Assembly: GCA_039720395.1 (NCBI GenBank) | Contig: CM077820.1 | Span: 18,001,923 to 18,065,922 of the forward strand | DNA: 64,000 bases | Reading direction: 5' to 3' | Source: Liquidambar formosana | Lineage: Eukaryota; Streptophyta; Magnoliopsida; Saxifragales; Altingiaceae | Shown: piece after piece, positions 1-64,000 of the stretch | Layout of the letters: each line of letters opens with the position of its first letter | Numbering within the stretch: position 1 is the stretch's first letter | Position numbers and translations under genes: made by a program | The notes under the pieces: model-generated | Told to the model about the DNA's origin: nothing | The model's database searches: none | What the model saw: the letters and a program-made list of their open reading frames with translations, nothing else

Positions 1-855
1 GAGAAGTGTACTCAAGTGATGAGTACACCATTAAAATGGAGAAATATATCCAAGCGATGGATATACTTAACCAAGTAAGTGACAAATGATCTGAGAACTG
101 TACTCAAGTGATGAGCACACCATTGAAATGGAGAAATATATTCAAGTGATGAATATATTTAACCAAGTAAGTGACAAAAGGTCTGAGAAGTGTACTCAAC
201 TTATGAGCATACCATTGAAATGGAGAAATATATTCAAGTGATGAATATATTTAACCAAGTAAGTGACAAATGATCTGAGAAGTATGTTCAAGTGATGAAC
301 ATACCATTGAAATGGAGAAATATATTCAAGTGATGAATATATTTAACCAAGTAAGTGACAATGAACTGACAAGTATGTTCAAGTGATGAACATACCATTG
401 AAATGGAGAAATATATCCAAGCGATGGATATACTTAACCAAGTAAGTGACAAATGATCTGAGAAGTGTACTCAAGTGATGAGCACACCATTAAAATGGAG
501 AAATATATTCAAGTGATGAATATATTTAACCAAGTAAGTGACAAAAGGTCTGAGAAGTATGTTCAAGTGATGAACATACCATTGAAATGGAGAAATATAT
601 CCAAGCGATGGATATACTTAACCAAGTAAGATAGTGATTGAGGATTCAAAACTGAGAAGCATATTTAAAGGGTGAATACACTTTTGAAATGGAAGAATAT
701 ATCTAAGTGATGAATATATTCAACCAAGTAGGGTAGAGAATAAGGATTTTGAAACTGAGAAGCATATTCAAAGGGTGAAGACACTTTTGAAATGGAAGAA
801 TATATCCAAGTGATGAATATATTCAACCAAGTGGGATGGAAAATGAGGATTTGAA
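1..855. repeat. 92-bp tandem repeat array
   Basis: Units beginning GAGAAGTGTACTCAAGTGATG start at 1, 93, 185, 277, 368, 460 and 552, a period of about 92 bp. Two diverged units of about 102-103 bp start at 654 and 757. Each unit contains smaller echoes of itself (CAAGTGATGA and CCAAGTAAGTGAC). The array is cut by the left window edge. Non-coding tandem repeats near the 3' end are common in large Tat-type elements, and I see no coding potential. The following stretch, about 856-1113, is AT-rich with nothing recognisable. Confidence 0.9.
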
Positions 856-1113
856 ATGAGGATATATGATCAATTTATCAAGATTGAACAAGCATGGTGC
901 AAGAGGAAAGTGACTTAACACATTGTCACTTGAGTAGACATGGCATAGGGGAAATATATTCAACCCTTTTGAACATAAAATCAATTCAAAAAATTGATTT
1001 CAAGATGAAATTTGATTGATTTTAAGCTCAAGAAGTGTTGAATATCTCATTTGGAAGAAGGTTTAATCACGCGCCAAGGTGAGACAAAGCGAGAAAGAAG
1101 AGTCAAAAGAGTA

Positions 1114-1176
1114 GGCTTGGGTGACCACCAGGCCTTGGTAGGCTAGCCGCCCAAGGCTTGGGTGGTTACCCGAGCC
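1114..1176. promoter_or_regulatory. Palindromic GGGTGACC module upstream of the PMD gene
   Basis: The arms GGCTTGGGTGACCACC and GGTGGTTACCCGAGCC are near-perfect inverted copies around a GGCTAGCCGCCC core. The same design recurs at 4423-4508 and 15875-15960. The core contains AGCCGCC, the GCC-box known as an ERF-factor site, but binding here is only inferred. It lies about 290 bp before the presumed PMD start codon. Confidence 0.7.
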
Positions 1177-1461
1177 TATTTGCTGAAAATTCTGGGTTTT
1201 GAAATACAAGGGGCACTATTTAGACCCCCCATTCAACCCAACCCGAAAATTGAGAGTTTCTCTCTCTAGGAAGCATACCCCATTTTGCAAAATCACTTCA
1301 AAACCCAAGAGCAATCAAATCCACACTTCAAGAGGGATTCATACACATGAAATAGCATCAATAAAACCCAATTTCACATCAAAAACAAGAAATTTGCAGC
1401 ACTTTGCAAATCAAAAACCCATCAAACCCATTTTTGATCAAAACAAGCTAGTTCATCCACA

Positions 1462-4191
1462 ATGGATCCAAATGAAGGCTCCACTTCAAAGTATCCATTC
1501 CTTGACTCAAAGAGTATATACAAGGCACCAATATATGATGTTCCTCAAGGGAAATTGCTCCTAGAACCAAAGAATCATCTCTCCTTTATCCATTCCAAGC
1601 AAGAGGTAAGCTTACCCATTTTAAAATTTTCTTTGAAATTTTCATTTTTGTTGATTGAAATGCATTCCCATGAACTCTCTATGAGTATTCCTAGCAATGT
1701 TTGCAATACCCATTGATTTTGGCAAGGATTGGATGTGAAAAGAATTAAATTTGAAAACTTGGTGAATAGTGCCCACCAAGTGTTTGATAAAATGCTTGAA
1801 TGATGAAAATTCATCCAATCTTTGTAAAATTGATATGTATTGCAAGGCAAAATCATAGGCATTCATTTCTAATTGATTTTAGAAACAAAACCAAGCATTT
1901 TCATGAACTTTAAAAAACAAAGTTTGCTATATTTTTGAAAAACCCATGTTTTCATGAACAAGGTTTGCTTATTTTTTCCTTAAAAAACCACTTTGGAAAA
2001 CAAAGTTTGCTTATTATTTTCTTTGAAAAATTCATATTTCCATGGTCTTGGAATGCATGGTTTACCAATGATCATGAGTTTGAGGAATAAAACCAATGTT
2101 TTCATAAACTTTCAAAGCATGGCTTACTTGTTCATGAACTAAAAGACTTAGTTTCTGAAAAAGCCAATTATCAATGCTTGCATATGATTTTTACACTAAC
2201 TAGGTGAATCATTCTTCTTGATTAGCCCAACTTCCAAGACCTACGCACAAGGTCTTCTATAAAGAATCTCATTGGGTGGTGGAAGCATATGGAACACACC
2301 CAACCTTCCGCAAGAGACTTCATTAAGAAAGCGGGTTTTAGTTGGTTTCTTGACTCCCTATGGAATGAACAATGGGATAGGCAAGCCCTCCTTGCCTTAG
2401 CTGAGCTATGGTGGGATACCACCAACACCTTCCACTTTAGTTTTGGGGAGATGACCATGACTCCCAAGGATTTTTCAATCATCACCGGTTTAAGCCTCAA
2501 GGGAAAGAGGTTGGAATTCTATGGAGATGCCAACACGGATAGTGCCTATCTCCTCACTATTTTGGGGATGGATATTGAGGCGGGCTCACGTGGTGTTAGG
2601 AAGACATGGCTATTCGAGAATTTTGCCAACCAAGTAGAAGGTGCGGGAGTGGCTCCCGAGTGCATAGCTAGGGCATTCATGATCTATATGCTCTCTTGCA
2701 CTCTCTTTGTTGGTGCCAATGACATGGCACAACTGGGCTATCTTGCTTCCATGGTGGATGTGAACAAAATGGGGAGGTATAACTGGGGAGGGGCAGCACT
2801 AGCCACCATGTACAGATCCATGTCCGACATGTCCCGAGGTGTTTCCAAGAATTTTGGTGGGCTTCCATTTGTCTGGGAGATAAATAAAAATGTTTAACTT
2901 TTAAATTCCTCTAAAACTTGATTTGATTTTAATGCTTTTCTTGAATTTTGACAGATATGGTACTACGAGTATCTGGGACTGTGCCGCCCAACACTGGATA
3001 ATGAGATACAGGAATAGCCCATACTTGGGAACTATGCTCCCAACAAGATAGCTGTGCGTGCCCCCAATAGGCATGACTACGCCCATGCAAGGGCACACCT
3101 GGTGAGTCTGAATGCTGATATGGTAATCCCCATTCCTCATTTTTCTTTCATTCATTTTTATTATCTTGCTCATCATTTTTTTCAAATTCGACAGGTAGAG
3201 TGGAGCCCATGGGGACTGTGGGAGGCTAGGTTGCCTAGGAGGTGTGTGTCCTGTTTGGAGTTGATTAGAAAGAGGGTACTCTTTGAGGGTCCCTCAAGGC
3301 GATACTGGTATCTGGGGGAGCGCGTCCTTAGGCAGGTGAAAGGACAAGTGGATGCCGCTCTTACCCCTGTCTTGCCTCCCATGAACATGAGGCACACTGA
3401 CTCTCTGGATGGGGATGAGCTGATGGAAGCTCTGACTAGATGGGATGCTGAGGAGTTCACCTCGCCCAATACCGACTACATGACTTTCTACAATCAATTC
3501 CTGATGCGCCCTAGAGTCATTGGCTTCCCACCTCAAGGGGTGAGTTTCTATCCCATTCTTTTCAATTATTGATTTATGCAAGCACTCCTCTTAAGCAAAT
3601 TGTCTATTGCAGGGCCGGTGAGCTCGTGGACATAGTTCCACAATAGCATCCTCCATAGGCATGACTCATAGGGATGAGGATTATGAGATAGGGGGAATGG
3701 CACAGCCGCCTCTCCCAGTTCTCGACTGGCAAGTGAACCTATGCAATGGGTTGGAGTTCATGAGGACTGACATTACTCACCCTGCTTTTGATGAAGTCCC
3801 CAGGATTGACTTGAGCTATGAGCATGTAAGCTCTAAACCTTTGCCTTCCTGAAAACCTCTTTCATCATTTATTAACCATGTTCATCTTTTAGGTTCCCCG
3901 AGAGTACGCACAGGAGTGCCTTGAACTCAGCAAGGGATTAAGGCGGGACCTTGTTAGGATGAGTTTGGCGAACTCTGTGCTAGAAGGGCGACTGAATCCC
4001 ACTGTAAGACATTCCCTTTGTTCATTCCAATCATAGGAGCTAAAGATATAACCCTTTTTATTAATTGATTATCTCTACAACAGGTCTCCACACTGCGTCC
4101 ACCACAGCCAGTGCCACCCCAAAGGAATCCTCATGCTGGTCGTGGTAGAGGCGAATCAAGTAGGAAGAGAAGAACCACGGGAGACCATTAG
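1462..4191 (+). pseudogene. Plant mobile domain (PMD, MAIN-like) gene, seven exons, disabled
   Basis: Exons are about 1462-1605, 2226-2879, 2955-3122, 3195-3539, 3613-3825, 3893-4003 and 4084-4191. All are multiples of three, so every intron is phase 0, with introns of 67-80 bp except the first (620 bp). The product would be about 580 aa. The PMD (PF10536-type) fold is clear in exon 2: TFHFSFGEMTMTPKDFSIITGL, then GRYNWGGAALATMYR. It continues in exon 3 (WYYEYLG) and exon 4 (VEWSPWGLW). The last exon gives a proline/arginine-rich basic tail. Three defects are visible: TAG at 3015, TGA at 3619, and AT instead of GT at the expected donor 2880. A cryptic GT at 2892 would keep frame. PMD proteins such as MAIN/MAIL1 act in the nucleus, and many relatives ride in transposons. 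The exon model is mine and has no transcript support. Confidence 0.82.
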
Positions 4192-4422
4192 ATTAGCTTA
4201 CTCTCTTGCTTTGTAATCGAATGAAACATCTTTCTTTATGCTTTGTAATCTCTCTTTGAACATTTGCTTTGGTACTTTTTATGAGACTTTTGGAATTCCA
4301 TTGTGGTGATTTACTCATGTTTTTGTGCAAAAATAAGCTCAAAATAAGCTTCCCAAGGTCACATAACCATATAGGGGTCAAATTAGGTCAAAAATAGGCA
4401 AAACTGGGCAAAATAGGAAAAC
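4192..4422. other. Spacer between the two antisense passenger genes
   Basis: This is the AT-rich 3' flank of the PMD gene. It holds no ORF of note and no recognisable element, and runs directly into the palindromic module. Confidence 0.5.
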
Positions 4423-4508
4423 GGCCTCGGGTGACCACCTGGGGCTGGGCGGCTAGCCGTCCAAGCCCAGGTGGCTAGCCGCCCAGGCCTGGGTGGTCAC
4501 CCGAGCCC
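4423..4508. promoter_or_regulatory. Palindromic GGGTGACC module upstream of the DUF7745-type gene
   Basis: The outer arms GGCCTCGGGTGACCACC and GGTGGTCACCCGAGCC are inverted copies, and two GGCTAGCCG cores lie between them. It ends 84 bp before a TATA box. It is the closest match to the module in the element's own LTR at 15875-15960. Confidence 0.8.
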
Positions 4509-4592
4509 GAAGCGGAAATCCCACTTTGAATAGGAAACTTCCTATTCTGATGGGTTTTTTCCTATTAGAACTCGGATTTGTGACCTCTTCCC

Positions 4593-4600
4593 TATAAAAA
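4593..4600 (+). promoter_or_regulatory. TATA box of the DUF7745-type gene
   Basis: TATAAAAA lies 49-56 bases before the ATG at 4649, just downstream of the palindromic module. This implies that the antisense passenger gene had its own promoter. Confidence 0.65.
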
Positions 4601-4648
4601 CACATCCAAGAGGTTCCTAAACCTACTTGTATTCATTCATTAGAAATT

Positions 4649-5934
4649 ATGGAGGCTCTAGACAAATTTTTAGGAGGGTTTTTGAGAGTTATGAGTGCTG
4701 AAGCAAAATCTGAGTTCAAGTGCTTTGGCTTGAATCCATTGCTCTCCTTGAGGCATGTGAAGCTTGAAACGAACCTCTTAACTGCTACTACATATTTTTG
4801 GGATCCCCAAATTCATGTGTTCCGCTTCAACTATGAAGAACTGTGCCCAACCATGGAGGAATTCTGCGCGCTATATGGAGTTTCGCCGGTAGGTCCTTTC
4901 ATCCTCCCTACTCCTCGCCCAAGCTTTCTTACTACTTTTTCCAAACTCCTTGGGATTCACCAACAATATGCCTCCACGTTTGTAAAGGACCATATGGTTG
5001 ACCTGATGAAATTGGCAACCTCTTTCTTGGCCTATGATAGCAAAGGTATTTTGAAATTTACCTTTCCCATTAAGCATGCACTTGCCTTTTGCCTCATTGG
5101 TCGTTCCTTATTTCAACTGGTACTCCACATGTTCCCATACAAATTTGTGAATTGATTCCTCTCCTTGCCAAAGGCCACAACTTGATTCCCATGGTACTAG
5201 CTAAAACCCTGAATAGCTTGGATGAAGTCCATGAGGACCCAAAAGTTCCTTTAGGAAGTAGGCCCATTCTGCTGCAAATGTGGTTGCTTGAAAGACTGAA
5301 ATTTTTGTCGCCAGTTGCCATTACACCATACAAGCCTCAGCATTACTGCCTTTGCCGCATTGAGCTTCCTGGAGAGTTTTCATTTAGGGATTGGCTAGGT
5401 TACTTCCAAACCCTTTCATGGAGGAATGTCAAATGGTTTGTCTTCATATGGGGCTACAGTGAATAGGTGCTTCTGCGGACTTCTGGATGTGCCATGGTGA
5501 GACTCATAGGACTGAGGTCTACCTCTTTTTATTGGCCTTCAAGGGTTCTTCGTCAGATGGGTGCCATGCAAACCATACCCACTTCCTTGAGAGGTGACTA
5601 TCCTGTGGTGCCTGCGGGTCTTTCTGTAGTGACTTGGGCGAAGGATCGATGGCCTAGCAAGTTGATACTAACTCAAGTTATGAATACTGATGGTCCATAT
5701 ATGATGAGCCCTGAGTATAAGGAATGGTTGAAGAACAACTTGGGTGAGAGAGAGACTGCTCGAAGAGAAAGGATTTTTGGACTTATCAAGAATAACGAAC
5801 TTGGACCCTGCAGAGAGGATATTATGGAAGTAGTGACAGTAGCTTATGAACATGACTTGAGGAAGAAAAGAAGACACGAAAGGGAGAAGAAGAAAACTAA
5901 AAAACGAGCTGCAAAGAAGCCCAAGAAGAATTGA
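4649..5934 (+). pseudogene. DUF7745-type plant transposon-associated protein, frameshifted
   Basis: The reading is open from ATG 4649 to 5155, continues from about 5150 in another frame to a TAG at 5464, then in that frame to TGA 5932-5934, giving a full product of about 425 aa. The N-terminal pattern FWDPQIHVFRFNYEELCPTMEEF, the middle AKTLNSLDEVHEDP region and the later MMSPEYKEWLKNN motif agree with my memory of the DUF7745 family found in plant retroelements. The C-terminus is a lysine/arginine-rich tail, suggesting nuclear or nucleic-acid contact. Two lesions are visible: a net -1 frameshift near 5150 and an in-frame TAG at 5464. No intron is needed. Its biochemical function is unknown. 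It lies between the PMD gene and the convergent pol end. Confidence 0.72.
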
Positions 5935-6232
5935 AGACTCAATAGAATAGGATATTTATGACATTTTTATAGTTCTTTTACTTAATACCAATGAATTGCT
6001 ATGTCAATCACTTTTAGTTTTGAATAAATTGCCAATAATAAATCAAATTTGGGATTTTGTTGTTTGATTTAGACTGCACCCAAGGTAACTTTATAGGTTG
6101 CCTACGTATCTCCATGATTTTTCTTTTTTTTCTTTTTTTTTTTTTTTTTGGAATGGAGAATCAGGTCTTACGTAGTTCTCATGCCTTAACTTTTGCCTAG
6201 GCCGCCCTTACGGGTTTTCAACCTAGCAGGCT
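5935..6232. other. Convergent 3' junction between passenger gene and pol
   Basis: Both the plus-strand DUF7745-type gene and the minus-strand pol end into this stretch. It holds a long T-run (about 6121-6149) and TACGTA-containing segments near 6104 and 6170. I see no coding sequence. Confidence 0.5.
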
Positions 6233-9200
6233 TCAAACATGATATTTCTTCAATTGATCCAAATTAGTTGGACGAGCGAACTCAATTCCATCTAGATCCA
6301 TGAGGCGAACAGCCCCTGCTGGCAATATCTCTTTGATAATGTATGGTCCACCCCAACTTGGCTTGAATTTTCCCCGTGGATCGAACACTGGAGCTTTGAT
6401 TTCTTTCAGCACTACATCCCCTTTCTTTAGACCTCGATCTTTGACATGCTTGTTGAATGCTCGGGCAATTCTCCGTTGATACCCCTGAACATGATACAGC
6501 GCCCTTAAACGCCTTTCATCCAGCAAAGCTAACTCATCATAGCGGCTCTTAACCCAGTCCACTTCTGTTATCTGGTTCTCCACGGCAACCCTTAGTGAAA
6601 GAACCTCCAATTCAACTGGCAACACGGCCTCTATTCCATAAACTAGAGAGTAAGGGGTAGCCCCTGTTGACGACCTTATTGATGTTCTGTAACCCCATAG
6701 AGCCAATGGTAACTTCTCATGCCAGTCTGTGTGTGAGTCCGCAGTCTTTTGTAGTATCTTCTTAATATTCTTGTTAGCCGCTTCCATTGCTCCATTAGTC
6801 TGAGGACGGTATGGTGACGAGAGATGGTGAACTATGCCATACTTTTGCAAGAGCTGATGGGTTTCTTTCTGAAAATGCTGGCCATTGTCTGAGATAACTT
6901 TATGCGGTACCCCATATCGATAGATGATGCTGTGCTGTATGAACTGTGCTACCTTCTTGGAATTCAAGGTCTTGAAGGACGCTGCTTCCACCCACTTAGT
7001 GAAATAATCGATGGCAACCAGGATGTATTCATGCCCATTTGACGCCTTTGGTTTAATCTGTCCGATGATATCTATCCCCCACACTACGAACGGCCATGGT
7101 GACGACATACTTGTTAAAGGCATAGAAGGCAAATGTTGTCCACTAGCGAACAGTTGGCATTTGTGGCACTTCTTGACATGTGCGTGGTAGTCTCTTTCCA
7201 TGGTAGACCAATAATAGCCTAGCCTCATGATTTTCTTAGCCAACATATAGCCGTTCATGTGCGGAGCCCCTGTCCCTTCATGGATTTCTCTAATCAGATG
7301 CTCGGCTTCCTCTTCGGTGACACACAACAGGTGGATCCCATCGTATGATCTTCGATATAGCTTTCCTCCACAAAGTACATAGTGACTTACTAGCCGTCTT
7401 AAGGTTTTTCTGTCAATACGAGATGCTCCTTCTAGGTACTCCCTTTCTTCAATGAACTTCTTTATGTCATGGAACCACGGACGGCCATCATTCACTTCCC
7501 CTCCTCGGATTGCACAACAGTACACAGGCTTGTCTCGGCATTCTATCACCAACGGCTTCACGTTTCCCCCTTCAGGTATCTCCACCATGGATGCTAAGGT
7601 TGCCAAGGCATCGGCAAACTGGTTCTTGTTTCTTGACAGGTAGTTGAACTCTATTTCTGTGAACTCCTTGGTTAGAGCTTCTAGATAGGCATAGTAAGGC
7701 AATAGCTTCTCATCTCGAGTTTTCCATTCCCCTTTTATCTGACAAATGATTAGCGCCGAGTCCCCGAACACTTCCAATTCTTTGATCCCCAATTCAAGTG
7801 CCGCTTCCAATTCTAGGATATAGGCCTTATACTTAGCAATGTTGTTGGTAGCTTCGAACCCCAACTTAACTGCCAGTGGTGTAAATGCCTCTTTAGGTGA
7901 AACCAGCAGGACTCCTATCCCATAACCTTTCTTATTGGCCACCCCATCGAAATAAACTTTCCAAGTCTTTTTGCCGATTTCTAGCACGTCCTCGTCTGGG
8001 AACTGATCGTTGAACGGAGCGGATGATGACACCGGATAGATAGCTAGGTCGTCTGCGATGACGCTCCCCTTAATAGACTTCTGATTCACATACTTGATGT
8101 CAAATTCATTGAGGAGAATTGACCATCGAGCAGTTCTGTATGACAATACTGGCCTCTCTATCAGGTACTTCAACGGGTCCATACGACTTATCAAGAACAC
8201 TTCAACGGACATCATATAGTGTCGGAGTTTCTGCGTTGCCCATACTAGTGCCACACAAGCCTTTTCAATTGCATTGTATTTCACTTCATAGTCTGTCATT
8301 TTCTTGCTTAGGTAGTAGATGGCATTCTCCTTTGTGGACCCTTCGAGATATTGAGCTAACATAGCTCCCGTCGTGGTTTCGGTGACCGTCAAGTATAACA
8401 AAAGTGGTGCACCTTGCCATGGGGGAAGTAAGATTGGAGGATTGCACAAGTATCTCTTAATGGTCTCAAAGGCCTCTTGGCATTCTTCGTTCCACACTTT
8501 TGGCACACCTTTCTTAAGCAATTTGAATATTGGTTCGCAAACCATGGTCAAGTTGGCAATGAATCGACTTATGTATTGAACTCTTCCCAGGAAACCCCGA
8601 ATCTGCTTCTCAGTGCTAGGCGGCTCCATCTCCACAATAGCTTTTATCTTCCCTGGGTCCACTTCTATGCCCCTCTGATTGATCATGAACCCCAACAGCT
8701 TGCCCGTGGTGACACCAAAAGCACACTTCTGTGGGTATAGACGGAGATTGTACTTTTTTGCTCGCTCTAGGAACTTCTCTAGCGCCTTGAAATGCCCTTC
8801 CCTGTCCACGGACTTCACGATCATATCATTGACATAAACCTCGACTTCCTTATGGATCATATCATGCAATAAGGTCGTTGCTGCTCTTTGGTAAGTAGCC
8901 CCAGCATTTCTTAAGCCAAAAGGCATTACCTTGTAACAGTACGTTCCCCATTGCGTGATAAAGGCTGTTTTTTCCATGTCTTGAGGTGCCATCTTTATTT
9001 GGTTATACCCAGAGAATCCGTCCATGAAGGAGAGGAGTGCATGTCCCACTGTACTGTCTACCAACACGTCGATATGGGGTAAAGGAAAGTCATCCTTAGG
9101 GCTCGCGGCGTTGAGATCTCGGAAATCGACACACATCCTCACTTTCCCATCTTTTTTAGGCATAGGAACTATGTTTGACAACCACTCGGGGTACTCCACA

Positions 9201-9611
9201 ACTTGGAGAAACCCCGCGTCTAGTTGTTTAGTTACCTCTTCTTTTACTTTTAGAGCCCATTTTGGTTTTAATCTTCTGAGTTTCTACTTTATCGGCTTCT
9301 TTAGGGAATTAGTGGGGATATAGTGTTGCACAATATCGGGGTCAATGCCAGGCATGTCTTCATAAGACCATGCAAAAGCCATAGTGTTGGCTTTTAAGAG
9401 AGAGATCATCTTTTCTTTTTCAACGGGGGAGAGGGTTTTCCCAATTTTAACTATTCTTGGCAATTCATTCGTCCCTAAGTTGATTGATTCCAATTCATCC
9501 ATATTAGGTTCGGTGACGCCCCTTTTCCTTTGCTCAATGAGCTCCGGGGGGACATCGTTCCTAGGATCTATATCCATGCCATAAATATCCATAGATGAGA
9601 GAAAAGAGACA
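6233..9611 (-). pseudogene. pol: Tat-lineage pol: RT, RNase H, archaeal-type RNase H, integrase
   Basis: One frame runs from the start at 9592 (or a spliced exon from 9611) to 6233, broken by one TAG at 9284-9286. The order is: a linker to RT, RT (KKDGKVRMCVDFRDLN, FMDGFSGYNQI), a first RNase H, then a second, archaeal-type RNase H starting WKVYFDGVANKKGYG. Next come an HHCC zinc finger (CHKCQ) and the integrase core with Asp in WGIDIIG, Asp in ISDNGQHF and Glu in NGAMEAANK. A GPY/F-type end (WGGPYII) closes it. Two catalytic sites are altered: the RT box reads YVND where this lineage has YVDD, and the second RNase H reads AKYKAY where relatives have AEYEA, losing the catalytic Glu. The integrase triad looks intact. 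The element cannot be autonomous. Confidence 0.93.
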
Positions 9612-9888
9612 CTGCATATATAGAGAAAGAAAGCACACTTTATTGACTAGGAATAGTAGGAATGACACACAAAAGAAAGAAAACAAACAAATCTGTATCA
9701 ATACTATGACTCCACAAAGTGAGTTAAGTAGATACATCTTATTGAATTAGGGAAATATTACTAAACTAAGACACCTATAAGCTGCTATCAGGTAGGCCAA
9801 GGTCTTCTTCTTCATGGATCTCCGCAATGACAACACTTTCAAGGTACCAATTCAGGAGTGTCACAGTAGCATGGCTAATGGACGAACC
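9593..9888 (-). other. gag-pro/RT spacer with intron-like acceptor
   Basis: The frame changes between the gag-pro ORF and the RT ORF. On the minus strand a pyrimidine-rich tract is followed by TATGCAG ending at 9612, a good 3' splice site just before the RT-side ORF. After the TAG at 9889 the gag-pro frame stays open to a second stop at 9775-9777. A TTG|GTACCT at 9847 is a weak but phase-compatible donor. Ogre-type Tat elements are known to have an intron here. Splicing in this copy is inference. Confidence 0.4.
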
Positions 9889-12800
9889 CTAGATTTCTTC
9901 AATGGTCGAGTCTTCCACGGTGAGGATCATATCTTGGAACATTTCAGTCATAGCCCCTGCATCAAGGTTCTCTGCCCCGTCCTCCTCTTTCTTTTCCCAG
10001 AACTCATCATTGATGGCTTCATTATCCACCATTTCAGCTGTGATTGGATACCACTCGGTGAAGAAGATTTCAAATCTCGGAACTCTAGTCTTGGTAGCTT
10101 GGTCAAAGGTGGGCTCTGGAAACCCGCAATATAGAAAATCATCCCCTTCCTTAACGAAGTAACCATTCAAAATGGGTCGATACGGAGAGATCCTCAGGTC
10201 TGGCACCCTTCCCTCGGCTTTGGCTCTTACTTTCTCTTTATTCCTCTTCAGTATTTTTGCATGATCATTTCTGGAGGGCTCATATCCTAGCCCAAAGGTG
10301 TATGAGGTGATACGGCTCTGAATAGACTTAGGGATCCCTTGTTGGCGACATCCTAGCTCCTTGCCTGGAAAGAAACTCATTCTTCTCATGATTTCACCGA
10401 CGTGCAAATTGCCGTGGGGGCAAAATTCCAAGGGTATTAACTCACCCTTCTCAAGTTCTTTCTCAATGCATTGGACATAGTCAAATCCGGATAATGGCAC
10501 CGCCGCTGATTCTGGTTGTATCTCACATATAGGCACACCCGCGAGTTTCAATTCATAGTCCCCTTGAAGTGTTACTATAGCTCCTTCGTAAGGAAACTTC
10601 ACCTTTTGATGGAGTGAAGATGGCACAGTGCCAGCAGGATGGATCCAAGGTCAGCCCAACAGCAAGTTGAAACACGACGGCACATCCAACACTTGGAATT
10701 CCACCCTGAATTCAGTGGGTCCCATGATTAGAGGCAAGGTAACCACTCCTATAACTTCATGACGGGTGTTGTCATAGGCTCTTACGATCTGCCCAGATGG
10801 CATGAAATCGGTGGGTCCCAAACCCAAGACAGTGGCAGTTCGGAGAAGACATACATTCAGTGCGGACCCATTATCGATAAGGACGGTAGGGACCCTCTTC
10901 CCCATGGTGTCAATGGTCACATAGAGAGCTTGAGAATGGCTTGGCCCGCTTTTGGGTAGGTCCACATCGGTGAAGACGATGGTTGAGTTCTTGGGAGTTG
11001 GATTCACCAAATGTACCAATCCCTTGGGGGATGTGTCAACGGGCACTTGTATCTGATTTAGTAGCTTCAAAACGGTCTGTCTGTGCTTGTGCGAGGCCAT
11101 GAGTAAGCCCCAAATAGTGATGTTGGCATTGGTCTTCTTCAGCTGCCTAAGCACTTCATCCTCTTCTTCTTGCAAGCTAGGTCGCCTCTGCCCTTCCAAA
11201 TCTTCCAACGGATTTTCAGATTCTAGATGGGGAGGCTTGAAATGACGACCCCCTCTGGTTATATGGTCCAACTCATCATCGCTAGCCCATATGTCATGGA
11301 CTTCCTCGGAGTCATTCATTAAGTCATCCCATTCTATCATGTCAATGCTCTCCATTTCTGTCGGCAAGTCATCCCAACCTGAAGGGACTATCGGCTCATC
11401 TATCATTGGACTTGGGCTTGAGTACAGCACATAGTAATCAAATTTCCCCGACGATTCACCCAATAGGCTAACCTGAGAATCCCCTGTTTCATATCTTTCT
11501 TTCAACTCTTGTTGGATAGATTTTCTGGGCAACAACAAAACCTTTTGATCGATGAGGTCTTGAATGATCTTCTTTAGTATAGAACAAGCCTCGGTGTCAT
11601 GGCCGGGTGCACGATGGTATTGGCAATATTGGTGAGGGATTGATGGCCTTAGCTTTGGTGGAAGTGGCATGATAAGGCTGTTATTGCGGCAAATGGTGAA
11701 AAGACGAGTTAAGGTCATGGGGAGTGGATTGTATTGTCTTATGGGCCAGCGAGGGCGAGATGATTCAACCCCAATGGCATTTATAGTGCTAGGTGGGGGT
11801 GTGTTGTTGTGAGATGGGAGAGGATTACGGGTGACATTTGGACGGGTTGGTGGTGAGATGACTTGCTTGTCAATGAGGTCTTGGATTTGGTGGTGAAGGC
11901 GAATACAACGGTTGGTGGCATGGCCTTTGGATTGATGGTACTTGCAGTACTCATTCTCGTTGTAGTTCTTGGGTAAGGGATTTGGTGGGGGTCTTGGGTC
12001 GAGTGGCTTCAATAGGTCACGGCTTATGAGCTTTTCAAGGACTCTTTCGAGTGGCATGAATAGGTCAGTGAATTGGCGAGGTGGGTTGACATCATTGAGA
12101 GAGAAGGGTTGGATGGGTTGAGTTATGGTATTGACCTCGGCATTGTTCTTCCCAGTAAAGTTTGTCTTGCGACTCCTCACTTCCTCAGTTTTGATTGTCC
12201 CATCATTGATAGCATCTTCAACCTGCGTGTCAGCCCCAATGAGAGCTTTGAAATTTGGGAAATAGTGGGCAAATAAATGCTTGTGGTACACGGGCAGCAA
12301 GTTCTTAATCACCAGCTAAATTTGGTCCTCCTCATTTGGCCTATCCGTCATTCTCGATGCCTTTTGTCTCCACCTTGTAATGTAAGCGGAGAAAGTTTCA
12401 TGAGCCCCTTGCTTAGTGGTTTCCAGGTCTCTTCGGGTAACATCCACCTCAGTGTTGTACTTGTAGTGCTCCGAGAACTCATTGCATATGTCTTCCCAAG
12501 TCCGAGTTCTGTTTTCATCCAAGGATAAGAACCATTTCAAAGCAGAAGTGGCCAAGGTTTCATGGAACATTTGAGCTAAAAGCTCATCGGTGGCTCCTCG
12601 AGGGTGCATAGCTCGCACATACATCTTTAAATGAGTCTTAGGGCAACCTGTTCCATCAAACTTTTCTAATTCGGGCATCTTGAATTGCAATGGAATACGA
12701 GCCGTTGGAAATAGAGATAAAGTCCTCACATCGACCATGTCATCAGCCCTACGAATCCCTTTTATAGTTCTCTCCAATGCTTCTACCTTGCTAGCTAACA

Positions 12801-13113
12801 CGGAATCACTGCTAGTACCCTTCCCCTTGGCTTCCCCTTCTAGGTTGGTGACCAAAGGTTTCGAGCTACTTTCCCCCCTTGTCTTGGTGTTCTCATTGGA
12901 TTGAGGTCCCTCTTCGGTGCCAACCCCATGAGGTATACCCGAGGAATGGGCCTTAGAGCCATTTTGTTCAAGATCCGCCATCTTCTGTTGGTTCTCTTGA
13001 GCCATTTTCAATGCGGTATCGGATGTCTCGGCGGTATGATCAAGCTTGGTCATGATGGCTTTCAGGCAAGCCTCAAGGTCAAAGTGCCCCTCACTAGTCC
13101 TTTCGTCGGCCAT
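9889..13113 (-). pseudogene. gag-pro: Tat-lineage gag-protease polyprotein, multiple nonsense codons
   Basis: A single frame runs from ATG 13113 (MADERTSEG...; the frame is open upstream to 13179 but without ATG) to 9889. It is interrupted by TAG 12316-12318 and TGA 10651-10653, and ends at TAG 9889-9891. The gag part has the retrotransposon gag core (FDGTGCPKTHLKMYV, LKWFLSLDENRTRTWEDICNEF). Two zinc knuckles of the C-x2-H-x4-H-x4-C kind used by this lineage follow (CKYHQSKGHATNRC and CQYHRAPGHDTEAC). The aspartic protease has LIDNGSALNVC as its active-site loop and ends in CFNLLLG, where the TGA falls. After it comes a linker of about 245 aa of unknown role. The nonsense codons look like CAG-to-TAG and CGA-to-TGA changes, the expected decay of methylated cytosines. 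Confidence 0.9.
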
Positions 13114-13954
13114 GTCCGTCTGATGGGTAGATTCAACACTCACTAGACGCCCTTGCGGATTGCGGATCCAAGCTATCACGTCTATGGATAAAAAAGTTTT
13201 AACCTTTAGCCTAAGGACTTGTCCTAAACCTCCATATTTTCCTTAATGAACTCGGTCTCTACACCATATTCAATTAATTCATTCCTTTTATCCAATTACC
13301 TTTACAAGGGTCATGGATCAAGGGTATGTTTAAAAGAATAGGGTATAGAGTCCTTCAATTAGGTTTAATTATTCTCCTAGGACTAGCACATCACAAACAT
13401 AACTTTATATCCTACTTCCTTAATTTATTCCTCCTAACCCATGGCCTTAACGAAGGTTAGGGTTTAAAGGTCTATGTTAAGGGCATAAGATGTAAAGCCT
13501 CACACCATAAACACGACATAGCATCATTACAAACAGTTGTGGGTGCATAAAGGTGAGACCATAGTGTCCTACAAGGCCCACTACATGAACTAAAATAGGG
13601 TAGGCTAGGGTCCTTCACTTGCTTGAGCAATCCTTATACCTAACCACATGTGGCATCAGGAATGCCGCGTGGGTCCAGCAGTACGTGATTAACTCATTTA
13701 ATATACCCAAGGGTACTAGGCAAGAGAGGTTGATAGCTTTCACCCCAACGCTTGGAATCAGGAAAACCAAGGTTGAAACTAGGCCCATCGTTGGCAAGGA
13801 TACATCGAGGGACATCGATCCTAGCATGCAAGAGTTTGCACACACAATGCAATAAATGAAAGCACACAATCAAGTGGATGCAATGTGATTGATTTTAATT
13901 AAACATAAGAAATTAACCTAGCCCAATTAAACTTTATAGAGTCTAGCCCACAAA
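13114..13954 (-). other. Retrotransposon leader between PBS and gag
   Basis: This is 5' untranslated leader of the Tat element on the minus strand. It holds small unconserved ORFs only. I see no extra ORF1 of the Ogre type. Confidence 0.6.
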
Positions 13955-13972
13955 TCCCCAGCGGAGTCGCCA
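13955..13972 (-). other. Primer-binding site
   Basis: On the minus strand TGGCGACTCCGCTGGGGA begins three bases after the LTR end (…GGTTCACA). Position and the TGG start are those of a tRNA-3'-end complement. This sequence type is one I associate with Tat elements, but I have not matched it to a specific tRNA. Confidence 0.7.
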
Positions 13973-15671
13973 AACTGTGAACCCCGGAAATTGGCCCACA
14001 AGGATTGAAAAGAAAATAGATAGGTTTGAAAAGGAAAAAGGAGTCGCCACCTTATTTTTTAAAGGAAACAAGGAAAACCCTAAAAATAGTCTGTTTTAGG
14101 AAAACAATTTGAATGACTCCATGTTTAAAAAGGAAAGGCAAAAACTGTCTTTTGGAAACCAAAGAAATCAGGGATTCGGAGGTTAAGTTATGACATGGGA
14201 AGGTTCTAGGCAAAGCCTATAGGCACCCATGTCACCCTTTCGGTCTCTCGATTCATTTGGGCTAAATTAAAGTCTTTCTATACAAAAATCAGCAAGTATA
14301 TCATCACAAGAATTGCATGCATATCATCTATTTCATTTATCCATCCATGCATAATAAGCACATAAAAACAGAAAATAAAGAAAGAGAAAAGAAAACAAAA
14401 AGAAACCTAGGATGCTTGGATCCTAGAACGGACTTGAGCCTCACGAAGAGCGCCTATGTACCATGCAGCAAAATACATGGATCAAAGTCCACGTAGTTCG
14501 ATTAGAATTAGGGTTAAGACTTAATACAAACCTATGGTAAAAACCCTAGGTTTCCTTATTTGATCAAAAGAGTTGAATTTGATAGAAAGTTTGATTTTAG
14601 AAAGAACTCCACAAAATGGAAACTTCAATAAAAACCAGAATTTATTTAACAAGGAAACCTCTAATTATACCATAGACTCGTATTAGGAAATAACCCTAAA
14701 GAGGGAGAAGAGAAAGAGTTAAGGAAGGGAAGTGAATTGGGGCACCTTCATACCTGCTTACCTGAGCGCAATTGCTCCAAGCATTAGCCATTTCAAGCAT
14801 TGGCAGCCCTATTTGCTATAGGACAATTATCACACCTATTTACACCCTTACAAGTGCTCAAAACCATGCAAAAACACTAACATGCAAATCTGGACAGAAT
14901 AGTATTATGGCCTAAAATCATCTACTAAGCATGCTAACAGCAAAAACAGCAAACTTTCATAAGCCCTAACACAATCCTAAAACCATATCATGCATAAAAC
15001 CCTAGAAATAAACTAAACATGCATGCAAAAATACCATAATTACTCCATATACAGCAATTATGAAGAAAAAACAATAAAAAGACCTACTTTAATATGCTGT
15101 ATCATAAAACAAGGACACTAAAACCCTAAACTCACAAATATGCTTAAAAACACACAAAACGAACCTCAATCATGCTAAAATAAAAATAAACAGAACCTAA
15201 ATCATGCATATTAACTAACTAAAGCAATAAAACATGATAAGAAACCCTAACACTAACATGCAATGACCTTATTCTAAAACAAAGACAACAGAAGCACAAG
15301 AATCACACCTATGCATTGGAACCTATGAACTAACTCTAAGGCATGCAAAAACCATCATGAACATCATTATTATCACATGTATTAACTAATAGAAACCTCA
15401 ATCCATGGTAAAAATTATAAGCATTGCATGCAATAGAGCTATCCTACGTGATACCCTAGTTTAAGCTTGAATAGAGAAGGAGAATACCTTTAGGAAGCCT
15501 TCCTTGCTGCTGTATGGACTTCCTTTTGCTCTTGTGGATGTCTTCAATCAATGTTCTCCAAGGCTACAACAAGAACTCCAGCACTCCTTCAAGTCTCTCT
15601 CTTTTATTCTCTCTCAAACACTCAAGTATTAATGCATAAAATAGCTCCCCTTATGCTGAAGCATGGAGGGG

Positions 15672-15679
15672 TATTTATA
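15672..15679 (-). promoter_or_regulatory. LTR TATA box
   Basis: TATAAATA on the minus strand, about 30 bases downstream of a CCATTGG box at about 15699-15705, fixes the transcription direction of the element. The same spacing logic is seen in the solo LTR at 23736. Confidence 0.75.
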
Positions 15680-15874
15680 GACTTCAATAAGGATTAACCA
15701 ATGGCTGGGATTAAAACCCTAAAAATTAATCCAAGGGCTATTAGAGACCCCCTTGGGGCTTAAGTAACTCAGAAGTTACCAAAAATTAGAAGGAAACTCG
15801 TCCAAAAGAGTCCTTGTTCGTCAAAATAGGGAGAAATCCGCTTCAGCAAGGAAACATAGAGCAATTAGGAAAGT

Positions 15875-15960
15875 GGCCTCGGGTGACCACCAGGGCCTGG
15901 GCGGCTAGCCACCTAGGCCCAGGCGGCTAGCCGCCCGGGGCTGGGTGGTCACCCGAGCCC
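15875..15960. promoter_or_regulatory. Palindromic GGGTGACC module in LTR U3
   Basis: The arms GGCCTCGGGTGACCACC and GGTGGTCACCCGAGCC enclose two GGCTAGCC cores, nearly the same as 4423-4508. It lies about 195 bp upstream of the LTR TATA box in the direction of transcription. Confidence 0.85.
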
Positions 15961-16668
15961 ACTTCGGATTTTTAGCCTATTTTGACTCTTAATCCTTCTA
16001 GAAGTGTTTCAGGGGGCAAATTAACTCCGATTTTGATGAAACAAAAGCCAAAACGACCGTGTTTCGATGAGGAATATGTTTTTGAACATTTTAGGGTGAA
16101 AACCACTAACCATGGGGGCATGGTTAGGTTTGAACAAGGCGGTTAACCGCTATGCTCTACCTTTGCTAAGCATAGGCATGCACATGGGGTCAAACCAAAT
16201 GCTTTCCATATCAAAATTGAACTTTATAAAACACTTTTGGGGATAAAATGATGACTAATTAAAGTCAATTTGAAAAGATTTGGTTGGTAATTGTGAGTTA
16301 ATTTGAGCTAACCCCAGGAAGGGTCAATTAACCAATCTTGAACTGTATCGAGCCATTTTAATCCCGAGCCATTGATTTATCAAATTGAACCTAGAAATAC
16401 CTCTTATGCATTCATATGAACTCCAATTGACAATTTGGATGTCATTCCAAGGTCAAATAAAAAGTTTGGGACTTAAAAGATGATTATGCCCCTCAAGTCA
16501 CAAAAGCTCTTATTATCCCTCAAGATCAACTCCAATTTGAACAAAAATTCATATCCATTGTCCTTGTGACTCTAGAAAACTAATGCAAGTGACTAGCCTC
16601 AAAAACAAAACAAAAACATGCATGAAATGATGAGCCCTAGTAAGGTGGTGCAAAAATGGGGTGTGACA

Positions 16669-17618
16669 GGCGCCCATCAGCTATTGCATAGTTTCTCACT
16701 GCCTCCTTAGCATCTTTTGAGTCCTTAAATGTTTGGCCAATCTCAAGCTTTATGTCCTTTATATCTGGGGGTTCATTATATTTTGGAAACTTAGGCTGCT
16801 TTACATAAAACTCATCTTCTTCATCACTGTTTGCAGCACTTGGAGCATTTGAAGAGTTATCATAATCTGAATGTGGGGGCTGTTTGAAAGAAACCTCCCC
16901 AACAACTTCATCCCCACTACTGCCTTCCCCTTCATCTTCACTACATTCATCCTGCCCATCCCCTTTAATATCTTCATCACTAGCTACACCAACATCAAAC
17001 AAATTTTCATCATCCATTCTTTCTTCATGTACACTGTCATTATCACCCAAAGGTTCTTCATGTACACTATCATTCTCATTATCATCAAAGGGTTCATCAA
17101 AGGGTTCTTCAAGTTCACTCTCACTATCACCATGGTAACATTCATCATCACCACCAAAATTTAAATCATCAATGCCTTCTCTATTTTGCTGTGATTCCAC
17201 CCTGATCATCAAGGTCCACATGATCATCTACATTGGGTCTCTCTAAAGGTTCTTCATGTACACTCTCAATCAATAAAGGAGGGTTTATAACTTGTGATGA
17301 TGGATCATCAATGCCATGTTCAACATAGATGTGCAACACCTTGTCCATTGGCCCTAATGCTGACACCATGTCTAATAAATCTCCATCAATTTGTAAAATT
17401 CTAACACCTTCACTGAACTTAGTCCGAGGTAACCAATACCACAAATTCTTTATGTTCATGTACCCCAAACTGCCAGCAGTTTTTACAATGTGTGGTATAG
17501 ATAGAAAATCAGTATCCATATCAGGTGTGTATTCTATATTCCCTCCAACATCTCCTGACACAGGGTCATTGATAAATACCCCACCATGGTGCAATGCAAT
17601 TGTTACACACCCATCCAT
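16669..17618 (-). pseudogene. Mutator-like transposase N-terminus, cut by the Tat element
   Basis: ATG at 17618 opens a 145-aa frame matching the PB1-like domain that begins plant Mutator-like (MULE) transposases: VTIALHHGGVFIND, GYMNIKNLWYWLP, VLHIYVEHGIDDP. Near 17190 the frame shifts into a second ORF with a strongly acidic linker (repeated DSVHEE and EPFD blocks). The start of the MuDR domain (IKLEIGQTFKDSKDAKEAVRNYAIADGR) follows and then meets the LTR at 16668. The remaining DDE transposase would lie beyond the retrotransposon's far end, outside the window. It is doubly inactivated, by frameshift and insertion. Confidence 0.85.
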
Positions 17619-18663
17619 AATTTAAGCACTACACGTTTGCATATCAAACACAAAAAAATAAATAAACAACAATAACAAATTAAGGAATAAACAACTAAAT
17701 TGAGCAGATTAGCAACACAATCTGACAAATAAATAAATAATAATACATGTGGGGGACCATTTTGTTGAAAATATCAACACTACCAATAATGCATGTTGGG
17801 GACCAAACATGTGGGGGACCATTCACATTATGTCAAATAGCTTTTGGGGACTTTTAAGAAAGCAAATTTAACAAATATGGCCAACAAGCCCACAACATGT
17901 GGGGGACCATTAGAACTGAGTCAAATTGCTTGTGGGGCATTCAAGAAAGCAGCTTTCATAAATATAGCCAACAGACGATGCAATATAATTACAAAACCTA
18001 TTAGGTAATTGCTAGTTCGGACATCATAATCACAACAATCCTCCAATAGGGTAAAAAACAACGTCCAAAATAATATAGAAGAAAAAAATTGACCTATCAA
18101 CCCAAATCGTTGAATATTCAACACTAATCGTCAAAAGTTCTGTTTTTGTAGAAAAGCTAGGGTTCTACAGAACTGATGTGGCATCACAAAAATCAATAAA
18201 GAACAAGAAATGTAGAATTGGTGGTGACATTTGGGACTAAGATTTCAGTACCTGATAGTCCTGCGATGAAGAGCAATGGTAAACTCAGTTGAAGCTTCGA
18301 TTCGCCTTCCCTCCCAAATCGCGATTTTGGTTCAGTAGGCCTCCAATTCATCCCCCCAAAATGACGATTAGTGTGGAACATAAAGGGGGAGGGGATATCA
18401 CGTGAGGTCACGTGACCACCAAAGGGGTTGCAATGTGTCCACTTAAGCCACGTCATCGCCACCTAAGCCACGTCATCGCCACATAAACCAAAACGTGTGG
18501 TCCCATGGTCTTCCGTCTAACTTCTTCAACGTCCATCACGGTCTGTCCCACATTGAGTTATAATTTTTAATGTTGTCCCAAAATTGAGCAATTATAAAGT
18601 TTATGGACCACATTGAAACTAGTGGTAAAGTTTATGGTACTAATCGATGAATAACCCTTAAAC
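17619..18663 (-). other. 5' flank of the Mutator-like element
   Basis: Upstream of the transposase start are three copies of ATGTGGGGGACCATT (about 17748, 17809 and 17898). A direct repeat GCCACGTCATCGCCACCTAA lies near 18447. A GC-richer leader at 18270-18350 resembles transposase 5' UTRs. The terminal inverted repeat probably ends near 18660 (GAATAACCC), but its partner is not in view. Small ORFs here are not convincing genes. Confidence 0.45.
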
Positions 18664-18849
18664 ATATGTTGTGCATTATTCCTACCATCAGGATTTTTAT
18701 CAAACACAAGTGTATTATCAACAACATGCCCATGAGGTTCTTTGTTAAACACCTAGGGTGCAATCTGCTCGTTCACAACCTTGATCCCATTCATGTCTTG
18801 TTCACCCTCTCCATCTATATAGGTGTCATCTGAATTAAGCTGTATTGCG

Positions 18850-19448
18850 TCACTACTTTGGGTTGCTATTCATTAGTCTTAGGCTTAGCTGGAAGTCGAA
18901 TACCTTTATCTGCTATGAGTCTACAATTTGAAAGATCATAACCAACTAAATGGTAGTGAGAGCAAAAAGAATACAAATTCTCATAATAAATATTAACAAA
19001 AAATCCAAAACCTTGTCTCTCAACTCAGATGTTGTCAGGCAGTGGTTTAGATAAATCTATTTCCACTAAAACATGAGCGTAATATCCATAAATTTGATTC
19101 AACGTAGCTTTATTTATCTGGAGTGGGATCCCAACTCCTTTAGCAATTTCAAATAGATTTTGGTGATGCCAATATTCTTGTGAAAGACCATTAATTCTGA
19201 TCGAGAATGAGAATGCACTTGTTTGTGAGGATTAAATTCAGGAACCCACTGCGAAATCCGCAAAAATCCAGGGGATAAATTCCTAAATGGTAGAAGTGGA
19301 TATCAAAGTATCTTCTACCCAATAGAACTATCCGCCACTCCCCAATTATTTTCCATAAAGGAATAAGCCTAGCTCTTAAATCCAATAAAGTAAGAGGCTT
19401 AGAGCCTTTTAGAAGAAACAATCTCCCAATCACATTAGTTCTACTCAA
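18850..19448 (-). pseudogene. LINE ORF1 fragment, DUF4283 plus zinc knuckle
   Basis: Reading the minus strand gives VIGRLFLLKGSKPLTLLDLR, then RINGLSQEYWHHQNLFEIAK and YYAHVLVEIDLSKPLP, then a degenerate CCHC knuckle (FCSHYHLVGYDLSNC). This is the DUF4283/zf-CCHC_4 arrangement of plant L1-type ORF1 proteins. Frame changes near 19200 and 19025 and a stop after PKTNE show decay. It abuts the first array unit at about 19449. Region 18664-18849 upstream of its remains holds nothing recognisable. Confidence 0.7.
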
Positions 19449-19540
19449 ACTAAATGAGTTTAAATTCGTATCAGGGTAATAATAGGGACAAATGAGTGCT
19501 TTTCAGAAAAAGGCTCTCAAACTAAAGAATTATAAAGTCC

Positions 19541-20208
19541 TTTTTTATTTTATTTTATTTTATTTTATCTTAAATTTTACAAGCAAACCGATATTATTAA
19601 AAGAGGGGGGAAAAAAAAAACCAGGGGAAGGACAACCACAGAAAAAACACCAAAAAAGAGCAACACATAATGAACTGAAAAACCCCTATCTAAAAACAAA
19701 GCCCAAAACACCACTAAAAGAAAAGGAAAGCAAATGGAAAAAACACCCTAATGGAATACTGCCACACCCCAAAAGGAACTCGCCTTGACGAAACCAACAA
19801 TTGCAAGACAATACCCAAAAAGAATACAGCAAACCACACAAGGAAATTGCCTGCCCACACCAGCAATTGCAAATAATATAGCCATGATGATGACATAGAA
19901 TGAGCAAAGAAGATCGCAATCCACCTTGTTGATTCTTCACAGCTGATCTTTCCTACCAGTCCACCTTTCCCTCAACAAGCTCAACTTTCCCTTTTAAAAA
20001 AGGCACTAGCTCCAGTCACTCATCAACAAGCCACACACCAACAGCTAACATCTGCCAAAAGCTACATAAACCACTAAAACACTAATTAGAAGAAATCCAA
20101 CAGAGAAACGAGTGGCTGCGGCACCCCCCTGAGAGGCAACCCTCCCTAAACTAGAACATCCCAGCAACAAGAAAAAGATCCACCAAACAAGCCCCAAGCA
20201 TGGAAACT
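19541..20208 (-). mobile_element. 3'-truncated LINE-like insertion, present in every unit
   Basis: A T-run (poly-A tail on the minus strand) follows TAAAGTCC, and the segment ends at a second TAAAGTCC, so it has an 8-bp target duplication. Equivalent segments lie at about 22589-27100 (split by a solo LTR), 29506-30190, 32601-34971 (split), 37398-38119, 40481-41139, 43506-44150, 46514-47161, 49524-50182, 52546-53190, 55553-56200 and 58565-59135 (cut). The tail side reads AATAATATCGGTTTGCTCAT on the minus strand. No RT domain is present, so family assignment rests on tail and duplication only. Shared duplications show one insertion before amplification. Confidence 0.65.
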
Positions 20209-20609
20209 TAAAGTCCATTCATATAAATCCCCAAGCACAATAATGGAAACTTAAATTTCATTGTACTACCTAGTCACAAATTAATATGAAGAAATCATGT
20301 TCCCAAATATTATGATGTTGATATTCAACACTTTTTGTATGGGTTTAATTATAAAGACTTGTGGTTCAAATATATAGTAGGTATCACAAGATTTGATGCT
20401 ACTAGGGTGCGAACTTAGTTGGAATGTTAGATTTTCTTTTATGCCTCTTCTCTTTCTCCAAAAAAAATAAAATAATAAAGTAAATAGTGGCATGTGGAAA
20501 AAAGTCGCCCCATATATTATTCATCCCCAATAGCTTATTGGTACATGGTAAACAAAAACAAACCTAAACTATGGAAGAACTGGGTAGGTGAAGAAATGGG
20601 TGAAGCTCC

Positions 20610-21014
20610 TCATGCAATTAAAGCGCAGCGATGCCAAACTGTTTGACTTGTTTTCAAAACTCTTGCGCTATATTTATGGAACAAAGGCATGGAGAGGAGT
20701 CCCTTAACAGTTGTATCGAGGCATCACTTCCCCAAGTACACCAAATTGCGGCAACAAATGATGTTGAGATCTACTCTCCTGAATACACTAGCAAATATTT
20801 TTCACCCACAATGAGGGACCAACTTTTTTCTACAGTTAAGTACATAAATGATCTCTTCCCAGGAGATATGAACTTGCAGTTGTCGTGGCGTATGCACAAC
20901 TGCTTTAGATGCAAGCCCAGCCTCGATCAACATTGGACTACCTACCTCGATTAACATCGCACTACTAGCTAAGAACAAGACTACCAAGGTGTATAGGCTG
21001 TGGATCTTCGTTAT
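20610..21014 (-). pseudogene. ECA1/prolamin-like gene copy 1, dead
   Basis: The start codon has become ATA (21012-21014), and residue 71 is a TGA (20802-20804) just after the second conserved cysteine. Arg52 and Gly62 are also replaced (by Trp and Arg). This left-most copy is the most damaged by point changes. Confidence 0.85.
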
Positions 21015-23459
21015 ACTATGATAAGGAAAATTGTTGCTTTTCTTTTGTTGTAATCGGACACTGAGTGTTCGGATGGAAATAGATCACAAAATAATGTTGT
21101 ATTTATAGCTACAAAATGGTTTTAAAGATGCTTCCAAACGTTTTTTTACCATTGATGTTGCATTGAATTGGCTTTTACTGATCTTCATTCATTACAATTT
21201 CTTTTGCATGTTATTAAACTGTTCATTATAAATTGATGATGAAATAATTATGTGCATTTCTTTTCCTGAAATTAGGAAATAAATAAAGAATGAAACAACA
21301 AAACACATTGGGCACTAGATATTGTCAACTATATTCGAGAAAACAACCCTAGAAACATGTTGTTTATGAGAATTATTAGCTAGGAATTTTTTTCCTACAG
21401 TCTTTTCGCCATCAGATACCAATATACCGATCCCTACATAAACATCAAAAAGTTATTTTATTTTTCACCTGGAATATCAGTCCCTCCCCAAAAAAAAAGG
21501 GGGGGGGGCTTCCAAATAAGGTTTTTTCAGAATTCAAAAATTATTATAAAGTTATGTTTCTGCTGCTAATGGAACACTAGTTTATTATGTAATCCGTCAA
21601 CATTTTTTTGTTCTTTTTATTTCTTTATTTATTCAATTTTTTTCCTAATAGGGTATCTATACTATCTGTTCGATTAATACCTTACACACAGATAACGCCA
21701 TTGCCTACATCACATTAGTTAACCCTCAAGATAATTAATCATCTAATAACTAACCCCAAACAAATGAAATTAATATATCTTCTGACATTTTAATCTCTTA
21801 ACCTCATAAATAGAATGAAACAAACATGGAAAAAGGTCCCAACACGTTCTGATAAAGCTTGTTTCCCGGCCACTACTTCTCATTTTGTCCAGCCTTGATC
21901 CCATTTATTGATCACTATACTAAATTACAGGCCCCGTCTAAAAAATTTAGTAATTTTCATACCAATAAATCGAAAATTCAATATTAATTTTCATGAAGCT
22001 TGGTAAATTCAAACTTGGACATGGTGCATAAGTCTAGATGAAGTTAAATTATCTTGCTAAAACATTGGACACATTTACAGTTAATTAGGGATTCGCTAAA
22101 GTATTTGTTTGAGAACGAAAATGCTAAAACACACTAAATAACAACTCAATAGCATTATTCGCTATTGTAACAATGACAAAGTAGTTATAGAATCTAAATC
22201 ATGAAATTTTTTGTTATGAACTACAAAAAAAAAAAAAAAAAAAAAAAAAACCAAAACAAAAAATAGTCCATGCCATATGAAATTGGTGAAAATAGCAACT
22301 AGATGTAATGTTTCCCATTCAAAATAGTTTTGGCTTAGGCGTTAGTTATGTTTGAAACATCAGGTTACAAAACACGAATAAAGCAACTCAACAAATCTGA
22401 TACCATCTTACCAAAAAAATCCTTCAAATTCCATAGGATTACAAAACATATTGACTTTAATTAATCAGCAGTATTAATTTACCATGAAATTAATACTCTA
22501 AATGAGTTTGAATTCGTATCAGGGTAATAATAGGGACAAGTGAGTGCTTTTTAGAAAAAGGTTCTCAAACTAAAGAATTATAAAGTCCTTTTTTTTTTTT
22601 TTTTTTTTTTGATGAGCAAACCGACATTATTAAAAAAGCAAAAGGTACCAAAAAAAAAAAAAAAAAAAAAAAAAAAACACCAGGGGAAGGACAACCACGG
22701 AAAAAACACCAAAAAAGAGCTACACAGAATGAACCGAAAAAGCCCTATCCAAAAACAAAGCCCAAAACACCACTAAAAGAAAAGGAAACGAAAAAAACAC
22801 CCTAATAGAATACTGCTGTAGACACCCCATTTTCACCCCCATGAGATCATGATAGCATTTGGTTAGGTTTAGAAGCATCTAGGAGTCCCTAAGCCTTAAA
22901 GGACAATTTTGCCCTTTTAAGCCTTAGGAGAGTAGGTCATCATTGCATGCATATTTTTGTCTCTTTGTTGAGTCCCATCACTTGCATTTAGTTTCTAGGG
23001 TCATTTTAGATATGTTTGTCAAATTTGGTTCAATTCCAGATAGGTTTGGATAGTTAATTAGAACTTTTACAACTTGAAGGGCAATTTCGTCTTTTACTTC
23101 GTATATTTTCCAATTGACTTCCAAATTTTCTCCGGAGTGTTCCATTGGCCTTAGAATGATGAAATGAGTCTAATTGAAGTGCCAATTTAATTTATTGATA
23201 GGTTTGGGATTGGTTCACCACATTACCCTATGCTTAATTGACCTTTGTTCAGGTAATTGCCTCATGAAAACCCAGCCACCTGACCGTGGTCAGGGATTCT
23301 TGGTTCAAGAATATTCTAGGCTTATTCTACATTGAATCCTTGAAATTTTGGCTTTTGAATCACTCAAATCGGAGTTAAAATGAAGAATTTAAGTCCGTTT
23401 GAAGTTAGGAGTCCAAACTAAGTCAGGAATCCTCAAAACCGAGGAAACCTGAGTTCACT

Positions 23460-23537
23460 CTCGGGTGACCAGTTCACCCAACCGGTCCAACCGGTTGGGC
23501 CAACCGGTCCAACCGGTTCACCCAACCGGTCACCCGA
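23460..23537. promoter_or_regulatory. Palindromic module with AACCGGTT repeats in solo LTR
   Basis: The outer arms CTCGGGTGACC and GGTCACCCGAG match the other modules, but the core is built from CCAACCGGT/ACCGGTT repeats instead of GGCTAGCC. It ends about 198 bp before the TATA box, as in the other LTR. Confidence 0.8.
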
Positions 23538-23735
23538 GCCCTTCGTCCTGATTTCTCTCTTTTTGAGTTTTTGACGAAATGGGACTCTACCATTCCGATT
23601 TTCAGCCTTCTAAAGGACTTCTAAGCCTATTGGGAGGTGGTTTTGAGTTGTTTAACATTCATGGGATTTAATCACAGCCCTAGATTGATTTTATGGTGAA
23701 TTAATCCCAACCATTGGTTCATATGGTTGGTTGGT

Positions 23736-23743
23736 TATAAATA
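23736..23743 (+). promoter_or_regulatory. Solo LTR TATA box
   Basis: TATAAATA follows CCATTGGTT and precedes the block TCAGCATAA. All three are also found in the same order in the minus-strand LTR promoter near 15672. Confidence 0.7.
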
Positions 23744-24668
23744 GAGGCTCATTCATCAGCATAAAGGACTTTTGGCTTATTTGACACTTCATCTTCGTAA
23801 GAGAGAGAGGGACCACGAGTTTGAACACACCCATATCACTTGGAGGAGGCTTTCTACTGCAATTTTGAAGGAGAACTAGAAGGGAACCAAGCCAAAGAGA
23901 AGGAAGAACGCAGCGAAGACCCTTGCTTCATTGTAAGTCTCCTTTGCTTTCTTTTACGATTCCTTCTTCTTCTACTCCATTCTCTGCATAATTATGGCTT
24001 AGAATTGATTTAGGAATCATATGTACTCTATATTTTAGAGTGTATATGATTCAAAGATGATGAGAATGCATGTTAGTGGATTAGGATTGTGAATTGCTTG
24101 CTGTTAGGATAGTTTCTCCCTTAAGGATAGAGGTACGTTTTGCATGAAAAATTGGTTGATGTGTTTATGCCGTTTTCTCTTCATGGTTCAATTATATGCA
24201 TGATTTTAAGCATCTTTTGTATAGGACACTTGCTGTATAAGCCTCGTCTTCATAGGTGTATGGATGATTATCCTTTTCGAGGATAATTATCGTCCTTAGA
24301 GGGTGAGGTTGTGCATAGGTGCTTTCTAGAGTGTGTTTAAGTGTGCTGTGAGTTTCTTTGCATTCTTAGGTATATATTTTACATAGGATATGTGAAGAAA
24401 CCATTCATATGGAGTGATTTCTACGTAAAATTATCTCCTGATAGTTTTACTTAAGAAAGCTCGCCGTAAGGATGATTATTTCACATTCTTACATAAAGTA
24501 CTTACCTAAGGCATCATGGTAGATTTTCTTTTCATGTTTAGGATTATCATATGATATTTTCATCATGGTAATGCCTATTTAGCATGTTTTTGATAGTTTT
24601 GTGCATGTTAGGGTGTTTAGAGCATATAGGAGCATATAGGATTGAGTTATTCTTTTGATTTTTATTAT

Positions 24669-25016
24669 TTGCATGATTTTTAGGTCATTGTATGCATGTT
24701 TAGTATTCTATCCAGATTTGATTTAGGTCTTCTAATGATGATTTGAGCATGAATATGAATGATTTGAGCTTAATAATTGCCTTATGGAATACATAGGGTG
24801 ATTAATTGATGATTTCTCGATGTTTCGGGATTATTTGCATGAGTGTTAGGTCATTATATGCATATTTAGTATTCTGTCCAGATTTGAATTAGGTTTTCTA
24901 ATGATGATTTGAGCATGAATATGAATGGTTTGAGCTTAATAATTGCCCTATAGAATACATGGGGTGATTAATTGATGTTTTCTCGATGTTTCGGGATAAT
25001 TTGCATATGGTAAGTG
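24669..25016. repeat. Tandem duplication of about 166-176 bp inside the solo LTR
   Basis: Two copies begin at the GCATGA motifs 24671 and 24837 and share long blocks such as GATGATTTGAGCATGAATAT and TTCTCGATGTTTCGGGAT. It is non-coding. Confidence 0.75.
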
Positions 25017-25106
25017 GTTCATGGTGAGTATTATGTGAATTGTTCTCTTCTCCCTCTCTTGGGTTATTCTCTTTACTTTGGACTATAATTCTTAAGTTTC
25101 CATGTT

Positions 25107-25320
25107 TTCTAAAATTCTGTTTTGAATTAGAGTTCTATCTCTTTTAGAATTCTATTTCTCTTAAAATTCTTTTTGAATTAGAGTTCTATCTCTTTTAGAA
25201 CTCTACTTTCATTAAAATTCTGTTTTAATTAGAGTTCTATCTCTTTTAGAATTCTATTTCTCTTAAAATTCTGTTTTAATTAGAGTTCTATCTCTTTTAG
25301 AATTCTACTTTTCTTAAACT
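25107..25320. repeat. Tandem repeat of TTAGAGTTCTATCTCTTTTAG, about 52-60 bp period
   Basis: Four to five copies of a TTAGAGTTCTATCTCTTTTAG / AATTCTATTTCTCTTAAAATT unit occur here. Similar sequence resumes at about 25728 after the Helitron, so the Helitron interrupted the array. Confidence 0.75.
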
Positions 25321-25333
25321 CTTTTTTTTTTAA

Positions 25334-25724
25334 CTAGATATAGCACACGTGCGTTGCACGTGAATATTTTTAAATGATATTAGTTATACAAAATAATAAA
25401 TACATAAAGATTTTATATTTTTTTCATAAAAGAGAAAGTTTAAAATTCAAGAGTACATATTTTTTCCTATTTGGGTTTGGTTTTATTTAATTATTATATG
25501 AATTATAGTTTCCTTAAAATTCTTATAAGGTATGTGTTTTAAAATATATTAAGGAATGTGTTTTAAAATTATAGTTTTCTTAGAATTCTTATTAAAGTAT
25601 GTGTTTTATATTGCTATATTTCTAATATATGCAGAAGGGTAGTTGTATATTTAAAATTTAAAATAAGGGTATATTAGTCAATCAAAAGTTTTTCTTACAT
25701 TCATCTTTTTATAGGTAGTATAGA
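25334..25724 (-). mobile_element. Non-autonomous Helitron nested in the solo LTR
   Basis: On the minus strand it starts TCTATACTACC and ends CTAG, preceded by the hairpin CACGTGCAACGCACGTG, and it sits between A and T. Those are Helitron hallmarks. It is related end to end with 62523-62894. It carries no Rep/helicase. Confidence 0.85.
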
Positions 25725-27504
25725 TTAGAGTTCTATATCTCTTAGAATTCTACTTTTCTTAAACTTCTTTTTGGATAAGAGTTCTATCTCTTTTCAACTT
25801 CTATCTTTTCTCAAATTCCTTTTTTGGAAACTCTTCTTCTTTTTCAAACTCTTCTTTTCTTTTAATGGAAACTTAGGGTTTATAGTTCATTGTAAAGGGA
25901 ATAACCCCTTCTCAATCGAACTACGTGGACTTTGATCCTTACATCTTTGTATGTAGGGTACGTAGGCGCTCATTTGATGTTCAAGTCCGCCCTAGGATAC
26001 TAAGTATCCTAGGTTTTCTTTTTCTTTTTCTTTCTTTTCTTTCTTCTTACCCATTTGTCCATCACATATCTGTTAGTGGATAGGATGGATTTGTTTGCTT
26101 GCTCATGTATTCATCACATATTTGCTAGTGGATAGGATGGATTTGTTTGTTCATTCTCTCTATCTCTTACTTGCTTTCCATATCTCTCATACTTGTTCAT
26201 GGATGTTTACATGCTTTATGGATGTTTACTGCTTTATGGATGTTCATGGATGAATGTGGATTATTTATGGATGATTCTTTACATATGCATGGTGACTAAT
26301 TAGGAAGTGATTGAAATAGCCCATATAAATTCAGAGACCCATTTTGGGGCGATGTGGGTGCCTATAGGATGTTTCCTAGAACCTTCCCACATCGTAACTT
26401 AGTCTCCGAATCCTCTCTTGTTTTGATAGACCTGCTTTTCCTTGATCGGAGTCATGTGGTTTGTTTTCAAAGGTTTTCTTTAAAAACTGTTTTTATGGTT
26501 TTCCTCTTTTCCTAAAAATGAGGTGGCGACTCCTTATTTGTTTTGTTTTTGTGAACCTTTTAAAAACCAGATTTTTATTGATTTAAATCTCTACAAGTCT
26601 TTTTAAAAGAAGGGTTCTCCTTCCTTCCTCTCCTGGATCGAAACCCGTGGTTCACAACTGCCACACCCCAAAAGGAACTCGCCTGACCACACCAACAATT
26701 GCAAGACAATACCCAAAAAGAATACAGCAAACCACACGAGGAAATTGCCTGCCCGCACTAGCAATTGCAAACAATATAGCCATGATGACGACATCGAATG
26801 ATCAAAGAAGATCGCAATCCACCATGTTGATTCTTCACAGCTGATCTTTCCTACCAATCCATCTTTCCCTCAATAAGCTCAAATTTCTCTTTACAAAAAA
26901 GGCACTAGCTCCAGCCACTCATCAACAAGCCACACACCAACAGCTAACATCTGCCAACAGCTACATAAACCACTACAACACTGATCAAAAGAAATACAAC
27001 AGAGAACACGAGCAGCTGCAGCACCCCCCTAAAGGCAACCCGCCCCAACAACCCAGCAACAGCAAAAAGATCCACCAAACAAGCCCTAAGCATGGAAACT
27101 TAAAGTCCATTCATATAAATCCCCAAGCACAATAATGGAAACTTAAATTTTATTGTACTACCTAGTCACAAATTAATATAAAGAAATCATGTTCCCAAAT
27201 ATTATGATGTTGATATTCAACTCTTTTTGTAAGGGTTTAATTATAAAGACGTGTGGTTTAAATATAGAGTAGGTATCACCAGATATGAAAGATCTAGGGA
27301 GTGAACTTAGTTGGAATGTTAGATTTTCTTTTATGCCCATTCTCTTTCTCCAAAAAAATAAATAAATAAATAAGGTAAATAGTGGCATGTGGTAAAAAGT
27401 CGCCCCATATATTATTCAACTCCAGTAGCTTATTGGTACATGGTAAACAAAAACAAACTTAAACTATGGAAGAACTGGGTAGGTGAAGAAATGGGTGAAG
27501 CTCC

Positions 27505-27909
27505 TTATGCAATTAAAGCGCAACGATGCCAAACTGTTTGACTTGTTTTCAAAACTCTTACGCTATATTTATGGAACAAAGGCATGGAGAGGAGTCCCTT
27601 AACAGTCGTATCGAGGCATCGCTTCCCTAAGTACACCAAATTGCGACAACAAATGATGTTGAGATCCACTCTCCTGAATACACTAGCAAATATTTTTCTC
27701 CCACAATGAGGGACCAACTTTTTTCCACAGTTAAGTACATAAATGATCTCTTCTCGGGAGATATGAACCTGCAGTTGTCATGGCGTACGCACAACTGCCT
27801 TAGATGCAAGCCCAGACTCAATCAACATTGGACTACCTGCCTCGATTAACATCACACTACCAGCTAAGATCAAGACTACCAGGGTGTATAGGTTGTGGAG
27901 CTTCGTCAT
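27505..27909 (-). pseudogene. ECA1/prolamin-like gene copy 2, nonsense at codon 44
   Basis: The ATG at 27909 and the rest of the 134-codon frame are intact, with all six cysteines encoded. But Arg44 (CGA in sister copies) is TGA at 27778-27780, a CpG-type transition. The stop codon is TAA instead of TGA. The break is before the cysteine domain, so no mature peptide is expected. Confidence 0.88.
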
Positions 27910-29567
27910 ACTACGATAAGGAATATTACTGCTTTTCTTTTGTTGTAATGGGACACTGAGTGTTCGGATGGAAATAGATCACAAAATAATGTTGTATTTA
28001 TAGCTACAAAATGGTTTTAAAGATGCTTCCAAACGTTTTTTACCGTTGATGTCGCATTGAATTGGCTTTTACAAATCTTCATTCATTACAATTTCTTTTG
28101 CATGTTATTAAACTGTTCATTATAAATTAACGAATGAAATAATTATGTGCTTTTCTTTTCCTGAAATGAGGAAATAAATAAATAATGAAACAACAAAACA
28201 CATTGGGCACTGGATATTTGTCAACTATATTTGAGAAAACATCCCCAGAAACATGTTTACAAGAATTATTAGCTAAGAATATTTTTCGTTACAGTCTTTT
28301 CGCCATCAGATACCAATATACCAATTCCTATATAAACATCAAAATGTTATTTTATTTTCCACCCGGAATATCGGTCCCCAAAAAAAAAAAAAAAATTATA
28401 AAGTTATGTTTCTGCTGCTAGTTGAACACAAGTTTATTTGCTATAGGGTTTTTGTAGAATTAAAAAATTATTATAAAGTTATGTTTCTGCTGCTAGTTGA
28501 ACACAAGTTTATTATGTAATCCATCAACATTTTTTTGTTCTTTTTATTTCTTTGTTTATTGAATTTTTTTCCTAATAGGGTATCTATACTATTTGTTCGA
28601 TTAATACCTTACACACAGATAAGGCCATTGCCTACATCACATTAGTTAACCCTCAAGATAATTAATGATCTAATAACCAACCCCAAACAAATGAAATTAA
28701 TATATCGTCTGACATTTTAATCTCTTAACCTCATAAATAGAATGAAACAAACATGGAAAAAGGTCCCAACACGTTCTGATAAAACTTGTTTCCCGGCCAC
28801 TACTTCTCATTTTGTCTGGCCTTGATCCCATTTATTGATCACTATACTAAATTACAAGCCCTGTCTAAAAATTTATTAATTTTCATACCACTAAATCGAA
28901 AATTCAATATTAATTTTCATGAAGCTTGGTAAATTCAAACTTGGACATGGGGCATAAGTCTAGATGAAGTTAAATTATCTTGCTAAAACATTGGACACAT
29001 TTGCAGTTAATTAGAGATTCGCTAAACGAAGTATTTGTTTGAGAACAAAATGCTAAAATAATCTAAATAACAACTCAATAGCATTATTTGCTATTATAAC
29101 AATGACAAAGTAGTTACAGAATCTAAATGATGAAATTTTTTGTTATGAACTACAAAAAAAAAAAAACAAAAAACAAAAAATAGTCCATGCCATGTGAAAT
29201 TGGTGCAAATAGCAACTAGATGTAATGTTTCCCATTCAAAATAGTTTTGGCTTAGGCATTAGTTATGTTTGAAACATCAGGCAACAAAACACGAATAAAG
29301 CAACTCAACAAATCTGATACCATCTTACCTAAAAAATCCTTCAAATTCCACAGGATTACAAAACATATTGACTTTAATTAATCAACAGTATTAATTTACC
29401 ATGAAATTAATACTCTAAATGAGTTTGAATTCGTATCAGGGTAATAATAGGGACAAGTGAGTGCTTTTAAGAAAAAGATTCTCAAACTAAAGAATTATAA
29501 AGTCCTTTTTTTCTTTTTTTTTAATGAACAAACCGATATTATTAAAAAAGCAAAGGTACAAAAAAAA

Positions 29568-29598
<31 letters not shown>

Positions 29599-30591
29599 TA
29601 AACACCTAGGGGAAGGACAACCACAGAAAAAACACCAAAAAAGATCTACACAGAATGAACTGAAAAACCCCTATCCAAAAACAAAGCCAAAAACACCAGT
29701 ACAGGAAAAGCAAACGGAAAAAACACCCTAATAGAATACTACCACACCCGAAAAGGAACTCACCTGATCGCTCCAACAATTGCAAGACAATACCCAAAAA
29801 GAATACAGCAAACCACACAAATAAATTGCCCGCCTCGCACAAGCAATTGCAAACAATATAGCCATGATGAGGACTTAGAATGAGCAAAGAAGATTGCAAT
29901 CCACCATGTTGGTTCTTCACAGCTGATCTTTCCTACCAGTCCACCTTTCCCTCAACAAGCTTAACTTTCAGTTTACAAAAAAGGCACTAGCTCCAACCAC
30001 TCATCAACAAGCCACACACCAACAACTAACATCTGCCAAAAGCTACATAAACCACTGAAACACTGATCAGAAGAAATCCAACAGAGAGCATGAACAGCTG
30101 CAGCACCCCCCTGAAAGGCAACCTCCCCAAACTAGAACATCCCAGCAACTAGCAAAAAGATCCACCAAACAAGCCCCAAGCATGGAAACTCAAAGTCCAT
30201 TCATATAAATCCCCAAGCACAATAATGGAAACTTAAATTTTATTGTACTACCTAGTCACAAATTAATATGAAGAAATCATGGTCCCAATATTATAATGTT
30301 GATATTGGACACTTTTTGTATGGGTTTAATTATAAAGACGTGTGGTTTAAATATAGAGTAGGTATAACAAGATTTGAAGGATCTAGAGTGCGAACTTAGT
30401 TGGAATGTTAGATTTCCTTTTATGCCCCTTCTCTTTCTCAAAAAAAATAAAATAAATAAAGTAAATAGTGGTATATGGCTAAAAAGTAGCCCCGTATATT
30501 ATTCATCTCCAGTAGCTTATTGGAACATCATAAACAAAAACAAACTTAAACTACAGAAGAACTAGGTAGGTAAAAAAATGGGTGAAGCTCC

Positions 30592-30997
30592 TCATGCAAT
30601 TAAAGTGCAACGATGCCAAACTGTTTGACTTGTTTTCAAAACTCTTGCGCTATATTTATGGAACAAAGGCATAGAGAGGAGTCCCTTAACAGTCGTATCG
30701 AGGCATCGCTTCCTTAAGTACACCAAATTGCGACAACAAATGATGTTGAGATCCACTCTCCTGAATACACTAGCAAATATTTTTCTCCCACAATGAGGGA
30801 CCAACTTTTTTCCATAGTTAAGTACATAAATGATCTCTTCTCGGGAGATATGAACCTGCAGTTGTCGTGGCATATGCACAGCTGCTTTAGATGCAAGCCC
30901 TAGCCTCGATCAACATTGCACTACCCACCTCGATTAACATCACACTACCAACTAAGAACAAGACTACCAAGGAGTATAGGTTGTGGAGCTTCGTCAT
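30592..30997 (-). pseudogene. ECA1/prolamin-like gene copy 3, frameshifted
   Basis: One extra base near 30900 (CCCTAG where sister units have CCCAG) breaks the frame after about residue 32. The downstream domain is readable from 30879, but the first conserved cysteine is also replaced by Tyr. The ATG at 30997 and the TATA box are kept. Confidence 0.88.
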
Positions 30998-32679
30998 ACT
31001 ACGATAAGGAATATTGTTGCTTTTCTTTTGTCGTAATAGGACACTGAGTGTTCGGATGGAAATAGATCATGAAATAATGTTGTATTTATAGCTGCAAAAT
31101 GGTTTTAAAGATGCTTCCAAACATTTTTGTACCGTTGATGTTGCATTGAATTGGCTTTTACAAATCTTCATTCATTACAATTTCTTTTGCATGTTATGAA
31201 ACTGTTCATTATAAATTGACGAATGAAATAATTATGTGCTTTTCTTTTCCTAAAATTGGGAAATAAATAAAGAATGAAACAACAAAACACATTGGGCACT
31301 GGATATTTGTCAACAATATTTGAGAAAACATCCCTAGAAACATGTTGTTTATGAGAATTATTAGCTAGGATTTTTTCCTAGAGTTTTTTCACCATCGGAT
31401 ACCAATATACCGATTCCTATATAAACATCAAAATGTTATTTTATTTTTCACTTGGAATATCGGTCCCAAGAGAAAAAAAAATAAAAGAATAAATAAATAA
31501 ATAAATAAAAGGCTACCAAATAGGGTTTTTTTAGAATTAAATTTTTTTTATAAAGTTATGTTTCTACCGCCTATTGAACACTAGTTTATTATGTAATCTG
31601 TCAACATTTTTATTGTCCTTTTTATTTCTTTGTTTATTCAATTTTTTTCCTAATAGGGTATCTATACTATCTGTTCAATTGATACCTTACACAAAGATAA
31701 GGCCATTGCCAACATCACATTAGTTAACCCTCAAGGTAATTAATATCTAATAACCAACCCCAAACAAATGAAATTAATTTATCATCTGACATTTTAATCT
31801 CTTAACCTCATAAATAGAATGAAACAAACATGGAAAAAGGTCCCAACACATTCTGATAAAGCTTGTTTCCCGGCCACTACTTCTCATTTTGTCTGGCGTT
31901 GATCCCATTTATTGATCACTATACTAAATTACAGGCCCCGTCTAAAAAAATTAGTAATTTTCATACCAATAAATCGAAAATTCAATATTAATTTTCACAA
32001 AGCTTGGTAAATTCGAACTTGGACATGGTGCATAAGTCAAGATGAAGTTAAATTATCTTGCTAAAACAATGGACACATTTACAGTTAATTTGAGATTCGC
32101 TAAACGAAGTATTCATTTGAGAACGAAAATGCTAAAATACACTAAATGACAACTCAACAGCATTATTTGCTATTGTAACAATGACAAAGTAGTTACAGAA
32201 TCTATATCATGAAATTTTTTGTTATGAACCACAAAAAAAAAAAAAACAAAAACAAAAAACAAAAAAGCAAAAAATAGTCCATGCCATATGAAATTGGTGA
32301 AAATAGCAACTAGATGTAATGTTTCCCATTCAAAATAGTTTTGGCTTAGGCGTTAGCTATGTTTGAAACATCAGGCTACAAAACAGGAATAAAGCAACTC
32401 AATAAATCTGATACCATCTTACCTAAAAAAATCCTTCAAATTCCACAAGATTACAAAACATATTGACTTTAATTAATCAGCAATATTAATTTACCATGAA
32501 ATTAATACTCTAAATGAGTTTGAATTCGTATCAGGGTAATAATAGGGACAAGTAAGTGCTTTTTAGAAAAAGGTTCTCAAACTAAAGAATTATAGAGTCC
32601 TTTTTTCTTTTTCTTTTTTTTCTTTTTTTTTTTTTTTTTTTTTTTGAATGAGCAAACACATATTATTAAAAAAGCAAAA

Positions 32680-32714
<35 letters not shown>

Positions 32715-33245
32715 AAACGCACAAATACCTAGGGAAAGGACAACCACGGAACGAAACACCAAAAAAGAGCTACATAGAATGAACCGAAAAAACCCCTATC
32801 CAAAAACAAAGCCCAAAACACCACTACAGGAAAAGCAAACGGAAAAAACACCCTAATAGAATATTGCCACACCCCGAAAGGAACTCGCCTGACCACTCCA
32901 ACAATTGCAAGACAATACCCAAAAAGAATACAGCAAACCACACAAGGAAATTGCCTGCCCGCACTAGCAATTGCAAACAATATAGCCACGATGGTGATTT
33001 AGAACGAGCAAAGAAGATCGCAATCCACTATGTTGATTCTTCACAGTTGATCTTTCCTACCAGTCCACCTTTCCCTCAACAAGCTCAATTTTCACTTTAC
33101 AAAAAAGGCACTAGCTCCAGCCACTCATTAACAAGCCACACACCAACAGCTAACATCTGCCAAAGGCTACATAAACCACTAAAACACTGATCAGAAGAAA
33201 TCCTAACAGAGAACATGAGCAGTTGCAGCACTCCCCTGAAAGGCA

Positions 33246-34896
33246 TGTTGGGAATCGAACAAGAGGGAAAAATTGAAGTGCAGGAATATAAAAAATTTTC
33301 CTACGATTCCACAGCCCATGAATCTAACTATGCATAACACAAAATCAAACCCTAACTACAAAGAGGGTTAGAACACTTACAGAATTTTTGTCTTCTCCTT
33401 TTTGCTCCAAGCTTTGATTCTGGATAGCGGTGAATGAGCAGCCCAAGTGTGCTGCCTCCAACGGTATCCACACCTAGCTAGAGCTTCAAGTCCTTTCCTC
33501 TTTTTCCTTGTTGTTGCTAGTGTAGGAGAAGAGAGGAGAGAGAGAGAGGGAGGCTGGAATTTTCAGCCAACCCTTTGGGAAGTTCAACTTGTTGTGATGT
33601 CATCACATCACACTATATATTTATAGCCCACCAAGGGGGGCCGGCCATGAGGCAGAACCCACTTAGGGTTTTGTGTAATTACTATTAATTACACAATAAC
33701 CCTTCTTAATTATATCATATATAAATTTGGCCTTAAAGAACTATTCTTTTTGCACTCATACCCTTTCTCTCATAGACTTTAAAGCTCATCTTGCATGATC
33801 AGTGTGTGACCCATTGGGTTCACATCATCAAGTAGTAGGAATAGCACGAGGTGTGCACAATGGAATTCTTTCCATTGAGGGTCTAATTGGAACTCCTTTC
33901 AATTCCCTAATTGATTATAACTCACTTATATCAATTAGGGCTTCTACTAACCATGAGTAACACCTAGCATATGGCTCATGGTGTGGTCCTTAATGAGGTG
34001 AATAGTCATTTACAAAGAACCCTTCTATTATAGTTTATAGGTTACAATTGCATCCTTCCTTCAACACAATGTCTCCAATTGAACTAATAGGACATGGAAG
34101 TCTGTCAAGTCCCTAGTTCAATTACTTTATACTCATTTATAGATATCAACTCATTGATGAACTCATGAAACTCTTTTCATATTCATCCTACCATGGCCAT
34201 GGATTTAATGAGTTATATTATGAATGCTATATGAGACATTCTCTCTGTTTTTCTGAGAGTGATGGATCCCTTGTTGATCACTCACATGCCTTCATACACA
34301 TAGCAGTAGGGCCAATGAACACCTTTGCAAACCCCTGAATAGGATTTGCACTTAGTGTTATCAAACTTCTAAAGCTACATGTATAAGACAACTATGATGT
34401 CTCAGGTCTTAGGATTACTTGTACCACTATAACAATGAGAAACTGATTGACAGGCAGGATAAAACTCCATTCAGTTTATCTCATATCTTTGGTCACATTC
34501 AGTGTACCTATTCTCGTAATAGGCACCCACTTGTTGGTTGTAGTGTCTCCACACAAATAACTTGAGACTAGCTATCCTCCTATAGAGTCAACCTAACAAG
34601 TGATAGTCCTATGGTTCATTACTGTCCATCATAGTGAACCTTCAACTAGGAATGCTTTAGCAATTTAGTACAGAGATATATCTATAGTCTCAAAATTACA
34701 ACTCTTTGTAATTCCATATTCTCAACTCTAACTCCATGGACATATTATGTAAATATAAATGATGCATATAAACATAATAGAATAAGCCCTTTTATTAAAT
34801 CAATAATAAATGTGACATACATAAATGAAATCAAATGATTGTTCCTAATCTATAAACAATCATCTCTATGATTGGCTCTAGGGCATAATCCTAACA
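33246..34896 (-). mobile_element. Solo LTR, Angela/BARE-like Ty1/copia, in unit 4
   Basis: On the minus strand it starts TGTTAGGATTATGCCCTAGA and ends GATTCCCAACA. AGGCA target duplications lie at 33241-33245 and 34897-34901, inside the LINE-like fragment of unit 4. The length is 1651 bp. The ATGCCCTAGAG-type start recalls Angela/BARE LTRs, an identification from memory. TATAAATA on the minus strand (33618-33625) supports the orientation. There is no internal region. Confidence 0.88.
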
Positions 34897-35300
34897 AGGC
34901 AACCCTCCCCAAACTAGAACATCCCAGCAACAGCAAAAAGATCCACCAAACAAGGCCCAAGCATGGTAACTTAAAGTCCATTCATATGAAGCCCTAAGCA
35001 CAATAATGGAAACTTAAATTTTATTGTACTACCTAAGTCACAAATTAATATGAAGAAATCATGTTCCCAAATATTATAATGTTGATATTCGACACTTTTT
35101 GTATGGGTTCAATTATAATGACGTGTGGTTTAAATATAGAGTAGGTATCACAAGATTTGAAGGATCTAGGGTGTGAACCTAGTTGGAATGTTAGATTTTC
35201 TTTTATGCCCCTTTTCTTTCTCAAAAAAATAAAAATAAAAATAAAGTAAATAGTTGCATGTGGTAAAAAGTAGCCCCATATATTATTCATCTCCAGTAGC

Positions 35301-35780
35301 TTATTGGTACATGGTAAACAAAAATAAACTTAAACTATAGAAGAACTGGGTAGGTAAAGAAATGGGTGAAGCCCCACATGCAGTTAAAGCGCAACGATGC
35401 CAAACTGTTTGACTTGTTTTCAAAACTCTTGCGCTATATTTATGGAACAAAGGCATGGAGAGGAGTCCCTTAACAGTTGTATCGAGGCATCGCTTCCCTA
35501 AGTACACCAAATTGCGGCAACAAATGATGTTGAGATCCACTCTCCTAAATACACTAGCAAATATTTTTCTCCCACAATGAGGGACCAACTTTTTTCCACA
35601 GTTAAGTACATAAATAATCTCTTCTCGGGAGATATGAACCTGCAGTTGTCGTGGCATACGCACAACTGCTTTAGATGCAAGCCTAGCCTCGATCAACATT
35701 GGACTACCTGCCTCGATTAACATTGCACTACCAGCTAAGAACAAGACTACTAAGGTGTATTGGTTGTGGAGCTTTGTCAT
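35301..35780 (-). CDS. ECA1/prolamin-like gene copy 4, stop-loss with 25-aa extension
   Basis: This is a complete ORF of 159 aa. The first 134 residues match the family, with signal peptide and cysteines at C-x7-C, CC, C, C. The usual TGA stop is TGT here (35376-35378), so translation would continue through normally untranslated DNA into a hydrophobic, unrelated tail. Two other private changes are Leu7 to Gln in the signal peptide and Gly33 to Arg. It lies beside the unit carrying the copia solo LTR. It may be a decaying copy rather than a new protein. Confidence 0.7.
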   Translation of the reverse strand: MTKLHNQYTLVVLFLAGSAMLIEAGSPMLIEARLASKAVVRMPRQLQVHISREEIIYVLNCGKKLVPHCGRKIFASVFRRVDLNIICCRNLVYLGKRCLDTTVKGLLSMPLFHKYSARVLKTSQTVWHRCALTACGASPISLPTQFFYSLSLFLFTMYQ

Positions 35781-38519
35781 ACTACGATAAGGGATATTGT
35801 TTCTTTTCTTTTGTTGTAATAGGACACTAAGTGTTGGGATGCAAATAGATCACGAAATAATGTTGTATTTATAGCTACAAAATGGTTTTAAAGATGCTTC
35901 CAAACGTTTTTTAACTGTTGATGTTGCATTGAATTGGCTTTTACTAATCTTCATTCATTACAATTTCTTTTGCATGTTATTAAACTGTTCATTATAAATT
36001 GACAAATGAAATAATTATGTGCTTTTCTTTTCTTGAAATCAAGAAATAAATAAAGAATAAAAGTACAAAACACATTAGGCACTGGATATTTTTCAACCAT
36101 ATTTCAGAAAACATCCCAAGAAACATGTTGTTTACAAGAATTATTAGCTAAGAATTTTTTTCCTATAGTTTTTTCGTCATCAAATACCAATATACCGATT
36201 CATAAAAAAACATCAAAATGTTGTTTTATTTTTCACCTAGAATATCGGTCCCAAAAAACACAAAAAAAAAAAAAAAAAAAAAAAAGGCTTCCAAATAGGG
36301 TTTTTTTAGAATTAAATTTTTTTTATAAAGTTATGTTTCTGCACTAATTGAACACTAGTTTATTATGTAATCCGTCAACATTTTTTTGTTCTTTTTATTT
36401 CTTTGTTTATTCAATTTTTTTCCTAATAGGGTATCTATACTATCTGTTCGGTTAATACCTTACACACAGATAAGGCCATTGCCGTCATCACATTATTTAA
36501 CCCTTAAGATAATTAATCATCTACTAACCAACCCCAAACAAATGAAATTAATATATCGTCTAACATTTTAATCTCTTAACCTCAAAAATAGAATGAAACA
36601 AACATGGAAAAAGGTCCCAACACGTTCTGATAAAGCTTGTTTCCCAGCCAGTACTTCCCATTTTGTCCGGCCTTGATCTCATTTATTGATCACTATACTA
36701 AATTACAACCCCGGCCCGTCTAAAAAATTTACTAATTTTCATACCATTAAATTCGAAAATTCAATATTAATTTTTATGAAGCTTGGTAAATTCGAACTTG
36801 GACATGGTGCATAAGACTAGATGAAGTTAAATCATCTTGCTAAAACATTGGACACATTTACAGTTAATAAGAGATTCGCTGGACGAAGTTTTTGTTTGAG
36901 AGCAAAAATGCTAAATACACTAAATAACAACTCAATAGCATTATTTGCTATTGTAACAATGACAAAATAGTTACAGAATCTAAATGATGAAATTTTTTGT
37001 TATGAACTACAAAAAAAAAAAAACAAAATAACAAAAACAAAATAAACACAAAAACAAAAAACAAAAAACGAAAAATAGTCCACGCCATATGAAATTGGTG
37101 AAAAGAGCAACTAGATGTAATGCTTTCCCATTCAAAATAGTTTTGGCTTAGGCGTTAGTTATGTTTGAAACATCAGGCTACAAGACACGAATGAAGCAAC
37201 TCAATAAATCTACCATCTTACCTAAAAAATCCTTTAAATTTCACAGGATTACAAAACATATTGACTTTAATTAATCAGCAGTATTAATTTACCATGAAAT
37301 TAATACTCTAAATGAGTTTGAATTCATATCAGGCTAATAATAGGGACAAGTGAGTGCTTTTAGAAAAATGTTCTCAAACTAAAGAATTATAAAGTCCTTT
37401 CTTTTTTCTTTTTTTTCTTTTTTTTTTTAAATTTTTATTATGATTATTATTATTATTATTTTTATTTTTATGAGCAAACCAATATTATTAAAAAAGTAAA
37501 AGGTACGAAAAAAAAAAAATAAAAAAAAAAAAAGGACCCAGGAGAAGGACAACCACGAAAAAAACACTAAAAAAGAGATACATAGAATGAACCAAAAAAC
37601 GCCTATCCAAAAACAAAGCCCAAAACACCACTAAAAGAAAAGCAAATGGAAAAAACACCCTAATAGAATACTGCCACACCCCAAAAGGAACTCGCCTGAC
37701 CACAACAACAATAGCAAGACAATAACCAAAAAGAATACCCAAACCACACAAGGAAATTGCCTGCCCGCACCAGCAAATGCAGACAATATAGCCATGATGA
37801 TGACTTAGAATGTGCAAAGAATATCGCACTCCACCATGTTGATTCATCACAGCTGATCTTTCCTACCAGTCCACCTTCCCTCAACAAGCTCAACTTTCTC
37901 TTTACAAAAAAGGCACTAGCTCCAGCCACTCATCAATAGGCCACACACCAATAGCTAACATCCGTCAAAAGCTACATAAATCACTGAAACATTGATCAGA
38001 AGAAATCCAACAAAGAACATGAACAGCTGCAACACCCCCCTGAAAGGCAACCCTCCCCAAACTAGAACATCCCAGCAACAGCAAAAAGATCCACCAAAAA
38101 TGCCCCAAGCATGGAAACTTAAAGTCCATTCATATAAATCCCCAAGCACAATAATGGAAACTTAAATTTTATTAGTACTACCTAATCACAAATTAATATG
38201 AAGAAATCATGTTCCCAAATATTATAATGTTGATATTCGACACTTTTTGTATGGGTTCAATTATAATGACGTGTGGTTTAAATATAGAGTAGGTATCACA
38301 AGATTTGAAGGACTTAGGGTGTGAACCTAGTTGGAATGTTAGATTTTCTTTTATGCCCCTTCTCTTTCTCCTAAAAAAAAAATAATAAAGTAAATAGTGG
38401 CATGTGGTAAAAAGTCACCCCATATATTATTCATCTCCAGTATCTTATTGGTACATGGTAAACAAAAACAAACTTAAACTATGGAAGAACTGGGTAGGTA
38501 AAGAAATGGGTGAAGCTCC

Positions 38520-38924
38520 TTATGCAATTAAAGCGCAACGATGCCAAACTGTTTGACTTGTTTTCAAAACTCTTGCGCTATATTTATGGAACAAAGGCAT
38601 GGAAAGGAGTCCCTTAACAGTCGTATCGAGGCATCGCTTCCCTAAGTACACCAAATTACGGCAACAAATGATGTTGAGATCCACTCTCCTGAATACACTA
38701 GCAAATATTTTTCTCCCACAATGAGGGACCAACTTTTTTCCACAATTAAGTACATAAATGATCTCCTCTCGGGAGATATGAACCTGCAATTGTCGTGGCG
38801 TTCGCACAACTGCTTTAGATGCAAGCCCAGCCTCGATCAACATTGGACTACCTGCCTCGATTAACATAGCACTACCAACTAAGAACAAGACTACCAAGGT
38901 GTATAGGTTGTGGAGCTTCGTCAT
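38520..38924 (-). CDS. ECA1/prolamin-like secreted cysteine-rich protein, copy 5
   Basis: This is an intact 134-aa ORF without introns, starting at the ATG shared by all copies. It belongs to the older subfamily lacking the extra Trp at position 82 (RRVDLNI). The stop is TAA. Ala16 is Val within the signal peptide. All six cysteines are present, so it is the only undamaged, normal-length member of the 134-aa type in view. Confidence 0.82.
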   Translation of the reverse strand: MTKLHNLYTLVVLFLVGSAMLIEAGSPMLIEAGLASKAVVRTPRQLQVHISREEIIYVLNCGKKLVPHCGRKIFASVFRRVDLNIICCRNLVYLGKRCLDTTVKGLLSMPLFHKYSARVLKTSQTVWHRCALIA

Positions 38925-41541
38925 ACTACGACAAGGAATATTATTGTTTTTCTTTTGTTGTAATAGGACACTGAGTGTTCGGATGGAAATAGATCACAAA
39001 ATAATGTTGTATTTATAGCTGCAAAATGGTTTTAAAGATGCTTCCAAACGTTTTTTTACCAGTTGATGTTGCATTGAATTGGCTTTTACTAGTCTTCATT
39101 CATTACAATTTCTTTTGCATGTTATTAAACTGTTCATAATAAATTGATGAATGAAATAATTATGTGCTTTTCTTTTCCTGAAATCAGGAAATACATAAAG
39201 AATGAAACAACAAAACACATTGGGCACTTGATATTTGTCAACTATACTTCAAAAAACATCCCCAGAAACATGTTGTTTGCGAGAATTATTAGCTAGGAAT
39301 TTTTTTCCTACAGTTTTTTTGCCACAAGATACCAATATACCGATTCCTATATAAACATCAAAATGTTATTTTATTTTTACCTGGAATATCGGTCCCCAAA
39401 AAGAAAAAAAAAAAGGCTTCCAAATAGGGTTTTTTTAAATTAAAAATTTTTATAAAGTTATGTTTCTGACACTAATTGAACACTAGTTTATTATGTAATC
39501 CGTCAACATTTTTTTGTTCTTTTTATTTCTTTGTTTATTCGATTTTTTTTCCAAATAGGGTATCTATACTATCTGTTCGACTAATACCTTACACACAGAT
39601 AAGGCCATTGCCGACATCACATTAGTTGACCCTCAACATAATTAATCATCTAAGAACCAACCCCAAACAAATGAAATTAATATATCGTCTGACATTTTAA
39701 TCTCTTAACCTCATAAATAGAATGAAACAAACATGGAAAAAGGTCCCAACACGTTCTGATAAAGCTTATTTCCTGGCCACTACATCTCATTTTGTCCTAG
39801 CCTTGATCCCATTTATTGATCACTATACTAAATTACAGGCCCCGTCTAAAAAATTTAGTAATTCTCATACCATCAAATCGAAAATTCAATATTAATTTTC
39901 ATGAATCTTGGTAAATTCGAACTTGGACATGGTGCATAAGTCTAGATGAAGTTCAATTATCTTGCTAAAACATTGGACACATTTACAGTTAATTATAGAT
40001 TTGCTAAACGAAGTATTTGTTTGAGAATGAAAATGCTAAACTACACTAAATAACAACTCAATAGCATTATTTGCTATTGTAACAATGACAAAGTAGTAAC
40101 AGAATCTAAATGATGAAATTTTTTGTTGTGAACCCCAAAAATAAAAAACAAAAAATAGTCCATGCCATATGAAATTGGTGAAAAGAGCAACTAGATGTAA
40201 TGTTTCCCATTCAAAATAGTTTTGGCTTAGGCGTTAGTTATGTTTCAAACATCAGGCTACAACACACAAATAAAGCAACTCAACAAATCTGATACCATCT
40301 TACCTAAAAAATCCTTCAATTTCCACAGGATTACAAAACATATTGACTTTAATTAAACAGCAGCATTAATTTACCATGAAATTAATACTCTAAATGAGTT
40401 TGAATTCGTATCAAGGTAATAATAGGGACAAGTGAGTGCTTTTCTGAAAAAGGTTCTCAAATTAAAGAGTTATAAAGTCCGTTTTTTTTTTTTTTTTAAT
40501 GAGCAAACCGAAATTTTCAAAAAAGCAAAAGGTAAAAAAAAAAAAAAAAAAAAAAACACACCTAGGGGAAGGACAACCATGGAAAAAACACCAAAAAAGA
40601 GCTACACAGAATGAATCGAAAAACCCTTATCCAAAAACAAAGCCCTAAAACACCACTACAAGAAAAGCAAACAGAAAAAACACCCTAATAGAATACTACC
40701 ACACCCCAAAAGGAACTCGCCTGACCACTCCAACAATTGCAAGACAATACCCAAAAAGAATACAACAAACTACACAAGGAAATTGCCTGCCCGCACTAGC
40801 AATTGCAAACAATATAGCAATGATGATGACTTAGAATGAGCAAAGAAGATTGCAATCCACCATGTTGATTCTTCATAGCTGATCTTTCCTACCAATCCAC
40901 CTTTCCCTCAACAAGCTCAACTTTCAGCTTACAAAAAGGCACTAGCTCCAGCCATACACCAACTGCTAACATCTGCCAAAAGCTACATAAACCATTGAAA
41001 CACTGATCAGAAAAAATCCAACAAAGAACACGAGCAGCTACTGCACCCCCCTGAAAGGCAACCCCCCCCCCCCCCCCAAAACTAGAACATCCCAGCAACA
41101 GCAAAAAGATCCACCAAACAAGCCCCAAGCATGGAAACTTAAAGTCCGTTCACATAAATCCCCAAGCACAATAATGGAATCTTAAATTTTGTTGTACTAC
41201 CTGGTCACAAATTAATATGAAGAAATCATGTTCCCAAATATAATAATGTTGATATTCGACACTTTTTGTATGGGTTTAATTATAAAGACGTGTGGTTTAA
41301 ATATAGAGTAGGTATCACAAGATTTGAAGGAATCTAGGGTGCGAACTTAGTTGGAATGTTAGATTTTCTTTTATGCCCCTTCTCTTTCTCCAAAAAAAAT
41401 AAATAAATAAAGTAAATAGTGGCATGTAGTAAAAAGTCGCCCCATATATTATTCATCTCCAGTATCTTATTGGTACATGGTAAAAAAAAACAAACTTAAA
41501 GTATGGAAGAACTAGGTAGGTGAAGAAATGGGTGAGGTTCC

Positions 41542-41950
41542 TCATGCAATTAAAGCGCAGCGATGCCAAACTGTTTGACTTGTTTTCAAAACTCTTGCGC
41601 TATATTTATGGAACAAAGGTGTGGAGAGGAGTCCCTTAACAGTCGTATCGATGGCATCGCTTCCCTAAGTGCACCAAATTACGGCAACAAATGATGTTGA
41701 GATCCCATACTCTCCTGAATACACTAGCAAATATTTTTCTCCCACAATGAGGGACCAACCTTTTTCCACAATTAAGTACATAAATGATCTCTTCTCGGGA
41801 GATATGAACCTGCAGTTGTCGTGGCGTTCGCACAACTGCTTTAGATGCAAGCCCAGACTGGATCAACATTGGACTACCTGCCTCGATTAACATCGCACTA
41901 CCAGCTAAGAACAAGACTACCAAGGTGTATAGGTTGTGGAGCTTCGTCAT
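41542..41950 (-). pseudogene. ECA1/prolamin-like gene copy 6, frameshifted near codon 99
   Basis: This is the first unit with the extra codon for Trp82. One inserted base near 41652 (GATGGC where sisters have GAGGC) shifts the frame just after the fifth cysteine. The ORF stops at 41636 after 104 aa, losing the last conserved Cys and the VW motif. Otherwise it is close to copy 7. Confidence 0.88.
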
Positions 41951-44550
41951 ACTACGAAAAGGAATACTGTTGCTTTTCTTTTGTTGTAATAGGACACTGA
42001 GTGTTTGGATGGAAATAGATCACGAAATAGTGTTGTATTTATAGCTGCAAATGGTTTTAAGGATGCTTCCAAACGTTCTTTTACCGTTGATGTTGCATTG
42101 AATTGGCTTTTACTAGTCTTCATTCATTACAATTTCTTTTGCATGTTATTAAACTGTTCATAATAAATTGATGAATGAAATAATTATGTGATTTTCTTTT
42201 CCTGAAATCAGGAAATACACAAAGAATGAAACAACAAAACACATTGGGCACTTGATATTTGTCAACTATACTTCAGAAAACATCCCCAGAAACATGTTGT
42301 TTGCGAGAATTATTAGCTAGGAATTTTTTTCCTACAGTTTTTTTGCCACAAGATACTAATATACCGATTCCTATAAAAACATCAAAATGTTATTTTATTT
42401 TTAACTGGAATATCGGTCCCAAAAAAAATAAAAAAAAGGCTTCCAAATAGGGTTTTTTAGAATTAAAAAAATTTTATAAAGTTATGTTTCTGACACTAAT
42501 TGAACAATAGTTTATTATGTAATCCGTCAACATTTTTTTGTTCTTTTTATTTCTTTGTTTATTCGATTTTTTTTTCCAAACAGGGTATCTATACTATCTG
42601 TTTGACTAATACCTTACACACAGATAAGGCCATTGCCGACATCACATTAGTTGACCCTCAAGATAATTAATCATCTAATAACCAACCCTAAACAATTGAA
42701 ATTAATATATCGTCTGACATTTTCATCTCTTAACCTCATAAATAGAATGAAACAAACATGGAAAAAGGTCCCAACACGTTCTGATAAAGCTTATTTCCCG
42801 GCCACTACATCTCATTTTGTCCGGCCTTGATCCCATTTATTGATCACTATACTAAACTACAGGCCCCGTCTAAAAAATTTAGTAATTCTCATACCATCAA
42901 ATCGAAAATTCAATATTAATTTTCATGAAGCTTGGTTAATTCGAACATGGACATGGTGCATCAGTCTAGACGAAGTTCAATTATCTTGCGAAAACATTGG
43001 ACACATTTACAGTTAATTAGAGATTTGCTAAACGAAGTACTTGTTTGAGAATGAAAATGCTAAAATACACTAAATAACAACTCAATAGCATTATTTGCAA
43101 TTGTAACAATGACAAAGTAGTAACAGAATCAAAATGATGAAATTTTTTGTTGTGAACCCCAAAAATAAAAAAACAAAAAATAGTCCATGCCATATGAAAT
43201 TGGTGAAAAGAGCAACTAGATGTAATGTTTCCCATTCAAAATAGTTTTGGCTTAGGCGTTAGTTATGTTTGAAACATCAGGCTATAGCACACGAATAAAG
43301 CAACTCAACAAATCTGATACCATCTTACCTAAAAAATCCTTCAATTTCCACAGGATTACAAAACATATTGACTTTAATTAAACAGCAGCATTAATTTACC
43401 ATGAAATTAATACTCTAAATGAGTTTGAATTCGTATCAAGGTAATAATAGGGACAAGTGAGTGCTTTTCTGAAAAAGGTTCTCAAATTAAAGAGTTATAA
43501 AGTCCGTTTTTTTTTTTTTTTATGAGCAAACCGATATTTTGAAAAAGAACAAAAGGTAAAAAAAAAAAAAAAAAAAAACACCTAGGGGAAGGACAACCAT
43601 GGAAAAAACACCAAAAAAGAGCTACACAGAATGAACCGAAAAACCCCTATCCAAAAACAAAGCCCAAAACACCACTACAAAAAAAGCAAACGGAAAAAAC
43701 ACCCTAATAGAATACTACCACACCCCAAAAGGAACTCGCCTGACCACTCCAACAATTGCAAGACAATACCCAAAAAGAATACAGCAAACTACACAAGGAA
43801 ATTGCCTGCCCGCACTAGCAATTGCAAACAATATAGCCATGATGATGACTTAGAATGAGCAAAGAAGATTGCAATCCACCATGTTGATTCTTCACACCTG
43901 ATCTTTCCTACCAGTCCACCTTTCCCTCAACAAGCTCAACTTTCACTTTACAAAAAAGGCACTAGCTCCAGCCACACACCAACTGTCAACATCTGCCAAA
44001 AGCTACATAAACCATTGAAACACTGATCAGAAAAAATCCAACAAAGAACACGAGCAGCTGCCGCACCCCCCTGGAAGGCAACCCTCCCCAAACTAGAACA
44101 TCCCAGCAACAGCAAAAAGATCCACCAAACAAGCCCCAAGCATGGAAACTTAAAGTCCATTCATATAAATCCCCAAGCACAATAATGGAAACTTAAATTT
44201 TATTGTACTAGCTAGTCACAAATTAATATGAAGAAATCATGTTCCCAAATATTATAATATTGATATTCGACACTTTTTGTATGGGTTTAATTATAGAGAC
44301 GGGTGGTTTAAATATAGAGTAGGTATCACAAGATTTGAAGGATCTAGGGTGCAAACTTAGTTGGAATGTTAGATTTTCTTTTATGCCCCTTCTCCTTCTC
44401 TAAAAAAACAAATAAATAAAGTAAATAGTGGCATGTAGTAAAAAGTCGCCCCATATATTATTCATCTCCAGTATCTTATTGGAACATGGTAAACAAAAAC
44501 AAACTTAAAGTATGGAAGAACTGGGTAGGTGAAGAAATGGGTGAAGCTCC

Positions 44551-44958
44551 TCATGCAATTAAAGCGCAACGATGCCAAACTGTTTGACTTGTTTTCAAAA
44601 CTCTTGCGCTATATTTATGGAACAAAGGTGTGGAGAGGAGTCCCTTAACAGTCGTATCGAGGCATCGCTTCCCTAAGTGCACCAAATTGCGGCAACAAAT
44701 GATGTTGAGATCCCATACTCTCCTGAATACACTAGCAAATATTTTTCTCCCACAATGAGGGACCAACCTTTTTCCACAATTAAGTACATAAATGATCTCT
44801 TCTCGGGAGATATGAACCTGCAGTTGTCGTGGCGTTCGCACAACTGCTTTAGATGCAAGCCCAGACTGGATCAACATTGGACTACCTGCCTCGATTAACA
44901 TCGCACTACCAGCTAAGAACAAGACTACCAAGGTGTATAGGTTGTGGAGCTTCGTCAT
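44551..44958 (-). CDS. ECA1/prolamin-like secreted cysteine-rich protein, copy 7
   Basis: This is a 135-aa intronless ORF. Residues 1-24 form a signal peptide (hydrophobic LYTLVVLFLAGSAML), and a short MLI(E/Q) duplication follows. The mature domain has Cys61, Cys69, Cys88, Cys89, Cys99 and Cys131. Flanking motifs CCRNLVHLGKRC and SQTVWHRC are typical of the plant prolamin-like domain (PF05617, ECA1 gametogenesis-related, DD11-like). Known relatives are secreted and expressed mainly in the female gametophyte; EC1 members act in gamete fusion. Expression and role here are inference. A TATAAATA lies about 90 bp upstream. The start was chosen because it is shared by all copies and directly precedes the signal peptide. 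Confidence 0.88.
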   Translation of the reverse strand: MTKLHNLYTLVVLFLAGSAMLIEAGSPMLIQSGLASKAVVRTPRQLQVHISREEIIYVLNCGKRLVPHCGRKIFASVFRRVWDLNIICCRNLVHLGKRCLDTTVKGLLSTPLFHKYSARVLKTSQTVWHRCALIA

Positions 44959-47561
44959 ACTACGAAAAGGAATACTGTTGCTTTTCTTTTGTTGTAATAG
45001 GACACTGAGTGTCTGGATGGAAATAGATCACGAAATAGTGTTGTATTTATAGCTGCAAAATGGTTTTAAGGATGCTTCCAAATGTTCTTTTACCGTTGAT
45101 GTTGCATTGAATTGGCTTTTACTAGTCTTCATTCATTACAATTTCTTTTGCATGTTATTAAACTGTTCATAATAAATTGATGAATGAAATAATTATGTGA
45201 TTTTCTTTTCTTGAAATCAGGAAATACACAAAGAATGAAACAACAAAACACATTGGGCACTTGATATTTGTCAACTATACTTCAGAAAACATCCCCAGAA
45301 ACATGTTGTTTGCGAGAATTATTAGCTAGGAATTTTTTTCCTACAGTTTTTTTGCCACAAGATACTAATATACCGATTCCTATAAAAACATCAAAATGTT
45401 ATTTTATTTTTACCTGGAATATCGGTCCCAAAAAAAAAAAAAAAAAGGCTTCCAAATAGGGTTTTTTAGAATTAAAAAATTTTTTAAAGTTATGTTTCTG
45501 ACACTAATTGAACACTAGTTTATTATGTAATCCGTCAACATTTTTTTGTTCTTTTTATTTCTTTGTTTATTCGATTTTTTTTCCAAACAGGGTATCTATA
45601 CTATCTGTTTGACTAATACCTTACACACAGATAAGGCCATTGCCGACATCACATTAGTTGACCCTCAAGATAATTAATCATCTAATAACCAACCCCAAAC
45701 AAATGAAATTAATATATCGTCTGACATTTTCATCTCTTAACCTCATAAATAGAATGAAACAAACCTGGAAAAAGGTCCCAACACGTTCTGATAAAGCTTA
45801 TTTCCCGGCCACTACATCTCATTTTGTCCGGCCTTGATCCCATTTATTGATCACTATACTAAATTACAGGCCCCGTCTAAAAAATTTAGTAATTCTCATA
45901 CCATCAAATCGAAAATTCAATATTAATTCTCATGAAGCTTGGTTAGTTCGAACTTGGACACTGGTGCATCAGTCTAGACGAAGTTCAATTATCTTGCGAA
46001 AACATTGGACACATTTACAGTTAATTAGAGATTTGCTAAACGAAGTACTTGTTTGAGAATGAAAATGCTCAAATACACTAAATAAAAACTCAATAGCATT
46101 ATTTGCAATTGTAACAATGACAAAGTAGTAACATAATCAAAATGATGAAATTTTTTGTTGTGAACCCCAAAAATAAAAAAACAAAAAATAGTCCATGCCA
46201 TATGAAATTGGTGAAAAGAGCAACTAGATGTAATGTTTCCCATTCAAAATAGTTTTGGCTTAGGCGTTAGTTATGTTTCAAGCATCAGGCTACAGCACAC
46301 GAATAAAGCAACTCAACAAATCTGATACCATCTTACCTAAAAAATCCTTCAATTTCCACAGGATTACAAAACATATTGACTTTAATTAAACAGCAACATT
46401 AATTTACCATGAAATTAATACTCTAAATGAGTTTGAATTCGTATCAAGGTAATAATAGGGACAAGTGAGTGCTTTTCTGAAAAAGGTTCTCAAATTAAAG
46501 AGTTATAAAGTCCGTTTTTTTTTTTTTTTTTATGAGCAAACCGATATTTCCAAGAAAACAAAAGGTAAAAAAAAAAAAAAAAAAAAAAACACCTAGGGGA
46601 AGGACAACCATGGAAAAAACACCAAAAAAGAGCTACACAGAATGAACCGAAAAACCCCTATCCAAAAACAAAGCCCAAAACACCACTACAAAAAAAGCAA
46701 ACGGAAAAAACACCCTAATAGAATACTACCACACCCCAAAAGGAACTCGCCTGACCACTCCAACAATTGCAAGACAATACCCAAAAAGAATACAGCAAAC
46801 TACACAAGGAAATTGCCTGCCCGCACTAGCAATTGCAAACAATATAGCCATGATGATGACTTAGAATGAGCAAAGAAGATTGCAATCCACCATGTTGATT
46901 CTTCACACCTGATCTTTCCTACCAGTCCACCTTTCCCTCAACAAGCTCAACTTTCACTTTACAAAAAAGGCACTAGCTCCAGCCACACACCAACTGTCAA
47001 CATCTGCCAAAAGCTACATAAACCATTGAAACACTGATCAGAAAAAATCCAACAAAGAACACGAGCAGCTGCCGCACCCCCCTGGAAGGCAACCCTCCCC
47101 AAACTAGAACATCCCAGCAACAGCAAAAAGATCCACCAAACAAGCCCCAAGCATGGAAACTTAAAGTCCATTCATATAAATCCCCAAGCACAATAATGGA
47201 AACTTAAATTTTATTGTACTAGCTAGTCACAAATTAATATGAAGAAATCATGTTCCCAAATATTATAATATTGATATTCGACACTTTTTGTATGGGTTTA
47301 ATTATAGAGACGGGTGGTTTAAATATAGAGTAGGTATCACAAGATTTGAAGGATCTAGGGTGCAAACTTAGTTGGAATGTTAGATTTTCTTTTATGCCCC
47401 TTCTCCTTCTCTAAAAAAACAAATAAATAAAGTAAATAGTGGCATGTAGTAAAAAGTCGCCCCATATATTATTCATCTCCAGTATCTTATTGGAACATGG
47501 TAAACAAAAACAAACTTAAAGTATGGAAGAACTGGGTAGGTGAAGAAATGGGTGAAGCTCC

Positions 47562-47969
47562 TCATGCAATTAAAGCGCAACGATGCCAAACTGTTTGACT
47601 TGTTTTCAAAACTCTTGCGCTATATTTATGGAACAAAGGTGTGGAGAGGAGTCCCTTAACAGTCGTATCGAGGCATCGCTTCCCTAAGTGCACCAAATTG
47701 CGGCAACAAATGATGTCGAGATCCCATACTCTCCTGAATACACTAGCAAATATTTTTCTCCCACAATGAGGGACCAACCTTTTTCCACAATTAAGTACAT
47801 AAATGATCTCTTCTCGGGAGATATGAACCTGCAGTTGTCGTGGCGTTCGCACAACTGCTTTAGATGCAAGCCCAGACTGGATCAACATTGGACTACCTGC
47901 CTCGATTAACATCGTACTACCAGCTAAGAACAAGACTACCAAGGTGTATAGGTTGTGGAGCTTCGTCAT
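47562..47969 (-). CDS. ECA1/prolamin-like secreted cysteine-rich protein, copy 8
   Basis: This is an intact 135-aa ORF. It differs from copy 7 at Ala19 to Thr in the signal peptide and Asn85 to Asp before the CC pair. It keeps the Gln31-Ser32 variant after the signal peptide. The cysteine framework is unchanged. Confidence 0.88.
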   Translation of the reverse strand: MTKLHNLYTLVVLFLAGSTMLIEAGSPMLIQSGLASKAVVRTPRQLQVHISREEIIYVLNCGKRLVPHCGRKIFASVFRRVWDLDIICCRNLVHLGKRCLDTTVKGLLSTPLFHKYSARVLKTSQTVWHRCALIA

Positions 47970-48054
47970 ACTACGAAAAGGAATACTGTTGCTTTTCTTT
48001 TGTTTTAATAGGACACTGAGTGTTTGGATGGAAATAGATCACGAAATAATGTTG

Positions 48055-48062
48055 TATTTATA
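48055..48062 (-). promoter_or_regulatory. TATA box of the ECA1-like genes (unit 8 shown)
   Basis: GCTATAAATAC on the minus strand lies about 86-93 bases before the ATG. The same box is present in every complete unit, including those with dead genes, so promoters outlast coding function. The 5' UTR would be about 60 bases. Confidence 0.7.
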
Positions 48063-50582
48063 GCTGCAAAATGGTTTTAAAGATGCTTCCAAACGTTTTT
48101 TTACCGTTGATGTTGCATTGAATTGGCTTTTACTAGTCTTCATTCATTACAATTTCTTTTGCATGTTATTAAACTGTTCATAATAAATTGATGAATGAAA
48201 TAATTATGTGATTTTCTTTTCCTGAAATCAGGAAATACACAAAGAATGAAACAACAAAACACATTGGGCACTTGATATTTGTCAACTATACTTCAGAAAA
48301 CATCCCCAGAAACATGTTTTTTGCGAGAATTATTAGCTAGGAATTTTTTTCCTACAGTTTTTTTGCCACAAGATACCAATATACCGATTCCTATAAAAAC
48401 ATCAAAATGTTATTTTATTTTTACCTGGAATATCGGTCCCAAAAAAAAAAAAAAAAAGGCTTCCAAATAGGGTTTTTTAGAATTAAAAAATTTTTATAAA
48501 GTTATGTTTCTGACACTAATTGAACACTAGTTTATTATGTAATCCGTCAACATTTTTTTGTTCCTTTTATTTCTTTGTTTATTCGATTTTTTTTCCAAAC
48601 AGGGTATCTATACTATCTGTTTGACTAATACCTTGCACACAGATAAGGCCATTGCCGACATCACATTAGTTGACCCTCAAGATAATTAATCATCTAATAA
48701 CCAACCCCAAACAAGTGAAATTAATATATCGTCTGACATTTTCATCTCTTAACCTCATAAATAGAATGAAACAAACATGGAAAAAGGTTCCAACACGTTC
48801 TGATAAAGCTTATTTCCCAGCCACTACATTTCATTTTGTCCGGCCTTGATCCCATTTATTGATCACTATACTAAACTACAGGCCCCGTCTAAAAAATTTA
48901 GTAATTCTCATACCATCAAATCGAAAATTCAATATTAATTTTCATGAAGCTTGGTTAATTCGAACTTGGACATGGTGCATCAGTCTAGATGAAGTTCAAT
49001 TATCTTGCGAAAACATTGGACACATTTACAGTTAATTAGAGATTTGCTAAACGAAGTACTTGTTTGAGAATGAAAATGCTAAAATACACTAAATAACAAC
49101 TCAATAGCATTATTTGCAATTGTAACAATGACAAAGTAGTAACAGAATCAAAATGATGAAACTTTTTGTTGTGAACCCCAAAAATAAAAAACAAAAAATA
49201 GTCCATGCCATATGAAATTGGTGAAAAGAGCAACTAGATGTAATGTTTCCCATTCAAAATAGTTTTGGCTTAGGCGTTAGTTATGTTTGAAACATCAGGC
49301 TACAACACACGAATAAAGCAACTCAACAAATCTGATACCATCTTACCTAAAAAATCCTTCAATTTCCACAGGATTACAAAACATATTGACTTTAATTAAA
49401 CAGCAGCATTAATTTACCATGAAATTAATACTCTAAATGAGTTTGAATTCGTATCAAGGTAATAATAGGGACAAGTGAGTGCTTTTCTGAAAAAGGTTCT
49501 CAAATTAAAAAGTTATAAAGTCCTTTTTTTTTTTTTTTTTTTATGAGCAAACCGATATTTTTAAAAAAGCAAAAGGTAAAAAAAAATAAAAAAAATAAAT
49601 AAATAAAAAACACCTAGGGGAAGGACAACCACGGAAAAAACACCAAAAAAGAGCTACACAGAATGAACCGAAAAACCCCTATCCAAAAACAAAGCCCAAA
49701 ACACCACTACAAGAAAAGCAAATGGAAAAAACACCCTAATAGAATACTACCACACCCCAAAAGGAACTCGCCTGACCACTCCAACAATTGCAAGACAATA
49801 CCCAAAAAGAATACAGCAAACTACACAAGGAAATTGTCTGCCTGCACTAGCAATTGCAAACAATATAGCCATGATGATGACTTAGAATGAGCAAAGAAGA
49901 TTGCAATCCACCATGTTGATTCTTCACACCTGATCTTTCCTAACAGTCCACCTTTCCCTCAACAAGCTCAACTTTAACTTTACAAAAAAGGCACTAGCTC
50001 CAGCCACACACCAACTGTCAACATCTGCCAAAAGCTACATAAACCATTGAAACACTGATCAGAAAAAATCCAACAAAGAACACGAGCAGCTCACACACCC
50101 CCCTGAAAGGCAACCCTCCCCAAACTAGAACATCCCAGCAACAGCAAAAAGATCCACCAAACAAGCCCCAAGCATGGAAACTTAAAGTCCATTCATATAA
50201 ATCCCCAAGCACAATAATGGAAACTTAAATTTTATTGTACTAGCTAGTCACAAATTAATATGAAGAAATCATGTTCCCAAATATTATAATATTGATATTC
50301 GACACTTTTTGTATGGGTTTAATTATAGAGACGGGTGGTTTAAATATAGAGTAGGTATCACAAGATTTGAAGGATCTAGGGTGCAAACTTAGTTGGAATG
50401 TTAGATTTTCTTTTATGCCCCTTCTCCTTCTCTAAAAAAACAAATAAATAAAGTAAATAGTGGCATGTAGTAAAAAGTCGCCCCATATATTATTCATCTC
50501 CAGTATCTTATTGGTACATGGTAAACAAAAACAAACTTAAGGTATGGAAGAACTGGGTAGGTGAAGAAATGGGTTAAGCTCC

Positions 50583-50990
50583 TCATGCAATTAAAGCGCA
50601 ACGATGCCAAACTGTTTGACTTGTTTTCAAAACTCTTGCGCTATATTTATGGAACAAAGGTGTGGAGAGGAGTCCCTTAACAGTCGTATCGAGGCATCGC
50701 TTCCCTAAGTGCACCAAATTGCGGCAACAAATGATGTCGAGATCCCATACTCTCCTGAATACACTAGCAAATATTTTTCTCCCACAATGAGGGACCAACC
50801 TTTTTCCACAATTAAGTACATAAATGATCTCTTCTCGGGAGATATGAACCTGCAGTTGTCGTGGCATTCGCACAACTGCTTTAGATGGAAGCCCAGCCTT
50901 GATCAACATTGGACTACCTGCCTCGATTAACATCGCACTACCAGCTAAGAACAAGACTACCAAGGTGTATAGGTTGTGGAGCTTCGTCAT
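50583..50990 (-). CDS. ECA1/prolamin-like secreted cysteine-rich protein, copy 9
   Basis: This is an intact 135-aa ORF of the Trp82/Asp85 type. Private changes are Ala35 to Pro and Thr42 to Met in the segment between signal peptide and cysteine domain, with Lys31 replacing Gln31. The mature domain is otherwise identical to copy 8. Confidence 0.88.
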   Translation of the reverse strand: MTKLHNLYTLVVLFLAGSAMLIEAGSPMLIKAGLPSKAVVRMPRQLQVHISREEIIYVLNCGKRLVPHCGRKIFASVFRRVWDLDIICCRNLVHLGKRCLDTTVKGLLSTPLFHKYSARVLKTSQTVWHRCALIA

Positions 50991-53590
50991 ACTACGAAAA
51001 GGAATACTGTTGCTTTTCTTTTGTTGTAATAGGACACTGAGTGTTTGGATGGAAATAGATCACGAAATAATGTTGTATTTATAGCTGCAAAATGGTTTTA
51101 AAGATGCTTCCAAACGTTTTTTTACCGTTGATGTTGCATTGAATTGGCTTTTACTAGTCTTCATTCATTACAATTTCTTTTGCATGTGATTAAACTGTTC
51201 ATAATAAATTGATGAATGAAATAATTATGTGATTTTCTTTTCCTGAAATCAGGAAATACACAAAGAATGAAACAACAAAACACATTGGGCACTTGATATT
51301 TGTCAACTATACTTCAGAAAACATCCCCAGAAACATGTTGTTTGCGAGAATTATTAGCTAGGAATTTTTTTCTTACAGTTTTTTTGCCACAAGATACCAA
51401 TATACCGATTCCTATAAAAACATCAAAATGTTATTTTATTTTTACCTGGAATATCGGTCCCAAAAAAAAAAAAAAAAGGCTTCCAAATAGGGTTTTTTAA
51501 GAATTAAAAAAATTTTATAAAGTTATGTTTCTGACACTAATTGAACACTAGTTTATTATGTAATCCGTCAACATTTTCTTGTTCTTTTTATTTCTTTGTT
51601 TATTCAATTTTTTTTTCCAAACAGGGTATCTATACTATCTGTTTGACTAATACCTTACACACAGATAAGGCCATTGCCGACATCACATTAGTTGACCCTC
51701 AAGATAATTAATCATCTAATAACCAACCCCAAACAAATGAAATTAATATATCGTTTGACATTTTCATCTCTTAACCTCATAAATAGAATGAAACAAACAT
51801 GGAAAAAGGTCCCAACACTTTTCGATAAAGCTTATTTCCCGGCCACTACATCTCATTTTGTTCGGCCTTGATCCCATTTATTGATCACTATACTAAATTA
51901 TAGGCCCGGTCTAAAAAATTTAGTAATTCTCGTACCATCAAATCGAAAATTCAATATTAATTTTCATGAAGCTTGGTAAATTCGAACTTGGACATGGTGC
52001 ATAAGTCTAGATGAAGTTCAATTATCTTGCTAAAACATTGGACACATTTACAGTTAATTAGATATTTGCTAAACGAAGTATTTGTTTGAGAATGAAAATG
52101 CTAAAATACACTAAATAACAACTCAATTGCATTATTTGCAATTGTAACAATGACAAAGTAGTAACAGAATCTAAATGATGAAAGTTTTTGTTGTGAACCC
52201 CAAAAATAAAAAACAAAAAAAGGTCCATGCCATATGAAATTGGTGAAAAGAGCAACTAGATGTAATGTTTCCCATTCAAAATAGTTTTGGCTTAGGCGTT
52301 AGTTATGTTTGAAACATCAGGCTACAACACACGAATAAAGCAACTCAACAAATCTGATACCATCTTACCTAAAAAATCCTTCAATTTCCACAGGATTACA
52401 AAACATATTGACTTTAATTAAACAGCAGCATTAATTTACCATGGAATTAATACTCTAAATGAGTTTGAATTCGTATCAAGGTAATAATAGGGACAAGTGA
52501 GTGCTTTTCTGAAAAAGGTTCTCAAATTAAAAAGTTATAAAGTCCTTTGTTTTTTTTTTTTATGAGCAAACCGATATTTTTAAAAAAGCAAAAGGTCAAA
52601 AAAAAAAAAAAAAAAAAACACCTAGGGGAAGGACAACCATGGAAAAAACACCAAAAAAGAGCTACACAGAATGAACCGAAAAACCCCTATCCGAAAACAA
52701 AGCCCAAAACACCACTACAAGAAAAGCAAATGGAAAAAACACCCTAATAGAATACTACCACACCCCTAAAGGAACTCGCCTGACCACTCCAACAATTGCA
52801 AGACAATACCCAAAAAGAATACAGCAAACTACACAAGGAAATTGTCTGCCTGCACTAGCAATTGCAAACAATATAGCCATGATGATGACTTAGAATGAGC
52901 AAAGAAGATTGCAATCCACCGTGTTGATTCTTCACACCTGATCTTTCCTAACAGTCCACCTTTCCCTCAACAAGCTCAACTTTAACGTTACAAAAAAGGC
53001 ACTAGCTCCAGCCACACACCAACTGTCAACATCTGCCAAAAGCTACATAAACCATTGAAACACTGATCAGAAAAAATCCAACAAAGAACACGAGCAGCTG
53101 ACACACCCCCCTGAAAGGCAACCCTCCCCAAACTAGAACATCCCAGCAACAGCAAAAAGATCCACCAAACAAGCCCCAAGCATGGAAACTTAAAGTCCAT
53201 TCATATAAATCCCCAAGCACAATAATGGAAACTTAAATTTTATTGTACTAGCTAGTCACAAATTAATATGAAGAAATCATGTTCCCAAATATTATAATAT
53301 TGATATTCGACACTTTTTGTATGGGTTTAATTATAGAGACGGGTGGTTTAAATATAGAGTAGGTATCACAAGATTTGAAGGATCTAGGGTGCAAACTTAG
53401 TTGGAATGTTAGATTTTCTTTTATGCCCCTTCTCCTTCTCTAAAAAAACAAATAAATAAAGTAAATAGTGGCATGTAGTAAAAAGTCGCCCCATATATTA
53501 TTCATCTCCAGTATCTTATTGGTACATGGTAAACAAAAACAAACTTAAGGTATGGAAGAATTGGGTAGGTGAAGAAATGGGTTAAGCTCC

Positions 53591-53998
53591 TCATGCAATT
53601 AAAGCGCAACGATGCCAAACTGTTTGACTTGTTTTCAAAACTCTTGCGCTATATTTATGGAACAAAGGTGTGGAGAGGAGTCCCTTAACAGTCGTATCGA
53701 GGCATCGCTTCCCTAAGTGCACCAAATTGCGGCAACAAATGATGTCGAGATCCCATACTCTCCTGAATACACTAGCAAATATTTTTCTCCCACAATGAGG
53801 GACCAACCTTTTTCCACAATTAAGTACATAAATGATCTCTTCTCGGGAGATATGAACCTGCAGTTGTCGTGGCGTTCGCACAACTGCTTTAGATGCAAGC
53901 CCAGCCTTGATCAACATTGGACTACCTGCCTCGATTAACATCGCACTACCAGCTAAGAACAAGACTACCAAGGTGTATAGGTTGTGGAGCTTCGTCAT
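53591..53998 (-). CDS. ECA1/prolamin-like secreted cysteine-rich protein, copy 10
   Basis: This is an intact 135-aa ORF whose protein is identical to that of copy 11. Its unit shares private variants with unit 9 (AACACTTTTCGATAAAG, CATGGAATTAATAC), so the neighbouring units arose by very recent duplication or conversion. Confidence 0.88.
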   Translation of the reverse strand: MTKLHNLYTLVVLFLAGSAMLIEAGSPMLIKAGLASKAVVRTPRQLQVHISREEIIYVLNCGKRLVPHCGRKIFASVFRRVWDLDIICCRNLVHLGKRCLDTTVKGLLSTPLFHKYSARVLKTSQTVWHRCALIA

Positions 53999-56600
53999 AC
54001 TACGAAAAGGAATACTATTGCTTTTCTTTTGTTGTAATAGGACACTGAGTGTTTGGATGGAAATAGATCACGAAATAATGTTGTATTTATAGCTGCAAAA
54101 TGGTTTTAAAGATGCTTCCAAACGTTTTTTACCGTTGATGTTGCATTGAATTGGCTTTTACTAGTCTTCATTCATTACAATTTCTTTTGCATGTTATTAA
54201 ACTGTTCATAATAAATTGATGAATGAAATAATTATGTGATTTTCTTTTCCTGAAATCAGGAAATACACAAAGAATGAAACAACAAAACACATTGGGCACT
54301 TAATATTTGTCAACTATACTTCAGAAAACATCCCCAGAAACATGTTGTTTGCGAGAATTATTAGCTAGGAATTTTTTTCTTACAGTTTTTTTGCCACAAG
54401 ATACCAATATACCGATTCCTATAAAAACATCAAAATGTTATTTTACTTTTACCTGGAATATCGGTCCCAAAAAAAAAAAAAAAAGGCTTCCAAATAGGGT
54501 TTTTTAAGAATTAAAAAAATTTTATAAAGTTATGTTTCTGACACTAATTGAACACTAGTTTATTATGTAATCCGTCAACATTTTTTTGTTCTTTTTATTT
54601 CTTTGTTTATTCGATTTTTTTTCCAAACAGGGTATCTATACTATCTGTTTGACTAATACCTTACACACAGATAAGGCCATTGCCGACATCACATTAGTTG
54701 ACCCTCAAGATAATTAATCATCTAATAACCAACCCCAAACAAATGAAATTAATATATCGTTTGACATTTTCATCTCTTAACCTCATAAATAGAATGAAAC
54801 AAACATGGAAAAAGGTCCCAACACTTTTCGATAAAGCTTATTTCCCGGCCACTACATCTCATTTTGTTCGGCCTTGATCCCATTTATTGATCACTATACT
54901 AAATTATAGGCCCGGTCTAAAAAATTTAGTAATTCTCGTACCATCAAATCGAAAATTCAATATTAATTTTCATGAAGCTTGGTAAATTCGAACTTGGACA
55001 TGGTGCATAAGTCTAGATGAAGTTCAATTATCTTGCTAAAACATTGGACACATTTACAGTTAATTAGATATTTGCTAAACGAAGTATTTGTTTGAGAATG
55101 AAAATGCTAAAATACACTAAATAACAACTCAATTAGCATTATTTGCAATTGTAACAATGACAAAGTAGTAACAGAATCTAAATGATGAAATTTTTTGTTG
55201 TGAACCCCAAAAATAAAAAACAAAAAAAGGTCCATGCCATATGAAATTGGTGAAAAGAGCAACTAGATGTAATGTTTCCCATTCAAAATAGTTTTGGCTT
55301 AGGCGTTAGTTATGTTTGAAACATCAGGCTACAACACACGAATAAAGCAACTCAACAAATCTGATACCATCTTACCTAAAAAATCCTTCAATTTCCACAG
55401 GATTACAAAACATATTGACTTTAATTAAACAGCAGCATTAATTTACCATGGAATTAATACTCTAAATGAGTTTGAATTCGTATCAAGGTAATAATAGGGA
55501 CAAGTGAGTGCTTTTCTGAAAAAGGTTCTCAAATTAAAAAGTTATAAAGTCCTTTGTTTTTTTTTTTTTTATGAGCAAACCGATATTTTTAAAAAAGCAA
55601 AAGGTCAAAAAAAAAAAAAAAAAAAAAACACCTAGGGGAAGGACAACCATGGAAAAAACACCAAAAAAGAGCTACACAGAATGAACCGAAAAACCCCTAT
55701 CCGAAAACAAAGCCCAAAACACCACTACAAGAAAAGCAAATGGAAAAAACACCCTAATAGAATACTACCACACCCCTAAAGGAACTCGCCTGACCACTCC
55801 AACAATTGCAAGACAATACCCAAAAAGAATACAGCAAACTACACAAGGAAATTGTCTGCCTGCACTAGCAATTGCAAACAATATAGCCATGATGATGACT
55901 TAGAATGAGCAAAGAAGATTGCAATCCACCGTGTTGATTCTTCACACCTGATCTTTCCTAACAGTCCACCTTTCCCTCAACAAGCTCAACTTTAACGTTA
56001 CAAAAAAGGCACTAGCTCCAGCCACACACCAACTGTCAACATCTGCCAAAAGCTACATAAACCATTGAAACACTGATCAGAAAAAATCCAACAAAGAACA
56101 CGAGCAGCTGACACACCCCCCTGAAAGGCAACCCTCCCCAAACTAGAACATCCCAGCAACAGCAAAAAGATCCACCAAACAAGCCCCAAGCATGGAAACT
56201 TAAAGTCCATTCATATAAATCCCCAAGCACAATAATGGAAACTTAAATTTTATTGTACTAGCTAGTCACAAATTAATATGAAGAAATCATGTTCCCAAAT
56301 ATTATAATATTGATATTCGACACTTTTTGTATGGGTTTAATTATAGAGACGGGTGGTTTAAATATAGAGTAGGTATCACAAGATTTGAAGGATCTAGGGT
56401 GCAAACTTAGTTGGAATGTTAGATTTTCTTTTATGCCCCTTCTCCTTCTCTAAAAAAACAAATAAATAAAGTAAATAGTGGCATGTAGTAAAAAGTCGCC
56501 CCATATATTATTCATCTCCAGTATCTTATTGGTACATGGTAAACAAAAACAAACTTAAGGTATGGAAGAACTGGGTAGGTGAAGAAATGGGTTAAGCTCC

Positions 56601-57008
56601 TCATGCAATTAAAGCGCAACGATGCCAAACTGTTTGACTTGTTTTCAAAACTCTTGCGCTATATTTATGGAACAAAGGTGTGGAGAGGAGTCCCTTAACA
56701 GTCGTATCGAGGCATCGCTTCCCTAAGTGCACCAAATTGCGGCAACAAATGATGTCGAGATCCCATACTCTCCTGAATACACTAGCAAATATTTTTCTCC
56801 CACAATGAGGGACCAACCTTTTTCCACAATTAAGTACATAAATGATCTCTTCTCGGGAGATATGAACCTGCAGTTGTCGTGGCGTTCGCACAACTGCTTT
56901 AGATGCAAGCCCAGCCTTGATCAACATTGGACTACCTGCCTCGATTAACATCGCACTACCAGCTAAGAACAAGACTACCAAGGTGTATAGGTTGTGGAGC
57001 TTCGTCAT
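56601..57008 (-). CDS. ECA1/prolamin-like secreted cysteine-rich protein, copy 11
   Basis: This is an intact 135-aa ORF from the conserved ATG at 57008. A one-base insertion upstream (CTACTGAAAAG) opens an in-frame ATG at 57056 that would add 16 residues. The conserved start is preferred, because it directly precedes the signal peptide and is shared by all copies. It is the last complete gene of the array. Unit 12 is cut off before its gene. Confidence 0.86.
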   Translation of the reverse strand: MTKLHNLYTLVVLFLAGSAMLIEAGSPMLIKAGLASKAVVRTPRQLQVHISREEIIYVLNCGKRLVPHCGRKIFASVFRRVWDLDIICCRNLVHLGKRCLDTTVKGLLSTPLFHKYSARVLKTSQTVWHRCALIA

Positions 57009-59135
57009 ACTACTGAAAAGGAATACTATTGCTTTTCTTTTGTTGTAATAGGACACTGAGTGTTTGGATGGAAATAGATCACGAAATAATGTTGTATTTA
57101 TAGCTGCAAAATGGTTTTAAAGATGCTTCCAAACGTTTTTTTACCGTTGATGTTGCATTGAATTGGCTTTTACTAGTCTTCATTCATTACAATTTCTTTT
57201 GCATGTTATTAAACTGTTCATAATAAATTGATGAATGAAATAATTATGTGATTTTCTTCTCCTGAAATCAGGAAATACACAAAGAATGAAACAACAAAAC
57301 ACATTGGGCACTTAATATTTGTCAACTATACTTCAGAAAACATCCCCAGAAACATGTTGTTTGCGAGAATTATTAGCTAGGAATTTTTTTCTTACAGTTT
57401 TTTTGCCACAAGATACCAATATACCGATTCCTATAAAAACATCAAAATGTTATTTTACTTTTTACCTGGAATATCGGTCCCAAAAAAAAAAAAAAAAGGC
57501 TTCCAAATAGGGTTTTTTAAGAATTAAAAAAATTTTATAAAGTTATGTTTCTGACACTAATTGAACACTAGTTTATTATGTAATCCGTCAACATTTTTTT
57601 GTTCTTTTTATTTCTTTGTTTATTCGATTTTTTTTCCAAACAGGGTATCTATACTATCTGTTTGACTAATACCTTACACACAGATAAGGCCATTGCCGAC
57701 ATCACATTAGTTGACCCTCAAGATAATTAATCATCTAATAACCAACCCCAAACAAATGAAATTAATATATCGTTTGACATTTTCATCTCTTAACCTCATA
57801 AATAGAATGAAACAAACATGGAAAAAGGTCCCAACACTTTCTGATAAAGCTTATTTCCCGGCCACTACATCTCATTTTGTCCGGCCTTGATCCCATTTAT
57901 TGATCACTATACTAAATTATAGGCCCGGTCTAAAAAATTTAGTAATTCTCGTACCATCAAATCGAAAATTCAATATTAATTTTCATGAAGCTTGGTAAAT
58001 TCGAACTTGGACATGGTGCATAAGTCTAGATGAAGTTCAATTATCTTGCTAAAACATTGGACACATTTACAGTTAATTAGATATTTGCTAAACGAAGTAT
58101 TTGTTTGAGAATGAAAATGCTAAAATACACTAAATAACAACTCAATAGCATTATTTGCAATTGTAACAATGACAAAGTAGTAACAGAATCTAAATGATGA
58201 AATTTTTTGTTGTGAACCCCAAAAATAAAAAACAAAAAATGGTCCATGCCATATGAAATTGGTGAAAAGAACAACTAGATGTAATGTTTCCCATTCAAAA
58301 TAGTTTTGGCTTAGGCGTTAGTTATGTTTGAAACATCAGGCTACAACACAGGAATAAAGCAACTCAACAAATCTGATACCATCTTACCTAAAAAATCCTT
58401 CAATTTCCACAGGATTACAAAACATATTGACTTTAATTAAACAGCAGCATTAATTTACCATGAAATTAATACTCTAAATGAGTTTGAATTCGTATCAAGG
58501 TAATAATAGGGACAAGTGAGTGCTTTTCTGAAAAAGGTTCTCAAATTAAAAAGTTATAAAGTCCTTTGTTTTTTTTTTTTATGAGCAAACCGATATTTTT
58601 AAAAAAGCAAAAGGTCAAAAAAAAAAAAAAAAACACCTAGGGAAAAGGACAACCATGGAAAAAACACCAAAAAAGAGCTACACATAATGAATCGAAAAAC
58701 CCCTATCCGAAAACAAAGCCCAAAACACCACTACAAGAAAAGCAAATGGAAAAAACACCCTAATAGAATACTACCACACCCCAAAAGGAACTCGCCTGAC
58801 CACTCCAACAATTGGAAGACAATACCCAAAAAGAATACAGCAAACTACACAAGGAAATTGCCTGCCCGCACTAGCAATTGCAAACAATATAGCCATGATG
58901 ATAACTTAGAATGAGCAAAGAAGATTGCAATCCACCATGTTGATTCTTCACACCTGATCTTTCCTACCAGTCCACCTTTCCCTCAACATGCTCAACTTTC
59001 ACTTTACAAAAAAGGCACTAGCTCCAGCCACACACCAACTGTCAACATCTGCCAAAAGCTACATAAACCATTGAAACACTGATCAGAAAAAATCCAACAA
59101 AGAACACGAGCAACTGCCGCACCCCCCTGAAAGCA

Positions 59136-60960
59136 CTACAACAAAAACACTCTATTGCAACGAAAGTTATTGCAACAATGCAGGATATAGTGGTAATATC
59201 CTGCGTATTGCAGCAATAAAATTTTTGTCATTGCAATAAACACTTAAAAGAGGCCACATTCTCCCGCCAAATGGGAGGAGGTTGGTGCCATATGCTATTG
59301 CATCAATAGATATTGTTGCAATAACATATTGCATCGAGTACGTTTGTTGCAATAACATATTGCATCGAGTTCTTTTGTTACAATAAAGCATGACTGTATT
59401 GCATCAATAATTATTGTTGCAATAGGGTCCTTGCATCGAGTATGTTTGTTGCAATAGGCTATTGCATCAAACAATATTGTTGCAATAGGGTCTCAGGTGT
59501 AGGTGTACTCACAACATGTGCTATTACATCAAAAACTGGTGTTGCAATAACATATTGCATCGAACAAATTTGTTGCAATAACCTATTGCATCAACTGAAG
59601 GTTGCAATATGATATTGCATCGGCAATTCTCGTTGCAATAGGCACTTAAATTATCCCACCATCTCCCGCGAAAATGAAAGGTCGGTGCCATGTGCTATTG
59701 CATCAATAAGTATTGTTGCAATAACATATTGCATTATGTAGGTTTGCTGCAATAGCCTATTACATCGACTAATTTGGTGGCAATAGAGCACAACTATATG
59801 CAATACAATATTGCATCGAGAATGGTTGTTGCAATAGGATATTGCATCGGTTCCTGTTGTTGTAATAGAGTGGACCTTTATTCCCACAAGCAATTTGTTG
59901 CAATAGATCTTTTTTAAAAAAAAAAAATTTAAAAAATCCGTACATGGGGATGGCAATTTTAGCCCAAACCATCGAGGCCCGCACGGCCCTGGCCCTATAG
60001 GTGTGGTTTGTAGCTTAATTGAACGAGGATGGTGAAAATTTGGTATTTAATTTTAAAAACCAAAATGGTTTTGGGGTAGTGCTAGTTTGATCTTTCCCCG
60101 CCCCACTTAGCTAATATGATATAAATATCTTTTAGTCTATTATATTTATAATAGCCCTAACCTATAACCTATCTTTTAAAGTAATATATATTTTATGGTC
60201 AGCAAAGCATATACAAACAAATCACTAAAGTACATGACCACTTTTGGTTTGCTGAAATAAAAAATAATAAAAAAATGAGGCACCCACTCCCCCAGCATAT
60301 GGTTGGTAATTGGTGCCATTAGCTATTGCATCAATAATTGTTGTCGCAATACGAGATTGCATCAAATACTTTTGTTGCAATAGGATATTGCATCAAGAAC
60401 TATTGTTGCAATAGGGTATTGCATCGGTTACTATTGTTGCAATTGTTGCAAGAAAAACACTCTATTACTACAAAAGTTATTGTAATAACGAAGGATATAG
60501 TGGTAATATCCTGCGTATTGCAATGATAAAATTTTTGTCGTTGCAATAGACACTTAAAATGGCCCACATTCTCCCGCTTAATGGAAGGTGAGTGGCGCCA
60601 TGTGCTATTGCATCAATAACTGTTGTTGCAATAACATATTGCATCAAGTATGTTTGTTGCAATAACATATTGCATCGAACAATTTTGTTGCAATAGAGTA
60701 GACTGTATCGCATCAATAATTAACGTTGCAATATAATATTGCATCGGGAATAGTTGTTGCAATAGGATATTGCATCAACAACTATTGTTGCAATAGAGTC
60801 ACGAATATGGGTGATTCAATAGTCACTTAAAAGGGCCTACATACTCCCACCAGATGGAGGGTAACTCATGCTATGACCTATTGCATCAAAAACTGTTGTT
60901 GCAATAAGGTATTGCATCGGTTACTTTTGTTGCAATAGCGTGTGCCTTTATTTCTGCAAG
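59136..60960. mobile_element. CACTA-like element end with subterminal repeats
   Basis: The array sequence stops at CTGAAAG and is followed by CACTACAACAAAAACACTC, a CACTA-type terminal sequence. Dozens of short motifs then alternate in both orientations: TATTGCATC(A/G) and TTGTTGCAATA, roughly every 25-40 bases, as in CACTA subterminal regions. No transposase is present and no opposite terminus was found in the window, so the extent is uncertain. Confidence 0.6.
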
Positions 60961-61359
60961 CGGTTTGTTGCAATAGCGTTTTTTTTTTTAATTTAAAAAA
61001 TTCATACCTATGGATGGCAATTTTGGCCCAACCCATCGGGGCCCGCATGGCCCTGGCTCTATAAGTGCGATTTATAACTTAATTGAACAGGGATAGTGCA
61101 AATTTGGTATTTAATTTTAAAAACTGAGATGATTTTGGGACAGTGATGGTATGATGTTTCCCCGCCCTATATACCCACTCCACTTAGCTAATATGATATA
61201 TATATATATATTTAATTATCTTTTAGTCTATTATATTTACAATATCCCTAATCTATAATCTATCTTTTAAAGTAATATTTTCTGGTCAACAAAACATATA
61301 CAAACAAATAACTAAAGTACATAATCACTTTTGATTTGCTGAAATAAAAAATAATAAAA
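59146..61359. repeat. Tandem duplication of about 1.0-1.3 kb
   Basis: The block at 59146-60273 (AAACACTCTATT..., GGATATAGTGGTAATATCCTG..., subterminal motifs, GGATGGCAATTTT..., CTGAAATAAAAAATAATAAA) is repeated in the same order at about 60447-61359, with divergence. The first copy lacks the right hAT end. Confidence 0.75.
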
Positions 61360-61596
61360 CAAAACCTTCGATTGCCATCCTTGAAGGAAGGAGCTTGCCA
61401 GTTAGGACCACAATGAAATTCATTGACGGGGGGCAGTGTAGTTCGGGGCGGGGATTTAAAGTGTTTATTAGGGCGGGATGGTTAAAAGAAGCAATACCCC
61501 GAATGGTTTTGGGGCAGGGACGGGATAAAAATTCACACATTAATTTGAGGACGAGGCATTAAAAAACCGATCCTGCTCTACCCCATTGCCATCCCT
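61008..61596. mobile_element. Non-autonomous hAT-like element
   Basis: The ends are inverted: GGATGGCAAT at the left and ATTGCCATCCC at the right. They are flanked by an exact 8-bp duplication ATTCATAC (61000-61007 and 61597-61604), the hAT signature. The length is 589 bp with no transposase. A related left half begins at about 59946. Confidence 0.78.
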
Positions 61597-61621
61597 ATTC
61601 ATACATTAGGAGGGGTGAGGG

Positions 61622-61733
61622 GTACCTTGTGCATTAGTGGGATATGAGGTACACTGGACCAATGCAAAGGGTACAACCCCAATGTATAGTGCTGATATAA
61701 CTCATATCAACACGTACTGATGGGAACATAACC

Positions 61734-61767
<34 letters not shown>

Positions 61768-62091
61768 TAGTAATCGAGCACACGTGATGCATGTGCAACA
61801 CATTTTTCAAATTTCCACTCTATCAGTGAAACTGCTATGTTAGTTTTCAAGTTTTTAAACCGCATGTGTGTGTATGGGAGAGAATTAAGGGGAAACATGT
61901 TGTGGTAGGTTTTTCAAAGTTGGTAAAATTATTAAATTATCTCTTAGCTTTATTAACTTATGAGGGTATTTTAGTATTTTTCAGGTGCAGTTTAATCACA
62001 AAGGGAATTAGCTTTATATAATAGTATAGAAGATATATATATATTTTATTTTTTCGATCCTACATTGGGCGGGGTGAGGGGTAGATATATA

Positions 62092-62125
<34 letters not shown>

Positions 62126-62279
62126 TATATTTTTTATATTTTTTTTTCTATCCTACATTGGGTGGGTGAGGGGTATATATATATATTTTCTTCTATCCTA
62201 CATTGGGTGGGGTGAGGGGTACATATATATATATATATTTTAAAATTTTTTTTCTATCCTACATTGGGCGGGGTGAGGG

Positions 62280-62332
<53 letters not shown>

Positions 62333-62447
62333 GGTGATCCCATCAGCACGTGCTGATGTAAGTTACATCAGCACTATGCATTGGGGGTTGTACCCCTTGC
62401 ATTGATTCAATGCACCTCACATCTCACTAATGCACAAGGTACAACTC
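61622..62447. repeat. Inverted repeat pair, arms about 112 bp
   Basis: The arm at 61622-61733 and the arm at about 62335-62447 are reverse complements with scattered mismatches (CCCATCAG, ATCAGCACTAT, GTACCCTTTGCATTG, CACTAATGCACAAGGTAC). Between them lie AT microsatellites, a Helitron and a minisatellite. They may be two copies of one MITE in opposite orientation. A partial extra echo continues to about 62500. Confidence 0.7.
61767..62030 (-). mobile_element. Short non-autonomous Helitron
   Basis: On the minus strand it begins TCTATACTATTATATAAAG, the usual plant Helitron 5' end. It ends with a hairpin (GCACATGCATCACGTGTGC) and CTAG. It has no coding capacity. Confidence 0.78.
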
Positions 62448-62985
62448 CCAATGCAAGTTTTGATATAAGTTATATCAGCACGTGCTTACTTGATCATCAT
62501 CCTATATATATATATATATATATCTATATTACCTATAAAAAGATGAATGTGAGAAAAACTTTTGATTGACTAATATGCCCTTATTTTAATTTGTAAATAC
62601 ACAACTACCCTTATGCATATATAGGAAATATAGTAATATAAAACACATACCTTAATAAGAATTTTAAGGAAACTATATAACTATCCTTCTGCATATATAG
62701 AAAATATAACAATATAAAACATATACTTTAATAAGAATTATAATAAAACTATAATTCGTATAATCATTAGAAATCTTAAAGACAATAATACTTTTTTTTT
62801 TTTATAATAAAATCTCTTTAAATATAAAATATTTATGTATTTATTATTTTGTATTTAAGAATATTCACGTGCAACGCACGTGTGCTATATCTAGTATATA
62901 TATATATATATATATATATCTAATATATTTTATTTTTTATTTTTTCTATCCTACATTGGGCGGGGTGAGGGGATATACTCTTTTC
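62045..62985. repeat. Minisatellite CCTACATTGGGCGGGGTGAG with TA microsatellites
   Basis: Five copies of CTATCCTACATTGGG(C/T)GGGGTGAGGGG-like sequence lie at about 62055, 62151, 62194, 62255 and 62949, separated by long TATATA runs and, before the last copy, by an inverted-repeat arm and a Helitron. A sixth degenerate GGGGTGAGGGGTA is at 61613. Confidence 0.75.
62523..62894 (+). mobile_element. Non-autonomous Helitron, relative of 25334-25724
   Basis: It starts TCTATATTACCTATAAAAAG and ends with the hairpin CACGTGCAACGCACGTG followed by CTAG, inserted at an A/T site within a TA microsatellite. The whole body aligns in reverse with the Helitron in the solo LTR. Confidence 0.85.
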
Positions 62986-63054
62986 CTCTTAGCGCCAAAT
63001 GCTCCCGTGTTAGTAAGCACCAAAAAATCAAAAAAGGGAAAAAAATCCAAACAC

Positions 63055-63078
63055 GCACACTCTCACTCTCTGTCTGAC

Positions 63079-63115
<37 letters not shown>

Positions 63116-63185
63116 ACTCTCACACCAAGCACTAAATCAGGTTTTGTCTCTCTCTCCAATTCTTCTCTCTCTCTCAATCTCACAC
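63055..63185. repeat. CT-rich microsatellite
   Basis: Runs of CTCTCT with a few interruptions. A further pyrimidine-rich stretch to about 63300 could be a 5' leader, but no supporting ORF is seen. Confidence 0.8.
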
Positions 63186-63397
63186 CGAAGCCAGATCCGA
63201 TTCAGGGGATATGAATATAAACACCCAAACCCTCTAGCTCCCTCTTTTTGTGACTCGATCTCCTCGCCTGCTTCCACTCTCTTATTCCCTCCAGCTTCTC
63301 AGACGAGCAAGAGCCTAGAGCGAAACTCACCAAGTCACGCACCTTCCGGCCGCTGCTACGATATGAGTCTCAATTTGTAAAGATTTGGCAATTTTTG

Positions 63398-63680
63398 AGA
63401 TGGATATATCCGTCCCAACGGTTAAAACCCAGATTCAATTTCTTTACCCAATTTTCAAGTAAAAAAAAAATAAAAATTAAAAAAATAAACACCTTTGGGA
63501 CAAATATATCCGTCTTCTAGGTATTTTATTTATTAAATATTCAGTTGTGGGGAACTTATCGACATATATATCCGTCCCGAGGGGATGAAAGTTTTATAAA
63601 ACATATTTGAGACGGATGTATCCGTCTCAGGGTCAAAACAAAAAGGTTTTTTAATACGTTGAGACGGATATGTCTGTCCC
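63398..63680. repeat. Five dispersed palindromes of GACGGATATATCCGTC type
   Basis: They lie at 63398-63417, 63497-63516, 63560-63579, 63609-63628 and 63661-63680. Each is a near-palindromic 20-mer such as GAGACGGATGTATCCGTCTC, spaced 49-99 bases. Such motif clusters are typical of CACTA subterminal regions; no terminus is in view. Beyond 63681 I see pyrimidine-rich DNA with no confident gene. Confidence 0.7.
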
Positions 63681-64000
63681 AATAACAATCCTTTTAGTTG
63701 CATCTGATTTTGGATTTACGCACAAAACCCCCCATTGAAACTTTCTCGGAGCTGCTTTTTGCTTCTGGCGCTAAAATACAAAACCCCTTTTTCATTCCCG
63801 CTCTGTCATCGTCTCCATCAATCATATGCCTCTCTCTCTCGCTCTCTATCTCTCTCTCCATTTTCGAAGAAATTTCTTCTCACCGTCGGTGAATTCAAAG
63901 AAGACCGTGGTTTTGGTTCGGGATATAGCTTTGCATTTGACGACCTCAGCCATCTATATGCTATAGACGACCACCTCTGCCTCTTCGCCGGTGATTGTTT

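Follow-up and report, generated by a model that had tools for sequence, protein, structure and literature searches.

The locus described here raises the question of what kind of element results when one small cysteine-rich peptide gene is repeated head to tail along a contig. The original prediction had offered three readings of the repetition, namely dosage amplification, a reproductive arms race and a gene-bearing macrosatellite. We analyzed a window of 64 kb, the whole stretch of DNA at C1:18001923-18065922 (Liquidambar formosana, Altingiaceae, Saxifragales; genome of 718 Mb in 370 contigs), together with its matches elsewhere in the genome. The answer that we consider reasonably probable is a gene-bearing macrosatellite whose secreted peptide is likely reproductive, in which a complete, apparently single-exon gene is repeated locally in tandem. 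The macrosatellite proved the best of the three readings, and it has a precedent in ATSAT5, as described in the available part of the report (PMC3422182).

Layout of the array and state of its gene copies

A blastn search with a reference unit of 3008 bp (unit 11, 54501..57508) and a tblastn search with the 135-aa protein revealed a head-to-tail run of approximately 3008-bp units at 19450..59133, with 11 gene copies that are all on the minus strand; the eleven copies in head-to-tail units of about 3.0 kb that had been predicted were thus seen. The ATG-side ends of the copies were placed by tblastn at 21014, 27909, 30997, 35780, 38924, 41950, 44958, 47969, 50990, 53998 and 57008. Successive copies are 3.0-3.15 kb apart in 8 of 10 intervals, and the remaining two spacings (6.9 and 4.8 kb) contain the insertions at 22817..26656 and 33246..34896. 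The 64-kb window does not contain any N.

An array of forty kilobases had been proposed, which is correct for the interval from 19450 to 59133, but the array is larger. Position 59133 is an insertion point, where the unit stops at unit position 1627 and restarts at unit position 1625 at C1:18102543; the array continues past the right edge of the window and 59133 is not its end. Four further gene copies were located to the right of the window, at C1 18.103, 18.106, 18.112 and 18.121 Mb, each with stops or frame changes. For the whole array we detected 15 gene copies, 7 open and 8 broken, across approximately 102 kb including insertions.

Each unit carries one apparently single-exon PF05617 (Prolamin-like) ORF, or its broken remnant, on the minus strand. 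The intact ORF is uninterrupted and encodes 134-135 aa with a hydrophobic N-terminus and six cysteines. Although eleven gene copies were found as claimed, only seven of them are open across the PF05617 domain. These are c04 (35301..35780), which has lost the usual stop and runs to 159 aa, c05 (38520..38924; 134 aa), and five copies of 135 aa: c07 (44551..44958), c08 (47562..47969), c09 (50583..50990), c10 (53591..53998) and c11 (56601..57008), with PF05617 matches recorded for c07, c08, c09 and c11. The other four are broken: c01 (20613..21014) has lost its ATG and contains two TGA codons, c02 (27508..27909) contains one TGA, c03 (30595..30997) has a frameshift and a Tyr at the first domain Cys, and c06 (41545..41950) has a frameshift right after the fifth Cys. 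The array copies look unannotated, annotation seemingly having passed them over; none of the five annotated or recorded relatives found by protein search was an array protein. The L. formosana proteins L1049_021244 and L1049_020648 are encoded, at full length and 100% identity, by loci of the genome. A separate 626-bp ENA record, whether a transcript or not, encodes a protein 94% identical to c11 and 97.8% identical to c05.

The encoded protein and its promoter

The proposed ECA1/prolamin-like family assignment was confirmed with the PF05617 Prolamin_like profile, which gave c11 a score of 41 bits compared to the curated cut-off of 22; the rows for the array copies were above the cut-off, and PF05617 was matched by all of 12 family members at E <= 0.001 and by all of 23 at E <= 1. 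The cysteines of c11 are at 61, 69, 88, 89, 99 and 131 and form the pattern C-x7-C-x18-CC-x9-C-x31-C, with x17 in place of x18 where copies lack the extra Trp, in agreement with the six-cysteine pattern read previously; VWHRC is present in all 11 copies. Variants that distinguish copies include the extra Trp (Trp82), Q31/K31 and N85/D85. An alignment of 23 sequences contained six invariant columns, every one a Cys, with the CC pair included. The N-terminus is hydrophobic, with a best 15-residue mean of 2.23 on the Kyte-Doolittle scale, and the product is probably secreted. We also observed in the leader, at residues ~17-32, a 24-bp in-frame duplication (MLIEAGSP MLIEAG) that is present in array copies and missing from the aligned dispersed paralogs.

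AlphaFold predicted an all-helical domain (mean pLDDT 87). A fold search with two models returned nothing above background, with no prolamin-superfamily chain among the 38 matches listed. The sequence profile had a single match among solved structures, Albumin 8 (PDB 1s6d), at an E-value of 0.0011 for the narrower of two profiles and 0.19 for the wider. We take Albumin 8, as well as peanut Ara h 6, to be 2S albumins.

The family is known from egg-cell signaling. EC1 (EGG CELL 1) proteins and the array protein have in common the PF05617 domain, six cysteines, an N-terminal hydrophobic leader and, as it appears for the array gene, a single exon. According to the part of the report that was available, EC1 proteins have a relatively conserved Trp after Cys1 and after Cys5 (PMC8702097), whereas at these positions c11 has Gly62 and Leu100. 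Because both marker Trp are replaced, the putative array protein belongs to the PF05617 family but not to EC1, and the EC1 reading of the original prediction was abandoned. Protein searches by family alignment (4 matches among the best 8000 candidates scored) and by paralog found no match beyond Liquidambar, and the matches listed for the array protein, the family alignment and the paralog included no Arabidopsis sequence.

A TATA box (CTATAAATA) was identified in the promoter alignment at about -93, approximately at 57096..57104 on the minus strand. All aligned sequences retain it, namely six of the 15 array copies and eight dispersed paralogs. The motif GTAACNT is a MYB98-like site; it was absent from the six array promoters scanned and was seen in four of eight paralogs.

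Multiplication of an insertion-bearing unit

The array had been described as homogeneous, which was not supported by the comparison of its copies. The likeness of gene copies c01-c04 to the other copies is 80-93% and that of unit 5 about 94%, while units 6-11 form a young core with mutual identities of 96.7-99.8%. The unit pairs follow a gradient: 99.8% for units 10 and 11, 99.0% for 7 and 8, 96.7% for 6 and 11, 93.6% for 5 and 11, and approximately 92% for 3 or 1 compared to 11. Rightward, identity to unit 11 changes from 97% to 95%, to 92% and to 87-91%.

The gene-free DNA of the unit had at least 45 matches in the genome (40 of 44 candidates scored), all at C1 17.22-18.25 Mb, C1 33.9 Mb and C8 24.47 Mb. 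At least 16 of these are full-length or nearly so, all of them between 18.023 and 18.123 Mb: the window contains 11, and 5 more follow on its right. Because the matches are confined to these three places, the unit is best classed as a local duplicon and not as a widely dispersed transposon.

Wherever an array unit spans the site, it carries an insertion of approximately 650 bp, with a poly-T end and direct repeats of AAAGTCC on both sides; in unit 11 it is at 55553..56201, with approximate ends. The dispersed units on C1 and C8 are 72-82% alike and, where they were read (loci L011, L021 and L023), the segment is missing and the site is empty. Since all array units spanning the site have the segment, it arrived before the amplification. 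An older form of the unit therefore gained the retroposon-like insertion and then multiplied head to tail at C1:18.02-18.12 Mb. The multiplication probably proceeded by repeated rounds of unequal crossing-over in which copies were born and lost, because neighboring units are the most alike, the young core is central, and the outer units are older, decayed and interrupted by transposons.

Two further insertions lie within the array, both of the TG...CA type: one of 3840 bp at 22817..26656 with a 5-bp duplication (ACTGC), and one of 1651 bp at 33246..34896 with a 5-bp duplication (AGGCA). Both are probably solo LTRs, the longer one because we looked for terminal direct repeats in 22817-26656 and found none. 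The array is split by a stretch of approximately 41.5 kb, the left part of which occupies 59134..64000 in the window and the far end of which is at C1:18102542. Its ends, as read, resemble those of CACTA elements: it starts with CACTACAA, finishes with TGTAGTG and is accompanied by a 3-bp duplication (AAG). Just inside this CACTA-type end, at 59296-60937, there are 31-bp tandem repeats (TATTGCATCAA...TTGCAATA), which are perhaps the subterminal repeats of the stretch. The search of Rfam at the gathering score gave no match within the window.

To the left of the array, the flank at 18660-19440 is repetitive: scoring 40 of 640 candidates gave many matches in other places, 77-86% identical to it. 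Gypsy-type retrotransposon ORFs with gag, RT, RNase H and integrase domains were seen on the minus strand at 6233-13113, a Plant mobile domain (PMD) ORF at 2289-2897 (89 bits), and, on the minus strand at 16637-17227, an ORF whose match to a MuDR-type DNA-binding domain was weak and under the cut-off (22.8 compared to 25 bits).

Competing explanations and the wider PF05617 family

We evaluated selection with codon models (M0, omega fixed at 1, two-branch, M1a/M2a) in our own implementation, not PAML, in which stop codons were treated as missing. The set of 18 sequences comprised 10 array copies (c01, c02, c04, c05, c07-c11 and the copy at C1 18.121 Mb) and 8 dispersed paralogs. The set excluded c03 and c06, which are frameshifted, as well as copies at 18.103, 18.106, 18.112 and 18.245 Mb, those at 17.40 and 17.83 Mb, and the second copies of the nearby C1 duplicate. 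Omega was 0.617 for the 18 sequences, with omega = 1 rejected (p = 1.3e-4), and 0.556 for the eight paralogs alone (p = 2.7e-4), so that purifying selection on the wider family is clear. Constraint within the array alone is suggestive only: omega was 0.713 for the 10 array copies (p = 0.16, not significant) and 0.529 for the 7 open array copies (p = 0.09), and fixing the array clade at omega 1 in the joint tree gave p = 0.10. Among units 6-11, variable columns make up 8 of 405 in the CDS and 136 of 2589 in the rest of the unit (p = 0.0025); the promoter side is approximately as slow as the CDS.

A direct precedent, with what appears from sequence to be the same anatomy, is ATSAT5 (SAT5) of Arabidopsis thaliana, for which PMC3422182 was the only paper found. 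In the portion of the paper available, ATSAT5 is a 2196-bp satellite monomer near the centromere of chromosome 5, in a block with 32 embedded copies of CRP3600, or ECA1-gametogenesis-related, genes (PMC3422182). All genes of the CRP3600 family but one are intron-free; egg and synergid cells express many of its members, and in leaves several of the dispersed ones carry transposon-like methylation. The expression shown is that of dispersed members, not of the 32 copies in the SAT5 block (PMC3422182). Both arrays consist of tandem 2-3-kb monomers, each with one small, in Liquidambar apparently, intron-free gene or pseudogene of the ECA1-related cysteine-rich family, and both have a few diverged dispersed monomers elsewhere, as far as this account goes (PMC3422182). 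They differ in unit length, 2.2 kb for ATSAT5 compared to 3.0 kb in Liquidambar, and in the interruption of the Liquidambar array by transposons. Methylation and synergid expression are features of the ATSAT5 family in the same partial source (PMC3422182), whereas the Liquidambar array is known from sequence alone. In tomato, ECA1-related and DUF784 genes are among the pistil-specific genes and were placed in the ovule or 'both', according to the part of the report available (PMC5500324). Among the literature matches listed we found no paper on the PF05617 family in Liquidambar.

Under the macrosatellite reading, each ~3-kb unit comprises a TATA-box promoter, an ORF for a probably secreted six-cysteine PF05617 protein, and flanks. 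An older form of the unit took in the retroposon-like insertion before it was multiplied head to tail, probably by unequal crossing-over. The intact copies might act together as a dosage set, and the ovule or female gametophyte may be where their product is secreted, in line with studied relatives. The dosage amplification of the original prediction is possible, though unproven. If the genes are expressed, Liquidambar would be a second plant lineage with a reproductive cysteine-rich peptide gene packaged in satellite-like repeats, and the graded series from young to old copies would let dosage, silencing and copy decay be compared.

A non-functional satellite would present a similar picture if neutral unequal exchange had carried the genes along as passengers that are open only since the core copies are young. 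The 8 broken copies among the 15 detected, an array omega not different from 1, and the absence of array proteins from the five annotated or recorded relatives agree with this explanation. We nevertheless find it rather unlikely, given the lower variability of the CDS relative to the rest of units 6-11, the omega of 0.53 for open copies (p = 0.09), the retained promoter, and the protein of the ENA record at 94% identity to c11. An assembly artefact, with haplotypes or repeat copies wrongly joined end to end, has a possible parallel nearby: places in C1 17.22-17.40 Mb recur ~433 kb further on, at 94-99.5% identity in five sampled pairs, as uncollapsed haplotypes could. An artefact is very unlikely for the array itself, where units have private changes, distinct insertions have their own target duplications and identity is graded; in addition, a single one of the 41 matches listed for the composite left flank (17700-19440; 40 of 640 candidates scored) is full-length, and the window is ungapped.

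The proposal of a reproductive arms race, in which the copies diversify by positive selection, fared worse still, and we regard it as highly improbable. It draws on c07-c11, which differ at six amino-acid sites with no synonymous difference (dS = 0), and on M2a, which assigned omega 1.5 to 28% of sites. M2a was not significantly better than M1a for the 18 sequences (p = 0.16), however, and the omega of the family falls short of 1; between c10 and c11 there is neither a synonymous nor a nonsynonymous difference. By our own estimate, finding no synonymous change among six is not unusual, with a chance of ~0.18 when three in four sites are taken to be nonsynonymous. Positive selection among copies was rejected since no codon model for it was significant and family omega is below 1.

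We also considered a silencing footprint of the SAT5 type. C>T changes in the array were found at 17 of 197 CG/CHG sites compared to 19 of 821 CHH sites (p = 1e-4). The excess is not specific to the array, because neighboring non-array duplicate pairs, used as a control, have an odds ratio of 3.2 and the array pairs 2.8 under the same counting; we therefore dropped it as evidence for the array.

PF05617 had at least 137 matches across the genome (150 of 156 candidates scored). The largest group listed, at C15:26290223-26514661, holds at least 40 matches, with 18 of 39 spacings at 2.3-2.95 kb. In 9.5 kb read from this cluster we found four intact 103-aa ORFs in units 86-94% alike. The C15 cluster resembles the C1 array in its many PF05617 matches, its partly regular kb-scale spacing and the likeness of its units. 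It differs in its 103-aa proteins, in the Trp after Cys1 and Cys5, and in its unit DNA, which as sampled is unrelated to the C1 unit and has only short simple-sequence matches in common with it. The scores suggest that the C15 cluster holds more than one subtype. It is conceivable, if on the whole doubtful, that PF05617 genes repeatedly and independently become gene satellites, in Arabidopsis as SAT5 and at least twice in Liquidambar (C1 and C15), with dose selection in one or two female-gametophyte cells favoring copy number and the repeat state silencing the genes elsewhere.

A midpoint-rooted tree of 21 proteins placed the array and the C1/C8 paralogs in one group (ultrafast bootstrap 88), which joined the C3/C4/C9/C10 genes at 73; the CW-motif proteins of C6, C13 (31.49 Mb), C14 and C15 formed a separate group at 98. 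C6, C13 and C14 carry genes that have both Trp and are of the longer, EC1-like form. Family members and their flanks occur twice on C1, at 17.22-17.40 and 17.65-17.83 Mb (loci L009-L014 and L038-L041). For five sampled pairs, of which one spans only 1.6 kb, the best alignment has 94-99.5% identity, and the duplicate may be a recent segmental duplication or uncollapsed haplotypes. Further PF05617 clusters were seen at C13 29.09-29.20, C6 35.58-35.64, and C3 5.66-5.69 and 43.83-43.86 Mb.
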